A DNA stretch of 64,000 bases from Clavibacter michiganensis (GTDB lineage Bacteria > Actinomycetota > Actinomycetes > Actinomycetales > Microbacteriaceae), in the NCBI RefSeq assembly GCF_016907085.1, contig NZ_JAFBBJ010000001.1, forward strand, positions 1,488,001 to 1,552,000, written 5' to 3'. The notes below the pieces were generated by a model. That model ran no database searches. It saw only the letters and a list, made by a program, of their open reading frames with translations, and was not told the DNA's origin. Below are positions 1-64,000 of this stretch, in pieces (the first letter of the stretch is position 1; every line of letters begins with the position of its first letter). Both the position numbers and the translations under genes were made by a program.

Positions 1-146
1 GGCGACTTCCGCTGACGCGCCGGGCGCGGCAGGACGGCACCGTCCCCTAACGCGCCGACGGCCCCGGCTCCCGGGAGGGAGACGAGGCCGTCGATGCGTT
101 CTGCTGTGATCGCAGGTGGTGCGTCCCGGCGGTGCCGGGTGGGGTG

Positions 147-839
147 CTACTTGGTGTTGACGGTGATCTTGGCGATGCCGACGACGAGCTGGTCGGTGAC
201 CGCGGTGGTGCCGAACGTGCTGTTCAGGAGCGCGGCGGCGTCGGGGCTGACCTTGACGGTGGTGCCCTCGAGGACGGCGTTGTCGCCCTCCATCTGGAGG
301 GGCTTCAGGGTCGTGCCGTCGAGGTTGAAGATGTAGACGTCCTTCATGACCTCGCCGTCGCCGACCTGGACCGATCCGGTGAGGCGGCTGGTGCCGGGGT
401 CGATGACGAAGTCGGTGAGCTTCACGACGGTGGAGCCGGCGGTGAGGCTGATGCCGGAGCCGGCGTGGTCGATCTCGCCCTGGACGTAGGGGCGGTAGGA
501 CTGCTGCGGGTCGAAGTACTTCACGTTGCCGCCGGTGATGGGGAACGCGAGGGTGCCGGTGGCGCCGTCGAGGGTCGCGCCGCCGATGACGCCGGGGGTC
601 AGGCCCAGGGTCGTGAGGGCGCCGGTGAAGCCGGAGTCGAGGGTGACCTGCGTGTTCACGCCGGTGAGGGTCGGGATCGTCGCGAGCGGGGTGGGGTTCG
701 CCTCGGTCGTCGCGGTCGCGGCGGGCTTGGACGAGCTCGAGGACGAGGGGCTCTCGGCGGGGGTCGAGCAGGCCGCGAGGCCGACGACGAGGAAGCCCGC
801 GGTGGCGAGGCCGAAGACGGACTTGGTGAGGTTGCGCAT
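147..839 (-). CDS. Secreted lipoprotein of unknown function
   Basis: A 230-residue protein. It starts with a lipoprotein signal: basic MRNLTK, a hydrophobic stretch, then the lipobox LAAC near residue 24, so it should be lipid-anchored on the outer face of the membrane. A Ser/Lys/Thr-rich linker follows. The mature part is rich in Thr, Gly and Val with alternating hydrophobic residues, which suggests a beta-sandwich. It ends in phrases such as VYIFNLDGTTLKPL and VTDQLVVGIAKITVNTK. No catalytic motif was recognised. The start is chosen because the signal peptide begins there and an AAGGAAG Shine-Dalgarno stretch lies just upstream. The 5' leader holds a 10-bp inverted repeat (CCCGTTCTCC at 873-882 and GGAGAACGGG at 911-920) that could fold in the mRNA. 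It is divergent from the PadR gene. Function unknown; a cell-surface binding role is only a guess. Confidence 0.75.
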   Translation of the reverse strand: MRNLTKSVFGLATAGFLVVGLAACSTPAESPSSSSSSKPAATATTEANPTPLATIPTLTGVNTQVTLDSGFTGALTTLGLTPGVIGGATLDGATGTLAFPITGGNVKYFDPQQSYRPYVQGEIDHAGSGISLTAGSTVVKLTDFVIDPGTSRLTGSVQVGDGEVMKDVYIFNLDGTTLKPLQMEGDNAVLEGTTVKVSPDAAALLNSTFGTTAVTDQLVVGIAKITVNTK

Positions 840-1029
840 GGTTCTTCCTTCGCTGTGTGGACTGGGGTTCCGCCCGTTCTCCCGGGCGACACAGGGACTT
901 CGGCGCGGTCGGAGAACGGGTTGGGGTCGGTCCTCCATTCCCAGGTGAACGCCAGGTTCACGCGCCGCTCCCCCCGGATCCATGCGGATCGACGCCAGGA
1001 CCGGTCCTCGGCGCCTGTTGACATCCGAC

Positions 1030-1061
1030 TGTCGCCGATATATCGTCGCTACATCGCGACA
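1030..1061. promoter_or_regulatory. Probable PadR operator
   Basis: The sequence shows TGTCGC at 1030-1035 and GCGACA at 1056-1061 as inverted arms. A perfect 10-bp palindrome CGATATATCG lies at 1036-1045 just inside the left arm. It is one of the few AT-containing stretches here and sits 44 bp before the PadR start, in the promoter region. PadR proteins commonly repress their own promoter, so this is a likely autoregulatory site; that link is inference. Confidence 0.5.
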
Positions 1062-1104
1062 GAACGTCGCGATCCCCGACATCCCCTGACCGGAAGGAGC
1101 GCTC

Positions 1105-1788
1105 ATGCGCACCCACGACCACGACGACCACCTGCCGTCCTCCTCATCCGCCGGCGTCCCCGCCGACCACCACGAGCCCCGCATGCAGCACCACCGCGGC
1201 GGACGCCCGCGCATCATGCCGGGCCACCCCCTCGCCCGCGGCTTCCGCCCCGGCGACGGCCCCGGCTTCCCCGGGTTCCCGGGCTTCCCCGGCATGGGCG
1301 GCTTCGGCGGCCCCGGCTTCGGCCCGGGCCGGGGACGCGGCGGACGGGGGCGCGCCCGCCGCGGCGACGTCCGCCTCGCGATCCTCTCCCTGCTCGCCGA
1401 CGCGCCCTCGAACGGCTACGGCCTCATCACCGGCATCGCCGCGAAGACCGAGGGCGCCTGGCGGCCGAGCCCCGGATCCGTCTACCCGACGCTCCAGCAG
1501 CTCGTCGACGAGGACCTCATCGTCGCCGACGAATCCGGCGCCAAGAGCGTCTACTCCCTCACCGACCAGGGCCGCGCCCATGTCGAGGAGAACCAGGCGG
1601 AGATCGACGCCGCCTGGGCCGCCACCACCGACAAGTCCGAGGGCGAGGACGCGTTCCAGACGAGCCTCATGAAGCTCATGGGCGTGGTGAAGCCCCTCAT
1701 GCACGACGCGACGGACGCCCAGCGCCAGGCCGCGGCGGCGAAGCTCGACGAGACGCGGCGCGCGCTGTACGCGATCCTCGCGGACTGA
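1105..1788 (+). CDS. PadR-family transcriptional regulator with His/Gly/Pro-rich N-terminus
   Basis: A 227-residue regulator. Residues 1-90 are low-complexity and rich in His, Pro, Gly and Phe (HDHDDH, PGFPGFPGFPG, RGRGGRGRA). The PadR winged helix follows: DVRLAILSLLADAPSNGYGLI, then GAWRPSPGSVYPTLQQLVDEDLI and the wing YSLTDQGR. The C-terminus is a helical dimerisation tail. The signature GSVYPTLQQL is typical of PadR. The GGAAGGAG ribosome site at 1092-1099 fixes the ATG start. The His-rich N-terminus is unusual and could bind metal, although such tails are also common in actinobacterial PadR proteins. It is probably autoregulated through the palindromic site upstream. The target genes are not evident; the divergent lipoprotein gene is a candidate. 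Confidence 0.88.
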   Translation: MRTHDHDDHLPSSSSAGVPADHHEPRMQHHRGGRPRIMPGHPLARGFRPGDGPGFPGFPGFPGMGGFGGPGFGPGRGRGGRGRARRGDVRLAILSLLADAPSNGYGLITGIAAKTEGAWRPSPGSVYPTLQQLVDEDLIVADESGAKSVYSLTDQGRAHVEENQAEIDAAWAATTDKSEGEDAFQTSLMKLMGVVKPLMHDATDAQRQAAAAKLDETRRALYAILAD

Positions 1789-1816
1789 CCCGCGCCGGCC
1801 GCATGGCCCCCGCACT

Positions 1817-1854
1817 ACGACGACGGCCCCCGCATCAGCGGGGGCCGTCGTCGT
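1817..1854. terminator. Bidirectional intrinsic terminator hairpin
   Basis: A perfect 17-bp stem (1817-1833 with 1838-1854) closes a 4-nt loop ATCA. It lies between the convergent PadR gene and the acidic small protein gene. There is no long U tract, as is usual in high-GC actinobacteria. Confidence 0.8.
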
Positions 1855-1875
1855 GCGTGCGTGCGGGAGGGCGGA

Positions 1876-2130
1876 TCAGCGGATCGCCGCTCCCGTGTCG
1901 AGGTCGTCGCCGGCCTCGAGGTCGGGGCCGTCCGACTCGGTGATGTCGATGCCGAGGCCGCCGTCCGCGTCGTCGTCCGCGACCGGATCGTCGTCGAGCG
2001 GCACGACGCGCTCGGCGTCGATGGCCTCCTGCGCCTCGTGGGCGTCGGCCCCGACGAGCTCCTCCTCGTCGACGCCCGTGTCGTCCAGGTCGCGGTCGGC
2101 GGGGTCGCGGGGGTTCTCGATGTCGCTCAC
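1876..2130 (-). CDS. Small acidic protein, conserved-type, unknown function
   Basis: An 84-residue, strongly acidic protein beginning VSDIENPRDPADRDLDD and ending DDLDTGAAIR. It is full of Asp and Glu with no membrane segment or cysteine. The GTG start at 2130 is chosen over longer in-frame options because AAGGAGAG stands directly upstream at normal spacing. The longer form would add a low-complexity Pro/Arg extension that looks like non-coding read-through. Small acidic proteins beginning with this kind of motif occur in Microbacteriaceae without a known role. It is convergent with the PadR gene and shares its terminator. Confidence 0.72.
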   Translation of the reverse strand: MSDIENPRDPADRDLDDTGVDEEELVGADAHEAQEAIDAERVVPLDDDPVADDDADGGLGIDITESDGPDLEAGDDLDTGAAIR

Positions 2131-2245
2131 GGTGCTCTCCTTCGCTCGTCGATGCGGCGCGCTCGCGCCGTGCGTCGACGGTACGCGCCGAGGCTCCGCG
2201 CGTGCTGGCCGGATGCATCCCGCGGGCGTCGGGGGCGTGCTGGGG

Positions 2246-3865
2246 TCAGGAGACGCCGACGCTGATGCGGTGCCAGCCGGTCGCGCCATCGGGGGCGGGC
2301 GGCGCCTCGTCGGAGGTCTGCGTCGCGCCCGTCGTGTCGGTGGCGCGCACCTCGACGCTGTGGGATCCGCTCGTCGCGTCCCACGCGTACGACCACTGCC
2401 GCCACGTGTCCGCGCCCACGCCGTCGCCCAGCGTCGCCTCGACCCAGTCGCCCTCGTCGACGCGCACCTCCACCTTCTGGATGCCGGTGTGCTGCGCCCA
2501 GGCCATGCCGGCGATCGCCGTGCGGCCCGCGTCCACGCGCGCGCCGGAGCGCGGGGTGTCGATGCGCGAGCCGGTCTTGATGGGGCCGCGCTCGGTCCAG
2601 CCGCGGGTCGACCAGTACGCGACGTCCTCGGCGAAGGTCGTGACCTTGAGCTCGGTGACCCACTTGGTGGCGGAGACGTAGCCGTAGAGGCCGGGCACGA
2701 CCATGCGCACGGGGAAGCCGTGCTGCTGCGGCAGGGGCTCGCCGTTCATGCCGACGGCCAGGATCGACGCGCGGTCGGGATCCGTGAGCGCCTCGAGCGG
2801 CGTGCTCGCGGTCCAGCCGTCCTGGCTCGTGGAGAGCACCATGTCGGCGCCCGCGGTCGGCTTCGCGCGCTCGAGCAGGAGACGGATGGGGTAGCCGAGC
2901 CACAGCGCGTTGCCGATGAGGTTCCCGCCGACCTCGTTGGACACGCACGTGAGGGTGGTCACGTGCTCCTCGAGGGGCAGGGCGAGCAGCTCGGCGAACG
3001 TGATCTCGACCTCCTGCTCGACCATGCCCGTGATGCGCAGCTTCCAGGACGCCGCGTCGACCGACGGCACCTGCAGCGCGGTGTCGATGCGGTAGAAGTC
3101 GGTCGCGGGCGTGAGGAACGGCGCGAGGCCGGGCACGCCGAGCTCGGCGGTCGCGGGGATCGCGGCGGCCGGCGTCGCGGCGCGCGGGAGCACGAGCGTG
3201 CGGCGGAAGTCGTCCACGCGGGCGGCGGCGGCGTTGAGGCCGCGGGCCACGGATCCGGCGACGACGGAGGTGACGCCCGCCACGACCGTCATGAGGAGGA
3301 AGGTGCGGCGCTCGACGCGGGAGCCTGCGCCCGGCGTGAGCGGGGCCCGCGCGGCCGGGCGGACGATGCCGCGCACGGGCTCGGCGACCGCGGCCGACGC
3401 GGATGCCGCGCGGTCCGCCGCGTCGCGCCAGTCGCGGAGGCGGTCGGCGCCGCGGTGGAGGATGAAGACGCCGGCGATCATGCCGACGATCGTCGGGATC
3501 GCCGCGGCGCCCGTGGCCCCGGCGCGCGTGGTGGCCGCGAGCACGGCGATCCCGGCGAAGAGCGCGAGCACCACCACGCCGAGCGGCGGGCGGCGCACCT
3601 GGAGGATCCCGGCGAGCGCGGCCGATGCGAGCACCACGAGGCCGAGCACGACGATGAGGGCGACCTTGTCGCCCGTCCCGAACAGGGCGATCACGGTGTC
3701 CTTGACGCCCGCGGGCACGAGGTCGATGACGAGCGCGCCGACCGCGAGCACGGGGCTCGCCGCAGGGGCGACGAACGCCGCGGCGATCTCGGCGACGGCC
3801 AGCACGGCGAGCGCCGCCACCACACCGAGGAACGCGGACCACCAGCGGAGGGCCGCGCGGGTCAC
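2246..3865 (-). CDS. Membrane-anchored sulfite-oxidase-family molybdopterin oxidoreductase
   Basis: A 539-residue protein. The first ~200 residues hold about four or five hydrophobic helices, then a soluble molybdopterin domain of the sulfite oxidase/YedY fold. The likely molybdenum ligand is Cys307 in TLTCVSNEVGGN. Downstream are the family hallmarks HGFPVRMVVPGLYGY and ATKWVTEL and a C-terminal dimerisation-type beta domain. The active site is probably extracytoplasmic. The substrate is unknown; family members reduce or oxidise sulfur and nitrogen oxyanions or methionine sulfoxide. Its GTG start overlaps the histidine kinase stop by 4 nt (GTGA), so regulator, kinase and enzyme form one translationally coupled operon. 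This suggests the two-component system senses something related to this enzyme. The modABC and moaA genes lie about 8-13 kb away. Confidence 0.85.
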   Translation of the reverse strand: MTRAALRWWSAFLGVVAALAVLAVAEIAAAFVAPAASPVLAVGALVIDLVPAGVKDTVIALFGTGDKVALIVVLGLVVLASAALAGILQVRRPPLGVVVLALFAGIAVLAATTRAGATGAAAIPTIVGMIAGVFILHRGADRLRDWRDAADRAASASAAVAEPVRGIVRPAARAPLTPGAGSRVERRTFLLMTVVAGVTSVVAGSVARGLNAAAARVDDFRRTLVLPRAATPAAAIPATAELGVPGLAPFLTPATDFYRIDTALQVPSVDAASWKLRITGMVEQEVEITFAELLALPLEEHVTTLTCVSNEVGGNLIGNALWLGYPIRLLLERAKPTAGADMVLSTSQDGWTASTPLEALTDPDRASILAVGMNGEPLPQQHGFPVRMVVPGLYGYVSATKWVTELKVTTFAEDVAYWSTRGWTERGPIKTGSRIDTPRSGARVDAGRTAIAGMAWAQHTGIQKVEVRVDEGDWVEATLGDGVGADTWRQWSYAWDATSGSHSVEVRATDTTGATQTSDEAPPAPDGATGWHRISVGVS

Positions 3866-5124
3866 GGGGCGACCGGCTTGCTGTACGGGAGGATCACGTC
3901 GAAGCGGCAGCCGCCGTCGATGTTCTGGACGGTGACGTCGCCGTCGTGGGCGCGCACGATGCCGCGGACGATCGCGAGGCCGAGGCCGGCCCCGCCGCCG
4001 CCCGACGCGTAGCCGCCGTCGTGCGTGCCCTCGGCCTGCACCGCGGGATCCGGAGGAGTGGCCTCGACGGTCGCGACCGGGAAGTCGGGGCCGAGCGCGG
4101 TCTTCTCCGCGGCGCTCTTGCCGTAGGCGCGCGGGGTGCGGGATCCGGTCGACCGCCAGCCCGCGTCGAACACGCGCGGGAGGTCGGCCTCGGGAATGCC
4201 GCCCGCGGTGTCCTCGACCGAGAGGACGGCGAGGTTGCCAGAGTCGCGGTGCGCGGAGATCACGATGCGGCCGCCCGGGAGCGACTGCTGGATGGCGTTC
4301 ATCACGAGGTTGCCGACGACGCGGGAGAGCTCGCGCGGGTCGCCCTGCACCACGAGGTCGTCGTGCGCGGTCTCGCCGCGGAGGTCGACCTGGCGGGCCT
4401 GCGCGACCGGGCCGAGCTCGGCCACCGTGTCGCTGACGACGTCGTAGAGGGAGACGCGCTCGACGGCGAGCTCGAGGCTGCCCGAGTTGATGCGCGACAG
4501 CTCGAACAGGTCGTCGACCATGCCGTTGAGGCGGTTCGCCTGCACGCGGATCTGGCGGAAGTAGCGGTGCTCGTCGTCGACCATGCCGTCCTCGAGGGAC
4601 TCCGCCATGGCGCGGATCCCCGCGAGCGGCGTGCGCAGGTCGTGCGACATCCACGCGATGAGCTCGCGGCGGCTGCGCTCCTGCGCCTCCATCCGGTCGC
4701 GGGCGTCGGCGAGGCGGCGGTTGGCGGCGCTGAGCTCGCGGGCGAGCTGCGCGAACTCGGTGCTGGTGGGGCGGCCGGGCTCGACGGCGGCCTCCTCGCC
4801 CATGGACGCGGCGTAGCGGCCGAGCTCGCGGCTGCCGCGCACGAGGGTCATGCCGAGCATCGCGGCCATGACGAGCGAGACGAGCGCGGAGACGGCGGCG
4901 ACCGAGAGGAACGCGGTGAGGCCGGCGTCGTCGACGAGCATGCTCGCGGTGACGGCGACCATGCCGCCCACGACCGAGAGCACGGCCGCGAGCGCGACCA
5001 CGCAGATCTGCAGCACGAGCGAGCGGCGGCGGAGCGCGCGCAGCAGCACGCTCGCGCCGAGGCCGACGACGGCGGCGCAGACGAGCGCCGTCAGCACGAC
5101 GACGAGGAAGGAGTCGGCGGTCAC
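3862..5124 (-). CDS. Sensor histidine kinase
   Basis: A 420-residue kinase. Two or three membrane helices occupy the first ~95 residues (FLVVVLTALVCAAVVGLG and neighbours). A short coiled linker and the HisKA phospho-acceptor box SHDLRTPL follow. The HATPase domain shows N-box NLVMNAIQQ, G1 VEDTAGGIP and G2 GAGLGLAIVRGIV. It is odd for an extra run of about 45 residues, rich in Thr, Ala and Pro, between the F-box (RVFDAGWRS) and the G2 box. It starts with GTG overlapping the response regulator stop (GTGA) and its own stop overlaps the molybdoenzyme start. There is very little extracellular loop, so it may sense the membrane or a partner protein rather than a soluble ligand. The signal is not known. 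Confidence 0.9.
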   Translation of the reverse strand: MTADSFLVVVLTALVCAAVVGLGASVLLRALRRRSLVLQICVVALAAVLSVVGGMVAVTASMLVDDAGLTAFLSVAAVSALVSLVMAAMLGMTLVRGSRELGRYAASMGEEAAVEPGRPTSTEFAQLARELSAANRRLADARDRMEAQERSRRELIAWMSHDLRTPLAGIRAMAESLEDGMVDDEHRYFRQIRVQANRLNGMVDDLFELSRINSGSLELAVERVSLYDVVSDTVAELGPVAQARQVDLRGETAHDDLVVQGDPRELSRVVGNLVMNAIQQSLPGGRIVISAHRDSGNLAVLSVEDTAGGIPEADLPRVFDAGWRSTGSRTPRAYGKSAAEKTALGPDFPVATVEATPPDPAVQAEGTHDGGYASGGGGAGLGLAIVRGIVRAHDGDVTVQNIDGGCRFDVILPYSKPVAP

Positions 5125-5969
5125 GCGTCGGCCCCGGCGGAGGGGGCGTGATCCGCGGCCTCCGCCTCGTCGGCGGGCGGCGCGACGGGCGCCGCGGCGT
5201 CCGGGTCGAAGCGGTAGCCCACGCCCCACACGGTGCCGAGGAGCACGGGGTGCGCGGGATCCGCCTCGATCTTCTCCCGCAGACGCCGCACGTGCACGGT
5301 GACGGTGGAGAGGTCGCCGATCTCCCAGCCCCACACGGAGCGGAGCAGGTCGTCGCGCCCGAAGACGCGGCGCGGGTTCCGCAGCAGGAAGGCGAGGAGG
5401 TCGAACTCGCGGGAGGTGAGCGACAGCATGACGCCGGCCTGGTGGATCTCACGCGCGCCGAGGTCGAGCACGAACGGCCCCGCGACGAAGGGCGGCTCCG
5501 GCACGGGCTCGGGCACCGTGCGGCGGAGCACGGCGCGGACCCGGAGCACGAGCTCGCGCGGGGAGAAGGGCTTGGCGAGGTAGTCGTCGGCACCGGCGTC
5601 GAGGCCGTTGACGCGGTCCTCGCCCTGGCCGAGCGCGGTGAGCATCACGACGGGGACGGGCGACTCGGGGTGGTGCGCGCGGATCCGGCGGCACACCTCG
5701 AGGCCGTCGAGGCCGGGCAGCATGCGGTCGAGCACGACGAGGTCGGGCATGCGCTCGGTGGCGACGCGCACGGCCTCGAGGCCGTCGGCGACGGTCTCCA
5801 CCTGGAAGCCCGAGGCCTTGAGGTAGCGGCAGACGACCTCGTTGACCGTGGGGTCGTCCTCGACCACGAGGATGCGGCGGCCGCGCAGCGGGTCCGGCCG
5901 CGAGGGATCGGGCCGCGCGGGGTCGGGGCGCCCGGCGTCGGCGCGCGCGGGATCGTAGGTGGGGCTCAC
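5121..5969 (-). CDS. OmpR-family response regulator
   Basis: A 282-residue regulator. Residues 1-30 are a Pro/Asp/Arg repeat (PDPARPDPSRPDP), an unusual extension. The receiver domain follows with acidic pair VEDD, phospho-acceptor Asp in VVLDRMLPG, Thr in VMLTALG and Lys in YLAKPFSP. The C-terminal winged helix shows VMLSLTSREFDLLAFLLRNP, VFGRDDLL and STVTVHVRRLREKIE. It heads the operon RR-HK-molybdoenzyme. The GTG start sits 6 nt downstream of a TAGTCT box, so the gene is probably transcribed leaderless. A Pro/Ala/Asp-rich tail follows the DNA-binding domain. Its regulon is unknown, but the adjacent oxidoreductase genes are the obvious candidates. Confidence 0.9.
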   Translation of the reverse strand: MSPTYDPARADAGRPDPARPDPSRPDPLRGRRILVVEDDPTVNEVVCRYLKASGFQVETVADGLEAVRVATERMPDLVVLDRMLPGLDGLEVCRRIRAHHPESPVPVVMLTALGQGEDRVNGLDAGADDYLAKPFSPRELVLRVRAVLRRTVPEPVPEPPFVAGPFVLDLGAREIHQAGVMLSLTSREFDLLAFLLRNPRRVFGRDDLLRSVWGWEIGDLSTVTVHVRRLREKIEADPAHPVLLGTVWGVGYRFDPDAAAPVAPPADEAEAADHAPSAGADA

Positions 5970-5975
5970 CCGGTC

Positions 5976-5981
5976 AGACTA
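5976..5981 (-). promoter_or_regulatory. -10 box of leaderless response-regulator promoter
   Basis: Read on the minus strand, TAGTCT is followed by 6 nt and the GTG start. Transcription would then begin at or next to the start codon, so no ribosome site is needed. Confidence 0.55.
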
Positions 5982-6099
5982 TGCGCCGTCCCTGGCGGGG
6001 ACCCGCGCGGTGTCCGGCTTGCGAGCGAGCCGTCACCCCTCGGGGCGCGCGGCGGTGCGCGGCGCGGATGCGTGGCGGACGCGCGCAGGCGCGGACTCC

Positions 6100-6105
6100 T
6101 AGGCT
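6100..6105 (+). promoter_or_regulatory. -10 box of leaderless glycosyltransferase promoter
   Basis: TAGGCT is followed by CGACGG (6 nt) and the ATG at 6112. No Shine-Dalgarno is present, so this fits a leaderless transcript. Confidence 0.6.
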
Positions 6106-6111
6106 CGACGG

Positions 6112-6819
6112 ATGACGCCAGTGCTCGTGGACGTGGTCCTCCCCTGCCTCGACGAGGAGGAGGCCCTGCCCTGGGTCCTCTCCCGCCTGCCCGAGGGGTA
6201 CCGCGCGATCGTCGTCGACAACGGCTCCACCGACCGCTCGGCCGAGGTCGCCCGCGCGCACGGCGCCCTCGTCGTGACGGAGTCGCGCCGCGGGTTCGGG
6301 GCGGCGGCGCACGCGGGGCTCGAGGCGGCGACCGCGCCGCTCGTGGCGTTCTGCGACGCCGACGCGTCGATGGATCCGGCGCTCCTCCCCCGCGTGGTCG
6401 ACCCGGTCCGCGACGGCGAGCGCGACCTCGTGCTCGGGCGGCGGATGCCGTCGACGCGCGGCGCGTGGCCGCTGCACGCGCGGATCGCGAACCTCGAGCT
6501 GGCTCGGCGGCTGCGGCGGATCACGGGCGTGCCCCTGCACGACCTCGGGCCGATGCGCTGCGGGCGGCGCACGGAGCTGCTCGGTCTCGGGATCCTCGAC
6601 CGGCGCAGCGGCTATCCCCTGGAGATGCTGCTCCGGGCATCGGCGGCCGGGTGGAGCATCCTGGAGGTGGAGATGCCGTACGCACCGCGCGTGGGGCGGT
6701 CCAAGGTGACCGGCACCGTGCGCGGGACCGTCACGGCCGTGCGCGACATGTCGCGCGTGCTGGCCGAGGCGCGAGCTGCGGCGGCCGGCGCCGACCGCAC
6801 CCCGGGAGGAGCCGCGTGA
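6112..6819 (+). CDS. Glycosyltransferase family 2
   Basis: A 235-residue GT-A fold glycosyltransferase without membrane helices. It shows the GT2 start VDVVLPCLDEEEALPWVLSRLP, the nucleotide-binding IVVDNGSTDRSAEVA, RRGFGAAAHAGLEAA and a DxD-type metal motif in FCDADASMDPALLP. Later, GPMRCGRR and GYPLEMLLRASAAGWSI resemble dolichyl-phosphate-mannose-type synthases. It probably moves a sugar from a nucleotide donor to a polyprenyl phosphate or related acceptor at the inner membrane face. Its stop overlaps the GTG of the next gene (GTGA). It is the first gene of a three-gene operon with a DUF2064 protein and a methyltransferase. The donor and acceptor cannot be read from the sequence. Confidence 0.85.
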   Translation: MTPVLVDVVLPCLDEEEALPWVLSRLPEGYRAIVVDNGSTDRSAEVARAHGALVVTESRRGFGAAAHAGLEAATAPLVAFCDADASMDPALLPRVVDPVRDGERDLVLGRRMPSTRGAWPLHARIANLELARRLRRITGVPLHDLGPMRCGRRTELLGLGILDRRSGYPLEMLLRASAAGWSILEVEMPYAPRVGRSKVTGTVRGTVTAVRDMSRVLAEARAAAAGADRTPGGAA

Positions 6820-7499
6820 CCGCCGTCGTCGTCATCGCCAAGGAGTGCATCCCGGGCCGCGTCAAGACGCGCCTGCACCCGCCGTTCACCCTCGAGGAGG
6901 CGGCCGAGCTCGCGTCCGCCGCCCTCGCCGACACGCTCGCCGCCGTCGACGACGCCGCGCCCGCGCGCCGCGTCCTCCTCTTCGACGGCACGACCCCGCC
7001 CGCGGAGGCCGCCGGCTACGACGTGATCCCGCAGGTGGCCGGCGACCTCGACGAGCGGCTCGCCGCCATGTTCGACGCCCTCGACGGCCCCGTCCTGCTC
7101 GTCGGCATGGACACCCCGCAGCTGACCGCCGACCTGATCCGCCCCGTGCTCGACTCCTGGGCCGACGGCGCGCGCGGCCCCGACGCCTGGTTCGGCCCGG
7201 CGAACGACGGCGGCTTCTGGGCGCTCGGCCTGCGGGATCCGGACGGTGCGCTCGTGCGCGGCGTGCCCATGTCCCGCGACGACACCGGCGCGGTGCAGCT
7301 GTCGCGCCTCATCGACGCCGGGCTCGACGTGGCGATGCTGCCCGAGCTCACCGACGTGGACACGGTGGACGACGCGCGGGAGGCCGCCGCAGCGGCGCCC
7401 GCCCATCGCTTCGCCCACGCGCTCCGAACCCTGGACACCGGCGCGCGCAGCCGCGCCGCCGCCACCGCACCCGCTACATCGCAGAGGGACCCCGCATGA
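6816..7499 (+). CDS. TIGR04282/DUF2064 family glycosyltransferase-like protein
   Basis: A 227-residue protein of the DUF2064 family, which has a nucleotidyl-/glycosyltransferase A fold. Landmarks are VVVIAKECIPGRVKTRL at the N-terminus, LLVGMDTPQLTADL in the middle and FGPANDGGFWALGL, the most typical family motif. The last ~40 residues are an Ala/Arg-rich tail. GGGAGGA at 6804-6810 supports the GTG start, which overlaps the preceding stop by 4 nt. The family is commonly adjacent to GT2 and molybdoenzyme genes in actinobacteria, but its reaction is not established. Its stop overlaps the methyltransferase ATG. Confidence 0.82.
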   Translation: MTAVVVIAKECIPGRVKTRLHPPFTLEEAAELASAALADTLAAVDDAAPARRVLLFDGTTPPAEAAGYDVIPQVAGDLDERLAAMFDALDGPVLLVGMDTPQLTADLIRPVLDSWADGARGPDAWFGPANDGGFWALGLRDPDGALVRGVPMSRDDTGAVQLSRLIDAGLDVAMLPELTDVDTVDDAREAAAAAPAHRFAHALRTLDTGARSRAAATAPATSQRDPA

Positions 7500-8194
7500 G
7501 CCTGGCCGTCGACCACCCCGAGGACCGCGCCTCCGCGCGCGTCCGCACCTTCGGATCCGGTGGCGGCGAGCCCTACGCCCGGGCCCTCCGCGACTCCGGC
7601 GAGGTCCTCTTCCTATCGCTCGCCTCCGACGACGACAGCGCCGAGGTCATGGACCTGGGCCGCTGGAGCGCGGACGCCGACGCCGTGGACGCGAGCCTGC
7701 TCGCCGACGCCGCCGGCCCCGTGCTCGACATCGGCTGCGGCCCGGGCCGCATGGTCCGTGCCGCGATGGACGCCGGGCTCGGCGCGCTCGGGATCGACGT
7801 CTCCCCCACCGTGGTCGAGATGGCCGCGGGCCTCGGCCTCCCCGTCCTCCACCGCTCCGTCTTCGAGCGCCTGCCCCGCGAGGGCGGCTGGGGCACGCTG
7901 CTGCTCCTCGACGGCAACATCGGCATCGGCGGCGACGCGGCCGCGCTCCTCGCGCGCTGCGGCGACCTCCTCGACGACCAGGGCGCGCTCGTGGTGGAGA
8001 CCCACCCGGATCCCGCCCGCGACCGCACCTTCGAGTGCACGGTCGAGGACGGCCAGGGCCGCGCGAGCGACCCGTTCCCGTGGGCGCAGGTCGGCCGCGA
8101 CGCCGTCGCGCGCATGGCCGGCGACGCGGGCCTCGACCTCGTTCAGTGCTGGGAGACCGAGGGCCGGTCCTTCTGCCGCCTCGTGCGCGCGTAG
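7496..8194 (+). CDS. Class I SAM-dependent methyltransferase
   Basis: A 232-residue methyltransferase. The SAM-binding motif is VLDIGCGPGRMVRAAMDAG, followed by the acidic turn GIDVSPTVVEMA and LLLLDGNIGIGGD. The substrate is unknown; the operon partners suggest a sugar or lipid-linked sugar. Its ATG overlaps the previous stop (ATGA), with GCAGAGGGA upstream as ribosome site. The last 52 bp (8143-8194) overlap the convergent membrane-protein gene on the other strand, so both C-termini are encoded by the same DNA. Confidence 0.85.
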   Translation: MSLAVDHPEDRASARVRTFGSGGGEPYARALRDSGEVLFLSLASDDDSAEVMDLGRWSADADAVDASLLADAAGPVLDIGCGPGRMVRAAMDAGLGALGIDVSPTVVEMAAGLGLPVLHRSVFERLPREGGWGTLLLLDGNIGIGGDAAALLARCGDLLDDQGALVVETHPDPARDRTFECTVEDGQGRASDPFPWAQVGRDAVARMAGDAGLDLVQCWETEGRSFCRLVRA

Positions 8195-8622
8195 AGCGTC
8201 GCGACCACGGCCGTCGCCACCGCGGTGGCGACCCACATGAGCGCGAGGCGCGGCGCGTAGTCGGCGATGAGGATCGTCGGGTTGTCGTTGCCGATCGCCC
8301 GGGCGCGGATCTCGGGGACGACCACCAGGGTCATCACCGCCATCACGACCACGCCGGCCTGGACGATCACGAGCGACCCGGCAGGGAGGCGTCGGCCGGC
8401 CTTTCGGATCAGCAGGCCTGCGACGAACACGACGGGCGACAGGATCGCGTCGTGCACCAGGATCGCGAGCAGCAGGAACACGGCGACGCCGACGACCTGG
8501 TCGGTGCGCTGCGAGTCGAGCAGCACGAGCGCGCCGACCACGAGGCCGACCACCCCCACCGCGATGAGCGCGATGCGGGCGGCGAGGACGCCGCGGGCAG
8601 CGGGGATGCGGGTGCCGGACAT
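8143..8622 (-). CDS. Four-helix integral membrane protein, partner of a molybdoenzyme
   Basis: A 159-residue protein with four hydrophobic helices and a basic C-terminal tail (ARTRRQKDRPSVSQH). The helix phrases include ALIAVGVVGLVVGALVLL and LVIVQAGVVVMAVMTLVVV. It directly follows the second molybdoenzyme: TGATG shares one base between the stop and this ATG; an in-frame GTG one codon earlier is also possible. It may be a membrane subunit or chaperone for that enzyme, but no haem-ligand pattern is certain. Its 3' end overlaps the methyltransferase gene for 52 bp, which constrains both sequences and argues that the cluster is old. Confidence 0.75.
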   Translation of the reverse strand: MSGTRIPAARGVLAARIALIAVGVVGLVVGALVLLDSQRTDQVVGVAVFLLLAILVHDAILSPVVFVAGLLIRKAGRRLPAGSLVIVQAGVVVMAVMTLVVVPEIRARAIGNDNPTILIADYAPRLALMWVATAVATAVVATLYARTRRQKDRPSVSQH

Positions 8623-9851
8623 CACATGACCTCCAGGGTCGAGAGCCACTTGGTCTGCAGCACGCCGGGACGCCCGGGCGCGATCATGCGCGCCGGGTAG
8701 CCGTGCTGGATGTCGAGCGGCGCGCCGTCGAGCTCGAGCGCCACGAGGGTGAGCGGGTCGCGCACGTACTCCGGGCCCATCTCGGTGCGCCGGAAGCCGC
8801 CGCTCCTCTCGAGGCTCGTGACGCGCAGGCGCGCGCCCGCATCCGCGCCGACGGCGTCCATCAGGTCCATGAGGCGGACCCCGCGCCAGGTCGCCGACTG
8901 GCTCCAGCCCTCGACGCAGGAGATGGGGAGCGTCGCGGTGACGAGCCCCATGCCGCGGAGGTCGTCCATGGTGAAGGCGCGGGAGGCGGATCCGTTCGAG
9001 ACGGTGAGCGTCCACCCGGGATCCATCGCGGTCTCGGTGACCCCCGCGGCCTCGGCCGTGCGGTTGACGGGCAGCGCCTGCGGGCCGGTGCCCATGACGC
9101 GCGGGCCGAAGGCGTTGAACGGGGCGAGGATCCGGAACGACTGCCCGGCGGTGAGGCCCACGACCGCGACGACGGACGCGCCGACCGCGACGAGGAAGCC
9201 GCGGCGGGCGACGGGGGTGGGCGTGACGGGGGTGTCGTCGATCCAGGCGAGCACGCGACCGGTGACGCCGCGGGGCGCGGCAGCGGGCGCACCGTCCACG
9301 CCGGGCGCGTCCTCGACGATGGGCGACTCGTCCGCCTGCCCGCGCCGCCAGTGCCGGGCGATGGCGGGCAGCTTCACGCCGATGTGGATCGCGAGCGACC
9401 CGATCACCACGAACGCCAGCGCGAAGTGCGTCTGCCGGAAGTAGAAGGGGAACGGCACCCACTGGAACGTGTTAAGGAGGCCCATCGTCACCTCGAGCAG
9501 CGACGCCCCGACGAACACGGCGATGGACGCGCGCTCGAGGAACGAGACCACGCCGGTGACGGGCGGGTACGTCAGCAGCTCGGGGAAGACGATCCAGAGC
9601 TTGGCGAGCAGCAGCGGCACGCACGCGATGCCGGCGGTGATGTGGATCCCCTGCGTCACCCGGTACAGCGACACGGGCGCGGTCGGGAAGCGCATCCACG
9701 GCAGCGGGTCCTGCAGGAAGTGGCTGTAGAGGCCCGTCGCGAAGCAGACCAGGAAGGCGAGGCCGAGGAGCCGGCCGATCACGACCGCCAACCGGGTCGT
9801 GCGCGCGGGCGAGGCCAGGCGCCGCCTGGCCTCGTGCATCAGCGTCCGCAT
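8622..9851 (-). CDS. Molybdopterin oxidoreductase with N-terminal cytochrome-b-like membrane domain
   Basis: A 409-residue protein. The first ~175 residues carry several membrane helices with spaced histidines (SHFL, GIHITAG, QTHFAL, AIHIGVK), reminiscent of a di-haem cytochrome b domain, so it may take electrons from or give them to the quinone pool. A linker and a Tat-like RRGFLVAVGASVV segment lead into the molybdopterin domain, with the likely molybdenum ligand Cys312 in PISCVEGWSQS. It closes with HGYPARMIAPGRPGVLQTKWL, the family signature. GAAGGACG precedes the ATG. It resembles the 539-residue enzyme at 2246-3865 only in the catalytic domain; the membrane parts differ. The substrate is unknown. 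Confidence 0.85.
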   Translation of the reverse strand: MRTLMHEARRRLASPARTTRLAVVIGRLLGLAFLVCFATGLYSHFLQDPLPWMRFPTAPVSLYRVTQGIHITAGIACVPLLLAKLWIVFPELLTYPPVTGVVSFLERASIAVFVGASLLEVTMGLLNTFQWVPFPFYFRQTHFALAFVVIGSLAIHIGVKLPAIARHWRRGQADESPIVEDAPGVDGAPAAAPRGVTGRVLAWIDDTPVTPTPVARRGFLVAVGASVVAVVGLTAGQSFRILAPFNAFGPRVMGTGPQALPVNRTAEAAGVTETAMDPGWTLTVSNGSASRAFTMDDLRGMGLVTATLPISCVEGWSQSATWRGVRLMDLMDAVGADAGARLRVTSLERSGGFRRTEMGPEYVRDPLTLVALELDGAPLDIQHGYPARMIAPGRPGVLQTKWLSTLEVM

Positions 9852-9929
9852 GGGGGTCGTCCTTCGTCCGGGGAGCGGCGGGTCGGGGCCGGTCGGCGAT
9901 CGCCCGGGCGCGCGCCGCCATGATGGAGT

Positions 9930-11387
9930 GTGCGCACCGCCCTCACCGCCCTCGTCCTCGCCGTCATGGCCGCGCTCACCGGGTGGTCGGTGGTCGCGTT
10001 CGATCTGTTCGGCGATGCCGACGACGAGGCGTTCTTCCGCCGCGAGGGTGCCGCGCCGCTGTTCTGGCTCGTGGTCGTCATCTGGGTGGTCTTCGGAGCG
10101 GCGGTCCTCCTGGTGCGGAAGCTGCCGGCCCGATCCACCGCTGCGCTCATCATCCTCGGATCGGTGGGCCTCGGCGCGGTCGCGATGGCCGGACCGCCGA
10201 ACACCAGCACCGACTCCGCGCGATACGCGTGGGACGGCATCGTGCAGAACGCGGGCGAGTCGCCCTACCGGTACACGCCGGCCGACCCCGAGCTGCGCGA
10301 CCTCCGGCCCGACTGGCTCTATCCGAAGACCGTCGTCGGGTCCGACGGGGCCGCCACCTGCGAGGGCAAGCGGATCATGGGCGTCCGAGAGGAGGAGACG
10401 CACGAGCCGATGTGCACGGCGCTCAACCGGCCGAAGGTCCCCACCATCTACCCGCCCATGGCCGAGCTGTTCTTCGCCGGCGTGCGCGCGGTCGTCCCCG
10501 TGACGGCCGAGTACTGGGCGTTCCAGGCCGCCGGGCTCCTGATGATGACGGCCGTGACGCTCCTGCTCGTCCGCGCGCTGCGCAAGCGCGGCAAGCCCGT
10601 GTGGTGGGCGGCGCTCTGGGCGTGGTGCCCGCTCGTGGCGAGCGAGGTCGTCACGAACTCGCACGTCGACGCGCTCGGGGCGCTGCTCGCGCTCGCGGCG
10701 TCGCTGCTCGTCGCGGGCGGGATGCGATGGCGCGGCGGGATCGCGCTCGGTGCGGCCATCGCGACCAAGCTCATCCCGGTGATCGCGGCGCCGGCGCTGC
10801 TGCGGAAGCAGCCCTGGAAGGTGATCACCGCGGCCGTCGTCACGTTCGCCCTGCTCTACGTGCCGTACGTGCTCAGCACCGGGATCGCCGTGCTCGGCTA
10901 CCTCCCCGGCTACCTGCAGGAGGAGGGCTACGACGACGGCGGGCGGTTCCCGCTGGTGGAGCTCGTCGTGCCCGGGCAGTACGGGCTGATCGCGGTCGGG
11001 CTGATCCTCGCGGTCACCGCCGGGCTCGTCTGGTGGAAGACCGACCCGGCGGATCCGTGGCTCGGCCAGGTCGTGATGATCGGCGTCACGCTCCTCGCCG
11101 TGAGCCCGCGCTACCCCTGGTACGCGCTGCTGCTCATCCCGTTCATCGCCATGACCGGCCGCGGCGAGTGGTTCGCGGTGGTGGCCGCGCTCGCGCTGCG
11201 GCTGTTCGCGCCGGACCTGTGGGCGTGGCAGATCGCGCTCGCGGCGGCCCTCGTGATCGTCGTGGCCGGCTCGCTCGTGCGCCTCGGGCCGGACGGGCGC
11301 GCACGGCTGATGCCGGCGGCCGTCCGGCGACGGCTGGGTCGCGGGGACCGGCAGCGCGTGCCGGCCGGCGGACCCGACGCCGGCTGA
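9930..11387 (+). CDS. GT87/DUF2029-like polyprenol-dependent membrane glycosyltransferase
   Basis: A 485-residue polytopic protein with about ten to twelve membrane helices. The first extracytoplasmic loop carries DSARYAWDGIVQNAGESPYRYTPAD, resembling the acidic catalytic loop of GT-C enzymes, with TIYPPMAELFF and NSHVDALGALLALA further on. GT87/mannosyltransferase-like enzymes use polyprenyl-phosphate sugars on the outer face. It could use the product of the GT2 enzyme at 6112, an attractive but unproven link. The GTG start has GGAG only one base away; a CATGAT box 5 nt before it would fit a leaderless start. The stop codon abuts the modC stop codon with no spacing. Confidence 0.78.
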   Translation: MRTALTALVLAVMAALTGWSVVAFDLFGDADDEAFFRREGAAPLFWLVVVIWVVFGAAVLLVRKLPARSTAALIILGSVGLGAVAMAGPPNTSTDSARYAWDGIVQNAGESPYRYTPADPELRDLRPDWLYPKTVVGSDGAATCEGKRIMGVREEETHEPMCTALNRPKVPTIYPPMAELFFAGVRAVVPVTAEYWAFQAAGLLMMTAVTLLLVRALRKRGKPVWWAALWAWCPLVASEVVTNSHVDALGALLALAASLLVAGGMRWRGGIALGAAIATKLIPVIAAPALLRKQPWKVITAAVVTFALLYVPYVLSTGIAVLGYLPGYLQEEGYDDGGRFPLVELVVPGQYGLIAVGLILAVTAGLVWWKTDPADPWLGQVVMIGVTLLAVSPRYPWYALLLIPFIAMTGRGEWFAVVAALALRLFAPDLWAWQIALAAALVIVVAGSLVRLGPDGRARLMPAAVRRRLGRGDRQRVPAGGPDAG

Positions 11388-12455
11388 TCAGGCCCCGCGC
11401 GGGATCCGCACGGCGAGGCGCTCGCCCGCGAGCGGGCGGAGCGCGGCGAAGGACGCGGCGTCGAGCTCGGCGGTGACGTCGCCCGCGAGAGCCGACGGGT
11501 CGCCGGCAGCGAGGCGGAGCGTGACGCGGATCCGGCCGGCGACGCCCTCGATCCGCCGCACCTCGCCGGTCGCGACGTGGGCGCCGGCGCCGGTCGCGGG
11601 CGAGGACGCGGGATCGCCGTCGCGGTCCCGGGCGAGCCGCACGTCGGCCGGCGCCGCGAGGACCACGACGGGTCGCCCGTCGGAATCGCTCCCCGTCAGC
11701 CGGTTCATCCCGACGAGCCGCGCCACGTAGGCGGTCGCGGGCTGCGCGGCGACCTCGGCGGGCGCGCCCTCCTGCACCTGGCGCCCGTCCTCGAGCACGT
11801 GGATCCGGTCGGCCAGCGCGAGCGCGTCCACGGGATCGTGCGTCACGAGCACGGCCGCGCCGCCGAAGCGCCGCAGCTCGTCGGCGAGGAGCTCGCGCAC
11901 GTCGAGGCGCGTGCCCGCGTCGAGCGCCGCCATCGGCTCGTCGAGCAGGAGCAGCGCGGGCTCGAGCACGAGGGCGCGGGCGAGCGCGACGCGCTGCGAC
12001 TGCCCGCCCGACAGCGCGGCGGGCCGGCGGTCGGCGAGGTGCGCGATCCCGAGCCGGTCGAGCAGGGCCCGCGCCCGCTCCTCCGCCACGGCACGCGCGA
12101 CGCCGTGCGCCCGCGGCCCGAACGCGACGTTGGCGAGCGCGGACAGGTGCGGGAAGAGCAGGTGGTCCTGGAAGACGACGCCGATGCCGCGGTGCTCGGC
12201 GGGGATCCGCGCGGCGCTCCCGACCGGCTCCTCGAGCACCCGGCCGCCGAGCGCGACGCGTCCCGCCGTGAGCGGCGCGAGCCCGGCGAGCGCGCGGAGC
12301 AGCGTGGACTTCCCGGCGCCGTTCGGCCCGACGACCGCGGTCGTGGATCCGGCCGGGACGCGCAGCGCGACGTCGAGCCGGAACGCGGCGCGCTCGACGA
12401 CGACGCGCGCGTCGAGCCCATCGGTCACCGTCCCGCGGCCCGCAGACGCGCTCAC
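11388..12455 (-). CDS. modC: Molybdate ABC transporter ATP-binding protein
   Basis: A 355-residue ATPase. The ABC domain shows Walker A GPNGAGKST, Q-loop VVFQDHLLFP, signature LSGGQSQRVALARAL, Walker B ALLLLDEPMAALD and switch His in VLVTHDP. A C-terminal TOBE-type extension of about 120 residues follows the ATPase domain, as in ModC, where it binds oxyanion. The GTG start overlaps the modB stop by 4 nt; an internal GTG nine codons later is an alternative. It energises ModB for molybdate uptake, feeding the molybdoenzymes on both sides. It is convergent and contiguous with the GT87-like gene (stop codons touch). Confidence 0.9.
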   Translation of the reverse strand: MSASAGRGTVTDGLDARVVVERAAFRLDVALRVPAGSTTAVVGPNGAGKSTLLRALAGLAPLTAGRVALGGRVLEEPVGSAARIPAEHRGIGVVFQDHLLFPHLSALANVAFGPRAHGVARAVAEERARALLDRLGIAHLADRRPAALSGGQSQRVALARALVLEPALLLLDEPMAALDAGTRLDVRELLADELRRFGGAAVLVTHDPVDALALADRIHVLEDGRQVQEGAPAEVAAQPATAYVARLVGMNRLTGSDSDGRPVVVLAAPADVRLARDRDGDPASSPATGAGAHVATGEVRRIEGVAGRIRVTLRLAAGDPSALAGDVTAELDAASFAALRPLAGERLAVRIPRGA

Positions 12456-13264
12456 GCGTGCACCCCCGTCGCCCACCGGTCGCGCAGGCTCACGAGCACG
12501 ACGACCGACACGGCGAGGAGCACGAGGCTCAGCACGACGGCGGCGTCCGGATCCGTCTGCAGCGCGAGGTAGGCGGACAGCGGCACGGTCTGCGTCACGC
12601 CCGGGAAGCTGCCCGCGAAGGTGAGCGTGGCGCCGAACTCGCCGAGCGCGCGGGCGAAGCACAGCACCGCGCCGGCGCCGATCCCGGGCGCGACGAGCGG
12701 CAGGGTCACGCGGCGGAGCACCGTCCACCGGCTCGCGCCGAGCGTCGCCGCCGCGTCCTCGAAGCGGCGGTCGGCGCCGCGCAGCGCCCCCTCCACCGCG
12801 AGCACGAGGAACGGCATGGCCACGAAGGTCTCGGCGATCACCACGGCCGGCGTCGTGAAGGGGATGGTGATCCCGGTCAGCGCCTCGAGCGGTCCGCCGA
12901 CGAGCCCGCGGCGCCCGAGCAGCAGCAGCAGCGCCACGCCGCCGATCACGGGCGGCAGCACGAGCGGAACGGTCACGAGCGCGCGGAGGATCCGCTGCAC
13001 CACGGCCGGCCGGCTCGCCGAGCGCGCGAGCACGAACGCGAGCGGCACCCCGAGCACGAGGCTGAGGGCGGTCGCGGCGAGCGCGCTGCCGAGCGAGAGG
13101 CCGAGGGCGCGCGCGATCCCGGGATCCGCGAGCCGCTCCCCCAGCGTCGCCCACGGCGCGCGCACCACCAGGGCCGCGAGCGGCAGCACGAGGAACGCGA
13201 GGGCGACGCCGGCGGGGATCCAGAGGAGGACCGGGACGCGGTCGGCGCGCCGGTCAGGGCGCAC
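12452..13264 (-). CDS. modB: Molybdate ABC transporter permease
   Basis: A 270-residue permease with about five or six helices. The EAA loop reads EDAAATLGASRWTVLRRVTLPLVAPGI, the contact site with the ATPase. It is similar in length to ModB of other bacteria (about 225-270). GTG start; the first 11 bp overlap the 3' end of modA and the stop overlaps modC, so modABC are translated as a coupled unit. Identity as molybdate rather than sulfate permease rests on the operon context (modA, molybdate-type regulator, moaA). Confidence 0.9.
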   Translation of the reverse strand: MRPDRRADRVPVLLWIPAGVALAFLVLPLAALVVRAPWATLGERLADPGIARALGLSLGSALAATALSLVLGVPLAFVLARSASRPAVVQRILRALVTVPLVLPPVIGGVALLLLLGRRGLVGGPLEALTGITIPFTTPAVVIAETFVAMPFLVLAVEGALRGADRRFEDAAATLGASRWTVLRRVTLPLVAPGIGAGAVLCFARALGEFGATLTFAGSFPGVTQTVPLSAYLALQTDPDAAVVLSLVLLAVSVVVLVSLRDRWATGVHA

Positions 13265-14066
13265 GGAAGCCCGCCGCCTGGAACACGGCCCGGGCGTCGT
13301 CGCCGGCCACGTAGTCGGCGAACGCGGCGGCGAGAGCGGGCGACGCGGATCCGGCGAGCGGCGCCACGACGCAGTCGGTCGTCACGTTCACCTCGTCCGG
13401 CAGCGGCACGCCCTCGACCCGGTCGCCCGCGGCGCGCACGTCCGTCTCGTAGACGACCGCCGCGTCCACCTCGCCGAGCTCGACGCGCGTGAGGGCGGCG
13501 CGCACGTCCTGCTCGAGCGAGTCCGGCTGCGGCGTGACGCCCGCCTCCTGGAACGCCTGCGCCGCGGCGGCCCCGCACGGCACCTCGGGCGCGCAGAGGG
13601 CGAGGGTGCGGCCGGCGTCCGCGAAGTCCGCGAGGCCGGCGATGCGGGCGGGGTTCCCGGGCGGCACCGCGATCTCGAGGGCGTTGCGGGCGAACACGCG
13701 CGGATCCGCCGCCGTCTCGCCCGCGTCGACCACCGTCGTCATCGTCGCGTCGGATGCGGACGCGAACACGTCCGCGGGCGCGCCCTGCACGATCTGCTGC
13801 GCCAGCGTCGAGCTGCCGCCGTACGACACCGTGACCGTCACGCCCGGGTGCGCGCTCTCGAAGCCGCGGGCGACCTCGTCCATGCTGCCGGTGAGCGACG
13901 CCGCGGCCTGCACGACGAGGGTGCCGGCGAGGGAGTCGGGGGCGGGATCCGGGACGCCCGCGGGCGCGGATCCGCCCGCCGCGCACCCGGCCAGGAGCCC
14001 GGCGGCGAGGGCGCCGACGACGGCCACGCGCGCGAGGGTCGCCGCCCGGCGTCCCCGGCGGATCAC
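13254..14066 (-). CDS. modA: Molybdate ABC transporter substrate-binding lipoprotein
   Basis: A 270-residue binding protein. It has a lipoprotein signal with lipobox LLAGC near residue 25, then the ModA core: LVVQAAASLTGSMDEVARGFE, VTVSYGGSSTLAQQIVQGAPADVFASA and VVYETDVRAAGDRVEGVPLP. The Ser/Tyr-containing ASLT, GGSS and VVYETD stretches are where ModA proteins hold the oxyanion. GTG start overlaps the upstream regulator stop (GTGA). It captures molybdate outside the membrane for ModBC. Confidence 0.92.
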   Translation of the reverse strand: MIRRGRRAATLARVAVVGALAAGLLAGCAAGGSAPAGVPDPAPDSLAGTLVVQAAASLTGSMDEVARGFESAHPGVTVTVSYGGSSTLAQQIVQGAPADVFASASDATMTTVVDAGETAADPRVFARNALEIAVPPGNPARIAGLADFADAGRTLALCAPEVPCGAAAAQAFQEAGVTPQPDSLEQDVRAALTRVELGEVDAAVVYETDVRAAGDRVEGVPLPDEVNVTTDCVVAPLAGSASPALAAAFADYVAGDDARAVFQAAGFRAP

Positions 14067-14578
14067 GCCCGCCCGCCCGTCAGCGTCTCGGGCGCGAGCA
14101 GCTCGACGCCCACGTTGGTGGCCTTGACGGTCGCGGCGGCGGGCGCGCCCACCTCGAGCCCGAGCTCGTCGGCGGCCTCGCGGCTGATGAGCGACACCAT
14201 CCGGAACGGCCCCGCCTGGATCTCGACCTGCGCCATCACCCCGTCGCGCACGACGCGCGTGACGATGCCCGCCATGCGGTTCCGCGCCGAGGACGTCGGG
14301 CGCCGGGCGCCGCCGCTCGCCGCGAGCGTGCCGTCGGCCGCGAGCTCCGTCGCGAGGTGCGCGAGCTGCACGCCGTCGACCTGGATCAGCCTGCCCTCGC
14401 CGCGCACGAGGTCGAGGCGACCGGCGTCGGCCCATCGACGGAGGGTGTCGTCGCTCACGCCGAGGAGCGCGGCGGCCTCGCTCACGCGGTAGCGGAAGGG
14501 CCCGGAGGCGGTCTCGGCGGTGAGGGGATCCTCGGCATCCGCGGCGCGGGAGGGCGCCCGGTCCCTGTTCTGCGTCAT
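14063..14578 (-). CDS. HTH-TOBE molybdate-responsive regulator
   Basis: A 171-residue protein heading the modABC operon. Residues ~30-75 form a MerR/excisionase-like helix-turn-helix: YRVSEAAALLGVSDDTLRRWADAGRLDLVRGEG. Residues ~100-165 form one TOBE/Mop molybdate-binding domain (NRMAGIVTRVVRDGVMAQVEIQAGPFRMVSLISREAADELGLEVG). This architecture is known in actinobacterial Mo regulators or storage proteins; it differs from ModE of proteobacteria. It most likely represses or activates the mod operon according to molybdate. The ATG lies 6 nt after a TAGGAT box, so the transcript should be leaderless. The divergent moaA gene shares the intergenic space and may be co-regulated. Confidence 0.85.
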   Translation of the reverse strand: MTQNRDRAPSRAADAEDPLTAETASGPFRYRVSEAAALLGVSDDTLRRWADAGRLDLVRGEGRLIQVDGVQLAHLATELAADGTLAASGGARRPTSSARNRMAGIVTRVVRDGVMAQVEIQAGPFRMVSLISREAADELGLEVGAPAAATVKATNVGVELLAPETLTGGRA

Positions 14579-14584
14579 GCGACG

Positions 14585-14590
14585 ATCCTA
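14585..14590 (-). promoter_or_regulatory. -10 box of leaderless mod operon promoter
   Basis: On the minus strand TAGGAT is followed by 6 nt and the ATG of the HTH-TOBE regulator. No Shine-Dalgarno sequence is present. Confidence 0.6.
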
Positions 14591-14659
14591 GGCACCGCAG
14601 GCGCGGCGCGCTCCGTTCCGTCGGAGCCGGGCGGCGACGGGCCCGCTCCGGGGCGCGCG

Positions 14660-14665
14660 TAGCCT
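14660..14665 (+). promoter_or_regulatory. -10 box of leaderless moaA promoter
   Basis: TAGCCT, 6 nt (GGGGTG), then ATG at 14672. It is divergent from the mod promoter 70 bp away, so one bound regulator could affect both. Confidence 0.6.
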
Positions 14666-14671
14666 GGGGTG

Positions 14672-15757
14672 ATGAGCACCTCGCTGGGGATGCCGGCGAT
14701 GCCGCGTCCCGCCGCCGCTCCGGGCCCCGCCCGGCCCGACGATCCGGCGCTCCTCGATCCCTTCGGCCGCCGCGCGACCGACCTCCGCATCTCGCTCACC
14801 GACCGCTGCAACCTGCGCTGCACGTACTGCATGCCGGCCGAGGGCCTCCCCTTCACGCCCGACCGGCAGGCGCTGCAGCTGACGGAGATCGAGCGGCTCG
14901 TGCGCATCGGCACGCGCGACCTCGGCGTCCGCCAGGTGCGCTTCACGGGCGGCGAGCCCCTGCTGCGCCGCGACCTCATCGAGATCATCGCCGCCTGCGC
15001 TGCCATCCCCGACCGGCCCGAGATCTCGCTCACGACCAACGCGATCGGCCTCTCCTCCCGCGCGCAGGCCCTGAAGGACGCGGGGCTCGATCGGATCAAC
15101 GTCTCGCTCGACTCCGTGCACGCGGAGACGTTCCGGCTCATCACGCGCCGCCCGTTCCTCGACCGCGTGCTCGACGGGATCGACGCCGCGGCTGCCGCGG
15201 GGCTCACGCCGATCAAGATCAACGCGGTGCTCGTGCGCGGCGTCAACGACGACCAGGCGGCGGATCTCCTCGCCTGGGCGGTCGCGGGCGGGCACCAGCT
15301 GCGCTTCATCGAGCAGATGCCGCTCGACGCCGACCACGCGTGGGACCGGGACGAGATGATCACGGCCGCCGAGATCCGCGCACGCCTCTCGGAGCGCTTC
15401 ACGCTCGTGCCCGACGAGGAGCCGCGCGACGGATCCCCCGCCGAGCTCTGGCGCGTGCACTCCCGCGAGGGCGGGGCCGGCACCGCGATGCTCGGCCGCG
15501 TGGGCGTCATCGCGAGCGTCACCGAGCCGTTCTGCGCCGACTGCCGCCGCACGCGCCTCACCGCGACGGGCGGCGTGCGCAGCTGCCTCTTCTCGCACGA
15601 GGAGACCGACCTGCTCGCGCCTCTCCGCTCCGGCGCGACCGACCAGGAGATCGCCGACCTCTGGCGCGGCGCCATGTGGGCCAAGCCGAAGGGCCACGGC
15701 ATGGACGACGCCGACTTCATCCAGCCCGCCCGCTCGATGAGCGCGATCGGGGGCTGA
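14672..15757 (+). CDS. moaA: GTP 3',8-cyclase (molybdenum cofactor synthesis)
   Basis: A 361-residue radical-SAM enzyme that converts GTP to 3',8-cyclo-7,8-dihydro-GTP in the first step of molybdopterin synthesis. The radical-SAM cluster motif is CNLRCTYC near residue 50, with VRFTGGEPLLRRDL after it. The second cluster motif near the C-terminus is FCADCRRTRLTATGGVRSC. A characteristic MoaA C-terminal phrase, RSMSAIGG, is complete. ATG at 14672 is preferred over GTG three bases earlier because it sits 6 nt after TAGCCT. A one-base gap separates it from the moaD-like gene. Confidence 0.95.
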   Translation: MSTSLGMPAMPRPAAAPGPARPDDPALLDPFGRRATDLRISLTDRCNLRCTYCMPAEGLPFTPDRQALQLTEIERLVRIGTRDLGVRQVRFTGGEPLLRRDLIEIIAACAAIPDRPEISLTTNAIGLSSRAQALKDAGLDRINVSLDSVHAETFRLITRRPFLDRVLDGIDAAAAAGLTPIKINAVLVRGVNDDQAADLLAWAVAGGHQLRFIEQMPLDADHAWDRDEMITAAEIRARLSERFTLVPDEEPRDGSPAELWRVHSREGGAGTAMLGRVGVIASVTEPFCADCRRTRLTATGGVRSCLFSHEETDLLAPLRSGATDQEIADLWRGAMWAKPKGHGMDDADFIQPARSMSAIGG

Positions 15758-15758
15758 C

Positions 15759-16025
15759 GTGATCGTGCCCGTGGAGCTCTTCGCCGCTGCCGCCGCCGCG
15801 CTCGGCCGCACGACGGACGAGCTCGACCTGCCGTCCGCAGCTGTGCTCGGCGACCTGATGGACGCGCTCGGGTCCCGTGCCGCCGCCTCGGAGGATCCCG
15901 CGAACGCTGCCGCCGTCCTCGCCCGCTGCACCTACCTCGTCGAGGGCGTCGCGACCACCGACCGCGACGCGCCCCTCACCGCCGGCAGCACGGTGGACGT
16001 GCTGCCGCCGTTCTCGGGCGGCTGA
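15759..16025 (+). CDS. moaD: MoaD/ThiS-family sulfur carrier
   Basis: An 88-residue ubiquitin-like protein. It ends in PPFSGG, and the C-terminal Gly-Gly is where MoaD is adenylated and thiocarboxylated. The sequence VDVLPPFSGG is typical. It would donate sulfur to molybdopterin synthase after activation by a MoeB-like enzyme such as the one at 31563-32750. No moaE is seen in the window. The next gene downstream is an AT-richer probable insertion, so this is the right edge of the molybdenum block. Confidence 0.88.
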   Translation: MIVPVELFAAAAAALGRTTDELDLPSAAVLGDLMDALGSRAAASEDPANAAAVLARCTYLVEGVATTDRDAPLTAGSTVDVLPPFSGG

Positions 16026-16039
16026 GGCTAGGAGAGACA

Positions 16040-16906
16040 GTGATTTCAGAGCTCTATCACTACACAAACGCGGCTGCGCTCATTCACATCGTCCAGAATC
16101 GCGAGTTGTGGGCGACTCAGTCAAACTACCTCAACGACCCTACGGAAATTACTTTTGGTGCCCGTGCTCTAGCTCTTCGCCTGGCCGAAACGCCTGCACC
16201 TAGCGGAAGACCCGAAGACCTCTTAATCAGAGCCGGTGTCTTACTGGAAGAGCAATACTTCGACGCCCACTCCGCAGATCTCGTCGTCGAAGAGCGGTCG
16301 TTCGTCACCAGCTTCTCGCGATCCGACGAGAGCCTTACGCTTTGGCGCCTCTACGCCGGTCGCAATGGATTTGCTATTGGCTTCGATCAAGATATATTAC
16401 TCGCCTGGCTCAACAATTCAAATTTCTTCCCGCTCGACGGTGCTTCGGAGGAAGACGAAGCCATTAAGAGTAATTATCAATTGTTCGGTTCCGTTGAGGA
16501 CGTCATATACGGAGAGACCGACCTAGAACACCTAGTTAGGGAGATCCAAAGCCTCAATGCTGATGAACTAAAGCGTGATCAATTAGACACCGAGCTGCGG
16601 TCGGTGTTTCAGAAACTCTCTTATCGAAAGCATGACGCCTTTGCCGACGAGCGAGAAGCTCGCTTGGTCATCAGAATAGTCGGTCACCACGCGCTCGATG
16701 CGCGCGTCCGGGTATCAGGAACTGGTTCACTCGTTTCTTATCGGACATTTAATTTTCCTCGCGAAGCGATCCGCAGCATCACCATGGCACCGAGCGCCAA
16801 CGCCTCGCAGCAAAGACGCGCGCTCGAAAGCTTGTTGTCCGATGGAGACCGCGGCTCGTACAGTCACGTGGAGATCCGAGAATCGGCGCTGCCCTTCAAT
16901 TGGTAA
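16040..16906 (+). CDS. DUF2971 protein, probably horizontally acquired
   Basis: A 288-residue protein of the DUF2971 type. It opens ISELYHYTNAAALIHIVQNRELWATQSNYLNDPTE, the typical family start, and has SFVTSFSRSDESLTLWRLYAGRNGFAIGFD, the most conserved family stretch. The middle is YRKHDAFADEREARLVI. No catalytic role is established for the family. Codon use is unlike its neighbours: many A/T-ending codons (ttt, aat, tta, ata), and the DNA is visibly AT-richer from about 16035 to 17030. AGGAGA at 16030-16035 gives the GTG start. It sits 14 bp behind moaD in the same direction, apparently dropped between chromosomal genes. DUF2971 genes are often found in accessory regions with defence genes; a defence role here is only a guess. 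Confidence 0.8.
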   Translation: MISELYHYTNAAALIHIVQNRELWATQSNYLNDPTEITFGARALALRLAETPAPSGRPEDLLIRAGVLLEEQYFDAHSADLVVEERSFVTSFSRSDESLTLWRLYAGRNGFAIGFDQDILLAWLNNSNFFPLDGASEEDEAIKSNYQLFGSVEDVIYGETDLEHLVREIQSLNADELKRDQLDTELRSVFQKLSYRKHDAFADEREARLVIRIVGHHALDARVRVSGTGSLVSYRTFNFPREAIRSITMAPSANASQQRRALESLLSDGDRGSYSHVEIRESALPFNW

Positions 16907-17093
16907 AAAGGCGCAGCACCATGTCCTGCACAGACCAGAACCTCATGCAATCGCCGGTAGAGCTCACCCCGAATCCCGCAAAGCTCCCTGCGGTCGCCAT
17001 GCCGTCATCAATGTATACGAGCCATTAGCGCGCTGATCCTCCCGCGTGCGATCCATCCGTAGGCAGGGACGCGGCGCAGCGGGAGGGTGGGGC

Positions 17094-17417
17094 ATGCCCG
17101 CCGAACCCGATCCCACCCGCGTCCGCGATCAGCCCGCGATCCGCACCGCGCGCCGCCGCCAGTGGCTCGTCCCCGCGGGGCTGATGGCGGGGCTCACCGT
17201 GGGGCTGCTCGTCGCGGCGCTCCGGCTGGAGACGGCGATCCCGCTGACCGGCATCGTGGCGACGGCGCTCCTCTACCTCGCCATGGTCGTGGTCGCCGCG
17301 ACGGTACGGACGGCGCGCATCCGGAACCTCGCCTTCGCCTCCCTCATGGGTCTGATCGCCCTGGTCGCGCTCGGGTCGCTGCTCCTCCTGCTGCTGTCGG
17401 AGCGCGCGGGGGCCTGA
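17094..17417 (+). CDS. Small three-helix membrane protein
   Basis: A 107-residue protein: a charged N-terminal segment (MPAEPDPTRVRDQPAIRTARRRQW) followed by three hydrophobic helices (LVPAGLMAGLTVGLLVAAL, IVATALLYLAMVVVAATV, LMGLIALVALGSLLLLLL). ATG at 17094 is preferred to an upstream in-frame start because GGGAGGG lies 5-10 nt before it. It resembles actinobacterial small membrane proteins of unknown function. Composition returns to high GC here, marking the right side of the DUF2971 insertion. Confidence 0.68.
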   Translation: MPAEPDPTRVRDQPAIRTARRRQWLVPAGLMAGLTVGLLVAALRLETAIPLTGIVATALLYLAMVVVAATVRTARIRNLAFASLMGLIALVALGSLLLLLLSERAGA

Positions 17418-17444
17418 CGTCGAGACGCCGCACCCGGCGGTGCC

Positions 17445-18347
17445 CTACGCGCGCAGGTCCAGCTCGGCCACGACATCGGCGACGCGCGCGCGGGCAGCGG
17501 GATCCAGCCCCCGCACCGGCCGCGGCAGCGCGTCCGGCGCCACGAGCCCCAGGTGCTCCGCGATCGCGGCGATCACGCGGTAGCTGCCGCCGTGCTCGGC
17601 GAACAGGTCCCACAGCCGCTGCAGCCGGGCGGACTCCGCCGCGGCCGACGCGTGATCCCCGGCCTGGGCCGCGCGAGTGATCCGCAGGGCGGGCTCCGGC
17701 AGCGTGCCCGCGATCGCCGAGTACCAGGCGTCGCAGCCCGCGACGAGGCCGGTCGCGCCGAAGCCGTCGCCGGATACGCCGATCGTCACGCCGGCGGGGA
17801 TCCGGGCGCGGATCGCCTGCACGCGCGCGGCGGCCGCGGCGGGATCCGCGGGCACGCCCGGGATCTTGATCGACGCGACGTGCGGCAGCCGCGCGATGGA
17901 CGCGTACAGGTCGTCCGTGAAGGTCACGTGCGTGGTGCCCGGGTTGTCGTAGACCACGAGCGGCACCGACAGCTCGGCCGTCACGTCGGCGAAGAGGCCG
18001 TGCACCTCGTCGTCCGTGAGCGCCTGGTAGGTGATGGGCGCGAGGAGCACCGCGCGCGCCCCGGCCCGCTGCGCGTCCTCCGCGAGCGCTCGGACCTGCG
18101 ACGTGCGGAGGGCGCCGATGCCGACGATCACCGGCACGGGACCCGCGTGGTCCACGGTCGAGGTCGCGACCCGGCGGCGCTCCTCCCGGCCCAGGTACGC
18201 GTACGAGCCGGTAGACCCGAGGGCGGTGATCGAGTCCACCCCGGCGACGGCGAGCCGCCCCACGAGGCCCGCGTACGCGGCCTCGTCGACCGCGTCGTCG
18301 CGGAGCGGGGTGAGGGGGAAGGCGCTGAGACCCGTGAGCATGGGCAT
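17445..18347 (-). CDS. Dihydrodipicolinate synthase/N-acetylneuraminate lyase family aldolase
   Basis: A 300-residue TIM-barrel class I aldolase. The Schiff-base Lys is in HVASIKIPG and the catalytic Tyr in VVYDNPGTT. The GTTGE motif of true DapA is replaced by GSTGSYAYL, which argues against a lysine-pathway DapA and for a catabolic family member acting on another 2-keto acid. The pyruvate-binding Thr/Ser region is otherwise present. Two near-identical 14-bp direct repeats (CCGATCCGGTCGAG at 18348-18361 and CCGATCCCGTCGAG at 18367-18380) stand directly before the start codon and might be regulator sites. No pathway neighbours identify the substrate. Confidence 0.8.
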   Translation of the reverse strand: MPMLTGLSAFPLTPLRDDAVDEAAYAGLVGRLAVAGVDSITALGSTGSYAYLGREERRRVATSTVDHAGPVPVIVGIGALRTSQVRALAEDAQRAGARAVLLAPITYQALTDDEVHGLFADVTAELSVPLVVYDNPGTTHVTFTDDLYASIARLPHVASIKIPGVPADPAAAAARVQAIRARIPAGVTIGVSGDGFGATGLVAGCDAWYSAIAGTLPEPALRITRAAQAGDHASAAAESARLQRLWDLFAEHGGSYRVIAAIAEHLGLVAPDALPRPVRGLDPAARARVADVVAELDLRA

Positions 18348-18456
18348 CCGATCCGGTCGAGGGCGGCCGATCCCGTCGAGTGGGCGGGTGCGGGGATCAC
18401 CCCATCCTGACGGGGGCGGGCGCCGGGTGCGGGCACCGACAGGTGCGCGCGCTCGG

Positions 18457-18936
18457 TCAGCGCGCGTCGTACGCGGCCTGCAGCTCGGCGACGACGAGCC
18501 GGCCCATCCCCATCATCGCGGCCATGGCGCGCGCGGCACCCTCGGGGTCGGGCCCGCCGATCGTGGTCGCCATCGCCTCCGGGACGACCTGCCACCAGAA
18601 GCCCCAGCGGTCGCGCACCCAGCCGCATCGGCCCTCGGTCCCGCCGTCGGCGAACGCGTCCCAGTAGCGGTCGACCTCGTCCTGGCCGCCCACCGAGATC
18701 GACAGCGACACCGCCTCGGTCGCCTGCATGCCGGGGCCGCCGTTCAGCAGGCGGATCTGCTGGCCGTCGAGCTCGACGTCGATCACGAGGGCCGTGCCGC
18801 GGAGGGCCGCGTCGGGGAAGTCGTCCGGGTAGCGCGAGGTGTCGAGGATCCGCGAGCCGGGGAACAGGTCGACGTAGAACCGAGCCGCCTCCTCGATCTC
18901 CTCGCCGAACCAGAGGGTGGGGGTGATGCGCGGCAT
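18457..18936 (-). CDS. VOC-superfamily (PhnB-like) protein
   Basis: A 159-residue protein of the glyoxalase/dioxygenase superfamily, PhnB/3-demethylubiquinone-methyltransferase-like branch. It starts PRITPTLWFGEEIEEAARFYVDLFPGSRI and carries LDGQQIRLLNGGP, VDRYWDAFADGG and GWVRDRWGFWWQVVPEAM. Family proteins have paired beta-alpha-beta-beta-beta motifs. Their functions are mixed, and no substrate is known for this branch. GAGGAG gives a good ribosome site for the ATG. It is monocistronic by appearance. Confidence 0.85.
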   Translation of the reverse strand: MPRITPTLWFGEEIEEAARFYVDLFPGSRILDTSRYPDDFPDAALRGTALVIDVELDGQQIRLLNGGPGMQATEAVSLSISVGGQDEVDRYWDAFADGGTEGRCGWVRDRWGFWWQVVPEAMATTIGGPDPEGAARAMAAMMGMGRLVVAELQAAYDAR

Positions 18937-19045
18937 GGCTGCTCCTCGTGTCCGACGGCGGCCTCGTCGCGCGCCGTCGGGGCCACGCTAGCCACCGGCG
19001 GTCCCGCGGACCAGAGCCCGCCCGACGACGGATGCGGCGGGCGGC

Positions 19046-20011
19046 TCAGGGCGTGCGGCGCCCCGCGAGGAGCGCCTCGAGGACGGCAGCGCCGCGATCC
19101 GCGTCCTCGACGGTGACCAGCCGGGCTCCTCCGCCGCTGAGCCGCACGACGAGGCCGGACCCGGAGCGCGTCACGTAGGCGACGCCGCGACCCGAGATGC
19201 GCAGGCCCCAGCCGCCCCACTGCCCCGGCGAGACGTCCTCCCACCCGGCCGACTCCATGCGCGCGAGGGGCACGCGCATGATCGGGATCCGCGTCCAGGC
19301 CGAGACGACCCGGAGCCCGCGCCGGTCGACCGTGACGTCGACGCGCGCGAGCGCCAGCATCGCGACGCCGGCCACGACCAGCGGGAGGCCCGTGAGCGCA
19401 GCGGTACCGGCATCGCCCGGAGGCGCGCTGGCCGCGGCCACGAAGCCGAGCACCACGACGACCGCGCCGATGCCCGCGAACCAGCCGCTGCCGGTGCGCC
19501 CGCGCCACGCCACGCGGGCCGTCGCGGCGACCTCGAGCGGCGCCACGTCGTGCGCGGGGACGGGCCCCGCGGCGCGGACGAGGACGGCCACGGGGATCGC
19601 GGCCGCCAGCGCGCCCACGCCCAGCAGCACGACGCTTGACACCACGGGGAAGGTGCCGTCGCCGATGCCGGCGGAAGCGGCGATCGCGATCCACCCCGTC
19701 GCGAGGATGCCCGCCACGAGGTTCGCGACGAGGAGCACCGTGGCCGCCGTGCGCCGGTCCCGCGCTCGCAGGGCGGCGACAGCGAGGGCCACGGCGACGA
19801 GCGCGAGACCCAGTGCCGCCGCGAGCATCACCCAGGGCGAGCCCCACCCGTCGGGCGTCCCGTCGGCGGCGAAGTGCACGGCGATCCGACCGGGGAGCGC
19901 CGGCGCGAGCACGACGGCCGCGACGCCGAGCGCCAGGGCGATGACGGCCGCGGGGGCGACGACCGCGACGCGCGCGCCGGTCGACAGGGGCGAAGGTGCT
20001 GGAGTCGTCAT
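19046..20011 (-). CDS. DUF1648-type membrane protein
   Basis: A 321-residue membrane protein. It shows the DUF1648 motif RIAVHFAADGTPDGWGSPWVML between the first two helices. More helices follow (about six in all) and a C-terminal soluble domain of roughly 110 residues. Such proteins are regularly encoded beside a GntR/YtrA regulator, as here: its ATG overlaps the GntR stop by 4 nt. It is therefore the structural gene controlled by that repressor. In Gram-positive bacteria related proteins occur in cell-envelope stress operons; the molecular role is unknown. Confidence 0.8.
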   Translation of the reverse strand: MTTPAPSPLSTGARVAVVAPAAVIALALGVAAVVLAPALPGRIAVHFAADGTPDGWGSPWVMLAAALGLALVAVALAVAALRARDRRTAATVLLVANLVAGILATGWIAIAASAGIGDGTFPVVSSVVLLGVGALAAAIPVAVLVRAAGPVPAHDVAPLEVAATARVAWRGRTGSGWFAGIGAVVVVLGFVAAASAPPGDAGTAALTGLPLVVAGVAMLALARVDVTVDRRGLRVVSAWTRIPIMRVPLARMESAGWEDVSPGQWGGWGLRISGRGVAYVTRSGSGLVVRLSGGGARLVTVEDADRGAAVLEALLAGRRTP

Positions 20012-20358
20012 CGTGCTCCCTTGATCATGGTGAACAGGTCGTCCATCGGCACGCCGAGGGTCTCCGCCTGCTCGCGCAGCTCCTCGACGAGCGTGCGGAG
20101 GCGGTCGAAGGAGGCGTTGCCCGAGCGGATCACCGTCGCGCCGCGACCGCGACGCAGCTCGATGAGCCCGTCGTCCTGGAGGCTCGCGTACGCGCGGAGG
20201 ACCGTGTGCATGTTCACGTCCACCGAGGCCGCGAGGTCGCGCGCCGACGGCAGCCGCTCCCCGCTCGCGAGCTCCCCGCGCGCTATCGCGTAGCGGATCT
20301 GCGTGGCCACCTGCTCGGCGAGCGAGGCCTTGGCCGTGGGATCCACCGTGATGAGCAT
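20008..20358 (-). CDS. GntR-family (YtrA-like) transcriptional repressor
   Basis: A 116-residue short GntR regulator. It begins MLITVDPTAKASLAEQVATQIRYAIARGEL. The winged helix is LPSARDLAASVDVNMHTVLRAYASLQDDGLIELRRGRGATV. The short C-terminal tail without a ligand domain marks the YtrA subfamily. I place the start at 20358, not at the longer 20379 option, because a TACAAT box lies 6 nt before it and the operator begins at the same ATG. It controls itself and the coupled DUF1648 gene, very probably through that operator. The effector is unknown. Confidence 0.88.
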   Translation of the reverse strand: MLITVDPTAKASLAEQVATQIRYAIARGELASGERLPSARDLAASVDVNMHTVLRAYASLQDDGLIELRRGRGATVIRSGNASFDRLRTLVEELREQAETLGVPMDDLFTMIKGAR

Positions 20359-20378
20359 GTTCGCATTGTATGCGAACA
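20358..20378. promoter_or_regulatory. GntR operator, perfect inverted repeat
   Basis: TGTTCGCAT and ATGCGAACA form 9-bp arms around a TGT spacer. The site covers the -10 box and reaches the first base of the GntR start codon. A bound dimer would block RNA polymerase directly. Confidence 0.8.
20365..20370 (-). promoter_or_regulatory. -10 box of leaderless GntR promoter
   Basis: TACAAT on the minus strand, then GCGAAC and ATG. It lies inside the GntR operator. Confidence 0.7.
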
Positions 20379-20407
20379 ATCCCGACCGAGCCAGCGGTCG
20401 GCGGCCC

Positions 20408-20872
20408 TCAGAGCGACGGATCCACCGGCGGCTGCTCGTCGGCGTTCCGGATGACGGCGAGGAGCAGGGCGTTCAGCTGCGCGCTCTCGGCCGCGCTCAT
20501 CCCGAAGGCGCTGAGGTCGTTCGTCGCCGTCGCGATCTCCTGCGATGCGGCGAGCGCGCGCTCCCCGTCCTCCGTGATGCGGACGGGATTGCGACGGCCC
20601 TTCGACCGGACGCCCACGCGCTGCACGAGCCCGCGCCGCTCCATCCCGTCGAGCACCTCGGCCATGCTCTGCGGCCGCACGAACACGGCCCGGGCGATGT
20701 CGGCCGACGTCATCTGCGTGCCCCCGGCCAGGCAGGACAGCACGCCGAACTGCACGAGGCTGATGTCGTGCGCGGCGAGCTCGGCCGTGATCCGGGTCCC
20801 GATGATGCGCGCGACCTTCACCGCGTTCCAGCCGAGGACCGCCTCGAGCGCCCCGTCGTCGTTCCTGACCAT
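20408..20872 (-). CDS. MarR-family transcriptional regulator
   Basis: A regulator of about 154 residues. The winged helix reads VQFGVLSCLAGGTQMTSADIARAVFVRPQSMAEVLDGMERRGLVQRV with the wing RNPVRITEDGERAL. The start is placed at ATG 20872, which has GAGG at a normal distance; in-frame ATGs at 20891 and 20936 are alternatives. It is divergent from the cyclase gene at 21008, and the shared intergenic region carries an inverted repeat (20921-20935). MarR proteins usually control a divergent enzyme gene and respond to an aromatic ligand, so the cyclase is its probable target. Confidence 0.82.
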   Translation of the reverse strand: MVRNDDGALEAVLGWNAVKVARIIGTRITAELAAHDISLVQFGVLSCLAGGTQMTSADIARAVFVRPQSMAEVLDGMERRGLVQRVGVRSKGRRNPVRITEDGERALAASQEIATATNDLSAFGMSAAESAQLNALLLAVIRNADEQPPVDPSL

Positions 20873-20920
20873 GTGCCGATCCTCGCGCATGATCACCGCC
20901 GCGTGGACCAGCAGGGTCCT

Positions 20921-20935
20921 GTTGGTGACTAACAT
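20921..20935. promoter_or_regulatory. Probable MarR operator between divergent genes
   Basis: TGTTGGT-G-ACTAACA, 7-bp arms with 6 matching positions, lies between the MarR start and the cyclase start. Position and symmetry fit a MarR site. Confidence 0.45.
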
Positions 20936-21007
20936 GCAGGTGCCTGCTTCTGCAGGATCCCGCGGCGCACCCGCCCGGGGCGCCGTCGACCCGACAGGAC
21001 ACCACCC

Positions 21008-21898
21008 ATGACGACACCGCCCACCGCGCACCCCGCGCTCCCCGACGACCGCGGCCGCTGGGGCCACGACGACGAGCGCGGCACCCTGAACCTCGTCGAC
21101 GACGACGCCCGCGCCCGCGCCGCCGCCGCGGTGCGCACCGGCCGCTGGGTCTCGCTCGCGCTGCCCGTCGAGCCCGCGTCGATGCTGGGCGGGCCGTTCG
21201 CGCCTCCGTCACCGCCGTCGCCGCCCGTGCAGCAGGCGCTGCTGCACACGGGCACGCCGCCGATGGGCATGTCCGAGGTCCTCGTGGTCACGCCGCACCA
21301 CCCGGCCCTCACGCACATCGACGCGGTCGTGCACATGCCGATCGACGGCGTCGTGTACCCGGGCCGACCCCTCGCGGAGGCGGCGCCGGGCGGGCACGTG
21401 GCGTCCGGATCCACGACGGCCTTCGCGGAGGGCGTCGTCACGCGCGGCGTGCTGCTCGACCTCGCGCCGGAGGGACGCCTGATGTCAGGCCACGCGATCA
21501 CGGGCGCCGACCTCGACGCCGCCGAGGCGCGCGGCGGCGTGGCCCTCGAGCCCGGCGACGCCCTGGTCGTCCGGAGCGGATGGGCGTTCGCCTGGGGCGC
21601 GACGGAGCCCGGACCCGGCATGACCGTCGACGCGGTGCGGTGGATGCACGCGCGCGGCGTCGCCCTCTACGCGGGGGACGTCAGCGACGGCTTCCCGCCG
21701 AGCGACCCCGACGTCCCCATGCCGATGCACATGGTGGCCCTGGCCCGGCTCGGCATGCCGCTCATCGACAGCGCCGCCGTCGAGGAGCTCGCGGCCGCCT
21801 GCCGGGAGCTCGACCGCTGGTCGTTCCTGCTCAGCGTGGCGCCGCCGCGGATCCACGGACTGACGGGCGTCCCCGTGAACCCGATCGCCGTCTTCTGA
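21008..21898 (+). CDS. Cyclase-family hydrolase (kynurenine-formamidase-like fold)
   Basis: A 296-residue member of the cyclase family (PF04199 type). The metal-site region is LTHIDAVVHMPIDG, the counterpart of the HxGTHxDxPxH motif of kynurenine formamidase; other family features are RGVLLDLAPEG, LEPGDALVVRSGWAF and a C-terminal GVPVNPIAVF. It probably hydrolyses a C-N or C-O bond in a metal-dependent manner. Asp-rich N-terminus with LPDDRGRWGHDDERGTLN is common in the long subfamily. No pathway neighbours; the divergent MarR gene suggests induction by substrate. Convergent with the LacI gene with 9 bp between stop codons. Confidence 0.82.
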   Translation: MTTPPTAHPALPDDRGRWGHDDERGTLNLVDDDARARAAAAVRTGRWVSLALPVEPASMLGGPFAPPSPPSPPVQQALLHTGTPPMGMSEVLVVTPHHPALTHIDAVVHMPIDGVVYPGRPLAEAAPGGHVASGSTTAFAEGVVTRGVLLDLAPEGRLMSGHAITGADLDAAEARGGVALEPGDALVVRSGWAFAWGATEPGPGMTVDAVRWMHARGVALYAGDVSDGFPPSDPDVPMPMHMVALARLGMPLIDSAAVEELAAACRELDRWSFLLSVAPPRIHGLTGVPVNPIAVF

Positions 21899-21907
21899 CG
21901 ATCGGCG

Positions 21908-22939
21908 TCAGGCCGACTCGCGCACCACGAGCTGGTGCCGAACCGTGCGGACCACCTCGGGGCCGGAGCGCGGCAGGTCGCCCGCGATCATCGCGACCGC
22001 GAGGTCGAGCGCGTGGCGGGCGAGCTCGTCGAGGTCCACCGCGAGCGTCGTGAGGGTGGGGGCGAGCAGGCGGCCGAGCGAGAGGCCGTCGATGCCGACC
22101 ACGCGCACGTCGCCCGGCACGTCGACGCCCGCGCGGCGGCAGGCGGAGAGCACACCGAGGGCGCACACGTCGTTGAAGGCGACGATCGCGTCGGCCGTGC
22201 GCGGGCGGGCGACGACGCGCTCGGTCGCGACGGCGGCGGCCTCCGCGGTGGGCGCGGACGCCCGGACGACGGACACCTCCATGGACCGGGCCTCGAACGC
22301 GCGCACGAGCAGGGCGGCGCGCGCGCTGGGGCCCGCGGCGACGGCGGCATCGAGCACGACGGGGTGGCGCACGCCGACCGCCGCGAGATGGTCCGCGAGC
22401 GCGTCGATCGCCTCCGAGGGATCCAGCTGCACGGCGGCGCGGAGCGGGTCGCCGCGCGGATCCAGCTCCACGACGGGCACGGAGCCGAGCCGCGCGATCC
22501 ACTCGGCGGCCCGCGATCCGAGCGTCCCGATCACGGCGTCGGTCTGCGCGCCGAGGTCCTCCACCATGCGGTCGGAGTCGGCGGCGAGGCCGACGTCGGC
22601 GAGCGACACGTTCCAGCCGCGGGCCGCCGCGATCCGCACCACGGCGGCCGCGAGCTCGGGCGACCACGGGTTCCTGAGGTCGTCGACCACCAGGCCGAGC
22701 TGGTGGTCCCCGCCCGTCACGAGCCCGCGCCCGAACCGCGACGGCCGGTACGCGAGCTGATCGGCGGCGTCGAGCACGCGCCGCTTCGTGTCCTCGCTGA
22801 TGCCCGGCATGCCGTTCATCGCGCGCGTGACGGTCTGGCGGGAGACGCCCGCGGCGGAGGCGACGTCGTGGATGGTGGCGCGGCCGGCCGGCTCGCGACC
22901 GGCCGCGCCCGACCCGCTCAGCCCCGCAGGTCCAGCCAC
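21908..22939 (-). CDS. LacI-family transcriptional regulator
   Basis: A 343-residue regulator. The N-terminal DNA-binding domain is TIHDVASAAGVSRQTVTRAMNG, preceded by about 20 residues rich in Gly and Ala. The periplasmic-binding-type effector domain follows: HQLGLVVDDLRNPWSPELAAAV, DAIVAFNDVCALGVLSACRRAG and RVVGIDGLSLGRLLAPTLTT. No ATG is available; the GTG at 22939 has GGAG and AGGTGG upstream and starts 22 bp inside the preceding gene. It lies downstream of the oxidoreductase fusion in the same operon, whose promoter carries two strong palindromes of LacI type. It therefore most likely represses its own operon, with a sugar or sugar derivative as inducer. Confidence 0.88.
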   Translation of the reverse strand: MAGPAGLSGSGAAGREPAGRATIHDVASAAGVSRQTVTRAMNGMPGISEDTKRRVLDAADQLAYRPSRFGRGLVTGGDHQLGLVVDDLRNPWSPELAAAVVRIAAARGWNVSLADVGLAADSDRMVEDLGAQTDAVIGTLGSRAAEWIARLGSVPVVELDPRGDPLRAAVQLDPSEAIDALADHLAAVGVRHPVVLDAAVAAGPSARAALLVRAFEARSMEVSVVRASAPTAEAAAVATERVVARPRTADAIVAFNDVCALGVLSACRRAGVDVPGDVRVVGIDGLSLGRLLAPTLTTLAVDLDELARHALDLAVAMIAGDLPRSGPEVVRTVRHQLVVRESA

Positions 22940-24951
22940 GCCACCTGCTCCGGGGTGAGCTCGATCGACAGGCCGCGCATCGAGGACCGGACCTCGGTGA
23001 TGGTGCGGGGCCCGAACAGCGGGAAGGTCGGGAACGGCTGCGCGAGCACGTAGGCGAGCGCGATCGCCGTGGCCTGCACGCCGTGCTCGGCCGCGAGCTC
23101 CTCGGCGCGACGGAGGCGCTCGAAGTTGTCGTCGCCGTAGTAGCAGCGCACGAGCTCGGGGTCGCTCAGGTCGTCCGGGCGGGCGCGGCCCGTGAAGAAG
23201 CCGCGCGCCTGCGACGACCACGGCAGCAGCGGGACCTGCCGCTCCTCGAGCCACGCCTTGGAGGCGGGATCCGTGACGTGCACGCATCCCGCCCACGGCA
23301 CGTCGTACGCCTCGGCCAGGCCGAAGTGGTCGCTCAGCGCCTGGAACCCCGCGCGGCCGTTGGCCTTCGCGTAGGCCTGCGCCTCGTCGAAGCGCTCGGG
23401 CGTCCAGTTCGAGACGCCGTAGGAGCGGATCCGCCCGGCGCGCTGGTGCTCGTCCATCACGTCGACGAACTCCCCCACCGGCACCTCGAGGTTGTCGCGG
23501 TGCATGAGGTAGATGTCGGCGTAGTCGGTGCCCTGGCGGTCGAGGCTCTCGAGCAGCTGGCTGGTGAGCGACTCCGGGTCGCAGTGCGGGGTGTGGGCGC
23601 CCTTGGTGATGACGACCACGTCCTCGCGGATGCCGCGGTTCTGGATCCACCTCCCGAGGCGCCCCTCGAGCACGCCGCCGCCGTAGATGTAGCCGGTGTC
23701 GAACGCGTTGCCGCCCTGCTCGACGAAGTGGTCGAAGATCGCGGACGCGTGCGCGAGGTCGGGCTGGTTGTCGACGCCCATGACGAGGCGCGACATGCGC
23801 TTGCCGACGCCGGGGATCTCGCCGTACAGCATCGGGCTGTCGTCGCGGACCCGGAGCGGGCGGCCGGAGACGGTGGGGATGTCGGCGTCCTCGGACTCGA
23901 ACGGGTAGCGCAGCTCGAGCGCGGCGCGCCAGCGGTCGAGCGTGCGGGCCGTGGCGAGGGTCTCGTCGAGGGTCATCTGCGCGGCCTCGCCGAGGCCGGC
24001 CGCGAGGGCGTCGGTCGTGGCGTCGGCCTCGATCGCGTACGGCTTCGCGCCCGTGAAGGTGAGCGTGCGCGGCTCCTCGCCGACGACGGAGACCTCGATG
24101 GTGGGCGCGTCGCCGAGGGTCCACGGGTCGCTGAGGTGGATGCGGCCCTTCGAGCCCAGGATTGTGAGCGCCTGCGGCTCGTCGAGCGCGACGCCCGTGC
24201 GGAGGGTCGCGGTGATGCCCGGTTGCCCGGCGCCGCCGCGGTAGGTCGCGCGCGCCACGGACCACTCGTCGACGCCGGTCGGCCCGACGGTGCCCTCGAC
24301 CTCGAGCGTGAGCGGCTCGGCGACGGCGATCCCGGTCGCGGCCTGCACGACGGCCGCCGCGGCGGTGACCGCGTAGCCGCCGACGTCGAGGATCCCGCCG
24401 CCCGCGGTCGCGGTGTCGTAGAGGCGGCCGGTGCGGGATCCGGTGCGGAAGGAGAAGGAGGCGTCGACGTGGGCGACCTCCCCGATCACGCCGTCGCGCA
24501 GCAGCTCGAGGAGCGCGGCCGTCTGCGGGTGGAAGCGGTACATGTACGCCTCGACGAGCGGGAGGCCGGCCTCGCGGGCCGCGTCGACGAGCGCCATCGC
24601 GGTGCCGTGGTTGACGGCGAGCGGCTTCTCGCAGAGGACGGCCTTGCCGGCGTCGAGCGCGCGGATCACGAGGTCGGCGTGGCCGGTGTGCACGGTCGAG
24701 ATGTAGACGGCGCCGACGGCCGGATCCGCGAGGACGGCGTCGTAGTCGGCGCCCGTGACGTCGTCGAAGCCGTGGTCGGCGGCCTCGGCCGCGAAGGACT
24801 CGGCGCGCTCGGCGCTGGAGCTGCCGGCCGCGACGAGGCGCGCGCCCCGCACGCTCGCGGGGAGCTGGGAGAGGAAGCGGCGGGCGATGGAGCCCGGGCC
24901 GAGGACCGCCCAGCCGGGTGCGGTCGGGGTGGTCGGGGTGGGGTCGGTCAT
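22918..24951 (-). CDS. Gfo/Idh/MocA oxidoreductase fused to aldo-keto reductase
   Basis: A 677-residue two-domain enzyme. Residues 1-~370 are a Gfo/Idh/MocA NAD(P) oxidoreductase: GWAVLGPGSIARRFL, VYISTVHTGHADLVIRAL and the catalytic VLCEKPLAVN. Residues ~390-677 are a complete aldo-keto reductase with its tetrad visible: Asp and Tyr in AFDTGYIYGGG, Lys in VVITKGAH and His in IYLMHRDN. Both halves look catalytically intact. A fusion suggests consecutive or coupled redox steps on a sugar, for instance epimerisation through a keto intermediate; this is inference. The ATG at 24951 follows AAGGGCC. Transcription starts from a promoter bracketed by two LacI-type operators, and the LacI gene follows downstream. 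Confidence 0.88.
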   Translation of the reverse strand: MTDPTPTTPTAPGWAVLGPGSIARRFLSQLPASVRGARLVAAGSSSAERAESFAAEAADHGFDDVTGADYDAVLADPAVGAVYISTVHTGHADLVIRALDAGKAVLCEKPLAVNHGTAMALVDAAREAGLPLVEAYMYRFHPQTAALLELLRDGVIGEVAHVDASFSFRTGSRTGRLYDTATAGGGILDVGGYAVTAAAAVVQAATGIAVAEPLTLEVEGTVGPTGVDEWSVARATYRGGAGQPGITATLRTGVALDEPQALTILGSKGRIHLSDPWTLGDAPTIEVSVVGEEPRTLTFTGAKPYAIEADATTDALAAGLGEAAQMTLDETLATARTLDRWRAALELRYPFESEDADIPTVSGRPLRVRDDSPMLYGEIPGVGKRMSRLVMGVDNQPDLAHASAIFDHFVEQGGNAFDTGYIYGGGVLEGRLGRWIQNRGIREDVVVITKGAHTPHCDPESLTSQLLESLDRQGTDYADIYLMHRDNLEVPVGEFVDVMDEHQRAGRIRSYGVSNWTPERFDEAQAYAKANGRAGFQALSDHFGLAEAYDVPWAGCVHVTDPASKAWLEERQVPLLPWSSQARGFFTGRARPDDLSDPELVRCYYGDDNFERLRRAEELAAEHGVQATAIALAYVLAQPFPTFPLFGPRTITEVRSSMRGLSIELTPEQVAWLDLRG

Positions 24952-24977
24952 GGTGGGGCCCTTCGCGGCGTCGTCGG

Positions 24978-24991
24978 CGTGAACGTTCACG
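24978..24991. promoter_or_regulatory. LacI-type operator 1
   Basis: Perfect palindrome CGTGAACGTTCACG; symmetry continues outward for 6 further positions with one mismatch. It has the central CG step typical of LacI/GalR operators and lies just downstream of the -10 box. Confidence 0.8.
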
Positions 24992-24994
24992 ACG

Positions 24995-25024
24995 ACGCTA
25001 AGGGCTGGGCTGCGGGATGGTCAA
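24995..25024 (-). promoter_or_regulatory. Promoter of the fusion/LacI operon
   Basis: On the minus strand TTGACC (25019-25024), an 18-nt spacer and TAGCGT (24995-25000). It lies between the two palindromic operators. Confidence 0.65.
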
Positions 25025-25043
25025 GCCTCTCGGCCGGGGGGCG

Positions 25044-25059
25044 GCGTGAACGTTCACGC
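25044..25059. promoter_or_regulatory. LacI-type operator 2
   Basis: Perfect 16-bp palindrome GCGTGAACGTTCACGC, upstream of the -35 box. Its centre is 67 bp from that of operator 1, a spacing compatible with looping by a tetramer or two dimers. Confidence 0.8.
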
Positions 25060-25264
25060 AGGCACCCGCGGGAGCGGCTCCGCGCGGAGCATCCGGCGCT
25101 CTCCCCAGGCCCCTCGGGCGTGTGCGCTCCGCGCTCCCCGCTCACGATCCCGCCGCTAGCGTCCGCTCGCGGAGGAGGCGCACGCCGGGACGTCCCGGCC
25201 GGAACGCCGCCGACCTCCGACCCCGCCGCGCGATCGCGCGGCCCCGCACCCCGAAGGAGAACCC

Positions 25265-26110
25265 ATGCACCTCGCACGTCGCCACAGCGCCCGGGACCGG
25301 AGCGGCCCCGGCCGCGGCCGGCCCTCCCCGCTCGTCACCCTGCTCGCCGCCGTCGTCGCCGTCGTGGCCCTCACCAGCCTCGGCGCCGCACCCGCGAACG
25401 CCGACCAGGGCGACCGCACGGCCCTGCCCGTGATCGCGGGCTCGATGATCGACTCGTCCGCCGGCACCTGCACGGTCGGCGCCGTGCTCGTCCCGCGCAG
25501 CTGGTTCCTGCGGCTCACGCCCTACCAGAACGCGACGCGGTACATCGTCACGGCCGCGCACTGCGGGGGCATGTACTCCACGGTCCACGTCGGCACCGCG
25601 GCCCTCGGCACGGTCGACTGGATCTCGCCCCACAACTCCGACATCGAGCTGATCCGCGTCTCCCCCCAGCCCGACGAGCGGACGCTCTACTGCCGCTCGC
25701 ACCACTCGTCCGCGGCGTTCTGCAGCCCCATCCAGACGTACACGCCGCGCGCCAACGGCCAGGTCTTCATGCCCAGCCGCGGCCGCGTCGGACGCCAGCC
25801 CGTCCAGGGAACCACCGCCCCCGAGGGCAGGTTCTGCACGAGCGGGCACGCGTCCGGCGTGAGGTGCGTGTTCCAGCCGGTGAGCCTGCCCCCGGGCGTC
25901 GAGACCCGGTGGAACCACGTGTCGGCGGGCGAGTCGGACGAGCATGCCGCCATCACCGGTGGTGACTCCGGGGGTCCCGTCGTGTCCTACGGGCACAAGC
26001 TGATCGGCATCATCTCCAGCCAGACGGCGAACGGGCACTACCTGCTCTACACGTCGATCGACCAGGTGCTCGCGGAGCTGCCCGCCTACGTGCTGGCGCC
26101 CACGAGCTGA
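25265..26110 (+). CDS. Secreted chymotrypsin-like serine protease (Chp/Pat-1-like)
   Basis: A 281-residue secreted protease. A Sec signal peptide with a long basic N-terminus ends at APANA (residue 46). The catalytic triad is intact: His99 in VTAAHCGG, Asp126 in HNSDIEL and Ser235 in GGDSGGPV. Six cysteines suggest disulfides. Length and layout match the Chp/Pat-1 family of Clavibacter plant pathogens, where some members are virulence or host-range factors and others are inactive. Sequence similarity to a named member cannot be measured here, so that placement is inference; a generic S1 protease is the alternative. AAGGAGA precedes the ATG. A strong hairpin follows the gene, so it is transcribed alone. 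Confidence 0.85.
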   Translation: MHLARRHSARDRSGPGRGRPSPLVTLLAAVVAVVALTSLGAAPANADQGDRTALPVIAGSMIDSSAGTCTVGAVLVPRSWFLRLTPYQNATRYIVTAAHCGGMYSTVHVGTAALGTVDWISPHNSDIELIRVSPQPDERTLYCRSHHSSAAFCSPIQTYTPRANGQVFMPSRGRVGRQPVQGTTAPEGRFCTSGHASGVRCVFQPVSLPPGVETRWNHVSAGESDEHAAITGGDSGGPVVSYGHKLIGIISSQTANGHYLLYTSIDQVLAELPAYVLAPTS

Positions 26111-26124
26111 TCCCCTCGCCCGCG

Positions 26125-26167
26125 CCGGCCGGCGCCCGACGGACCGCGTCCGCCGGGTGCCGGCCGG
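26125..26167 (+). terminator. Terminator hairpin after the protease gene
   Basis: Two 19-nt arms (26125-26143 and 26149-26167) pair with one G-U and one mismatch around a 5-nt loop. It begins 15 bp after the protease stop codon. Confidence 0.75.
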
Positions 26168-26306
26168 TCCCGGGTGGGAGGCGGGCCCCACGATCCAGCG
26201 CCGCCGCTACGAGGGATCCCGACCGCGCAGGACGGCGAAGCGCGCGGCCAGCCGTCGTCTGCCGTCGTTCGTGAGCGCGACCTGAGCGAGGGTCGCGCCC
26301 GAGGCG

Positions 26307-26801
26307 TCACCGCTCCGCGCCCTCCGCCTCGATCTCCGCGACCAGCCGCCCGAGCAGCCGGGTCAGCTCGGTGCGCTCGCGCGGCGACCACTCCCCCACG
26401 AGCTCGCCGAGGAGCGCGCGGGCCGTGGCGGAGTTGCGGTCGAGCACCCGCTCGGCGTCGGGCGTCGGGCGCACGAGGACCGCGCGCCGGTCGTCGGGGT
26501 CGGGCTCGCGGATCACGAGGCCCCGCTCCTCGAGGCGCCGCACGTGCGCGGTCATCGTCGACTTGTCGACGCCCTGCCAGTCGGCGAGGACGCGCATCCG
26601 GGTCGCCCCGCACTCGGCGAGGTGGGCGAGGAGCCAGGTGTCGGTCGACGAGAACGCCTCGCCCTCGTCGGCGAGCATGCGCCGACGCACATCGGGCCGC
26701 GACGCCCAGCGCGTGATCGCGAGGACCGCACGCTCCATCGCGGCTCCGACGGCGATGCCGTCCTGGTTGTGCGCGCCGTCCTTGCCTGGGAGCTCCCTCA
26801 C
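26307..26801 (-). CDS. MarR-family transcriptional regulator
   Basis: A regulator of about 164 residues. The winged helix is STDTWLLAHLAECGATRMRVLADWQGVDKSTMTAHVRRLEERGLVIREPDPDDRRAVLVRPT, followed by dimerisation helices. GTG 26801 is chosen because of the GGGGAT stretch upstream; ATG 26738 is an alternative. It is divergent from the YflT-like membrane protein gene at 26910, and an inverted repeat (26838-26853) lies between them, so it probably represses that gene and itself. Confidence 0.82.
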   Translation of the reverse strand: MRELPGKDGAHNQDGIAVGAAMERAVLAITRWASRPDVRRRMLADEGEAFSSTDTWLLAHLAECGATRMRVLADWQGVDKSTMTAHVRRLEERGLVIREPDPDDRRAVLVRPTPDAERVLDRNSATARALLGELVGEWSPRERTELTRLLGRLVAEIEAEGAER

Positions 26802-26837
26802 CGTTCGATCCCCGTCCCCTCCGTGATCGCCGACCGT

Positions 26838-26853
26838 TGGTATCCTCAAACCA
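26838..26853. promoter_or_regulatory. Probable MarR operator
   Basis: TGGTATCCTCAAACCA: 5-bp outer arms TGGTA/AACCA with partial symmetry, in the AT-richer centre of the divergent intergenic region. Confidence 0.4.
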
Positions 26854-26909
26854 TATCGTCCGGCCCCGGACGGAACGCACGAACCGCACGATCCGAGAGG
26901 AAGCACCCC

Positions 26910-27407
26910 ATGTCCACCCCGAGCACCGACCCCCGCGCGCACGCCGTCCCGGCCACGCCCCGCGAGGTGATCGCGAGCTACACCGAGTACGCCGACGCGC
27001 AGGCCGCCGTCGACACGCTGTCCGACCGCGAGTTCCCGGTCGCATCGACGCAGATCGTCGGCCACGACGTCCGCACCGTCGAGACAGTGACCGGCCGGGT
27101 CACCAACGGCAGCGCCGCGGTGCGCGGGGCCGCGGGCGGCGCCTGGTTCGGCCTCATGCTGGGCGTGCTGTTCGGGATCTTCACGCCCGGCGTCGCGTTC
27201 CTCGGCGTGCTCCTCGTCGCGGTCGGCATCGGCGCGCTCTGGGGCGCGCTGTTCGGCTTCGTCGGCCACTACGCCACCCGCGGGAAGCGCGACTTCTCCT
27301 CCATCCAGACGCTGACGGCCGGCCGCTACGACGTGCTGGTCGACAGCGCCCGGGCCGCCGAGGCGTCGCGGATCCTGTTCGACACCACCGGGGCGCCGCG
27401 CGCCTGA
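26910..27407 (+). CDS. General stress protein 17M-like membrane protein
   Basis: A 165-residue protein. The N-terminal domain is the general-stress-17M/YflT-like ferredoxin-type fold: VIASYTEYADAQAAVDTLSDREFPVASTQIVGHDVRTVETVTGR. Two membrane helices follow (FGLMLGVLFGIFTPGVAFLGVLLVAVGIG), then GKRDFSSIQTLTAGRYDVLVD. Proteins of this build occur widely in actinobacteria and are induced by stress, but the mechanism is not known. GAGAGGAAG is the ribosome site. The leader contains a short GC hairpin around GTCCGGCCCCGGAC. Divergent MarR gene suggests regulated expression. Confidence 0.82.
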   Translation: MSTPSTDPRAHAVPATPREVIASYTEYADAQAAVDTLSDREFPVASTQIVGHDVRTVETVTGRVTNGSAAVRGAAGGAWFGLMLGVLFGIFTPGVAFLGVLLVAVGIGALWGALFGFVGHYATRGKRDFSSIQTLTAGRYDVLVDSARAAEASRILFDTTGAPRA

Positions 27408-27422
27408 CCCGCCGCATCACCG

Positions 27423-27459
27423 CGACGCGGACGGACGGCTCAGCCGCCCGTCCGCGTCG
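27423..27459. terminator. Bidirectional terminator between convergent genes
   Basis: A perfect 12-bp stem (27423-27434 with 27448-27459) encloses a 13-nt loop that can form a smaller ACGGCTCAGCCG-type hairpin. It directly abuts the stop codon of the acetyltransferase gene. Confidence 0.8.
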
Positions 27460-28071
27460 TCATGTCCGGGGTGCGTCCTCGGGCGCCTCGAGCGTGAGCC
27501 ACTCCTCGTCGACGCGGTAGCCGAGCGCGGCACCGGCCGCGATGATCGCGGCGTTCTCGCTCGAGCCCCCGGTGCGGAACGACATCGCGCCCGCCTCGAT
27601 CAGCGCCAGCACGGAGGCCGCCTTGACGGCCGTGCCGAGGCCGCGCCCGCGATGGGCGGCGTCGACGACCGTCACGTCGGTCTCGGCGGCCAGGCCCGCG
27701 GGATCCAGGTCGACGATCGTCATCGCCAGGAGCGCGCCGGCGGAGTCGAATGCGCCGAAGCCGCGGCGGTCCGGAGCAGGGACGCGAGCGGAGTCGCGCG
27801 TGAGGCCCGCGTGGCGGGTGGCCGGGCCGCCCGGGTAGTCGGCGAGGGTGGCGGCGTCGAGCGCGAGGATCCGCGGGACGTCGTCCGGCCCGAGCTCGCG
27901 CAGCACGGCGGATCCGCCGACGCGGTCGACGAGCGCCCGCAGCAGCGCGAGGTCCGCGTCGGCCGCGTCGAGCTGCGCGCCCCACGACCGCGCGATCACG
28001 ATCCAGCCCTCCGCGGCGAGGCGCGTCGCCCGCGGGTCGTCGGATCGGGCGATGACGGGCTTGGCGCTCAT
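27460..28071 (-). CDS. GNAT-family N-acetyltransferase
   Basis: A 203-residue protein. The C-terminal half is a GNAT domain with acetyl-CoA motif VVDAAHRGRGLGTAVKAASVLALIEAGA and the following SENAAIIAAGAALGYRV. The N-terminal half (VIARSDDPRATRLAAEGWIVIARSWGAQL) is a partner domain often seen in actinobacterial GNATs, possibly a second degenerate GNAT fold. The acceptor is unknown. The ATG lies 6 nt after a CAGGCT box, which could serve a leaderless promoter. Confidence 0.82.
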   Translation of the reverse strand: MSAKPVIARSDDPRATRLAAEGWIVIARSWGAQLDAADADLALLRALVDRVGGSAVLRELGPDDVPRILALDAATLADYPGGPATRHAGLTRDSARVPAPDRRGFGAFDSAGALLAMTIVDLDPAGLAAETDVTVVDAAHRGRGLGTAVKAASVLALIEAGAMSFRTGGSSENAAIIAAGAALGYRVDEEWLTLEAPEDAPRT

Positions 28072-28077
28072 CCCGCG

Positions 28078-28083
28078 AGCCTG
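28078..28083 (-). promoter_or_regulatory. Possible -10 box of leaderless GNAT promoter
   Basis: CAGGCT, 6 nt, ATG on the minus strand. The first base departs from the TAnnnT pattern, so support is weaker than for the other leaderless genes. Confidence 0.35.
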
Positions 28084-28088
28084 GCATG

Positions 28089-28108
28089 GCGGGGCCGCTC
28101 AGCCCCGC
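28089..28108 (-). terminator. Possible terminator downstream of the unknown gene pair
   Basis: 7-bp stem GCGGGGC/GCCCCGC with a 6-nt loop, about 110 bp after the stop codon at 28218 on the minus strand and just before the GNAT promoter. Confidence 0.4.
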
Positions 28109-28217
28109 GATGCGGCCGATCCGAGCTGCCCGGTCCGGCGCGGAGAGCCACGAGACGCTGCAGCTGATCGCACCGGCCAGGGTGTGCCGGCGGGAGGGGG
28201 CTGCCCGTGGTCCTGGC

Positions 28218-29699
28218 TCAGTCGAGGAAGTAGCTGCGGGCCTTCTCCTCCGAGTCCAGGATCCGCTCCGTCGCCACCCCGACCGAGCGCGCGAGGTCGA
28301 CCGACCCGATGAGGGCCGCCTCGGTGTCGGGCGAGAAGGCCCGCTCGAGCACGGCGAGGCATGTGGCCATGCTCGTGTCGAGCTCGTCGATCAGCGCCTG
28401 GTGCTCGGCGGCGAGCTGCTCGTCGAGCTCGCGCTGGTCACGCAGGTAGCCCTCGATGAGGGCGGCCTCCCGCCGGGACAGCGCGTCCGACACGGCCGAG
28501 TGCATGATCATGCCCACCGTGTTCCCGATGACGGCTCCGAGCACCGGCACGGGGATGAGCGCCTGGCCCACGAAGGACGACAGCGCGCCGACGGCCGCCT
28601 CCAGGCAGACGAGCTCGGCGTTGTCGAGGAACTCCGCCTCGGCGATCTCGCCGGTACGCAGCCGGTGCGCCTGCTCCGCGACCCCGAACGCCGCGGTGAC
28701 CATGGCGCTGGCGACCGATGCGGAGGTGGCGGTGAAGTTGGTGAGCGAGTAGATGCTGAGGCCCCGGATGCCGCCCGTGAGGAAGCCCCTGCCGGAGTCG
28801 CCCGCGATCTCGGCCCAGTCCTCGCTCGTGAAGTCCTGGAGCCTCGTTCCCGCACGGCGCTTCCGCACCACCGCGAGGACGAAGGCCGTCCCGCCCTCGA
28901 CGCCAGCGGCCACGAGGGTCGCCTCCGCCCCCTCGCGCGCGCTGGGCCGGCTCGCGCGGTGGGCGTCGTCCCGAAGGGCCTCGTCGGTCGTGCGCAGCGA
29001 CTCCTTCTCCCCCTCCAGCGTCGCGCCGAAGGCACCCCGCTGCACCTCGTCGTAGCGGAGGTGGGAGGGCTCGAGCGACTCGATCCCGAGGTCGCGCGTC
29101 GCGAAGAAGGTCTGCACCGCCTTCCAGTCGCGGAAGGACGGACCCTCGCCTCCCCGCGTGAGCAGGCGACCCGCCTCCTCACGGCTCATGCCGTGCAGCG
29201 CCTGGATCACCTCGAAGTGGTCGCTCGGGACCTGGTACCTGCCCCCTCCGCTGACGAAGTCGGGGTACCTCTCGAGGTGCTCCGCGACGGCTCCGAGGCC
29301 GAAGCGCCCGCCCGCCGCGACGAACTTCTGCTGGATCTCCACGCCGCCGCGCATCAGGTCGACGGGGCCGTTGTCGTTCACCCACTCGTAGACCAGGCCC
29401 TGTCCGAGGATCTGGCTGCGCGCGTCCCCGATGCCGCTCTCGGCGGCCTCGGCGATGAAGCCGTGCATGCCCTTCGTGCCGCCACGGTTCCTCCCGACCA
29501 CCTCGAGGTCGATGGTCCGGATCGCCGCGTCGACACGTGCCAGCGCCTCGCGGAGGTTCCCGTCCTGACGCCGGAGCGCGTCCAGCAGCCCGTCGAGGCG
29601 CACCTGGTTGAGGTGGTTCACCCACGCCGCGACCGCCTGCTCCTGGTTCCGCCGCGCGAGGCGGGGCGCGTCAACCACGGTCGGCGCCCCCGTCGACAC
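28218..29699 (-). CDS. Unknown protein with central hydrophobic segments, second gene of a pair
   Basis: A 493-residue protein that I do not recognise. The first ~230 residues are soluble and helix-rich, with phrases such as MHGFIAEAAESGIGDARSQILG, NDNGPVDLMRGGVEIQQKFV and SDHFEVIQALHGMSREEAGRLL. Residues ~255-390 contain several apolar stretches (ATLVAAGVEGGTAFVLAVV, FVGQALIPVPVLGAVIGNTVGMI). A charged coiled-coil-like region (REAALIEGYLRDQRELDEQLAAEHQ) precedes the C-terminus. The GTG start lies 29 bp inside the upstream gene, so both are coupled. It could be a membrane-inserting or surface-exported protein; no enzyme motif was found. Confidence 0.7.
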   Translation of the reverse strand: MSTGAPTVVDAPRLARRNQEQAVAAWVNHLNQVRLDGLLDALRRQDGNLREALARVDAAIRTIDLEVVGRNRGGTKGMHGFIAEAAESGIGDARSQILGQGLVYEWVNDNGPVDLMRGGVEIQQKFVAAGGRFGLGAVAEHLERYPDFVSGGGRYQVPSDHFEVIQALHGMSREEAGRLLTRGGEGPSFRDWKAVQTFFATRDLGIESLEPSHLRYDEVQRGAFGATLEGEKESLRTTDEALRDDAHRASRPSAREGAEATLVAAGVEGGTAFVLAVVRKRRAGTRLQDFTSEDWAEIAGDSGRGFLTGGIRGLSIYSLTNFTATSASVASAMVTAAFGVAEQAHRLRTGEIAEAEFLDNAELVCLEAAVGALSSFVGQALIPVPVLGAVIGNTVGMIMHSAVSDALSRREAALIEGYLRDQRELDEQLAAEHQALIDELDTSMATCLAVLERAFSPDTEAALIGSVDLARSVGVATERILDSEEKARSYFLD

Positions 29700-30663
29700 G
29701 TTCGCCCAGCAGGGCCGCGCACGCCTGCGTGCTGTTGACGAGCGCCGCGAGACGCGACTGTTCGCTCGCGGGGAGTGCCGAGAAGTCGGCGCCGAAGGAC
29801 CGCATCGCGTCGCGGTAGCTCGTGGTCAGCTGCGACCGGAGCTCGTCGGTGCGGCGCAGGAGCCCGTCGACCCGGGCGGCCAGCTCCTCGACGCGGGCGG
29901 TGTTGCGCTTCACCGCGATGAGAGCCTCCTGCTTCTCCTCGCGGGTCTCGCCCTTCTTCCAGGCGAACAGGGCGACCGACGTGAGGATCGCAGCCCCCGC
30001 GACGCCCCAGCCGACCGGTCCGGACAGCGCGAGGATCGCTCCTCCCATGGCCGTGCCGCCACCGCCGGCTGCCAGGGCTCCGCCCCCGAGCCAGGCCAGC
30101 GCGGCGTTCGTGGCCGCAGCGCCGGACAGGGCGGAGATCGCGGTGCCGGTCGACGCGGCGCCGAAGGTGGTCGCGACCCACATCGCCGCGCTCGGCGCGA
30201 CGCTCGCGACCGCGGCGCCCGCGGCGAACCCGGCCCCGCCCCCGGCGGCGGACCGGCGGGCGGCCTCGAGATCTCGGCGGGCGAACTCCTCCACGTCCAG
30301 GAACTCAGCCCTGTCGACGTCGATCCGACCGATGGCGGCCTCGAAGGACTTCGGCGTGTTGGCGATGCTGTTGACCAGCGCCTCCACGTGCTCGATCAGG
30401 TCGGCCGACCGCTCGCGCTGACGCAGGAGGGCGAGCCCCGCGTCGTTCATCGTCGTGTACGCGACGTTGTACTCGGCGACCGCGTCCTCGTAGGGGTCCG
30501 GCTTCCTCGCGGCGAGCTTCTCGACGGTCTCCTTCGTCGTGTCCCGGAGATCCCCCACCCGCTCGCCCACCTGCGTGGACGCGGCGCGCGCCCTCCGGGC
30601 AGCGTCGTCCACCGCCTTGGCGATGCCGTCCCTGGCCTTGCCCAAGCCGCGCTGTTCGTCCAT
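29671..30663 (-). CDS. Unknown coiled-coil/glycine-zipper membrane protein, first gene of a pair
   Basis: A 330-residue protein that I do not recognise. The N-terminal third is predicted coiled coil (ARDGIAKAVDDAARRARAASTQVGERVGDLRDTTKETVEKLAARK). Residues ~130-225 are a Gly/Ala-rich apolar region with glycine-zipper spacing (GGGAGFAAGAAVA, WLGGGALAAGGGGTAMGGAI) and a helix WGVAGAAILTSVALFAW. A second coiled coil follows (KRNTARVEELAARVDGLLRRTDELRSQL). ATG 30663 has GGGAAG upstream; a GTG at 30699, 5-6 nt after a CTATATC box, is a leaderless alternative giving 342 residues. The pair with the 493-residue gene suggests a two-component membrane structure. Confidence 0.68.
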   Translation of the reverse strand: MDEQRGLGKARDGIAKAVDDAARRARAASTQVGERVGDLRDTTKETVEKLAARKPDPYEDAVAEYNVAYTTMNDAGLALLRQRERSADLIEHVEALVNSIANTPKSFEAAIGRIDVDRAEFLDVEEFARRDLEAARRSAAGGGAGFAAGAAVASVAPSAAMWVATTFGAASTGTAISALSGAAATNAALAWLGGGALAAGGGGTAMGGAILALSGPVGWGVAGAAILTSVALFAWKKGETREEKQEALIAVKRNTARVEELAARVDGLLRRTDELRSQLTTSYRDAMRSFGADFSALPASEQSRLAALVNSTQACAALLGERVDGGADRG

Positions 30664-30756
30664 CACGTCTTCCCATCCCCGTCGATGCCATTTCCTCACT
30701 GGAGGATATAGACGACCGGCGACGCCGGCGCGGGAACCGCGGACCGGACGAGTCGA

Positions 30757-31566
30757 TCAGGCGCGGCTCGCGACCCCCTCGCGTCGCACCGCGTCGACGA
30801 GCAGGACCTCGACCTCGTCGACCGCACCGAGCAGGTCGGCGGGTTCGGCCCCCATCCGCCCGACGACCGCGTCGACCCCGCGGAGCCCCGCGCGCGTGAG
30901 GAGCTGCTTCTCGTTCGTGATCCACTCGCCGCGGCGGGCGAGGATCGCGTGCGCCGCGGAGCACGCCGCCTCGGAGAGGAGACCCGCGCACTGCGCGACC
31001 CGGCCGTGGCGGGCGTGGCCCTCGCGGGCGTAGTGGAGCGTCAGCTCGGCCCGCTGCCACCAGACGCCGGGCGCGGACGCGCGCAGCGCCGCCGGGTACT
31101 CGAAGGCCGACACCTCGCCGCGGAGCGCGCGGTTCACGCCCACCTCGGCCAGCAGGATCGTGCTCGGCAGACCCGCCTGGTGGAAGAGCAGCGTCTCGAT
31201 GGTGAAGCGCCCGGCGAGCGCCTCCTCATGAACGGCCTCGATCGTGTCGAGGTCCCGGTAGTGCACGTCGACCGTGCGGCCGTCGACGTGCAGCGCGCCG
31301 CCGCCGTCGAAGATCGGACCCCAGCCGCCGCGCGGGCTGAGCGCGCCGGGCCAGCCGAGGGCGCGCAGGGCATCGGGGTCGAAGGATCCGCGGTAGTAGA
31401 CAGCGACGTCCCAGTCGCTGTCGGGCCGGTTCGCGCCCTGTGCGCGGGATCCACCGAGCGCCACGCCCCGCACCCCCGGCACGGAGGCGAGTGCATCGGC
31501 GACGTGCTCGAGGAACGCGTCGTCGTCGAGCCCGAGGACCGGACCCGCGTCGACGCCACCCGTCAC
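30757..31566 (-). CDS. Nucleotidyltransferase-domain protein
   Basis: A 269-residue protein. Residues 30-60 contain the polymerase-beta-type nucleotidyltransferase motif ALGGSRAQGANRPDSDWDVAVYY with the two catalytic Asp. The rest is helical with a HEPN-like look (WWQRAELTLHYAREGHARHGR). Such proteins transfer a nucleotide to a small molecule (for example an aminoglycoside) or to a protein. The GTG start overlaps the MoeB-like gene stop (GTGA), so it is co-translated with it; a functional link to cofactor synthesis is not obvious. Confidence 0.8.
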   Translation of the reverse strand: MTGGVDAGPVLGLDDDAFLEHVADALASVPGVRGVALGGSRAQGANRPDSDWDVAVYYRGSFDPDALRALGWPGALSPRGGWGPIFDGGGALHVDGRTVDVHYRDLDTIEAVHEEALAGRFTIETLLFHQAGLPSTILLAEVGVNRALRGEVSAFEYPAALRASAPGVWWQRAELTLHYAREGHARHGRVAQCAGLLSEAACSAAHAILARRGEWITNEKQLLTRAGLRGVDAVVGRMGAEPADLLGAVDEVEVLLVDAVRREGVASRA

Positions 31567-32750
31567 GCCCGCCCCGCCACGCTCCGCCACGACCGGATCC
31601 CGCCGCGCAGGCTCACCGCGTCGCGCCCCGCCTCGCGCAACGCCGCCGCGGCCGCCCGCGAGCGCACACCGGAGGCGCAGTAGACGATCACGCGGTCGGT
31701 GATCGCGCCGGGCACCGCGCCCGGATCCACCGTGACGATGCGCACGGGCACCGCGACGTGGCCGGGGATGGAGTCGACGAGCCGCTCGTCGGGCTCGCGC
31801 ACGTCGAGGAGCACGACCTGCTCGTCGGAGGCGAGGATCCGCTCCACCTCCTCCGCGTCGAGCTCGGTGCCGTCGGTGGCGGCGCCCACGCCGCAGAAGA
31901 GGTCGTAGTCGGCGAGCGCCGTGACCCGCTGGCGGCCCTTCGCGCGCTTCACGCCGATGGTGCGGCTGGTGCCGGCGAGCGCGTCGAGCACCACGACCCG
32001 GCCGAGGAGCGGCGTCCCGGCACCCGTGACGAGCTTGATGACCTCGGTCGCCATGAGCGCACCGACCGTGCCGCAGACCGCGCCGAACACGCCCGCCTCC
32101 TCGCAGGAGAGCACGGCGCCGTCGGCGGGCGGCTCGGGGAAGACGTCGCGGTAGTCGATGCCGCGACCGTCGGGGGCCGCGTCCCAGAAGACGGTGACCT
32201 GCGCGTCCCACCGGTACACGGATCCCCACACGCAGGGCACGCCCACGAGGGCAGCCGCGTCGCTGATGAGGTACCGCGTGGCGAAGTTGTCGGTGGCGTC
32301 GACGACCACGTCGTAGCCGCTGAGGATCCGGACGGCGTTGTCGTTCGTCAGCCGCTCGGCGTGCTCCACGACCTCGATGCCGGGGTCGGTGCGGTGCACC
32401 GAATCCGCCGCTGACGAGGTCTTCGGCCGGCCGACGTCGGGCGTGCCGTGGATGGTCTGGCGCTGGAGGTTGGAGAGGTCCACAGCATCGTCGTCTACGA
32501 TTCCGAGGGTCCCGATCCCCGCCGCGGCCAGGTACTGCAGCACGGGGGAACCGAGGCCGCCCGCGCCGATCACGAGCACGCGCGCCTGGTCGATGCGGGA
32601 CTGACCCCCCATCCCGATGCCGGGAAGGGCGAGGTGCCGGGAGTGGCGTTCGCGCCGTTCGTGCGCATCCTGCCCGGAGCCATGACCACCGAGGCCCCGC
32701 CCCCCGGGGTGCGTGCCGTCCAGATCGACGAGCGGCAGAGACGACCCCAT
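31563..32750 (-). CDS. moeB: MoeB/ThiF-type adenylyltransferase with rhodanese domain
   Basis: A 395-residue E1-like enzyme. The adenylation domain shows RHLALPGIG, VLVIGAGGLGSPVLQYLAAAGIG, DDDAVDLSNLQRQ and VVDATDNFATRYL. The C-terminal rhodanese domain has the persulfide Cys in VIVYCASGVRSR. It would activate a MoaD/ThiS carrier such as the one at 15759 and supply sulfur for molybdopterin or thiamine. The first zinc CxxC pair of classical MoeB (CYRC) reads DYRD here, and only Cys residues in SCEEAG and AVCG remain, so zinc binding is doubtful. GGAGG seven bases upstream supports ATG 32750, which shares two bases with the ATG of the divergent glycosyltransferase gene. Confidence 0.88.
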   Translation of the reverse strand: MGSSLPLVDLDGTHPGGRGLGGHGSGQDAHERRERHSRHLALPGIGMGGQSRIDQARVLVIGAGGLGSPVLQYLAAAGIGTLGIVDDDAVDLSNLQRQTIHGTPDVGRPKTSSAADSVHRTDPGIEVVEHAERLTNDNAVRILSGYDVVVDATDNFATRYLISDAAALVGVPCVWGSVYRWDAQVTVFWDAAPDGRGIDYRDVFPEPPADGAVLSCEEAGVFGAVCGTVGALMATEVIKLVTGAGTPLLGRVVVLDALAGTSRTIGVKRAKGRQRVTALADYDLFCGVGAATDGTELDAEEVERILASDEQVVLLDVREPDERLVDSIPGHVAVPVRIVTVDPGAVPGAITDRVIVYCASGVRSRAAAAALREAGRDAVSLRGGIRSWRSVAGRA

Positions 32751-34455
32751 GACAGACCTCCGTACGGACGGCGGACGCGGACCCGCGTCGACCGGACCCA
32801 GCGTACGACGGCCCGCCGACGGTCCCCGCGGCGGTCGCCCCTCGGGCCCCCTCGGCCGCTTCCACCACCGCCGCTGGGGCGACGCCTGGCTCATCGGCCT
32901 CCTCGGCTTCCTGCTCGCGCTCCCCCTCGCCGGCGCGCCCTCGGTCTGGTACGACGAGGCCGCCACGGTGATCTCGGCCACGCGCGGCTGGGACGACCTC
33001 CTCCGCGAGCTCAGCACGGTCGACGCCGTCCACGGCCTCTACTACGCGGGCATGAAGGTGTGGTTCGAGCTGGTCGGCTACTCGCCCACGTCGCTGCGCT
33101 TCCCGAGCGCGGTGTTCATCGGCCTCGCCGCCGCGGGCGTGGTGCTCCTCACGCGCACGATCTCCACGCGCGCCACCGGCATCGTCGCAGGGCTGGTCTT
33201 CGTCGTGATCCCGCGCTCGGCCTGGATGGGCACGGAGGGACGCTCGTTCGCGCTCGGCACCCTCATCGCGGTCGCGCTCACCGTCGCGTTCGTGCTCGCG
33301 GCCCGCCGTGCCGGATCCCGCTGGCAGGTGCAGGCCAGGTGGTGGGCGCTGTACGGGCTGCTCGCGTGGCTCGGCGCCTCCACGTTCGTGTACCTCGCGC
33401 TGCTCGTGGGCGCGCACGGCGTCGTGATCCTCTGGTCCATCGCCTCCGCGCGCGCCGGCCGCCGCAGCCGCCGGCCCATGGTCGTCTCGCTCCTCGGCTG
33501 GGCCATCGCCTCCATCACGGCAGGGCTCCTGTCGCTGCCGCTCGTGCGCGTGGTGACGGAGCAGTCGGGCCAGGTCGGGTGGATCAAGCCCATCGGCCCG
33601 AACACGATCACGCAGGTGATCTCGACGCAGCTCTTCTACCAGAACGACGTCTTCGGCTTCCTCGCCTGGGCGCTCGCGCTCGTGGGCCTGGCGCTGCTGG
33701 TGCGCCGCGGGATCCGCCTGGTGCGCGCCCGCCGCGCCTCGCGCCTCGAGCCGGAGGGCGCTCTCGCCGAGTTCGAGTCGGCGTACCTGCACGCCGGGTG
33801 GTCGCCGACGATCCTGCAGCTCGCGGTCGTGTGGTTCGTCGTGCCGACGCTGCTGCTCATCGGCGCCTCCACGCTCATGTCGCCGCTCTACTCCCCGCGG
33901 TACATGGCGTACACGGCGCCCGCGTTCGCGATGCTCATGGCGGTCGGGATCCTCGCGCTCAAGTGGAAGCCGCTCGTCGCCGGCGTCACGGCCCTGCTCG
34001 TGGCGCTGTCGGTGATGCAGCTCGTGCACGACCGCACGACCACCGTGAAGGCCGACTCCGACTGGGCCGCCATCGCGCGGATCGTCTCCGAGGAGCGCGC
34101 GCAGGAGGCCCCCGGCACGAGCGAGGCCGTGATCTTCGGCCCGGTCCGCCGCCACCCGAAGGCGACCTCGCGCATCGTCGCGTACTCGTACCCGGACGCG
34201 TTCCGCGGCATGGACGACATCCTGCTGCGCACGCCGCCCGGCGACACCGACGGCCTCTGGGAGCAGACGTACCCGCTCGCCGACCGCGTCGACGAGGTCG
34301 ACGGCGCCGACGTCGTCTGGCTGGTCACTAGCGACAAGCAGGACATCCGGGACGACGTGGCCGCGGCGCTCACCCCGCGCGGCTTCGCCAAGACCGACGA
34401 CTGGCACGTGATGAACGCGAACGTCGAGCGGTACGAGCGGGTGGCAGCGGGCTGA
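32749..34455 (+). CDS. GT39-like membrane glycosyltransferase
   Basis: A 568-residue polytopic protein with about eleven helices. The first loop has PSVWYDEAATVISATRGWDDLLREL, the acidic DE motif expected of the GT39/GT-C catalytic loop, followed by HGLYYAGMKVWFELVGYSPTSLRFPS. A large soluble C-terminal domain follows (ADSDWAAIARIVSEE...). It probably moves a sugar from a polyprenyl phosphate to a cell-envelope glycan or protein on the outer face. The ribosome site is weak, and the start codon overlaps that of the divergent moeB-like gene (CATG, 32748-32751). Length is normal for the family. Confidence 0.85.
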   Translation: MTDLRTDGGRGPASTGPSVRRPADGPRGGRPSGPLGRFHHRRWGDAWLIGLLGFLLALPLAGAPSVWYDEAATVISATRGWDDLLRELSTVDAVHGLYYAGMKVWFELVGYSPTSLRFPSAVFIGLAAAGVVLLTRTISTRATGIVAGLVFVVIPRSAWMGTEGRSFALGTLIAVALTVAFVLAARRAGSRWQVQARWWALYGLLAWLGASTFVYLALLVGAHGVVILWSIASARAGRRSRRPMVVSLLGWAIASITAGLLSLPLVRVVTEQSGQVGWIKPIGPNTITQVISTQLFYQNDVFGFLAWALALVGLALLVRRGIRLVRARRASRLEPEGALAEFESAYLHAGWSPTILQLAVVWFVVPTLLLIGASTLMSPLYSPRYMAYTAPAFAMLMAVGILALKWKPLVAGVTALLVALSVMQLVHDRTTTVKADSDWAAIARIVSEERAQEAPGTSEAVIFGPVRRHPKATSRIVAYSYPDAFRGMDDILLRTPPGDTDGLWEQTYPLADRVDEVDGADVVWLVTSDKQDIRDDVAAALTPRGFAKTDDWHVMNANVERYERVAAG

Positions 34456-34467
34456 TCCTGCGCCACC

Positions 34468-35328
34468 TCACGCTCCGGGCTGCCACTCCCCGATCGCCGT
34501 GACGACGCGGTCGAGGTGCGACTCGAGCAGGAAGTGGCCGCCGTCGACGAGCTCGATCCGCGCGTGCGGGGCATCGCGACGGAAGGCCTCGGCGCCGGCC
34601 GCGGCGAAGATCTCGTCGTTCCGTCCCCAGATCGCGAGCACGGGCACCCGGGACTCGCGGAGCCAGGCGTGCACCGCCGGGTAGAGCTCCCGGTTGGTGG
34701 CGTAGTCGCGGAAGAGCGCGAGCTGCACGTCGTCCTGGCCCGAACGGGCGAGGAGCGCGAGGTCGTGCTCCCAGGCGTCCGGATCCACGACCGACGGATC
34801 CGCCACGCCGTGCGTGTACTGCCACTCGACGGCCTCGCGGCCGAGGGCGGGGCGGAGGGCCTCGCGTGTCACCTGGGTGCGCTCGGCGGCGTCGGCCCAG
34901 ATCGGATCCCAGAACGACGGCACGAAGCCCTCCTCGTAGGCGTTGCCGTTCTGCGTGATGACGCCCGTGACGGGGGACGGGTCGGCGAGCGCCAGGCGCC
35001 AGCCGACGGGGGCGCCGTAGTCCTGCACGTAGATCGCGTAGCGGGACACCCCGATGGCGGCGAGGAAGCGGCCGGTCGTGTCCGCGAGGGCTGCGAAGGT
35101 GTAGTCGAAGTCGTCGACGGACGGCGCCGACGACCGGCCGAACCCGACGAGGTCCGGCGCGATGACGCGGAAGCGGCCCGCGAGCGCGGGGATCAGGTGG
35201 CGGAACATGTGCGAGCTCGACGGGTATCCGTGCAGGAGCAGGAGCACGGGCGCGTCCGCGGGTCCGGCCTCGCGCCAGAAGACGTCGAGGCCGTCGATCG
35301 AGACGGTGCGGTGGTGGACGGTGACCAT
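34468..35328 (-). CDS. Alpha/beta hydrolase, haloalkane-dehalogenase-like
   Basis: A 286-residue hydrolase. The oxyanion region is LLLHGYPSSSHMFRHLIPAL. The nucleophile position is Asp in YVQDYGAPVGWRLAL, not Ser, placing it near haloalkane dehalogenases and epoxide hydrolases. The general acid region is IWGRNDEIF and the catalytic His is in DGGHFLLESH. AAGGGG precedes the ATG. It is divergent from a CGNR zinc-finger regulator, which probably controls it. The natural substrate cannot be read from sequence. Confidence 0.85.
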   Translation of the reverse strand: MVTVHHRTVSIDGLDVFWREAGPADAPVLLLLHGYPSSSHMFRHLIPALAGRFRVIAPDLVGFGRSSAPSVDDFDYTFAALADTTGRFLAAIGVSRYAIYVQDYGAPVGWRLALADPSPVTGVITQNGNAYEEGFVPSFWDPIWADAAERTQVTREALRPALGREAVEWQYTHGVADPSVVDPDAWEHDLALLARSGQDDVQLALFRDYATNRELYPAVHAWLRESRVPVLAIWGRNDEIFAAAGAEAFRRDAPHARIELVDGGHFLLESHLDRVVTAIGEWQPGA

Positions 35329-35415
35329 GGCTAACCCCTTTGAGTTATTTTGGTGGTTAGTCGGACGGTAGCATGGATCCATCGCGCCATCCGGGCGCGG
35401 AGGATCGAGGAGCCG

Positions 35416-35916
35416 GTGGACCCGGACGAGGAGCTGCTGCTGGCCGTGCTGAACAGCGCGCCGGTGGTCGACGGTCGGCGCGAGGACCGGCTCGCCGGCG
35501 CATCCGGCCGCGAGCTCGCCCGCGAGTGGGGCGGCACCGGCACCGCCGCCGAGCTCGAGCGCCTGCGCCGCGCCCGCGACGCGATCCAGGCCGTCGTCCG
35601 CGGACACGCCGCGCCCGCCGCCGTCGCGGAGCTGGCCGCGGTGGTCGACGGCGCCGTGCGCACGCCGCGCGTCACCGCCGAAGGTGTGACCTGGGAGCTC
35701 CGCGTGCCGCGCGACGACCGCCTCCCGGTCGACGCCGTGCTCGCCTGGTCGACCGTCTCGGCGCGGCTCCCCGGTCGCCTCCGTCCGTGCGCCAACCACG
35801 AGTGCGAGCTCTTCCTCGTCGACCACAGCCGACCCGGCACCGCGAAGTGGTGCTCCATGGCGACGTGCGGCAACCGGATGAAGGCCCGCGCGCACGCGCA
35901 GCGCGTGCGCGACTGA
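35416..35916 (+). CDS. CGNR zinc-finger transcriptional regulator
   Basis: A 166-residue protein. The N-terminal part is the ABATE stress-type domain (DPDEELLLAVLNSAPVVDG). The C-terminal CGNR zinc finger is LRPCANHECELFLVDHSRPGTAKWCSMATCGNRMKARAH, with four zinc-binding Cys. GTG 35416 is chosen since GGAGG and GAGGAG lie just upstream; a GTG at 35350 would start inside the promoter. A TAGCAT box at 35371-35376 is a candidate -10. The intergenic region with the hydrolase carries short inverted arms CTAACC (35331-35336) and GGTTAG (35355-35360), a possible operator. It likely regulates the divergent hydrolase. Confidence 0.82.
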   Translation: MDPDEELLLAVLNSAPVVDGRREDRLAGASGRELAREWGGTGTAAELERLRRARDAIQAVVRGHAAPAAVAELAAVVDGAVRTPRVTAEGVTWELRVPRDDRLPVDAVLAWSTVSARLPGRLRPCANHECELFLVDHSRPGTAKWCSMATCGNRMKARAHAQRVRD

Positions 35917-35942
35917 CGCGCGGCGGTCGCGTTCCCCGCCCG

Positions 35943-35948
35943 TACGGT
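35943..35948 (+). promoter_or_regulatory. -10 box of leaderless HAD promoter
   Basis: TACGGT, 6 nt, ATG at 35955. Confidence 0.6.
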
Positions 35949-35954
35949 GGGCGC

Positions 35955-36659
35955 ATGAGCGACGCGCTGATGGTGTTCTGGGACTTCGACGGCACCCTCG
36001 CCGCCCGCGACGGGATGTGGCCGAGCGTGCTCCAGGAGGCGATCCTCGCCGTCAACCCGACGCAGGCGGTGGACCTGGAGGCCCTCGACCGAGTACTTCG
36101 CACCGGCTTCCCGCGCTGGGGCCCCGGCGGCATGGGCCTCCACGCCCGCGCATCCGACTGGTGGGCGGAGGCATCCCCGGCCCTCGGGAGCGCGTGCCGG
36201 GAGGCGGGCGTCGACGGGGCGACCACGGAGCGCGTGATGGCCGAGGTCCCACGCGTCTACTACCGGCCTGATGCGTGGCGGATCCTCCCGGGCGCGCACG
36301 AGGCCCTCGACGCCGTCTCGCGTGCGGGGCTCCCGAGCGTCATCCTCAGCAACCACGCCCCCGAGCTTCCGGACCTCGTGCGCGCGCTCGGGTTCGCACC
36401 CCCGGTCACTCGGACCATCACCAGCGCATCGCTCGGGATGGAGAAGCCGGATCCCCGCATGTTCGAGGCCGCGCTGCGGATGACGGGCGCAGCCAGGGAC
36501 AGCTGGATGGTCGGCGACCACCCCGTCGCCGACGTCGCGGGCGCGCGGGCGGTCGGCATGCGGGCCATGCTCGTCCACCGCCCGTCGGGCGACGACGCAG
36601 CGCTCACGCTGGGCGACGCTGCGGCGCGTATCGTCGACGGCCTCCCTGTCTCCCGATGA
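35955..36659 (+). CDS. HAD-superfamily hydrolase
   Basis: A 234-residue phosphatase-type HAD enzyme. Motif I is VFWDFDGTLAAR (nucleophile Asp), motif II VILSNH, motif III Lys in LGMEKPDPRMFE and motif IV VGDHPVADVAGA. A helical cap lies between motifs I and II. It resembles phosphoglycolate phosphatase-like enzymes that dephosphorylate small metabolites; the substrate is unknown. No Shine-Dalgarno; the ATG follows a TACGGT box by 6 nt. Confidence 0.87.
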   Translation: MSDALMVFWDFDGTLAARDGMWPSVLQEAILAVNPTQAVDLEALDRVLRTGFPRWGPGGMGLHARASDWWAEASPALGSACREAGVDGATTERVMAEVPRVYYRPDAWRILPGAHEALDAVSRAGLPSVILSNHAPELPDLVRALGFAPPVTRTITSASLGMEKPDPRMFEAALRMTGAARDSWMVGDHPVADVAGARAVGMRAMLVHRPSGDDAALTLGDAAARIVDGLPVSR

Positions 36660-36702
36660 GACAGATCGCCGCACGCCGCCGCCCCAGCCCCGTCGCCCGC
36701 AG

Positions 36703-36708
36703 TAGCGT
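36703..36708 (+). promoter_or_regulatory. -10 box of leaderless promoter
   Basis: TAGCGT, 6 nt, GTG at 36715. Confidence 0.6.
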
Positions 36709-36714
36709 CACCCC

Positions 36715-37134
36715 GTGAGCACCTTCTTCGTCGCCGGCAGCTGGCGCAATCGAGAGGCGATCGCCCAGGTGCTCGACGCGCTCGACGGCGTGGGCGCGCG
36801 GTCCACCTGCTTCATCCGGGCCTCCTACGACGCGGAGGCCGCCGCCTTCGCGGTTCCGGGCGGCGCGGACGACGCCGACCTCGACGCCCCGGGGATCCGC
36901 AGGCTGTTCGAGCAGGACCTCGCCGCGCTCCGTGCCGCCGACCGGTTCGTGCTGGTGCTCCCGGCAGGAGCTGCCGCGCACATGGAGGCCGGCATCGCCT
37001 TCGGGCTCGGGAAGCCCTGCGTCGCTGTGGGCCCGCCGGACCGCACCGAGACGCTCCACCTGGCGTTCGAGACGATGTGCGCCGACCCCGCCGACCTGAT
37101 CCGCCACCTCCGCGCGACGGGAGCCGTGCGCTAG
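36715..37134 (+). CDS. Nucleoside 2-deoxyribosyltransferase-like protein
   Basis: A 139-residue protein with a nucleoside-deoxyribosyltransferase-like Rossmann fold. It starts FFVAGSWRNREAIAQVLDAL and carries RLFEQDLAALRAADRFVLVLPAGAAAHMEAGIAFGLGKPCVAVG. The Glu in HMEAG corresponds to the family catalytic Glu. The fold is shared with sensors and NAD-cleaving proteins, so nucleoside exchange is only the family expectation. Leaderless GTG start after TAGCGT. The last 4 bp overlap the convergent EamA gene. Confidence 0.75.
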   Translation: MSTFFVAGSWRNREAIAQVLDALDGVGARSTCFIRASYDAEAAAFAVPGGADDADLDAPGIRRLFEQDLAALRAADRFVLVLPAGAAAHMEAGIAFGLGKPCVAVGPPDRTETLHLAFETMCADPADLIRHLRATGAVR

Positions 37135-38018
37135 ACGGGCTCCCGCGCCGGCCGCGGCCGCAGCTCGCTCACGACCGTCCCCGCGACAATGAGCGCCGCG
37201 CCGAGGATCGCGAGCGCGGGCAGCCGCTCCCCCGCCACGCGTCCGACCACGCCCGCCCAGACCGGCTCGCCCGCGTAGATGATCGTGGCGCGGGTCGGCG
37301 AGACGGAGCGCTGCGCCCAGTTCATCGTGAGCTGGATGAGGCAGCTGCTCGCCCCGAGCGCCACCGCCGCCACGAGCCACACCCACGAGAAGGCGGGGAT
37401 CGCCTCCCCGGCCAGCGGCATGCACGCGAGCGAGAGCGCCCCGGCGATGAGGAGCTGCACGACGGTCACCCGGCCGACGTCGACGCGACCGGCGAACAGC
37501 CCGATGAGGATGATCTCGGCGGCGATCGGGAGCGTGCTCACGAGGGTCGCCACCTCCCCGGCGCCGAGCGCCACCCCCTCCTGCGGACCGGCTACGAGGA
37601 GCAGCCCGACGAAGGCGAGCGCCACGCCCACCAGGGCGAGCGCACTCGGTCGCTTCCGGAACGCCGCCCACTGCAGCAGGGGCACGAGCGGCACGTACAG
37701 CGCGGTGATGAAGGCCGACGTGCTGCTCGGGATCGTCTGCAGCCCGTACGTCTGGAGGCCGTAGCCGAGGAAGATCATGACGCCGATCGCCGCGCCGGCC
37801 GCGAGGTCGATCCGGCGCATCCCGCGGAGGACCCGGCGGAACAGGACCACGCTGATCAGCCCCGCCGCGAGGAATCGGAGCCCGACGAAGAAGAGCGGCC
37901 CGCTGTGCTCCATCGCGACGTGCACCGCGAGGAACGTGCCGCCCCAAATCGCCGTGATGCCGATGAGCGCCCACTCGGGGCGGGACGGCCGGACGGCGCG
38001 GGGCAGCATCGTGCGCAT
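37131..38018 (-). CDS. EamA/DMT-family transporter
   Basis: A 295-residue membrane protein with ten helices arranged as two EamA repeats. The first repeat starts WALIGITAIWGGTFLAVHVAMEHSGPLFFVGLRFLAAG. Phrases SSTSAFITALYVPLVPLLQW and LIQLTMNWAQRSVSPTRATIIYAGEPVW are typical of the drug/metabolite exporter superfamily. It begins 18 bp after the ispE stop and may be the last gene of the metG-tatD-ksgA-ispE transcript. The substrate is unknown. Confidence 0.85.
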   Translation of the reverse strand: MRTMLPRAVRPSRPEWALIGITAIWGGTFLAVHVAMEHSGPLFFVGLRFLAAGLISVVLFRRVLRGMRRIDLAAGAAIGVMIFLGYGLQTYGLQTIPSSTSAFITALYVPLVPLLQWAAFRKRPSALALVGVALAFVGLLLVAGPQEGVALGAGEVATLVSTLPIAAEIILIGLFAGRVDVGRVTVVQLLIAGALSLACMPLAGEAIPAFSWVWLVAAVALGASSCLIQLTMNWAQRSVSPTRATIIYAGEPVWAGVVGRVAGERLPALAILGAALIVAGTVVSELRPRPAREPV

Positions 38019-38036
38019 GGAGCGGAGCGGCCCGCG

Positions 38037-38975
38037 TCAGCCCGTGATGATGCGGGCGCCGTGCACGGGCCCGGTCGCCCGGATGACCGTGAGGCGGGCG
38101 GCGCTCAGCGCGATCTGCAGCTCGAGCGCGCTGTCGAGGTCCGCGGCGAGGAACGCGACCGTGGGGCCGGATCCCGAGACGATGCCGGCGAGCGCGCCGT
38201 TCTCCTCGCCGAGCTGCAGCACCTCGCCGAGGCCGGGCGCGAGGTGGAGGGCGGGCGCCTGGAGGTCGTTGTGGAGGACCTCGGCGAGCATGTGCGGATC
38301 CCCCGCCCGCAGCGCCTGCAGCACGCCCGAGTCGACCTGCGGGATCTGCTGCGCCGGGAAGATGTCCTGCGCGTGGCGCTCGCGGTGCTTGTCGAGCTCG
38401 CCGTAGACGTCGGGCGTGGAGACGCCGAACTCGGCGATGGCGAGCACCCACTGGAACGTGCCCTTGGCGAGCGCGGGGCTCAGCCGGTCGCCGCGGCCGG
38501 TGCCGATGGCGGTGCCGCCGGCGAGCGCGAACGGCACGTCGGCGCCGAGCTCCGCGCCCAGGGCGAGCAGCTGGTCGCGCGTGCGCTCGGTGCCCCACAG
38601 GGTGTCGCAGGCGAGGAGGGTGGCCGCGGCGTCCGCGGATCCGCCGCCCATGCCGCCCGCGATGGGGACGTTCTTCTCGATCCGCAGGTGCACGCCGCCG
38701 CGGTAGCCGGTGCTCCGGGCGAGGAGACGGGCCGCGCGGACGGCGAGGTTGTCGGCACCGGTGGTGAGGTGGGAGGTGTCGATGGATCCGCCGAACTCGA
38801 CCGAGAAGCCGTCGGCCTTCGTCGCCCACACGTCCTCGTAGAGGCTCACCGCCTGGTACGCGGTGGCGACGTCGTGGTACCCGTCCTCCTGGAGCGCACC
38901 GACGGTGAGGGAGACGTTGATCTTCCCCGGGGCCCGCGCGTGCACCACGTCGGAGCTGGTGGCCGCGGAGGTCAT
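38037..38975 (-). CDS. ispE: 4-diphosphocytidyl-2-C-methyl-D-erythritol kinase
   Basis: A 312-residue GHMP kinase of the MEP isoprenoid pathway. The N-terminal [12 protein letters not shown] and the GHMP phosphate loop [20 protein letters not shown] are diagnostic; [13 protein letters not shown] is motif 3. It phosphorylates CDP-methylerythritol. ATG 38975 is preferred to an upstream in-frame start because a TAGGTT box lies 7 nt before it. The TAG of that box is also the ksgA stop codon, so the gene has its own leaderless promoter inside the ksgA-ispE junction. Confidence 0.95.
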
Positions 38976-38982
38976 GTGCTCC

Positions 38983-38988
38983 AACCTA
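38983..38988 (-). promoter_or_regulatory. -10 box of leaderless ispE promoter, overlapping ksgA stop
   Basis: TAGGTT on the minus strand, 7 nt, ATG. Its first three bases are the TAG stop codon of ksgA. Confidence 0.6.
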
Positions 38989-39897
38989 GCGGAGGCTGGG
39001 AGGCACTCCGTCCGCCTCGCGATCCGCCCAGGCATGGGCTACGCGGAGGTAGTCGTGCACGCTCAGCTGCTCGCCCCGCGAAGTGGGGGCGACCCCTCCG
39101 GCCTCGAGGAGCGCGGACGCGGCCTCGCTCCCGCCGAGCAGCTCGGCGAGCGCCTGGCGGAGCATCTTGCGGCGCTGCTGGAAGGCCGCGTCGACGATCT
39201 TGAAGGTACGGACGCGCAGCGACTCGGAGGCGAACGGCTCCGCGTGCCGTTCGAACGCGACGAGCACCGAGTCGACGTTCGGCACCGGCCAGAACACCTG
39301 GCGGCTGACCTGGCCGGCCGTGCGCCACGCGCCGTACCAGGCGGCCTTGACGCTCGGGGATCCGTAGACCTTGGATCCGGGTGCCGCGGCGATGCGGTGC
39401 CCGACCTCGGCCTGCACCATCACCACGCCCGTGCGGATCGCCGGGAAGTGCTCGAGCAGGTGCAGCAGCACGGGCACGGAGACGTTGTACGGGAGGTTCG
39501 CGACGAGCGCGGTGGGATCCCCGGGCAGCTCGGCGACGCGGAGCGCGTCCTCGTGCACGACCGTGAGCGCAGCCTCCGGCTGGTAGAGGCGCACCGTGAT
39601 GGGCAGCTGCTCGGCGAGCCGGCCGTCGATCTCCACCGCCACGACGCTCGCGCCGGTCTCGAGGAGGCCGAGCGTCAGGGATCCGAGGCCCGGCCCCACC
39701 TCGACCACGTGCGTGCCGGCCTCGACGCGCGCGACCCGGACGATGCGGCGCACGGTGTTGGCGTCGATGACGAAGTTCTGGCCGAGCTTCTTGGTGGGCG
39801 CGACGCCGAGCAGCTCGGCGAGGTCGCGGATCTCGGCGGGGCCGAGGAGCGTCGGCGCGGCGGGAGCGGGCGCGGCGGGTGCCGCCTCGTCGCTCAC
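38986..39897 (-). CDS. ksgA: 16S rRNA dimethyladenosine transferase
   Basis: A 303-residue methyltransferase that dimethylates two adjacent adenines near the 3' end of 16S rRNA during 30S maturation. Visible motifs: [30 protein letters not shown] (SAM site), the catalytic [11 protein letters not shown] and [14 protein letters not shown]. An Ala/Pro-rich N-terminal extension of about 15 residues precedes the core. The GTG start overlaps the tatD stop by 4 nt (GTGA). Confidence 0.96.
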
Positions 39898-40844
39898 GCG
39901 CGGCCCGCCGGGTCGATCTCGGCGGGGTCCTTCGCGGGCGACGTCACGGGCTCGTCGTCCCAGCGCCCGTAGACGAGCTCGGTGTTGGAGGAGATCTGCG
40001 CGGCGAGCATCGACACGTCGGTGCCGAGGTGCGCGGCCATCGCGCGGAGCGTGTGCGGGATGAGGTACGGCGCGTTCGGCCGGCCGCGGAACGGCACGGG
40101 CGTGAGGAACGGCGCGTCCGTCTCCACCAGCAGGAGCGAGCGCGGCGCGAAGGCGAGCGCCTCGCGCAGGTCTCCCGCGTTCTTGAAGGTGACCGTGCCG
40201 GAGAACGACATGTACCAGCCGTTCTCGGCGCAGATCCGGGCGAGGTCCTCGTCACCGGAGAAGCAGTGGAAGACGGTGCGCTCGGGGGCGCCGACGCGCA
40301 GCAGGGTGGCGACGACCTCGTCGTGCGCGTCGCGGTCGTGGATCTGGAGGGCGATGCCGCGCTCCTTGGCGATGCGGATGTGCTCCTCGAACGAGCGCTG
40401 CTGGGCCGCGCGGCCCTCCTCGCCCGTGCGGAAGAAGTCGAGGCCGGTCTCGCCGACGGCGCGCACGCGCGGGCGTCCGGCGAGCTCGTGGATCTCGGCG
40501 AGCGCGTCGTCGAGCGTGCCCGCCTCCTCGTAGGCCGGGGCCTCGTTCGGGTGGATCGCGACGGCCGCGAGCATGCGCGGCTCGTGCGCGGCGGTCTCCG
40601 CGGACCAGCGCGACGTCTCGAGGTCGCCGCCGACCTGGATCACGCCGCGGACGCCGACGGAGCTCGCGCGGTCGAGGTGCTCGGTGAAGTCGATGGGCGA
40701 CTCGCCGTCCGCGATCTCGAGGTGCGTGTGGTTGTCGTAGACGGGCACCGTGAGCGCCTCGGGCAGCGGCGGGTACGTGAGGTCGCGCGTCTGGCCGTGG
40801 GCCGCGGAGGTGTCGCGCTGGCGCACGTAGCTGGATTCGGACAT
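39894..40844 (-). CDS. tatD: TatD-family metal-dependent deoxyribonuclease
   Basis: A 316-residue amidohydrolase-fold nuclease. Metal ligands are visible: YDNHTHLE (HxH), Glu in [10 protein letters not shown], His in [11 protein letters not shown], His in FHCFSG and Asp in [12 protein letters not shown]. TatD proteins are 3'-5' exonucleases used in DNA repair and turnover. ATG 40844 is chosen, since the in-frame GTG at 40853 lies within a TAGAGT -10 box placed 7 nt before this ATG. A 30-residue polar N-terminal extension is present. Coupled to ksgA. Confidence 0.94.
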
Positions 40845-40851
40845 CCCGCTC

Positions 40852-40857
40852 ACTCTA
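40852..40857 (-). promoter_or_regulatory. -10 box of leaderless tatD promoter
   Basis: TAGAGT on the minus strand, 7 nt, ATG at 40844. Confidence 0.55.
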
Positions 40858-40916
40858 CCGACGGCCGGGTGCCCCGCCCGGCGGGGCGCGGCACCCCGAG
40901 GATCAGGCGGCGGGCG

Positions 40917-42494
40917 TCAGGCGGAGGCGGTCGCCGGCTCCTGCTCGATGCGCGGGAACAGCGGCGCCTCGAGCGGGGTGACGGTGCCGGAACCGGTCCA
41001 CTCGTCGGCGAGGTCGATGCGCTGCTGGCCGACCGTGCCGGTGCCGCCGAGCGCGGTCCAGAGCTTCGCGGTGGCGCCGGGCAGCACGGGCGCGAGCAGC
41101 ACGGCGAGCGTGCCGAGGCCGCGGACCGCGGTGTGCAGCACGGTCTCGAGGCGCGCGCGGTCCTCGTCCTTCTTGGCGAGGGCCCAGGGCTCCTGGCTCG
41201 TGATGTAGCCGTTGAGCTCGTCGACCAGGGTCCACACGGCGGCGAGCGACTCGTGGATCGCGAGCCGCTCGATGGCGTCGTCGGCGGTGGACGCGGCAGC
41301 GCGTGCGACGGACAGCACGCGCTCGTCGGCCTCGGTGAGCTCGTTGGCCTCGGGGATCCGGCCGTCGAAGTAGCGGCCGACCATGGCGATCACGCGGGAG
41401 GAGAGGTTGCCGAAGCCGTTGGCGAGCTCGGCCTGGTAGCGGGCGCTGAGGTCCTCCCAGCTGAAGGATCCGTCCTGCCCGAAGGCGAAGGCGCGCATGA
41501 AGTAGTAGCGGAACGCGTCGATGCCGAAGGTGTCGGTGATGGTCTGCGGCACGATGCCCGTGAGCTTCGACTTCGACATCTTCTCGCCGCCGACGAGCAG
41601 CCAGCCGTGGCCGAAGACGCGGCGGGGCGGCTCCTCGCCGAGCGCCATGAGCATGGCCGGCCAGATGACCGCGTGGAAGCGGAGGATGTCCTTTCCCACC
41701 AGGTGCGTCGCGGGCCAGCGGCGCTGGAACCGCTCGTCGTCCACGCCGTAGCCGATGGCGGTGACGTAGTTCATGAGCGCCTCGAACCACACGTAGACGA
41801 CGTGGCTCTCGTCCCACGGGATCGGGATGCCCCAGTCGAAGCTGGACCGCGAGATGGAGAGGTCCTCGAGGCCCCGGCGCACGAACGACAGGATCTCGTT
41901 GCGGGCGCTCTCCGGCTGGATGAAGTCGGGGCGCTCCTCGTAGAACGCGAGGAGCCGCTCGCCGAAGTCGCTCATGCGGAAGAAGTAGTTCTTCTCCTCC
42001 AGCAGCTCGACCGGCTTGGAGTGGATGGCGCAGACGAGCTGGCCCTCGAACGGACCCGTGCCCTCGAGGAGGTCGGACGGCTGCTTGTACTCCTCGCAGC
42101 CGACGCAGTAGTAGCCCTTGTACTCGCCCGTGTAGATGAACCCGGCGTCGTGGAGGCGCTGCAGGAAGATCTTGACGCTCTCCTCGTGGCGGGCGTCCGT
42201 GGTGCGGATGAAGTCGTCGTTGGAGATGTCGACGGCCTCCAGCAGCGGCTGCCAGCTCTCGGTGACGAGGCGGTCGGCCCAGGCCTGCGGCGTGGTCTCG
42301 TGCGCCGTCGCGGTGCGGAGGATCTTCTGCCCGTGCTCGTCCGTGCCCGTGAGGAACCAGGTGTCGTCGCCGCGCTGGCGGTGCCAGCGGGCGAGCACGT
42401 CGGCGGCGACCTCGGTGTACGCGTGCCCGATGTGCGGGACGTCGTTCACGTAGAAGATCGGCGTGGTGATGTAGAAGGGCTCGCCGCGGGACAT
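40917..42494 (-). CDS. metG: Methionyl-tRNA synthetase
   Basis: A 525-residue class I synthetase that charges tRNA-Met. It has HIGH as PHIGHAY, the connective-peptide Cys pair YYCVGCEEYK and the KMSKS loop KMSKSKLTGIVPQ. The C-terminal anticodon-binding helical domain is present, and the extra tRNA-binding domain of longer MetG proteins is absent, which is normal in actinobacteria. The ATG at 42494 is chosen because a TAGGAT box ends 7 nt before it; the ATG at 42503 lies inside that box. Followed by tatD, ksgA and ispE. Confidence 0.96.
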   Translation of the reverse strand: MSRGEPFYITTPIFYVNDVPHIGHAYTEVAADVLARWHRQRGDDTWFLTGTDEHGQKILRTATAHETTPQAWADRLVTESWQPLLEAVDISNDDFIRTTDARHEESVKIFLQRLHDAGFIYTGEYKGYYCVGCEEYKQPSDLLEGTGPFEGQLVCAIHSKPVELLEEKNYFFRMSDFGERLLAFYEERPDFIQPESARNEILSFVRRGLEDLSISRSSFDWGIPIPWDESHVVYVWFEALMNYVTAIGYGVDDERFQRRWPATHLVGKDILRFHAVIWPAMLMALGEEPPRRVFGHGWLLVGGEKMSKSKLTGIVPQTITDTFGIDAFRYYFMRAFAFGQDGSFSWEDLSARYQAELANGFGNLSSRVIAMVGRYFDGRIPEANELTEADERVLSVARAAASTADDAIERLAIHESLAAVWTLVDELNGYITSQEPWALAKKDEDRARLETVLHTAVRGLGTLAVLLAPVLPGATAKLWTALGGTGTVGQQRIDLADEWTGSGTVTPLEAPLFPRIEQEPATASA

Positions 42495-42501
42495 GGGCTC
42501 C

Positions 42502-42507
42502 ATCCTA
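42502..42507 (-). promoter_or_regulatory. -10 box of leaderless metG promoter
   Basis: TAGGAT on the minus strand, 7 nt, ATG at 42494. It decides the start between two in-frame ATGs. Confidence 0.55.
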
Positions 42508-42568
42508 ACGATCGGCGGGAGCGCTCCCGGCCGTGTGACCGGGGCCCGCGGGGCGGCTCCGGCGGCGA

Positions 42569-43702
42569 TCAGTACAGGTGGCGCTCGGCCGGTCCGTCGT
42601 ACTCCGACAGCGGCCGGATCAGCGAGTTCGCGGCCCGCTGCTCGACGACGTGCGCGGTCCAGCCGACCACGCGCGCGGCGACGAACAGCGGCGTGAAGGC
42701 GCGGGTCTCGAAGCCGAGGAGCGCGTAGGCGGGGCCCGACGGGTAGTCGAGGTTCGGCAGGATCCCCGTGCGCTCGGCCATGCCGCGCTCGAGCGCGTCG
42801 TACAGCTCCATGGTGCGGCGGGCGGACTCCCCGGCCTCGCCGCCGCCGGCCACGCGCACGGCGACGAGGTCGTCGAGCGCCTGCTTCATGGTGGGCACGC
42901 GCGAGTCGCCCGCGCGGTAGACACGGTGCCCGAAGCCCATGACCTTGCGCTTCGCGGCGAGCGCCTCGTCGAGCCAGGTCTCCACGCGCGATGCGTCGCC
43001 GATCTCGTCGAGCGTCTCGAGCACGGCCTCGTTGGCGCCGCCGTGCAGCGGGCCCTTGAGCGCGCCGATCGCGCCCGTGACGGCGGAGTGCAGGTCGGCG
43101 AGGGTCGAGGTGATGACGCGGGCCGTGAACGTGGAGGCGTTGAAGGAGTGCTCGGCGTAGAGGATCAGCGACACCTCCATGGCCTTCGCGTCGGCCTCGG
43201 TGGGCCGGTCGCCGTGCACCATGAGGAGCAGGTTCTCGGCGAGGCCGAGGTCGTCGCGCGGCTCGACCGGGGCGAGGCCCCGGCGGCGGCGCTGGTCGTG
43301 GGCGATGAGCACGGGGATCTGCGCGAGCAGCCGCACGGAGCGCTCGAGGTCGGCGTCGGCCGAGTGGTCGTCCGGGGCCGGATCCGCGGCGCCGATCGCG
43401 CTGACGGCGGTGCGCAGGACGTCCATCGGGTGGGCGTCGACGGGCAGGGCGTCGATGATTCGCAGCACCGCGTCGGACGGCCGTCGCTCGGCGCGCTCCT
43501 GGTTCTCGAAGTGCGCGAGCTCCTCGTCGGTGGGCAGCTCGCCGTGCCAGAGGAGGTACGCGACCTGCTCGAAGGAGCAGTGCGCGGCGAGCTCCTGAAC
43601 GGGGTACCCGCGGTAGAGGAGGGAGTTGGTGGCCGGCTCGACCTTGCTGATGCGGGTCGTGTCGACGACGACCCCGGCGAGGCCCTTGCGGATGTCGGTC
43701 AT
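42569..43702 (-). CDS. prpC: 2-methylcitrate synthase/citrate synthase
   Basis: A 377-residue type II citrate synthase family enzyme. Active-site His in GALKGPLHGGANEAV and in VMGFGHRVYRAGDSR, and YPVQELAAHCSFEQVAYLLWHGELP at the N-terminus are all present. The N-terminal sequence DIRKGLAGVVVDTTRISKVEP matches PrpC-type enzymes more than GltA. It would condense propionyl-CoA or acetyl-CoA with oxaloacetate. GAAGGAG precedes the ATG. In many actinobacteria prpC follows prpD and prpB; here neither is found upstream, where the phosphonate cluster starts instead. A TACGCT box (43769-43774) is a possible promoter. Confidence 0.88.
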   Translation of the reverse strand: MTDIRKGLAGVVVDTTRISKVEPATNSLLYRGYPVQELAAHCSFEQVAYLLWHGELPTDEELAHFENQERAERRPSDAVLRIIDALPVDAHPMDVLRTAVSAIGAADPAPDDHSADADLERSVRLLAQIPVLIAHDQRRRRGLAPVEPRDDLGLAENLLLMVHGDRPTEADAKAMEVSLILYAEHSFNASTFTARVITSTLADLHSAVTGAIGALKGPLHGGANEAVLETLDEIGDASRVETWLDEALAAKRKVMGFGHRVYRAGDSRVPTMKQALDDLVAVRVAGGGEAGESARRTMELYDALERGMAERTGILPNLDYPSGPAYALLGFETRAFTPLFVAARVVGWTAHVVEQRAANSLIRPLSEYDGPAERHLY

Positions 43703-43872
43703 GGTGCTCCTTCGCGTCATGCCGCACCGCTCCCGAGCGGCTCGGATGCCCACGGAGGGTGCGTCGTCAGCGTATCGGGGCGGCGCGTGCCCGGCCAGGG
43801 GCGGGCGGCGGCGCGGCGCGGCGCCCGGAGCCACCCGGGCGGAGACGTGGGGCCGCGAATCACGGCGGCCTA

Positions 43873-43925
43873 ATTTCCGCTTCATCCGAAATAGCCACGG
43901 GTCCTGATTTCCTGACCAAAGAAAT
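43873..43925. promoter_or_regulatory. Two tandem ATTTC-N-GAAAT inverted repeats, candidate regulator sites
   Basis: ATTTC at 43873-43877 with GAAAT at 43888-43892, and ATTTC at 43907-43911 with GAAAT at 43921-43925. Left arms are 34 bp apart and spacers are 10 and 9 nt. They lie about 80-130 bp upstream of the cluster -35 box. Role inferred from position only. Confidence 0.35.
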
Positions 43926-44004
43926 GCCGGGATCCCAGCCTGCCCGCAAATGCGCGCCGAGCATTAGCACACGTTCGCGCAGAGAGCAACGGGGCGACGG
44001 TGTC

Positions 44005-44033
44005 TTGACTTGGTCCAGTCGGAGGCATATTCC
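44005..44033 (+). promoter_or_regulatory. Likely promoter of the phosphonate cluster
   Basis: TTGACT (44005-44010), 17-nt spacer, TATTCC (44028-44033). It is the only good -35/-10 pair found before the first cluster gene and would give a leader of about 185 nt. Confidence 0.5.
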
Positions 44034-44225
44034 TTAACGAGTCCCCGGTGACGCTCCCCACGAAAAGCGGAATGCGCTTCTCGTCGCCCGTCCCCGTTTC
44101 GCGCTCGTCAGTGCGCGAGGACGCCCCCGTGCGTCCACCTCCACGCCGGATATCGCATCCGACCCCGTCGCGGCAGCCATTTCGCCGCATTCTCTCGAGC
44201 ACCGCACGACACATGGAGGAATGCC

Positions 44226-45344
44226 ATGCCCGCCGTACCCCCACCGAGCAGATCCGTATTGCTCAATCCCGGCCCCGTGAACGTGCATCCGGCCGTCCGC
44301 GAGGCCATGTCCTATCCGGACGCCTGCCACCGCGAGGTCGAGGTCGCCGACCTCCTGCGCAACGTCCGCGCCTCCGCCACCCGGCTCGCGGGAGGCGATT
44401 CCCGCTTCACGAGCGTCGTCGTCACGGGATCCGGGACGGCCGCGCTCGAGGCGACGCTGACCAGCGTCGTGCCTCCCGGCAAGCGGGTCCTCGTGCTCGA
44501 CAACGGCAACTACGGCGAGCGGATCGCCAAGGTGCTCGCCGCGCACGGCATCCCCTCCACGCACCTCGAGTTCGGCTGGGGCGAGCGCATCGAGCTCGAC
44601 GCGGTCCGCCACGCCCTCGTCACGGACGAGGACCTGACGCACGTCGCGATGATCCACCACGAGACCAGCACCGGAATGATGAACCCGCTGCACGGGGTGG
44701 GCGAGATCGTGCACGCGCTCGGCCGCTCGCTGATCGTGGACGCGATCTCGAGCCTCGGCGCCGAGGACCTGAGCGTGGTCGACGACCACGTCGACTGGTG
44801 CGTCGGCACCGCGAACAAGTGCGTCGAGGGCCTCCCCGGGGTCAGCTTCGTGGTCGCCCGACGGGCGGCGCTGGACGCGATCGCGGACCACCCGCCCCGC
44901 ACCCTCTACCTCGACCTGCACCGCCACCACCTGGCCCAGGAGGACGACGCACCGCTGTTCACGCCCGCCGTGCAGGTGCTCTACGCGCTCGACGTCGCGC
45001 TCGCGATGGCGCTCGAGGAGGGCGTCGCGGCCCGCGGCGCACGCTACGAGTCGCTCGCCGGGATCCTCCGCGACGGGATGGCCGAGCGCGGCCTCGGGAT
45101 CGCGCTCGAGCCCCGCGACCGGGCCAGGAGCGTGACCAACGTCGCCCTGCCCGACGGCGTCACCTACGAGGAGCTGCACGACGCGTTGAAGCGGCGCGGA
45201 TACACCATCTACGGCGTCCCGCAGAAGGTGGGCGAATACGTCCGCCTCTCCACAATGGGGCAGCTGCGCGAATCCGACCTCACGCGATTCCTGGACGCCT
45301 TCGATGAATCGCTCGTCGAGCTGCGCTCCGTGGTGCCCGCATGA
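44226..45344 (+). CDS. PhnW-like class V aminotransferase
   Basis: A 372-residue PLP enzyme closely patterned on 2-aminoethylphosphonate:pyruvate aminotransferase (PhnW): LLNPGPVNVHPAVREAM, VVTGSGTAALEATL, HHETSTGMMNP, VDAISSLGAEDL, PLP-Lys198 in TANKCVEGLPG and RRGYTIYGVPQKVGEY. PhnW interconverts a phosphonoaldehyde and an aminophosphonate. In a biosynthetic cluster it would aminate an aldehyde, but no phosphonopyruvate decarboxylase is in the window, so the acceptor may be a three-carbon phosphonoaldehyde made by the kinase/reductase pair downstream. ATG at 44226 has TGGAGGA; an ATG at 44221 is in another frame. First gene of the cluster, coupled to the next by ATGA. Confidence 0.85.
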   Translation: MPAVPPPSRSVLLNPGPVNVHPAVREAMSYPDACHREVEVADLLRNVRASATRLAGGDSRFTSVVVTGSGTAALEATLTSVVPPGKRVLVLDNGNYGERIAKVLAAHGIPSTHLEFGWGERIELDAVRHALVTDEDLTHVAMIHHETSTGMMNPLHGVGEIVHALGRSLIVDAISSLGAEDLSVVDDHVDWCVGTANKCVEGLPGVSFVVARRAALDAIADHPPRTLYLDLHRHHLAQEDDAPLFTPAVQVLYALDVALAMALEEGVAARGARYESLAGILRDGMAERGLGIALEPRDRARSVTNVALPDGVTYEELHDALKRRGYTIYGVPQKVGEYVRLSTMGQLRESDLTRFLDAFDESLVELRSVVPA

Positions 45345-47497
45345 AGCGCGGATCGCTCGCGATCGTCGGTGGCGGTCCGAGCAGCACATATGTCCTGGAA
45401 AGGCTGGTGAGCCTCCTGCGCGCCGATCCGGTCGCCGTCGACCTGGAGATCCACGTCTTCGAGAAGACCGGGGAATTCGGTGCGGGCGCCGTGCACAGCG
45501 CGCGGCAGCCGCAGACGAGCTTCCTGAATCGCATCGTCGGCCAGGTGTCGTTCGCGGCGGACGAGACCGTCGTCGGCGCGGGTGATCTCCTCGGCGAATC
45601 GGAACGCCCGACATTGCACGAGTGGTGCCAGCAGGAATACCGGCGCACGGGCGACGAGCGGTTCAACCTGCGCGCGGAGGACTGGCCGAAGCGGTTCATG
45701 CACGGCATGGCGCTCGCCGCGCAGTTCGACCGGTACGTGCAGCACCTCCGGGAGATCCCCGGCGTGCACCTGGAGCTGCACGAGGACGAGGTGGTCGACA
45801 TCGACGACCTCGGGCGACGCCTGGAGCTGCGCTGCGCCTCGGGCGCCCGGATCGCCGCCGACCAGGTGCTCTTCGTGACCGGCCACTCGGTGAACAAGCC
45901 CGAGAAGTACCCGCGACAGGCCGTCTGGGCCGCCGCAGCGGACGCATCCGGCCGCACGTTCGTGCGCTACGCCTACCCGTTGGAGGCCACCCTCACGCCG
46001 GACGCCGTCCCCCCGGGATCCGTCGTCGCCTGCTCGGGCGCCGGCCTCACGGCCATCGACGTCGCGCTGTACCTCTCGGAGGGTCGCGGCGGCACCTTCA
46101 CCCGCCAGGAGGACGGATCGCTCCGGTACCGGCCGAGCGGCGGCGAGCCCGCGCGCATCGCGATGGTGTCGGGAGCCGGTCTGTTCACCTTCGCGCGGCC
46201 CTTCAACGCCAAGCAGGTGGACCTGCCGCGGTACGAGCACCGGGGGCGGTTCCTCTCCGAGACCGCCGTCGACGCCCTCCGCGAGTCGGCGGGGATCCCC
46301 GTGCGCGTCGGGACCGGCACCGTCCGGCAGCTCGACTTCCAGGCCCACCTGTTCCCGCTGGTCACGCTCGAGATGGCGTACCTCCATCACGCGACGCTCT
46401 ACGGCGCAACCGTCGCCGCGCACCTCCGCTCGGTGGTGGAGCCGGTGTTCCGGCAGTTCCTCGCGGCCCCCGGGCCCGAGACGGCCGAGGCCCTCGGGCG
46501 CACGATCGACGAGGCGGCCGCATCCGTCGCGGCGGCCCTCCAGGCGTCGCTCGACGGGGATCCCGCCGCGGCCGACGACGTCCCCTGGGACGTGGACGAG
46601 GCGGCCGAGCGGTTCCTGCGGGTCGTCTACGGCGTCGGCGGGAGCCCGGAGGACCCCCGCGACGACACCGAGGCGAACCGGGCCGCCTACCTGGCCGGCG
46701 CGCCGAGCCCGTGGCGGCACCCCATCCACCCGGTCGAGCACCGCTTCTCCTGGGAGGACGCCATCCGGCCCGTCCCCGAGGAGGCGGCCACCGACCCCGC
46801 CGGGTACACGGCCGCGGTGATCGACTTCATGGAACGGGACCACCTGGCCGCCGCCCAGGGCAACCTGCTCAACCCGTCGAAGGCCGCGGCCGACGGCGTC
46901 TGGCGGGACCTGCGCCCGGTGCTCCAGCACGCCGTCGACTTCGGGGGCCTGACGGCGGAGTCGCACCGCGACTTCGTCGAGTCCGTCATGCGCCATCACA
47001 ACCGCCTGGCGAACGGCGCCGCGCTGGAGGTGATGGAGAAGATGCTCGCCCTCATCCACGCCGGCGTCATCGACATGAGCACGGGACCGGGCGGGCGCAT
47101 CCTCGGCGACGACGACGGCTTCACGGTCGTCGGCCCGCGCACCGGCGCCCGCTCCCCCGCCGACGTGCTGGTGGACGCGCGCGTCCACCCGTTCGACGCG
47201 GAGGCCGACGTGTCCCCGCTCTACGCGTCCCTCCTCGATCGCGGCCTCGTCCGCATGTGGGAGAACCCCTCCCCCGACGGGACGCCCTACCGCCCGGGTG
47301 GCCTCGACCTCTCGCCGGACTTCCATCCGCTCACCGCCTCAGGCGAGGCCGACCGTCGGCTGACGTTCCTCGGGCCGCCCAGCGAGGGCGTCATGTTCTT
47401 CCAGCTGGGAGCCCTGCGCCCCCAGCAGAACCACCACCTGATGCAGGACATCCTCACCTGGATCGAGCACCTCGAGCACGAACTCCTCTCCGCGTAA
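45341..47497 (+). CDS. Large FAD/NAD(P)-binding oxidoreductase
   Basis: A 718-residue flavoprotein-like enzyme. The N-terminal Rossmann motif is LAIVGGGPSSTYVLERLVSLL, with HVFEKTGEFGAGAVHS as the acidic end. A second glycine-rich segment, VVACSGAGLTAIDVALYLSEG, probably binds a second nucleotide. It resembles the FAD-NAD(P)-binding family (PF13454 type), which includes hydroxylase-like proteins. The C-terminal 250 residues are mainly helical. The reaction is unknown. Inside a phosphonate cluster it could hydroxylate or oxidise the amino acid or phosphonate part. Its ATG overlaps the preceding stop; 20 bp separate it from pepM. Confidence 0.75.
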   Translation: MKRGSLAIVGGGPSSTYVLERLVSLLRADPVAVDLEIHVFEKTGEFGAGAVHSARQPQTSFLNRIVGQVSFAADETVVGAGDLLGESERPTLHEWCQQEYRRTGDERFNLRAEDWPKRFMHGMALAAQFDRYVQHLREIPGVHLELHEDEVVDIDDLGRRLELRCASGARIAADQVLFVTGHSVNKPEKYPRQAVWAAAADASGRTFVRYAYPLEATLTPDAVPPGSVVACSGAGLTAIDVALYLSEGRGGTFTRQEDGSLRYRPSGGEPARIAMVSGAGLFTFARPFNAKQVDLPRYEHRGRFLSETAVDALRESAGIPVRVGTGTVRQLDFQAHLFPLVTLEMAYLHHATLYGATVAAHLRSVVEPVFRQFLAAPGPETAEALGRTIDEAAASVAAALQASLDGDPAAADDVPWDVDEAAERFLRVVYGVGGSPEDPRDDTEANRAAYLAGAPSPWRHPIHPVEHRFSWEDAIRPVPEEAATDPAGYTAAVIDFMERDHLAAAQGNLLNPSKAAADGVWRDLRPVLQHAVDFGGLTAESHRDFVESVMRHHNRLANGAALEVMEKMLALIHAGVIDMSTGPGGRILGDDDGFTVVGPRTGARSPADVLVDARVHPFDAEADVSPLYASLLDRGLVRMWENPSPDGTPYRPGGLDLSPDFHPLTASGEADRRLTFLGPPSEGVMFFQLGALRPQQNHHLMQDILTWIEHLEHELLSA

Positions 47498-47517
47498 GAA
47501 GAAAGAGACAGACACCC

Positions 47518-48381
47518 ATGAAGAGCAACTCACATCCCAGCTTCCGGCGGCTCATGGCCGAGAAGCCCATCGTCCGCATCGCGGGCGTGCACGACGGCCT
47601 CGGCGGCAAGCTCGCCGAGAGCGCCGGCTTCGACGCCGTCTGGTCGTCGAGCTTCGAGGTCTCCGCATCCCGCGCGCTGCCGGACGCGAGCCTCCTGTCC
47701 ATGGCGGAGTACCTGGAGGCGGCCCAGAACATCCAGTCGGCCATCGGGATCCCCGTCGTCGCGGACTGCGACACCGGCTACGGGAACAACCTCAACGTCG
47801 CGCACATGGTGCACCGCTACGAGCGCGCCGGGATCACGGCGGTCGCGATCGAGGACAAGCACCACCCGAAGATGAACTCGTTCGCCGACGCGCACCACGC
47901 GCTGCTCACGGTGCAGGAGTTCTCCGACAAGATCGACACCGCCAAGAGCGCCCAGGCGAGCGACGACTTCTACGTCATCGCCCGCACCGAGGCGATGATC
48001 GCGGGGCTCGGCGTCGACGAGGCGCTCGAGCGGTGCGCCGCCTACGTCGCCGCCGGCGCCGACGCCGTGCTCGCCCACTCCAAGTCGAGCGAGCGCGGCG
48101 AGATCGAGAGCTTCCTCCGCCAGTGGGACGGCGCCGCGCCCGTGGTGATCGTGCCGACGACGTACCCGGACTGGCAGGTCGACGCCATCAGCGAGGCCGG
48201 CGCGTCCGCCGTCATCTACGCCAACCAGGGCCTCCGGTCGTCCGTCCGCGCGATGGAGGGCACGTTCGCGACCATCCTCCGGGAGGGATCCAGCCTCTCG
48301 CTCGAGAGCGACATCGCCTCCGTGCAGCAGGTCTTCGAGATCCAGGACCTCAGCCAGTGGCAGGAGCTGACCCGGTCCTGA
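47518..48381 (+). CDS. pepM: Phosphoenolpyruvate phosphomutase
   Basis: A 287-residue TIM-barrel enzyme of the isocitrate lyase/PEP mutase superfamily. It carries the signature EDK-x5-NS (E112-D-K114-HHPKM-N120-S121), which separates PEP mutase from methylisocitrate lyase and other relatives that have KKCGH instead. Metal-site residues are in VADCDTGYGN (Asp83, Asp85). It converts phosphoenolpyruvate to phosphonopyruvate and forms the C-P bond that starts nearly all phosphonate natural products. The equilibrium strongly favours PEP, so a pulling step is needed; the dehydrogenase 58 bp downstream is the best candidate. Ribosome site is a weak purine run. Proximity to prpC invites misannotation as prpB. 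Confidence 0.95.
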   Translation: MKSNSHPSFRRLMAEKPIVRIAGVHDGLGGKLAESAGFDAVWSSSFEVSASRALPDASLLSMAEYLEAAQNIQSAIGIPVVADCDTGYGNNLNVAHMVHRYERAGITAVAIEDKHHPKMNSFADAHHALLTVQEFSDKIDTAKSAQASDDFYVIARTEAMIAGLGVDEALERCAAYVAAGADAVLAHSKSSERGEIESFLRQWDGAAPVVIVPTTYPDWQVDAISEAGASAVIYANQGLRSSVRAMEGTFATILREGSSLSLESDIASVQQVFEIQDLSQWQELTRS

Positions 48382-48439
48382 CGAGGCGCGTCCCGGAGGA
48401 CGCCCGACGCCCACGACGACGAACGAGATGGAGCACCAC

Positions 48440-49426
48440 ATGACCGACACGGACACGCGCGCGGGCGGCACGCAGCGGGAGCTCACGATCCTGCTGCTGG
48501 ATCCCGTCCACCCGGTCGTGCGCACGAGCGCCCCGGCCGGCAGCCGGTTCGTGGAGCGCTACGGCGCGAGCGGACCGGCCGAGGCCGCGGATCTCGCGGA
48601 GGCGGACGTCATCGTCCTCCGCAGCGGCGCCGCGCTGACCGCCGACATGATGCGCGCAGCGCCTGGGCTCCGGGCGATCATCCGGGCCGGGGCCGGCCTC
48701 GACAACATCGACCTCGCCGCCGCGACCGCGCAGGGCGTTCCGGTCTGCTCCGTGCCCGGCGGATCCGCGAACGCCGTGGCCGAGCTGGCCGTCGGCCTGG
48801 CGATCGGCACCATGCGCCACGTGGCCCTCGCCGACCGCCAGCTCCGCGCCGGCAGCTGGCGCAAGCACGAGCTGATGGGGGCCGAGATCGCCGGCTCGAC
48901 CGTCGGCGTGCTCGGGTTCGGGGCCATCGGGTCCCGGATCGGCTCCATCGCGTCGGCCCTGGGCGCACGGGTGATCGCCGCCGTCGGCTCCCCGAGCGAG
49001 GCGCGGCGCGCGGAGCTCGCCGCGCAGGGCGTCGAGCTGGTCACCCGCGACGAGATGGCGGCACGCGCCGGCCTGCTCTTCCTGGCGCTGCCCCTGGACG
49101 CGGACACGCGGGGCGTCGTCGACGCGGCGTTCCTCGCGCGGATGCCCGCCGGGGCGTACCTCGTGAACGTGTCGCGCGGCGGCATCGTCGACGAACGGGC
49201 GCTCGCGGACGCGCTCGCGTCCGGTCGCCTCGCCGGAGCCGCCACCGACGTGCACGAGGTCGAGGGCCGCGGGACCAGCCCGCTCGCCGCGCTCGACGAC
49301 GTGGTGCTCACCCCGCACATCGGCGGGATGACCGCCGAGGCGCAGGAGCGGGTGGGACGGGTCGTGTCGTCGATCCTCGCCCAGGTCGCGCGCGGCGACG
49401 CGACGCTGGAGGGACGGGTCGCATGA
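48440..49426 (+). CDS. D-2-hydroxyacid dehydrogenase, candidate phosphonopyruvate reductase
   Basis: A 328-residue NAD-dependent dehydrogenase of the D-3-phosphoglycerate/D-lactate dehydrogenase family. The Rossmann motif is VGVLGFGAIGSRIGSIASALGARV, the substrate/NAD Arg lies in LVNVSRGGIVDERAL and the catalytic His in LTPHIGGMT. It lacks the ACT regulatory domain of long SerA. ATG 48440 is chosen over 48428 because GATGGAG lies 6 nt before it. Placed after pepM, it most simply reduces phosphonopyruvate to phosphonolactate. A phosphonopyruvate reductase of this role is described for valinophos (VlpB); whether this enzyme is homologous needs a search. Alternative: SerA-like supply of phosphoserine precursor for diaminopropionate. 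Confidence 0.85.
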   Translation: MTDTDTRAGGTQRELTILLLDPVHPVVRTSAPAGSRFVERYGASGPAEAADLAEADVIVLRSGAALTADMMRAAPGLRAIIRAGAGLDNIDLAAATAQGVPVCSVPGGSANAVAELAVGLAIGTMRHVALADRQLRAGSWRKHELMGAEIAGSTVGVLGFGAIGSRIGSIASALGARVIAAVGSPSEARRAELAAQGVELVTRDEMAARAGLLFLALPLDADTRGVVDAAFLARMPAGAYLVNVSRGGIVDERALADALASGRLAGAATDVHEVEGRGTSPLAALDDVVLTPHIGGMTAEAQERVGRVVSSILAQVARGDATLEGRVA

Positions 49427-50457
49427 GCGCCGCCATCGCCAGCGCCGTGCTCCGAGCGGAGCGCGACGTGCAGGTCATGACGGCGCCACCGGAGGCGCTC
49501 GGCGCCGACGACGTGCGCGTGCGGGTCATCAGCTCCGGTATCTGCGGATCCGACCTCGCCGCGTACCGGGGGCACCACCCCTACAAGCGCCCGCCCGCCG
49601 TGCTGGGGCACGAGCTCGCCGGGACCGTCACGGAGGTGGGCCCCGGGGTGCGCGACGTGCGACCGGGCGACCGCGTCGCCACCTTCGCCTACGCCCCCTG
49701 CCTCCGCTGCGCGGCCTGCCGGCGCGGGGATCCGCACCTGTGCTCCGATCGCGAGAACCTCAGCGCCGGCCGGCTCGGCGGCACGCTCGCCGAGGAGGTG
49801 GTCCTCCGCGCGGCCATGGTGTGCGCGGTGCCGCCGCGCATGCCGAGCGATGCCGTGGTGCTCATCGAGCCGCTGGCCATCTCCGCGCACGCGGCGGCGC
49901 TGGCGGCGCTCGACGGGCGATCCGTCTGCGTCATCGGCTGCGGGACCATCGGGCTCGGCTGCGTCATCGCCGCCCGGGCGGCGGGTGCCGCGTCCATCCG
50001 CGGGATCGACCGCGGCGACGGGAAGCGCGACCGGTTCGTCGCCACCGGGGGCGACGCGTTCGTCGACGTCCGGGACGCCGCCGTCCGTGACCTGTCGGAC
50101 GAGGACGTCGTCGCGCACGACGTGGTGGTCGTCGCGACCGCGTACCCGGGCGTGCTCGACGACGCCGTGCGGCTGGCGCGGCCGGGAGGCACCGTGATCG
50201 TCGTCAGCTACTTCCCCGACGCGCAGGTGCTCCATGCCAACGAGGCCGTGTCGAAGGAGATTGCCATCCGCGGATCCGCGCTCAGCACCCCGCGCGACGT
50301 CGCCGCCGTCATCGCGTGGTGGGAGGCCGGCCTCGTCGACCCCGCCACCCTCATCAGCCACCGGTTCGCCCTCGCGGCGGCACCGGAGGCGTTCGCGCTC
50401 ATGGACCGCGGGGACGGCGACCTGGGCAAGATCATCATCGAGGGGACCGCATCGTGA
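49423..50457 (+). CDS. Zinc-type medium-chain alcohol dehydrogenase
   Basis: A 344-residue MDR enzyme. Catalytic zinc ligands are Cys in SSGICGSDLAAY and His-Glu in LGHELAGTVTEVG. The structural zinc Cys cluster is CLRCAACRRGDPHLC, complete with four Cys. The cofactor-binding motif is CVIGCGTIGLGCVIAARAAG. It would oxidise or reduce an alcohol/aldehyde intermediate. Its ATG overlaps the preceding stop and its own stop overlaps the ArgC-like start (GTGA), so it is translated with both. Which of the two alcohol dehydrogenases acts on the phosphonoaldehyde cannot be told from sequence. Confidence 0.87.
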   Translation: MSAAIASAVLRAERDVQVMTAPPEALGADDVRVRVISSGICGSDLAAYRGHHPYKRPPAVLGHELAGTVTEVGPGVRDVRPGDRVATFAYAPCLRCAACRRGDPHLCSDRENLSAGRLGGTLAEEVVLRAAMVCAVPPRMPSDAVVLIEPLAISAHAAALAALDGRSVCVIGCGTIGLGCVIAARAAGAASIRGIDRGDGKRDRFVATGGDAFVDVRDAAVRDLSDEDVVAHDVVVVATAYPGVLDDAVRLARPGGTVIVVSYFPDAQVLHANEAVSKEIAIRGSALSTPRDVAAVIAWWEAGLVDPATLISHRFALAAAPEAFALMDRGDGDLGKIIIEGTAS

Positions 50458-51530
50458 ACGACCTCGTGGTCGGCGTCGTCGGCGCGACCGGATACGCGGG
50501 CGCGGAGCTCTGCCGCCTGCTGCTGGAGCACCCGCACGTCGGCCAGATCCGCGCGGCGTCGCGGAGCGGGGCGGACATCGAGCGGACCAACCCGGCCCTC
50601 GACGGCAGCGGCCTGCGCTCCCTCCGCGTCGAGGAGCTCCTCGAGCACCGGGACGAGCTCGACGTGGCGTTCCTCTGCACCCCCACGGGCGAGGCCATGC
50701 GCCTGGCGCCCGCGCTGCTCGACGCCGGCGTGCGGGTCGTGGACCTCAGCGCCGACTTCCGCTTCGCGACCGCGCGGTCCTTCGAGGCGGCGCACGGGAA
50801 GCCGCACGCCGCGCCGGACCTCCTGCCGCGCGCGGTCTACGGGTTCACCGAGGTGCTCCGCGACCGGATCCGCGACGCCGACCTCATCGCCAACCCCGGC
50901 TGCTACGCGCTCACCGCGCTCCTGGCCCTCACGCCGCTCCACGCCGCGGGGCTCGTCGACACCGCCCAGCGGGTGGCGGTTTTCGCGGTGAACGGCACGA
51001 GCGGAGCCGGGATCGAGGCGCGGCGTCCGCTGTCCGTGACCGAGCTGTCGGGAGCGCTGCTGCCGTACGACCTCGACGGGCACCGGCACGCGCCGGAGAT
51101 CCACGAGGCGATCACGCGGATCGTCGGCTCCTCCCCGGACATCGACCTCGCCACCGCGCACGGGGACTTCCCCCGCGGGATCCACCTGCAGGCGAGCGCG
51201 GTGCTGCGGGACGGCGCGACCCGCGACGACGTGCTCGAGTGCCTCGACGCGTTCTACCGGGAGCGCGACGCCGCGTTCGTGCACGTCAACCGGCGCCCGC
51301 ACGACGCGGTGAGGAACGCCAAGCAGTACGACATCCACCCGAACCTCCGGCACGTGGTGGGCACCAACCGGTGCTTCCTCGGGGCCGACGTCGACCGCGC
51401 GTCGGGAGTGGTGCGGCTCGTGGGCGTCACCGACAACCTCGTCAAGGGCGCCGCGGGCTCGGCCATCCAGAACATGAACGTGTCCCTGCGGCTGCCGGAG
51501 CGGGCCGGGCTCACGATGCGGGGGTTCTGA
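50454..51530 (+). CDS. ArgC-like semialdehyde dehydrogenase (acyl-phosphate reductase)
   Basis: A 358-residue enzyme of the N-acetyl-gamma-glutamyl-phosphate reductase family. It shows VVGVVGATGYAGAELCRLLLEHP, VDLSADFRF, the catalytic Cys150 in ANPGCYALTALL and VNGTSGAGIEARR. The family reduces an acyl phosphate to an aldehyde with NADPH. No argB, argJ or argD lies nearby; instead the next gene is a PGK-like carboxylate kinase. I infer that the pair activates and reduces a phosphono-carboxylate, most simply phosphonolactate, to the aldehyde. GTG start overlaps the previous stop. Confidence 0.85.
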   Translation: MNDLVVGVVGATGYAGAELCRLLLEHPHVGQIRAASRSGADIERTNPALDGSGLRSLRVEELLEHRDELDVAFLCTPTGEAMRLAPALLDAGVRVVDLSADFRFATARSFEAAHGKPHAAPDLLPRAVYGFTEVLRDRIRDADLIANPGCYALTALLALTPLHAAGLVDTAQRVAVFAVNGTSGAGIEARRPLSVTELSGALLPYDLDGHRHAPEIHEAITRIVGSSPDIDLATAHGDFPRGIHLQASAVLRDGATRDDVLECLDAFYRERDAAFVHVNRRPHDAVRNAKQYDIHPNLRHVVGTNRCFLGADVDRASGVVRLVGVTDNLVKGAAGSAIQNMNVSLRLPERAGLTMRGF

Positions 51531-51532
51531 GC

Positions 51533-52711
51533 GTGCGCGGGGTGGCGTCGATCCGCACGGCGCGCATCCGGGCCGGGGACAGGTGGGTCTTCTCGGCGGG
51601 CTTCAACGTCGACGCGCGCCTCTCGAGCACCGAGCGCATCGACGAGGAGCTCGACGACCTGGCCATGCTGGCCGGGCGCGGGGCGCGCGTCGCGGTGCTC
51701 AGCCACCAGGGGAAGCACGGCGACGGATCCGCGACGCACCTGGGCCACGTCGCCCGGTACCTGGGGTCGCGCCTCGGACGCCGCGTGGACTACTTCCCGG
51801 AGAACGCGTCGCCCACGGCGCGGAGGCGCGCGGGCGCGATGCGCCCGGGCGAGGTGGTCGTGTTCGGGAACACGCGCCATCACGCCGGGGAGGAACGGGA
51901 CGATCCCGCGCTCGGGCGCGCCTTCGCCCGGCTCGGGGACGCGCTCGTCCTCGGCGGCTTCTCGAAGCTGCACCGGGCGCACGCGTCCAACGACGCGATC
52001 CTCCGGCACCTGCCCGCCTACCTGGCGTCGTCCGTCGAGCGGGCGGTCGCGGAGCTCGACGGCTGGACCCGGCCGGAGGGTCGCTCGCTCGCCGTGATCG
52101 GCGGCGTCAAGGCCGAGAAGGCCGAGATCGGCCTGCCGCACCTCGCGCGCCACTACGAGCGAGTGATCCCCGCGGGCACCGTGCTCAACGCCGTCCTCCG
52201 TGCCGCGGGCATGGACGTCGGCGACTCCTCGCTGGGGGAACGACCGGCCCGCGCGCTGGCCGCCGCCCGGTCCGTGCTCACGGGCCCGTCCTCCCACCGG
52301 CTCGTGCTGCCCGCGCGGCTGATCGTCGCCGGCGCCGACGGGGAGGTGCGGCGGATCGCGGTCGGCGACCCCGTGCGGACCGGCGAGCGCATCGTCGACC
52401 TCGAGTTCGCGACCGCCGCGCTCGGACCGCTCGATGCGCCGACGCGCGTGCTGGTCGCGGGCACCCCGAGCGCCGCGCACGAGGGGCATCGCCGCGCGGC
52501 CCGCGCGGTGGAGCGGTGCTGCGGCGATCCCCGCGCCACCGCCCTGCTGCTCGGCGGCGACACCGTGCACGACCTCCCCGCGGCCGTCGCACGCCGGTCG
52601 TCCGGCGGCGGCTCGGCCCTCGCGCTGATCGCCACCGGATCGGCCGCCGCGCTGGACGCGCTCCGGACCCGCCGCCCGCTCCCCCCGACGAGGAGGACCC
52701 ATGCTCTCTGA
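51533..52711 (+). CDS. Phosphoglycerate-kinase-family carboxylate kinase
   Basis: A 392-residue protein with the full PGK layout: SAGFNVDARLSSTERIDEEL, VAVLSHQGKHGDGSATH, FGNTRHHAGEERDDP, HRAHASNDAI, SLAVIGGVKAEKAEIGL and a nucleotide loop LLGGDTVHD with SSGGGSALALI. Several signatures depart from glycolytic PGK (GFNVD for DFNVP, SHQGK for SHLGR, GGFSKLHRAHAS for NDAFGTAHRAHAS), so it is not the housekeeping enzyme. PGK phosphorylates the carboxylate of 3-phosphoglycerate. Phosphonolactate is the same molecule without the bridging oxygen, which makes it a natural candidate substrate. Starts 2 bp after the ArgC-like stop; its end overlaps the next gene by 11 bp. Confidence 0.85.
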   Translation: MRGVASIRTARIRAGDRWVFSAGFNVDARLSSTERIDEELDDLAMLAGRGARVAVLSHQGKHGDGSATHLGHVARYLGSRLGRRVDYFPENASPTARRRAGAMRPGEVVVFGNTRHHAGEERDDPALGRAFARLGDALVLGGFSKLHRAHASNDAILRHLPAYLASSVERAVAELDGWTRPEGRSLAVIGGVKAEKAEIGLPHLARHYERVIPAGTVLNAVLRAAGMDVGDSSLGERPARALAAARSVLTGPSSHRLVLPARLIVAGADGEVRRIAVGDPVRTGERIVDLEFATAALGPLDAPTRVLVAGTPSAAHEGHRRAARAVERCCGDPRATALLLGGDTVHDLPAAVARRSSGGGSALALIATGSAAALDALRTRRPLPPTRRTHAL

Positions 52712-53798
52712 CATCCGGTTGGACACGAGGATCGTGCTCGGCGACGGCGGCCTCGACGAGGTCGGCGCGCTGGCGGCGGGGCTCGGCACGCGCGCCGTGC
52801 TGGTCACCGGCCGGCACGCGATGCGCCGATCCGGGGTGACGGCCCGGGCCGTCGCGAGCCTCCGGCGCGCGGCGGTCGACGTGACGGTGGCGGACATCGT
52901 GCCGCCGGAACCGCGGGTGCGCGACGCGGAGAGCGTGCTGCGCGTCATCGAGGACGCCCGCGCCGACGTGATCATCGGGATCGGCGGCGGCAGCGTGCTC
53001 GACGTCGCGAAGGCGTGCGGCGTCGCCGCGGGCGGTGGCGGCGTGGCGAGCCTGGTCGGCGCGGCCGTCGAGCGGCGGATCCCCGTGATCGCCGTGCCGA
53101 CCACCGCCGGGAGCGGCGCCGAGGTCACCACCGGCGCGCTCCTCGGCGACGACCACGGCGGCGGCAAGGTCGCGATCCGCGGCGAGGCGGTGCGGCCGGC
53201 CATCGCGCTCGTCGATCCGGAGCTGCTCGCGGGCGTCGACGACCGCACGGCGGCCGCCACCGGCTTCGACGCGGTGGCCCACGGGATCGAGGGGCTCGTC
53301 GCGCGCCGTCGCAGCCCCGTGTCCGACGTCTTCGCCACCACGGCCCTGCGGCGGATGTCCGCCGAGCTCGACCGGAGCCCGGAGCGGCGGGACCGCCACC
53401 GCCTGGCGGAGGCGGCCCTGTTCGGCGGGCTCAGCGTCGCCACGGCGAGCACCGGGTTCCCGCACCGCCTCCAGCAGGCGATGGGCGCGGTGGGGATCGA
53501 GCTGCCGCACGGAGCCGGCCTCGCGGTGCTGTACCCGGCGTGGATCCAGCACCTCGGCGAGCTCGCCCCCGATGCGCTCGGCCGGACCGACGACGTCCTC
53601 GGCGGCGCGGGAGCGACGGCGGCGACCGTCGCGCGGCTGCTCGACGGCCTCGATCTGCGGCTGAGGCTCCGCGACACCGGGGTGTCCGCTGGCGACCTGC
53701 CGCGCCTGGTCGCCGCGGTCACCGGCAGCGTCGAGAACGACCCGGGCGCCCACGGCGGCCCGGACGCGATGCTCGCGATCCTGCGGCGGTCCTGGTGA
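52701..53798 (+). CDS. Iron-type alcohol dehydrogenase, candidate phosphonoaldehyde reductase
   Basis: A 365-residue group III alcohol dehydrogenase. NAD(P) site VIIGIGGGSVLDVAKACG; VIAVPTTAGSGAEVTTGA; metal ligands in ATGFDAVAHGIEGL, TGFPHRLQQAMGAV and LPHGAGLAVLYP. PhpC, FomC and DhpG, which reduce phosphonoacetaldehyde to 2-hydroxyethylphosphonate, belong to this family. Here it could reduce a three-carbon phosphonoaldehyde to 2,3-dihydroxypropylphosphonate. GAGGAGG at 52690-52696 supports the ATG. An 89-bp gap without terminator follows. Confidence 0.88.
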   Translation: MLSDIRLDTRIVLGDGGLDEVGALAAGLGTRAVLVTGRHAMRRSGVTARAVASLRRAAVDVTVADIVPPEPRVRDAESVLRVIEDARADVIIGIGGGSVLDVAKACGVAAGGGGVASLVGAAVERRIPVIAVPTTAGSGAEVTTGALLGDDHGGGKVAIRGEAVRPAIALVDPELLAGVDDRTAAATGFDAVAHGIEGLVARRRSPVSDVFATTALRRMSAELDRSPERRDRHRLAEAALFGGLSVATASTGFPHRLQQAMGAVGIELPHGAGLAVLYPAWIQHLGELAPDALGRTDDVLGGAGATAATVARLLDGLDLRLRLRDTGVSAGDLPRLVAAVTGSVENDPGAHGGPDAMLAILRRSW

Positions 53799-53887
53799 CG
53801 GACCGACGCGCGCGCCGCGTCCGCCCCGGCCGCGCCACGGACCACGGGGACCCGCGGCCCGACACCACGACGGAGAGGCCGACCACC

Positions 53888-55048
53888 ATGGAACCGCACG
53901 ACGAGCGGGCCGAGCCGAGCGGCATGGATCCGGAAGGACGCCTGCTCCTGCGGCTGTCGCGGGTCCGCCTCGATCCGACGGACGTCGACGAGGCCATGCG
54001 CCTCATCCGGGGCGGCTCCGTGCGGTGGGCGGTGTTCCTGGAGCGCGCCGCGCAGCACCACCTCCTGCCCCTCGTCGGGCGCCACCTCGTCGAGCACCAC
54101 CTGAGTCGCGGCGACACCGCCGACGGCATGCAGGGCTTCCCCTTCGCGTGGGTCCACCCCGCGGTCCTCGTGGGGAACCGGGAACGCAACCGCGCCCTCG
54201 CGGGCGAGGCGGAGGCCGTGACGCGCGAGCTCGAGCGGCGCGGCATCGCGCACGCCCTGCAGAAGGGGCTCGCCGTCGCGGCGTCGATCTACGGCGACGT
54301 CGGCGCCCGCCGCGTCACCGACATCGACCTCCTCGTCGCGCGCGGCGACGCGGGCGCGGCCGACGCCGCCCTGCGCGAGCTGGGCTACGCCCGGGGGACG
54401 ATCGCCTGGGAGGGGGATCGCCTCGTCCCCTCCCCGCCGGCCCCGGGTCCCGCGGAGACCGCGGACGCGCTCCCGTACCTCCGGTCGGGCCAGCGGCCCG
54501 ACCTCCCCGTGATCCGCATCGATCTCGCGCACGCCGTGTTCGCGGACGATCCGGACGAGGAGGCCAGCACGACCGAGATGCTGAGCAGGTCGCGGCCGAG
54601 CGTCGTCGACGGCCGCCGGCTGCCCCGTCTCGATCCCGCCGACGAGCTCCTCGACCTGTGCGTGCACCTGCACGCGGAGGCGACCCGACCGCCGTTCGTC
54701 GCCCCCGGGGTCGCGATGCACATCGGCAAGTTCCTCGACGTCGCCGCCAGCGCCGCCGCGCTCGACGACGCCGGGTGGGGCGACGTCCTCGAGCGCACGG
54801 GGGAGACGCGACGACGCCGGATCATCCACCACGCGCTCCATCTCGCGGACGCGTTCCAGCCGGGGAGCGTGCCGCGGCACGTGCTCGACGCGACGCGACC
54901 GGACGACACCTCGCACCTGGACGGATACCGCACCGCCGACGGCGTGGACGCGACGTGGACCGCCCCCTTCCCCGAGCGCCTGTTCGCCGCGGCGCCCGTC
55001 GCGCCGGCGAGCGCGGGCCGTCCCGACAGCATCGGGGGCGGCGCATGA
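53888..55048 (+). CDS. Nucleotidyltransferase family protein (NTP_transf_5 type), copy 1
   Basis: A 386-residue protein of the PF14907-like nucleotidyltransferase group. The core is HALQKGLAVAASIYGDVGARRVTDIDLLVAR, with the Asp-x-Asp catalytic pair in DIDLL. A helical region (ELLDLCVHLHAEATRPPF, IGKFLDVAASAAAL) follows. It is a clear paralogue of the gene at 59805-60968: both share the start (LRLSRVRLDP / LLLSRIRLEP), GSVRWAVFLERAA / GTVRWGVFLERAA, and the end. It may transfer a nucleotide to an intermediate, as in activation or masking; the acceptor is unknown. GGAGAGG supports the ATG. Compared with copy 2 its middle (residues 175-200) is divergent. Confidence 0.78.
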   Translation: MEPHDERAEPSGMDPEGRLLLRLSRVRLDPTDVDEAMRLIRGGSVRWAVFLERAAQHHLLPLVGRHLVEHHLSRGDTADGMQGFPFAWVHPAVLVGNRERNRALAGEAEAVTRELERRGIAHALQKGLAVAASIYGDVGARRVTDIDLLVARGDAGAADAALRELGYARGTIAWEGDRLVPSPPAPGPAETADALPYLRSGQRPDLPVIRIDLAHAVFADDPDEEASTTEMLSRSRPSVVDGRRLPRLDPADELLDLCVHLHAEATRPPFVAPGVAMHIGKFLDVAASAAALDDAGWGDVLERTGETRRRRIIHHALHLADAFQPGSVPRHVLDATRPDDTSHLDGYRTADGVDATWTAPFPERLFAAAPVAPASAGRPDSIGGGA

Positions 55049-55944
55049 CCCCCCCCACGAGGACCATCGTCGTCAAGGTCGGCGGCAGCCTGGTCTCCAC
55101 GAAGCAGACCGACGACGACCTCGACCTGGGCGCCGTCGCCCGGTACGCGCGGATCGTCGCGGACCTGCACCGCCGCCATCCGGGTCGCGTCGTGTTCGTC
55201 GCGGGCGGCGGCTCCATCGGGCACGGCGCCGTCCGCGGGATCGACGCCGGTGATGCGTGGGCCGCATGGCGGCTGACCGAGGCGACCTCCCGCGTGCGCT
55301 GGGCGTGGACGGAGGCGTTCCGGGCCCGCGGGGTGGATGCGATGTCGCTCCAGCCGTCCGCGTGGTGCGCCTTCGACGACGCGCGCCCGGGCGGCGTCCA
55401 TGCCGACGGCCACGTCCTGCGTCGCTGCCTGGCGGGCGGGGTGCTCCCCGTGCTCTCGGGGGACGCGGTCCTGGCGCCGGGCGGCGGGGTGCGCATCCTC
55501 GGCAGCGACGCCGTGCCGATGGCGGTGATCGACGCGCTCGAGGGTCCATGGCGGGTGCTCCTGCTCACCGACGTCGACGGCTACCTCGCCGACGCGGACG
55601 CGGACGCGGACCCCGACGCAGACGCGGACCCGGACGCGGACCCGCACGCGGATCGGCGTCCGGTCGTGGCGCACATGACCCCCGAGGACGCGACCGCATT
55701 CGCGCTCCGCACGAGCGTGGTCGCGACGGACACCAGCGGCGGGATGGCCGGCAAGCTCCGCTCGCTCGCGGGGTTCGCGCGTCGCGGTGCCGAGGGGTTC
55801 ATCCTCAACGGCTCGCGCTGCTCCGGGCTGGGGGCGTGGGCGGGCGCCGAGGTCGCGGACTGGCCGAGCGGGATGCCGTTCACCGCGGTCTCCCGCCACG
55901 ACCCGCGGCGAGCGTCGCCCGGCCCCGATCCGGGAACCGGATGA
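55045..55944 (+). CDS. FomA/isopentenyl-phosphate-kinase-like kinase
   Basis: A 299-residue amino-acid-kinase-fold enzyme. It has VVKVGGSLVSTKQ at the N-terminus and FVAGGGSIGHGAV with His60, the position of the catalytic His of isopentenyl phosphate kinase and fosfomycin kinase FomA. SGDAVLAPGG and SDAVPMAVIDAL also fit, as does TDTSGGMAGKLRS near the C-terminus. FomA phosphorylates the phosphonate of fosfomycin for self-resistance. In this cluster a similar protective or activating phosphorylation of the phosphonate is the best guess. An Asp-Ala/Asp-Pro repeat occupies residues 183-204, in a surface loop. ATG overlaps the preceding stop (ATGA). Confidence 0.82.
   Translation: MTPPTRTIVVKVGGSLVSTKQTDDDLDLGAVARYARIVADLHRRHPGRVVFVAGGGSIGHGAVRGIDAGDAWAAWRLTEATSRVRWAWTEAFRARGVDAMSLQPSAWCAFDDARPGGVHADGHVLRRCLAGGVLPVLSGDAVLAPGGGVRILGSDAVPMAVIDALEGPWRVLLLTDVDGYLADADADADPDADADPDADPHADRRPVVAHMTPEDATAFALRTSVVATDTSGGMAGKLRSLAGFARRGAEGFILNGSRCSGLGAWAGAEVADWPSGMPFTAVSRHDPRRASPGPDPGTG
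55591..55656 (+). repeat. GACGCG-type hexanucleotide repeat encoding Asp-Ala/Asp-Pro loop
   Basis: About ten imperfect hexamers of the GACGCG/GACCCG type in frame inside the kinase gene. Copy number could vary without frameshift. Confidence 0.7.
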
Positions 55945-56026
55945 GGCCAGCGGACGCGCGCACCGCGCGCCACGAGAGCACGTACCCCGCGTCGGATCGA
56001 CGCGACAGAACACGGAGGAACACCAC

Positions 56027-56200
56027 GTGACCACTGCCAGCCAGCCGATGACGCCGGGTGCGGAGACGCGCCCCGGCACCGCCCGACCAGAGGATGCCCG
56101 CGCGATCCGCGCGCGCACGACCGGGGCCGGACCCGCGGACCGCACCGCCCGGCGGCGACGATGCGCGCCGGTGGCCGGACCCGAGCGGATGCCGTCGTGA
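56027..56200 (+). CDS. Small ORF coupled to the SbnA-like gene
   Basis: A candidate 57-residue protein, VTTASQPMTPGAETRPG and then Arg-rich RTARRRRCAPVAGPERMPS. It has a strong ribosome site, GGAGGA (56014-56019), seven bases before its GTG, and its TGA overlaps the SbnA GTG in a GTGA. The SbnA-like gene itself has a weak ribosome site, so this ORF may serve mainly to deliver ribosomes to it, or encode a real small protein. No homologue is known to me. The sequence is low-complexity, so coding is not certain. Confidence 0.4.
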   Translation: MTTASQPMTPGAETRPGTARPEDARAIRARTTGAGPADRTARRRRCAPVAGPERMPS

Positions 56201-57180
56201 CGGTCTACGACTCGTTGGCCGACGTGCGGTCACCGTCCGTCTGCGTCGAGGTGCCGTCCGTGACGCCCGGACGCCTCGTGGTCAAGCTCGAGGGCTTCAA
56301 CCCGTCGGGGTCGATCAAGATGAAGAGCGCCGCGAGGATGTTCGAGGACGCGCTGCGCGCCGGACGGGTGGACGCGGACTCGGTGCTCATCGAGTCGACG
56401 TCCGGCAACCTGGGACTCGCGCTCGCGACCATCGCGGCCTCGCACGGCCTGTCCTTCGTCTGCGTGACGGATCCCCGGTGCAACGACCGGACGCTCGCCG
56501 CGCTCCGCGCCCTCGGCGCGGAGGTCGTCGTGGTGGACGAGCCGGACGGTTCCGGCGGCTTCCTCGGCGCGCGGATCGAGTACGTGCGGAGGCGCTGCGC
56601 CGAGGACCCCCGCCTCGTCTGGATGGACCAGTACGCCAACCCGGGCAACTGGCAGGCGCACCGTGACACGACCGCGGCGGAGATCCTCCGCGACGTCCCC
56701 GACCTGGACGTGCTGTTCGTCGGGGCGGGGACGTGCGGCACGCTCCGCGGCTGCTCCGATCTCCTGCGACGGGAGGCACCGCACGTGACCCTGGTCGGCG
56801 TCGACAGCATCGGCTCCGTCATCTTCGGGGGCGCGGGCGGCGTCCGGCACATCCCCGGCCTGGGGGCGAGCATCGTCCCCGCCCACTTCAGCGCGGGGCT
56901 GGTCGACGACACGGTCATGGTCCACGAGTCCGAGACGGTCGCGATGTGCCGGCGGCTCGCCGAGGGCGGGCTGCTGCTGGGCGGGTCGTCCGGGACGGTC
57001 CTGGCGGGAGCGGCCGCCTGGCTCGCGGAGCACGATCCCCGCGGCACGCGCGTGGCCGTGGCGATCTCCCCGGACTTCGGGGACCGCTACCTGGACAGCG
57101 TCTACGACGACGCCTGGGTCGCGGCCCGGTTCCCGAGCCGGTCGTCCCACGAGGACGCGCGTGAGCGAGGTGCGGCATGA
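56197..57180 (+). CDS. sbnA: SbnA-like PLP synthase (diaminopropionate pathway)
   Basis: A 327-residue PLP enzyme of the cysteine synthase fold. It starts VYDSLADVRSPSVCVEVP; PLP-Lys41 is in EGFNPSGSIKMKSA; the phosphate-holding and substrate loops are STSGNLGLAL and GAGTCGTLRG. The NPSGSIKMKSA and GSSGT patterns and the length (SbnA is 326) match N-(2-amino-2-carboxyethyl)-L-glutamate synthase, which joins O-phosphoserine and glutamate. GTG 56197 overlaps the small upstream ORF (GTGA). The next gene is the SbnB partner, so the pair should yield L-2,3-diaminopropionate. Confidence 0.88.
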   Translation: MTVYDSLADVRSPSVCVEVPSVTPGRLVVKLEGFNPSGSIKMKSAARMFEDALRAGRVDADSVLIESTSGNLGLALATIAASHGLSFVCVTDPRCNDRTLAALRALGAEVVVVDEPDGSGGFLGARIEYVRRRCAEDPRLVWMDQYANPGNWQAHRDTTAAEILRDVPDLDVLFVGAGTCGTLRGCSDLLRREAPHVTLVGVDSIGSVIFGGAGGVRHIPGLGASIVPAHFSAGLVDDTVMVHESETVAMCRRLAEGGLLLGGSSGTVLAGAAAWLAEHDPRGTRVAVAISPDFGDRYLDSVYDDAWVAARFPSRSSHEDARERGAA

Positions 57181-58205
57181 CCGCGCCGCAGGATCCTCGC
57201 CCCCTCTCCGTCGTGCCGGCCGCGACCGTGCGACGCGTCCTCGACGGACACGAGCTCGACACCATCCGCCTCGTCGAGGAGGCCTACCGCCGGCACGCGT
57301 CCGGGACCACCGTCAACCCGCGGTCGCTGTTCCTGCGGTTCCCGGATCGACCGGACGCGCGGATCATCGCGCTGCCCGCGTCGCTCGGGCCGGGGCAGCC
57401 CGTCGGCATCAAGTGGATCTCGAGCTTCCCGTCGAACCACGCGCGCGGCCTGCCGCGGGCGTCCGCCGTGCTGCTGCTCAACGATCCGGCGACCGGGTTC
57501 CCCGTGGCGTGCATGGAGGCCTCCATCGTGAGCGCCACGAGGACGGCCGCCTCGGCGGCCTCCGCCGCGCGCGCGCTGTTCCGGCACCGCCCGACGCCCA
57601 CGACGGTCGGGATCGTGGGCACCGGGCTCATCGCCTCGTACGTGCTCAGGTACCTGCGCGCGGCGGGGCTCGGCGGGCAGCGGATCGTCGTCCACGACGC
57701 CCTCCCGGAGCGGGCGGCGGCGTTCGCGGCCGAGCACTCGGACGGGACGGCCGCCGAGGCCGCCTCGGCCGCCGAGGTCGTCCGGCGCAGCGACCTGGTC
57801 GTCTTCGCCACCACCGCCGCGAGCCCGCACGTCGAGGACACGGCGGCGTTCGCGCACCACCCCGTCGTGCTGCACGTGTCGCTCCGCGACCTCGGCATCG
57901 AGGTCATCCGCGACGCGGTCAACATCGTCGACGACGTCGAGCACTGCCTCACCGCCGACACCTCGGTGCATCTCGTCGAGCAGCGGACCGGGGACCGCAG
58001 CCACGTCCACGGCACCATCGCCGAGGTGCTGGACGGACGGCTCGTCCCGCCGGCGGACGCGACGGTCGTCGTCTCGCCGTTCGGGCTGGGCGTGCTCGAC
58101 ATCGCCGTCGGCCAGCACGTCCTCGACCGCGGCGGGTCGAGCATCCACCACGTCGAGGGCTTCTTCTCGACGGAGCACGAGAGCGCGGGGAAGGGAACGA
58201 GATGA
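57177..58205 (+). CDS. sbnB: SbnB-like dehydrogenase (diaminopropionate pathway)
   Basis: A 342-residue NAD enzyme of the ornithine cyclodeaminase/mu-crystallin family. NAD motif VGIVGTGLIASYVLRYL; substrate-side PRASAVLLLNDPATGFPVACMEASIVSATRTAA; HVSLRDLGIEV and SPFGLGVLDIAVGQ follow. SbnB oxidatively splits the SbnA product into L-2,3-diaminopropionate, 2-oxoglutarate and ammonia. The order sbnA-sbnB with ATGA overlap, directly before an adenylation domain, matches use of diaminopropionate as a peptide building block, as in dapdiamide and viomycin-type pathways. Confidence 0.88.
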   Translation: MTAPQDPRPLSVVPAATVRRVLDGHELDTIRLVEEAYRRHASGTTVNPRSLFLRFPDRPDARIIALPASLGPGQPVGIKWISSFPSNHARGLPRASAVLLLNDPATGFPVACMEASIVSATRTAASAASAARALFRHRPTPTTVGIVGTGLIASYVLRYLRAAGLGGQRIVVHDALPERAAAFAAEHSDGTAAEAASAAEVVRRSDLVVFATTAASPHVEDTAAFAHHPVVLHVSLRDLGIEVIRDAVNIVDDVEHCLTADTSVHLVEQRTGDRSHVHGTIAEVLDGRLVPPADATVVVSPFGLGVLDIAVGQHVLDRGGSSIHHVEGFFSTEHESAGKGTR

Positions 58206-59821
58206 GCGGACACGACGACGCCGGGAGGGCCGGCGAGCGGTCCCTGTCCGAGCTGACGATCGCCCCGGGCGCGCTCGAGCGGATCCGGGCGAGCGCGCTC
58301 CACGGGCCGCACGCGGACGTCGACGTCGAGCGCCTGCTCGACCGGGTGCGGCGCATCGCGGGCGAGGACCCGGATCGCCCCGCCGTGCGGGACGGGGCGC
58401 GGACGGTCAGCTACGCGCAGCTCGTGGACTGGGCGGATCACCTCATCTCCCAGCTGGGCGCGCTCCAGGTGCCCCGGTCGAGCGTCGTCGCCTACTTCGG
58501 GCCGCGCAGCGTCGAGCAGATCGTCGCCCTGCTGGCCGTGGACGCGATCTCCGCCGTCTACCTCCCGATCGAGACGTCCTGGCCGGACGCCCGCGCCCGT
58601 TCCGTCCTGGAGCTGGCGCGCGCGCACACGGTCCTCCGTCACCCCGACGCGATGCAGCCCCCCGCGGATGCCGTCCCCATCGGGCGACGAGACGACCCGA
58701 TCCCGGACCCTCCCGGTCAGGCGCTGCGTCACCCCTCCTCCACCGACGCGAGCTACGTCATCTTCACCTCGGGGACGACGGGTGCGCCGAAGGGCGCCAC
58801 GGTCGAGCGCCGGGGCATGCTGAACCACCTGTGGTCGAAGATCGCCGAGCTCCGGATCCGGCGCGGCGACGTCGTCGCGTACACGGCGCCCATCGGCTTC
58901 GACATCTCCATCTGGCAGATGCTCGCGCCGCTGCTCGCCGGGGCGTCCGTGGAGATCGTCGCGGACCGCGACCTCGCGTTCCCGCGGCGGATCATCGCGC
59001 GGTTGACGGAGGGCGAGGTCACCGTCGCGGAGCTCGTGCCCTCGGTGATCCGGTGGCTCGTGGCCGGGCGGGATCCGCGGGCGGCCGGTCCGCTCCCCCT
59101 CCGCTGCCTCCTCTCCACCGGCGAGGAGCTCTCCCCGTCGCTCGCGGCGGCCGTCCTGGAGCGCTTCGAGCGCACGCTCCTCGTCAACGCGTTCGGTCCC
59201 ACGGAGTGCTCGGACGACGTGACGCACGCGCGCATCACGCCCGCGGACCTCGCCCGGGCGCGGCTCCCCATCGGCGTGCCCGTCCAGAACACGACCCTCC
59301 ACGTGCTGCGGTCCACGGACGCGGGATGGGAGGCCGTCGACGACGGCGAGCAGGGGGAGCTGTTCGTCGGCGGCCTCGGCGTGGGGCGCGGCTACGTCGG
59401 CAACCCGGCCGCGACGCTGTCGGCGTTCTTCCGGGACACCCTCGATCCCCGCTCGCCCACGGGCCGGCTCTACCGCACGGGCGATCACGTCGTCCGGCAC
59501 GACGGTCGGCTCGAGTACCGCGGGCGCCGGGACCGCCAGGTGAAGCTCGCCGGCGTCCGCATGGAGCTGGACGAGATCCAGCTGGCGATCGAGGCCCACC
59601 CCCTCGTGGCCGAGGCGGCCGTCGCGGTGGCCGAGGAGGGCGCACGCGCGGTCGTCACCGCCCACGTCGTGTTCACCGGCCGCACCTGGGACTTCGGCCC
59701 CCTCAAGGAGCACCTCGCCAGCACCCTCCCCCCGGCGATGGTCCCGACCCGCTGGACGGCGTGGGAACAGCTGCCGCACACCCCGAACGGAAAGGTCGAC
59801 CACCATGAGCTCGTCAGATGA
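58202..59821 (+). CDS. Stand-alone adenylation domain, predicted for a diamino acid
   Basis: A 539-residue NRPS-type adenylation protein without condensation or carrier domains. Core motifs: A3 FTSGTTGAPKGA, A4 GFDISIWQ, A5 NAFGPTE, A7 YRTGDH, A8 RRDRQVKLAGVRMELDEI and A10 Lys in NGKVDH. Aligned by eye to GrsA numbering, the pocket code reads D-I-W-E-L-T-A-D-D-K. Three acidic positions besides Asp235 fit a side-chain amino group, and I recall near-identical codes for 2,4-diaminobutyrate domains. The SbnAB genes just upstream suggest diaminopropionate. It would load the carrier protein at 60980. An N-terminal 60-residue extension is present. Confidence 0.88.
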   Translation: MSGHDDAGRAGERSLSELTIAPGALERIRASALHGPHADVDVERLLDRVRRIAGEDPDRPAVRDGARTVSYAQLVDWADHLISQLGALQVPRSSVVAYFGPRSVEQIVALLAVDAISAVYLPIETSWPDARARSVLELARAHTVLRHPDAMQPPADAVPIGRRDDPIPDPPGQALRHPSSTDASYVIFTSGTTGAPKGATVERRGMLNHLWSKIAELRIRRGDVVAYTAPIGFDISIWQMLAPLLAGASVEIVADRDLAFPRRIIARLTEGEVTVAELVPSVIRWLVAGRDPRAAGPLPLRCLLSTGEELSPSLAAAVLERFERTLLVNAFGPTECSDDVTHARITPADLARARLPIGVPVQNTTLHVLRSTDAGWEAVDDGEQGELFVGGLGVGRGYVGNPAATLSAFFRDTLDPRSPTGRLYRTGDHVVRHDGRLEYRGRRDRQVKLAGVRMELDEIQLAIEAHPLVAEAAVAVAEEGARAVVTAHVVFTGRTWDFGPLKEHLASTLPPAMVPTRWTAWEQLPHTPNGKVDHHELVR

Positions 59822-60968
59822 GAGGACCGCGAGGAGCGGACCGGATCTCGAAGCACGACTGCTGCTCCTCCTGTCGAGGATCCGCCTCGAGCCGGAGCAC
59901 GTCGCGAGGGCCCGTGCCCTCATCGACGAGGGCACGGTGCGATGGGGGGTGTTCCTGGAGCGGGCCGCGCGGCACAAGGTCCTCCCCCTCGTCGGTCGGC
60001 ACATCGCGGAGCACGGGCTGAGCCGCGGCGACACGGGTGACGGGACGCAGGGCATCCCGTTCGCCTGGGTCTACCCCACGGTCCTCGTCGGCAACCGCGA
60101 CAGGAACCACGCCCTCGCGGACGAGGCCCTCCTGGTGTCGCGCGCGTTCGAGCGGCACGGCCTCGCGCACGCCATGCGGAAGGGGCTCGTCGTGGCCCAG
60201 GCGCTCTACGGCGACATCGGCGCCCGGCGGATCAACGACATCGACTTCCTCATCGCGCGCGACGACGCTCCCGCCGCCGACGCCGCCCTGCAGGACCTCG
60301 GGTACGTCCAGGGGAAGATCACCCGGGAGGGCGACCGCATCGAGCGGTTCTCCCGCGCCACCCAGATCTTCTGGCGGACGAACCTCACCAACCAGCTGCC
60401 GTACGTGAAGCTGGGCGCACGACCGGACCTCCCCGTGGTCAACGTCGACCTGTGCCACGCCCTCTTCCAGAAGGACGTCGCCGACGGCGACACCACGCCC
60501 GAGGTGCTCGCCCGCGCGGGGAGGACGCCGCTCGGCGGCGGATCCATGCCGCGGCTCGAACCCGTGGACGAGCTCCTCGACCTGTGCGCGCATCTGCACA
60601 AGGAGGCCACGGGCCTGCTCTTCGTCGAACAGGGCGTGGATCTGCAGATCAGCAAGTTCCTCGACGTCTCCGCATCCGCCTCCGCGCTCGGGGCCGACGC
60701 CTGGGACACGGTGCTCGGCCGCGTCGCCTCGAGCGGCCAGCGCCGGGTCATCCACTACTCCCTCGCCTTCGCGGAGGCCCTCTACCCCGGGAGCGTCCCG
60801 CCGCGCGTGCTCGACGCGCTCCGGCCCGCCGACCTGTCCCACCTCGACGAGTACGGCGCCGCCGACGGGAGCCCCACGCGGTGGGACATCCCCTTCCCCG
60901 ACCGGCTCTTCGCGGAGGCGCCGGCCGGCCCCTCCGCCGCCGCCACCTCGACCGTTCCCCACGCATGA
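59805..60968 (+). CDS. Nucleotidyltransferase family protein (NTP_transf_5 type), copy 2
   Basis: A 387-residue paralogue of the protein at 53888-55048. The core reads HAMRKGLVVAQALYGDIGARRINDIDFLIAR, with DIDFL carrying the Asp pair, and the helical part ELLDLCAHLHKEATGLLF, ISKFLDVSASASAL. It has the GGAAAGG ribosome site inside the adenylation gene and overlaps it by 17 bp. Both copies keep the catalytic Asp pair, so both may be active on different acceptors or as a heterodimer. The family occurs as tailoring enzymes in lasso peptide and other peptide clusters. Confidence 0.78.
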   Translation: MSSSDERTARSGPDLEARLLLLLSRIRLEPEHVARARALIDEGTVRWGVFLERAARHKVLPLVGRHIAEHGLSRGDTGDGTQGIPFAWVYPTVLVGNRDRNHALADEALLVSRAFERHGLAHAMRKGLVVAQALYGDIGARRINDIDFLIARDDAPAADAALQDLGYVQGKITREGDRIERFSRATQIFWRTNLTNQLPYVKLGARPDLPVVNVDLCHALFQKDVADGDTTPEVLARAGRTPLGGGSMPRLEPVDELLDLCAHLHKEATGLLFVEQGVDLQISKFLDVSASASALGADAWDTVLGRVASSGQRRVIHYSLAFAEALYPGSVPPRVLDALRPADLSHLDEYGAADGSPTRWDIPFPDRLFAEAPAGPSAAATSTVPHA

Positions 60969-60979
60969 CAGGAGATGAA

Positions 60980-61264
60980 GTGACCGGACACCCGGACGAC
61001 GTCGAACGCTCCGCCCGGCTGCTCGCCGTGCTCACCACCGTGCTGGAGCTGACCCCGGAGGGGCCGCCCCTCACCTGGGGATCCGACCTGGGCGGGCTCG
61101 GCCTCGACTCGCTCACCACGGTGGAGACGGTGCTGCAGCTCGAGGAGGCCTTCGACGTCGAGCTCCCGGACGAGGCGCTCGCGCCCGCCACCTTCGCGAC
61201 CCCGCTGACCCTGTGGGGCGCCGTGGAGCGGGCCATCGCCGACGCGGACGGAGCACTCTCGTGA
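60980..61264 (+). CDS. Free-standing acyl/peptidyl carrier protein
   Basis: A 94-residue carrier protein. The phosphopantetheine attachment site is Ser44 in GGLGLDSLTTVETVLQLEEAFDVELPDEAL, a textbook carrier motif. AGGAGAT five bases upstream favours GTG 60980; ATG 60965, which overlaps the previous stop, is an alternative. It should receive the amino acid activated by the adenylation protein at 58202. No thioesterase or condensation domain is in the window, so release may use the ATP-grasp enzymes or a gene further on. Its stop overlaps the next start (GTGA). Confidence 0.9.
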   Translation: MTGHPDDVERSARLLAVLTTVLELTPEGPPLTWGSDLGGLGLDSLTTVETVLQLEEAFDVELPDEALAPATFATPLTLWGAVERAIADADGALS

Positions 61265-61896
61265 TCGTCGCCATCGTCGGGCCCGACGGCGCCGGGAAGT
61301 CGACGGCGACCCGGCAGGTGACGGCGCACCTGCGCGGACGCGGCGACACCGCGACCCTGGTGGACCGGTGGGACATCGTGGGCGACCCCCGCTATCGCGC
61401 GGCCCGGTTCATGCAGGCATCGGTCGCGGAGACCCGCCAGTGCGTCGCGGAGATGCCCGGCGCCTCCCGGTTCCTGTTCCTCATGTGGTCCATCGGCTAC
61501 GCGCTGGAGGCCCGCCCGCGGGTCCCCGGCGCGGTCACGGTGCTCGACGGGTACTGGATGAAGCACGCCGCGAGCGAGGCCGCCTACGGGGTGGACCGGG
61601 AGTGGATCGAGTCGGTCGTCGCCGGGCTCCCCCCGACGGACGAGGTCGTGTACCTCCGCGTGACGCCCGACGTCGCCTGGGCGCGCAAGGAGGACGGCGA
61701 CGTCGTCCCCTACGAGTGCGGCATGGATCCCTCCTGCTCCCGCGCGTCGTTCGTGGCGCACCAGACGCGGATCCTCGAGGTCATGGACGGGTGGGCGGAG
61801 CGCGACGGCTGGACGGTCGTGGACGCCTCGGGCGACCGGGACGCCGCGCGCCGCGCGATCGTCGCGCGCCTCGACCGGCCGGGTGGCCGCGCATGA
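61261..61896 (+). CDS. Thymidylate-kinase-like P-loop kinase
   Basis: A 211-residue P-loop protein. Walker A is AIVGPDGAGKSTATRQV, then TLVDRWDIVGDPRYRA; VTVLDGYWMKHAA fills the DR(Y/F) position of dTMP kinases and VVYLRVTPDVAWARKE is a further family hallmark. Housekeeping tmk is unlikely to lie in such a cluster, so it probably phosphorylates a pathway intermediate, perhaps a phosphonate or a nucleotide attached by the NTP_transf_5 enzymes. Cys residues in YECGMDPSCSRASF are notable. GTG start overlaps the carrier protein stop. Confidence 0.8.
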   Translation: MIVAIVGPDGAGKSTATRQVTAHLRGRGDTATLVDRWDIVGDPRYRAARFMQASVAETRQCVAEMPGASRFLFLMWSIGYALEARPRVPGAVTVLDGYWMKHAASEAAYGVDREWIESVVAGLPPTDEVVYLRVTPDVAWARKEDGDVVPYECGMDPSCSRASFVAHQTRILEVMDGWAERDGWTVVDASGDRDAARRAIVARLDRPGGRA

Positions 61897-61997
61897 CGCC
61901 GGCCGGACCCGCCTCCGTCGTCCCCCGTCGCCACCCGCTGGCGGCCGCCCTCCCCCGTCCCCGTCCCCGTCCCCGTCCCCGAGAAGGAAGCATCTGA
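61893..61997 (+). CDS. Tiny ORF spanning the gap before the ATP-grasp gene
   Basis: A 34-residue reading frame, MTPAGPASVVPRRHPL and a Pro-Arg repeat ending EGSI. Its ATG overlaps the kinase stop (ATGA) and its TGA shares a base with the ATP-grasp ATG (TGATG), so it fills an otherwise 100-bp gap. It lacks a clear ribosome site of its own. It may be a coupling ORF rather than a functional peptide. Confidence 0.25.
   Translation: MTPAGPASVVPRRHPLAAALPRPRPRPRPREGSI
61953..61981 (+). repeat. CCCCGT hexanucleotide tandem repeat
   Basis: Four perfect CCCCGT units followed by CCCCG, just before the GAAGGAAG ribosome site of the ATP-grasp gene. Confidence 0.9.
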
Positions 61998-63229
61998 TGC
62001 AGACACGGAAGAGGCTGCTGGTCGTCGGCAGCGGCGCCGCCGAGGCCTATCGGCTCTATTCGCTCGAGTCCATCGCGCGCGCCTTCGACGTCGTGCTCCT
62101 CGACGACGCCCCACCGACCTGGCAGTCGCCCCACGTGGTCGACGCGGTCGTCACGCCCTTCGACGAGGCCCTGGACGCGCTCGATCCGCTGCTCGCGGAG
62201 CAGCCGGTCGACGGCGTGATGACGTGGGACGAGCGGCGCCTCGACCTCGTGGCGCGGATCGCGACCCGGCACGGCCTGCGCGGTCCGGCCCCCGAGGTCG
62301 TCGAGGCGTGCCGCGACAAGTGGCGGACCCGGAGCGTCCTCGCCGCGGCCGGGGTGCCGTCGGCGCGGTCGATCCTCACCCGCACGGTCGACGAGGCGAT
62401 CGACGCCGCCCGGGAGATCGGCTACCCCGTGGTCGTGAAGCCGCGCTCCCTCGCGGGCAGCATCGGCGTGCAGCGGGTGGACCACCCGGACGGGATGCGG
62501 TCCGCGTGGGAGCTCGCCGACGGCGCGGTGATGGCCACGGTCATCGCGCGTCCCGGTGTCCTCGTCGAGGAGTACCTGACGGGCGACGAGTTCAGCCTCG
62601 AGTGCGTCACGGCGGACGGCGCCACCGACGTCGTGGCGATCACGCGGAAGCAGGTCGGCAGCCCGCCCTACTTCGAGGAGCTGGGGCACGTCGTGGACGC
62701 GGCGGACCGCGCGAGCGGCTGGGCCGATGAGGCGGCGGACGTGGCGCGCCGCGCGCTCGACGCCCTCGGCGTGCGTGTCGGCGTCAGCCACGTGGAGGTG
62801 CGGATCGACGGGAGCGGGCCCCGGATCATCGAGGTGAACGGCCGGCTCGGCGGGGACCTGATCCCGCACCTGGTGCACCTCGCCACCGGCGTGGACCTGT
62901 CGCTCGCCGCCGCCTGCGTCGCCACGGGGGTCGAGGTCCCCCGGGCTCCCGTGATCTCCCGGGCGGCGGGGATCCACTTCTTCACGCCACCGGAGGCCGG
63001 GACCTTCGTCGAGCACCGCGTGGGCTCCTGGGCGGACGAGCCCTGGGTCGAGCGCTGCGTGTGGGTCCGCGCCCACGGCGACCGGATGGGGCTGCCGCCC
63101 GACGTCTTCATGGCGCGCCTCGGCTTCGCGGTGCTCACGGGGGACGACGCCGAGACCGTGCGGGAGCGCGCCCGCATCGCCGCCGCGGGCACCCGCATCA
63201 CCATGGGCTCCGCGGCGGTCGCCCGATGA
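61997..63229 (+). CDS. ATP-grasp ligase 1
   Basis: A 410-residue ATP-grasp enzyme. The N-terminal pre-ATP domain is LLVVGSGAAEAYRLYSLESIARAFDVVLLD. The ATP-binding core shows CRDKWRTRSVLAAAGVPSA, YPVVVKPRSLAGSIGV and VLVEEYLTGDEFSLE. The metal-binding end is VSHVEVRIDGSGPRIIEVNGRLGGDLIPHL. This build is typical of the carboxylate-amine ligases used for non-ribosomal dipeptides (bacilysin BacD, dapdiamide DdaC/DdaF type). It should form an amide between an amino acid carboxylate and an amine, plausibly joining diaminopropionate or an aminophosphonate. GAAGGAAG supports ATG 61997. Stop overlaps the next start (ATGA). Confidence 0.87.
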   Translation: MQTRKRLLVVGSGAAEAYRLYSLESIARAFDVVLLDDAPPTWQSPHVVDAVVTPFDEALDALDPLLAEQPVDGVMTWDERRLDLVARIATRHGLRGPAPEVVEACRDKWRTRSVLAAAGVPSARSILTRTVDEAIDAAREIGYPVVVKPRSLAGSIGVQRVDHPDGMRSAWELADGAVMATVIARPGVLVEEYLTGDEFSLECVTADGATDVVAITRKQVGSPPYFEELGHVVDAADRASGWADEAADVARRALDALGVRVGVSHVEVRIDGSGPRIIEVNGRLGGDLIPHLVHLATGVDLSLAAACVATGVEVPRAPVISRAAGIHFFTPPEAGTFVEHRVGSWADEPWVERCVWVRAHGDRMGLPPDVFMARLGFAVLTGDDAETVRERARIAAAGTRITMGSAAVAR

Positions 63230-64000
63230 GCGGCCCGATCGTCGTCCTCTCGACCCTCAGCACCTCCCTGGAGCGGGAGCTCGCGGCCCGCGGGCGAGCG
63301 GTCATCGTGCTGGTCCCCCGCGCCGTCGTGCACGAGCGTGCGCGGCCGGACTGCGCCGTCCGGGGCGTCGACCGCTGGGACGACTACACGGAGCTCGCCC
63401 GCCTCGCCGCCGATCTCGAGCGGCAGGGTGTCGTGGCCGTCGCGACGACCGACGAGCGCTGCCTGCGCGCGGCCGCCTTCCTGCGGGCGGTCCTCGGCCT
63501 CCCCGGGCTCGGCTTCGACGACGCGGTGGCGTTCACGGACAAGGCCGTCATGAAGGCGCGGCTGCGCGCCCACGGCGTCGCGGTGGCGGAGGGGGAGGTC
63601 GTCCACGCGGTCGACGACCTCCCGGACGTCGCCGCGCGTCTCGGCTGGCCGCTCCTCGTCAAGCCGCGCTCCGGCTTCAGCGCCATCAGCACGCACGTGA
63701 TCCGCGATCCCGGGCATCTCGCGCAGCTGCAGGCGGACGGGGTCCTGCGCCGGGCGCCGTCGATCGGGACCCGGCACCCCGCGCTGTCCGCGACGGACGG
63801 GCTCGGGCCGCTCGGCTCCTCCCCGCGGGGCTTCCTCACGGAGGCCTGCGTCGACGTCGACGTCGAGTTCCAGTGCGAGCTCCTGCGACGCGGCGGCGAG
63901 GAGGTGTACTGCCTGCCCTTCCGCTACTCCGCGCCGCTCCTGGAGGCCGGCGACAGGGTCGGTGCCGCCCACATCGGCTCGTCGTCCGAGGACGCCCGCC
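63226..64000 (+). CDS. ATP-grasp ligase 2, truncated by the window end
   Basis: Only the first 258 codons are visible and the frame is open at the end. It starts MSGPIVVLSTLSTSLERELAARG. The central motifs FTDKAVMKARLRAHGV, WPLLVKPRSGFSAIST and GFLTEACVDVDVEFQCELL match the ATP-grasp fold, although the extra residues between the Lys strand and the FLTEAC strand (about 40, with LRRAPSIGTRHPALSATDGLG) are unusual. A second ligase suggests at least two amide bonds in the product, or alternative acceptors. Coupled to ligase 1 by ATGA. Confidence 0.8.
   Translation, partial: MSGPIVVLSTLSTSLERELAARGRAVIVLVPRAVVHERARPDCAVRGVDRWDDYTELARLAADLERQGVVAVATTDERCLRAAAFLRAVLGLPGLGFDDAVAFTDKAVMKARLRAHGVAVAEGEVVHAVDDLPDVAARLGWPLLVKPRSGFSAISTHVIRDPGHLAQLQADGVLRRAPSIGTRHPALSATDGLGPLGSSPRGFLTEACVDVDVEFQCELLRRGGEEVYCLPFRYSAPLLEAGDRVGAAHIGSSSEDAR

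What the first reader, a model, noticed from the sequence alone, without database searches (positions are those of the whole stretch)
44226..64000. Probable undescribed phosphonopeptide biosynthetic cluster
About 20 genes in one direction, nearly all overlapping or within 100 bp, begin with a PhnW-like aminotransferase and PEP mutase. They continue with redox/kinase genes, an SbnA-SbnB diaminopropionate pair, a stand-alone adenylation domain, a carrier protein, two nucleotidyltransferases, a FomA-like kinase and two ATP-grasp ligases. PEP mutase marks C-P bond formation (established). The combination with a diaminopropionate loading module and ATP-grasp ligases predicts a phosphonate-containing peptide (inference). 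I do not recognise this gene set as a known pathway. It continues beyond the window.
Basis: partly seen in the sequence, partly recalled or inferred. Interest (0 to 1): 0.95.

Follow-up and report, generated by a model that had tools for sequence, protein, structure and literature searches.

The report
Predicted nitro-phosphonate peptide gene cluster
A bacterial chromosome closely related to Clavibacter carries 20 intact, tightly packed genes in one direction, among them one with the signature of the enzyme that makes carbon-phosphorus bonds; together they are predicted to build a small phosphonate that likely carries an oxidised nitrogen and is likely joined to the amino acid diaminopropionate, a molecule that may block the sugar-burning enzyme enolase.

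Summary
In detail: 20 intact co-directional genes (44226 to 67104; three end beyond the window) include a PEP mutase with the EDK-x5-NS signature. Of 24 loci holding it and the PhnW-like aminotransferase, 11 carry that set, 13 carry phosphonopyruvate decarboxylase, none both or neither. I infer that the pair aminates and N-oxidises a C2 carbonyl: phosphonoacetaldehyde there, its hydroxymethyl homologue here. The diaminopropionate module recurs, complete or lacking one gene, in seven other clusters and is absent from the nearest Clavibacter relative. The boldest predicted core is (3-hydroxy-2-nitropropyl)phosphonate, recalled as a synthetic nanomolar enolase inhibitor. A second enolase lies beside the Umezawaea cluster, but enolase copy number elsewhere does not track the cluster. 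No product is known to me; nothing was tested at the bench. New variant of a known kind.

The parts
44226..45344 (+). PhnW-like class V aminotransferase (AT), 372 aa
   Evidence: TIGR03301 PhnW-AepZ 342.5 bits, under its cut-off 360.8; nearest solved structure 2-AEP:pyruvate aminotransferase 1m32, E 4.3e-56
45341..47497 (+). CreE/FzmM/PcxL-type flavin N-oxygenase (NMO), 718 aa
   Evidence: Only PDB sequence match 8cp2 (aspartate N-hydroxylase), 134 bits; N62, R266, R409, R412, R577 kept, aspartate-binding R13, R276, N413, R416 not; 9 of the 120 listed homologues are fused to PEP mutase
47554..48381 (+). Phosphoenolpyruvate mutase (PepM), 275 aa
   Evidence: PF13714 180 bits; EDKHHPKMNS; best solved match 5unc PEP phosphomutase E 8e-87; TIGR02320 279.8, under its cut-off 319.55
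48428..49426 (+). 2-hydroxyacid dehydrogenase (HADH), predicted phosphonopyruvate reductase
   Evidence: PF02826/PF00389; nearest solved: phosphoglycerate dehydrogenases
49423..50457 (+). Zn-dependent medium-chain dehydrogenase, predicted to oxidise the C2 alcohol
   Evidence: PF08240/PF00107; best NCBIfam relatives include threonine 3- and idonate 5-dehydrogenases; over threshold in 11 of 11 HADH-route loci with AT+NMO and in the transketolase-bearing G642, not in G494, where only a 72-bit match about 13 kb away was seen
50454..51530 (+). ArgC-like acyl-phosphate reductase
   Evidence: TIGR01850 303.4 bits, over cut-off 233.6
51542..52711 (+). PGK-like kinase, predicted phosphonolactate kinase
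   Evidence: PF00162 136 bits; PGK structures, best E 9e-27; relatives at E <= 1e-40 in 4 of 392 Streptomyces genomes, each in a cluster with pepM
52701..53798 (+). Fe-dependent alcohol dehydrogenase, predicted to reduce phosphonolactaldehyde
   Evidence: PF00465/PF25137; of the two dehydrogenases the only one over threshold in G494
53795..55048 (+). Nucleotidyltransferase-fold protein NTP5a
   Evidence: PF14907 120 bits
55045..55944 (+). FomA-like phosphonate kinase, predicted self-protection
   Evidence: Best solved match FomA 3d40 E 2.4e-39; NF000338 143 bits, under its cut-off 550
56161..57180 (+). SbnA, predicted diaminopropionate synthesis
   Evidence: TIGR03945 369.4 over cut-off 349.95
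57177..58205 (+). SbnB, predicted diaminopropionate synthesis
   Evidence: TIGR03944 364.3 over cut-off 326.9
58202..59821 (+). Stand-alone adenylation domain
   Evidence: PF00501 207 bits; pocket read by recalled motif anchors DIWELTADD, pattern DIWE[LIV]TADD in 8 of 8 clusters compared
59805..60968 (+). Nucleotidyltransferase-fold protein NTP5b
   Evidence: PF14907 125 bits; predicted fold (mean pLDDT 78.9): one PDB match at E <= 0.001 (MenAT1), then ANT(2'')-Ia, FKRP, LnuA among the weaker ones
60965..61264 (+). Carrier protein with LGLDSL site
   Evidence: PF00550 35.7 bits; sequence
61261..61896 (+). P-loop kinase (thymidylate-kinase-like, TMK)
   Evidence: PF02223 19.5 bits, under cut-off 27; 82% identical gene in the VKM Ac-2873 cluster
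61997..63229 (+). ATP-grasp ligase with LAL_C2 end
   Evidence: PF13535 76 bits, PF18603 34 bits
63226..64000 (+). Second LAL-type ligase; runs out of the window, ends at window position 64509. Beyond it: MFS exporter 64502-65857 and stand-alone condensation domain (HHLIADG) 65854-67104
   Evidence: PF18603 51 bits; MFS_1 132 bits; PF00668 31.4 bits over cut-off 30.6

Best explanation
The cluster is predicted to make a three-carbon aminophosphonate whose nitrogen is likely oxidised (oxime or nitro) and which is then likely coupled to diaminopropionate and exported. Shown by sequence: gene content, intact frames, family membership, co-occurrence. Every catalytic step is inferred: PEP to phosphonopyruvate (PepM); reduction to phosphonolactate (2-hydroxyacid dehydrogenase), which would pull the unfavourable mutase reaction; activation to an acyl phosphate (PGK-like kinase), reduction to phosphonolactaldehyde (ArgC-like) and to 2,3-dihydroxypropylphosphonate (Fe-ADH); oxidation of the C2 alcohol to 3-hydroxy-2-oxopropylphosphonate (Zn-ADH); transamination at C2 by the PhnW-like enzyme to 2-amino-3-hydroxypropylphosphonate, that is 2-aminoethylphosphonate with a hydroxymethyl group; repeated N-oxidation by the PcxL/CreE-type flavoenzyme. 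SbnA and SbnB are predicted to make diaminopropionate, the adenylation domain to load it on the carrier, and the condensation domain and two LAL-type ligases to attach it, probably as an uptake tail; the FomA-like and TMK-like kinases and the nucleotidyltransferase-fold proteins would mask the compound for self-protection; the MFS protein would export it.
For: Families. N-oxygenase identity; 9 of 120 listed homologues (247 found) fused to PEP mutase; PcxL and CreE as relatives in print (PMC10404684, two sections read). Two ways of supplying the carbonyl: among 33 loci tabulated at hand-set score thresholds, 24 hold AT and NMO; 11 of them have HADH+ZnADH+ArgC+PGK+FeADH and no decarboxylase, 13 have phosphonopyruvate decarboxylase and none of those five over threshold, 0 both, 0 neither (decarboxylases of G421, G738 and G003b named by Pfam/NCBIfam). 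The own genome has no decarboxylase over the family cut-off; its best match is 46 of 312.5 bits. Zn-ADH is in 11 of 11 of the former and in the transketolase-bearing G642. Dap module in 8 of 33 loci with one pocket pattern. VKM Ac-2873 has the core with FomA, TMK and NTP5a but no Dap module.
Against: No chemistry was tested. Which carbonyl the aminotransferase uses and how far the N-oxygenase goes are inferred; PcxL is reported as oxime-forming. Four NMO residues that first looked specific for this route (F207, H501, M550, F686) are shared by the decarboxylase-linked G003b, so they do not mark the substrate. NMO, AT and PepM trees do not group the HADH-route loci. A PNPOx-like gene found in 9 of 11 such loci was not found here or in VKM Ac-2873. 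TIGR03301 and TIGR02320 scores are under their cut-offs. Of the 24 loci, PepM was over threshold in 22; G663 has a partial match at the locus edge and G1382 none. The valinophos and phosphonothrixin papers were not held, so those assignments are recalled.
Confidence: 0.5

Rival explanations
1. The aminotransferase acts one carbon further out, on phosphonolactaldehyde, giving 3-amino-2-hydroxypropylphosphonate; a single N-hydroxylation and acylation by the ligases would then give a fosmidomycin/FR-33289-like hydroxamate aimed at DXR (both compounds recalled).
For: All enzymes up to the aldehyde are present; N-oxygenase present; ligases could acylate the nitrogen.
Against: Leaves Fe-ADH and Zn-ADH without a role although both occur in 11 of 11 such loci; PhnW and PcxL chemistry (2-aminoethylphosphonate) is at the carbon beta to phosphorus.
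Confidence: 0.2
2. The aminotransferase acts on phosphonopyruvate to give phosphonoalanine, an aspartate isostere, which the N-oxygenase oxidises, with decarboxylation, to 2-nitroethylphosphonate; the dihydroxypropylphosphonate branch is a separate half of the product.
For: The N-oxygenase is related to aspartate N-hydroxylase, whose nitro product decarboxylates.
Against: Aspartate-binding residues R13, R276, N413, R416 are not kept; 13 of 24 AT+NMO loci have phosphonopyruvate decarboxylase and so would make phosphonoacetaldehyde.
Confidence: 0.1
3. It is a plain valinophos- or phosphonothrixin-type cluster with accessory genes.
For: Shares HADH, PGK, ArgC and Fe-ADH with G494 and G642, and Zn-ADH with G642.
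Against: No transketolase half or other TPP enzyme as in G642; AT and NMO are not found in G494 and G642 but present here and in 10 other HADH-route loci.
Confidence: 0.08
4. The cluster is silent or decayed and makes nothing.
For: Sporadic: none of the nine other same-genus genomes in the family sample has the N-oxygenase.
Against: 20 of 20 frames intact; PepM 98% and the other core proteins 88-94% identical to VKM Ac-2873.
Confidence: 0.1

Closest known systems
Valinophos pathway (Streptomyces durhamensis; Zhang et al. 2022, paper not held, recalled; mentioned in PMC12723261 and PMC12871164, passages read)
   Same: 2-hydroxyacid dehydrogenase as coupling enzyme to phosphonolactate, kinase and ArgC-like reductase to dihydroxypropylphosphonate (recalled), ATP-grasp ligation to an amino acid
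   Different: Here also Zn-ADH, aminotransferase, N-oxygenase, diaminopropionate module, adenylation, carrier and condensation proteins, FomA-like and TMK-like kinases. Vlp protein sequences were not compared
Phosphonothrixin ftx pathway (Bown et al. 2023, paper not held, recalled; cited in PMC12723261, passages read)
   Same: Same upper route plus oxidation of dihydroxypropylphosphonate to 3-hydroxy-2-oxopropylphosphonate (recalled); G642 has such a layout with Zn-ADH
   Different: No transketolase half or other TPP enzyme here; ketone predicted to be aminated instead
Phosphonocystoximate/hydroxynitrilaphos pathways (PcxL; two sections of PMC10404684 and passages of PMC12723261 read)
   Same: PcxL-family N-oxygenase; 13 decarboxylase-linked loci have the same AT and NMO families
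   Different: Those run, as recalled, through phosphonopyruvate decarboxylase and 2-aminoethylphosphonate; no decarboxylase over cut-off in this genome. PcxL's own sequence was not compared
SF-2312 (natural phosphonate enolase inhibitor; PMC13302981, passages read)
   Same: Possible target
   Different: Different scaffold (recalled); no gene comparison made

Membership tests
Phosphoenolpyruvate mutase | EDK-x5-NS mutase signature (motif recalled) | tested here: met
   EDKHHPKMNS aligned to the mutase 5unc (EDKRFPKVNS)
Phosphoenolpyruvate mutase | NCBIfam TIGR02320 cut-off | tested here: not met
   279.8 vs 319.55 bits, though the best-scoring family
CreE/FzmM/PcxL N-oxygenases | Homology to the solved aspartate N-hydroxylase and kept Asn62/Arg266/Arg409/Arg412/Arg577 | tested here: met
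Aspartate N-hydroxylase (CreE proper) | Aspartate-binding Arg13, Arg276, Asn413, Arg416 | tested here: not met
   Ser, Glu, Pro, Gln at the aligned places; Arg577, also in that binding set, is kept, and an arginine two places from 276 leaves that position open
PcxL oxime-forming N-oxygenase | Sequence orthology and oxime product | not tested
   PcxL sequence not available to me; paper not held
PhnW 2-AEP aminotransferase | TIGR03301 cut-off | tested here: not met
   342.5 vs 360.8 bits
SbnA/SbnB diaminopropionate synthesis | TIGR03945 and TIGR03944 cut-offs | tested here: met
   369.4 vs 349.95; 364.3 vs 326.9
Valinophos-type upper pathway | HADH + PGK-like + ArgC-like + alcohol dehydrogenase beside pepM, no decarboxylase (definition recalled) | tested here: met
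   orthology to Vlp proteins themselves not tested
Phosphonothrixin pathway | Heterodimeric transketolase plus acetolactate-synthase-like enzyme (definition recalled) | tested here: not met
   No match to a transketolase half of G642 in the 29.5 kb tested; no TPP-enzyme domain among its genes
FomA fosfomycin kinase | NF000338 cut-off | tested here: not met
   143 vs 550 bits; a relative

The most novel reading that the evidence does not exclude
The core product is (3-hydroxy-2-nitropropyl)phosphonate, a compound chemists made decades ago as a reaction-intermediate mimic of enolase (recalled), here made by bacteria and delivered as a diaminopropionate conjugate; enolase duplicates beside N-oxygenase genes would be the producers' resistance, and one AT/N-oxygenase pair fed by either of two carbonyl routes defines a family of N-oxidised phosphonates across actinobacteria.
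Probability: 0.25. Interest if true: 0.88.

Novelty: new variant of a known kind. Interest (0 to 1): 0.66.

Why it matters
It would add a third fate of the dihydroxypropylphosphonate route (ester in valinophos, C-C bond in phosphonothrixin, N-oxidation here), and the either/or pattern of carbonyl supply suggests how C2 and C3 phosphonate head groups are swapped under one tailoring pair. If the nitro reading is right, a classic laboratory enolase inhibitor is a natural product with a built-in uptake tail. The prediction is concrete: one small molecule, three single-enzyme tests and one target.

Tried and rejected
Substrate marks in the N-oxygenase: four columns separated HADH-route from decarboxylase-route loci in a set of 15, but the decarboxylase-linked G003b, left out of that set, has the same residues, and of 329 other lineage sets one scored higher and one the same on the looser count; rejected as evidence. 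Gene trees do not resolve the HADH-route loci as one group.

Enolase copy number: a second enolase is in the own genome and in three of 17 other genus genomes (G301, G1185, G1190; G113 has only a short 38-bit fragment); G301 has no N-oxygenase, G1185 and G1190 were not tested for it, and VKM Ac-2873 has one enolase. In the family of Umezawaea, 2 of 12 genomes without an N-oxygenase match have two, against 3 of 7 HADH-route genomes (G004, G1249, G1463 yes; G1259, G1458, G1213, G1323 no). S. acidiscabies has two, G661 one. So copy number does not support the target; only linkage does, in Umezawaea and in two N-oxygenase-enolase loci (G1425, G1463b) that show no PepM, AT or HADH set over threshold. 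The seven enolases aligned keep the catalytic motifs by eye (positions recalled), so no resistance change is seen.

Not pursued: promoters, tandem repeats and the empty site; Rfam gave no match over gathering in the window. Literature: phosphonolactaldehyde (15), phosphonate+diaminopropionate+PEP mutase (16), enolase+nitropropyl+phosphonate (47) and phosphonate+enolase inhibitor+gene cluster (50) gave 0 papers; Clavibacter+phosphonate+gene cluster (30) gave 10, of which I read passages of one, on Rathayibacter (32); valinophos (19), phosphonolactate (20), CreE/FzmM (46), phosphonocystoxim- (58) and phosphonothrixin (72) gave 6, 2, 1, 6 and 9, of which I read two sections of one and passages or abstracts of four others; a term search in the phosphonothrixin target paper found nothing on its biosynthesis. 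MIBiG and antiSMASH were not available. The A-domain pocket was read from recalled motif anchors; its likeness to diaminobutyrate codes is recalled.
Full report
Where it lies. The window is part of a complete 3.32 Mb single-contig genome. The nearest named relative found is Clavibacter sp. VKM Ac-2873, with 98% identity in PepM and 95% in the flanking citrate synthase. The cluster starts at 44226, divergent from citrate synthase, and ends at 67104, about 3.1 kb beyond the window, where MBL-fold and TetR genes run the other way. All 20 genes are intact and tightly packed.

The upper pathway. PepM has the mutase signature. Next to it are a 2-hydroxyacid dehydrogenase, a Zn-dependent dehydrogenase, an ArgC-like reductase (over the TIGR01850 cut-off), a PGK-like kinase and an Fe-dependent alcohol dehydrogenase. 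From memory, this is the set of valinophos biosynthesis (phosphonopyruvate, phosphonolactate, acyl phosphate, phosphonolactaldehyde, 2,3-dihydroxypropylphosphonate), and the phosphonothrixin pathway adds oxidation to 3-hydroxy-2-oxopropylphosphonate. The two papers were not held; passages of others confirm only that a 2-hydroxyacid dehydrogenase gives phosphonolactate (PMC12871164) and that VlpF joins valine to dihydroxypropylphosphonate (PMC12723261). Two loci from the Streptomyces sample agree with this reading: G494 has PepM, HADH, ArgC, PGK, Fe-ADH and an LAL-type ligase but no Zn-ADH over threshold (a 72-bit match lies about 13 kb away); G642 has Zn-ADH together with transketolase halves and a TPP enzyme, the phosphonothrixin layout. 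So Fe-ADH is the likely aldehyde reductase and Zn-ADH the likely C2 oxidase. Both are inferences.

The missed enzyme. The 718-residue protein at 45341-47497 has one sequence match among solved structures, the aspartate N-hydroxylase 8cp2. Residues at the flavin and part of the arginine cluster are kept (N62, R266, R409, R412, R577); of those holding aspartate, R13, R276, N413 and R416 are not. The paper on that enzyme groups it with PcxL, an oxime-forming N-oxygenase whose product is 2-hydroxyiminoethylphosphonate (PMC10404684, two sections read). Of 247 homologues, 120 were listed and 9 of these are fused to a PEP mutase domain, which ties the family to phosphonates independently of this cluster.

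Comparative test. The N-oxygenase was sought in 392 Streptomyces genomes (17 with a match), 366 genomes of the family of Umezawaea (10), 396 of the phylum (1, the own genome) and 398 of the own family at a looser threshold (6, of which 5 are weak partial matches). I tabulated 33 loci with tblastn at score thresholds set by hand, in stretches of about 11 to 57 kb: the window, 31 fetched loci and one S. niveiscabiei pair of contigs; one match, G1251, was not fetched. The loci came from searches for the N-oxygenase, PepM or PGK, so the presence of these is not independent evidence. Of the 33, 24 hold both aminotransferase and N-oxygenase. Eleven of these carry HADH, Zn-ADH, ArgC, PGK and Fe-ADH and no phosphonopyruvate decarboxylase (window, VKM Ac-2873, S. 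acidiscabies, Umezawaea, G661, G1259, G1458, G1249, G1323, G1463a, G1213). Thirteen carry the decarboxylase, whole or split, and none of those five over threshold (G528 has one weak dehydrogenase match, 83 bits). None has both, none neither. PepM is over threshold in 22 of the 24 (G663 has a partial one at the edge; G1382 none). Of the other nine loci, six hold the N-oxygenase without the aminotransferase (G702, G501, G498, G691, G1425, G1463b), and three are G642, G494 and S. niveiscabiei. The own genome has no decarboxylase over the family cut-off. The simplest reading is that the pair works on P-CH2-C(=O)-R, with R = H from the decarboxylase or CH2OH from the longer route.

The diaminopropionate module. 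SbnA and SbnB exceed their cut-offs. The adenylation domain pocket, read from motif anchors that I recall, is DIWELTADD, and the pattern DIWE[LIV]TADD is common to all eight clusters compared: window, G661, G1259, G1458 on the C3 route and G421, G696, G528, G514 on the decarboxylase route; SbnA was not found in G528 and SbnB not in G1458. VKM Ac-2873 has the core, NTP5a, TMK and FomA, and then the TetR flank: the module is separable from the core. Composition does not mark the block as foreign (74.2% G+C against 74.0% for window bases 1-44000).

Self-protection. FomA-like and TMK-like kinases and PF14907 proteins accompany the core here and in VKM Ac-2873, S. acidiscabies, G661, G1259 and G1458; Umezawaea, G1249 and G1323 show none of the three over threshold, G1463a and G1213 only the two kinases. 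The predicted fold of NTP5b (mean pLDDT 78.9) has one PDB match at E <= 0.001, MenAT1, followed by ANT(2'')-Ia, FKRP and LnuA: a nucleotidyl- or phosphoryl-transfer role, not resolved further. The four decarboxylase-route clusters with the module also carry FomB (576 bits against NF000361 for the one scanned).

The enolase idea. Oxidising 2-amino-3-hydroxypropylphosphonate to the nitro level gives (3-hydroxy-2-nitropropyl)phosphonate, which I recall as a synthetic nanomolar enolase inhibitor. I then looked for enolases. In Umezawaea a complete second enolase lies beside the cluster, next to a PNPOx-like gene that 9 of 11 C3-route loci share. Two further loci (G1425, G1463b) have an enolase 84-86% identical to it about 3 kb from a diverged N-oxygenase, without PepM over threshold. 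Against this: 10 of 11 C3-route loci, the window's among them, have no enolase nearby, second-copy counts do not track the cluster, and VKM Ac-2873 has one enolase only. I give the enolase reading 0.25. A natural phosphonate enolase inhibitor, SF-2312, is on record (PMC13302981, passages).

Verdict. Real, intact, and a new variant of known phosphonate pathways: known head-group route, known kind of N-oxygenase, known diaminopropionate supply, in a combination I did not find described (searches; MIBiG not available). The product and every catalytic step remain predictions.

Noticed in passing
L130/L131 (G1425) and L132/L133 (G1463b): A diverged N-oxygenase (43-46% identical to the window's) lies about 3 kb from an enolase 84-86% identical to the Umezawaea cluster enolase; neighbours look by eye NDK-like, amidase-like and phosphatase-like (no family scan); no PEP mutase over threshold. 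Perhaps another N-oxygenated enolase inhibitor without PepM.
   Followed up: partly
L071 (S. acidiscabies, second N-oxygenase locus): PepM, phosphonopyruvate decarboxylase, AT and N-oxygenase beside a B12 radical SAM P-methyltransferase (NF038361, 1173 bits): possibly an N-oxygenated methylphosphinate.
   Followed up: no
P0045, P0046, P0049, P0060, P0066, P0072, P0078, P0081, P0086: Natural fusions of PEP mutase and this N-oxygenase, two of them named as from Solirubrobacterales.
   Followed up: partly
G000:C1:2362289-2363095 (L088, L096): A second, complete enolase (46% identical to the main one), sporadic in the genus (4 of 18 genomes; three second-type copies in G1190).
   Followed up: partly
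L045 3580-4221, L038 116-781 and seven more loci: A PNPOx/PhzG-like flavoprotein over threshold in 9 of 11 C3-route loci and in 0 of 13 decarboxylase-route loci; not found in the two Clavibacter clusters; role unknown.
   Followed up: partly
window coordinates 76940-77137 and 78736-79650 (beyond the window, L004): A 65-aa frame repeats the C-terminal end of the methylisocitrate-lyase-like gene nearby: a partial gene duplication.
   Followed up: no
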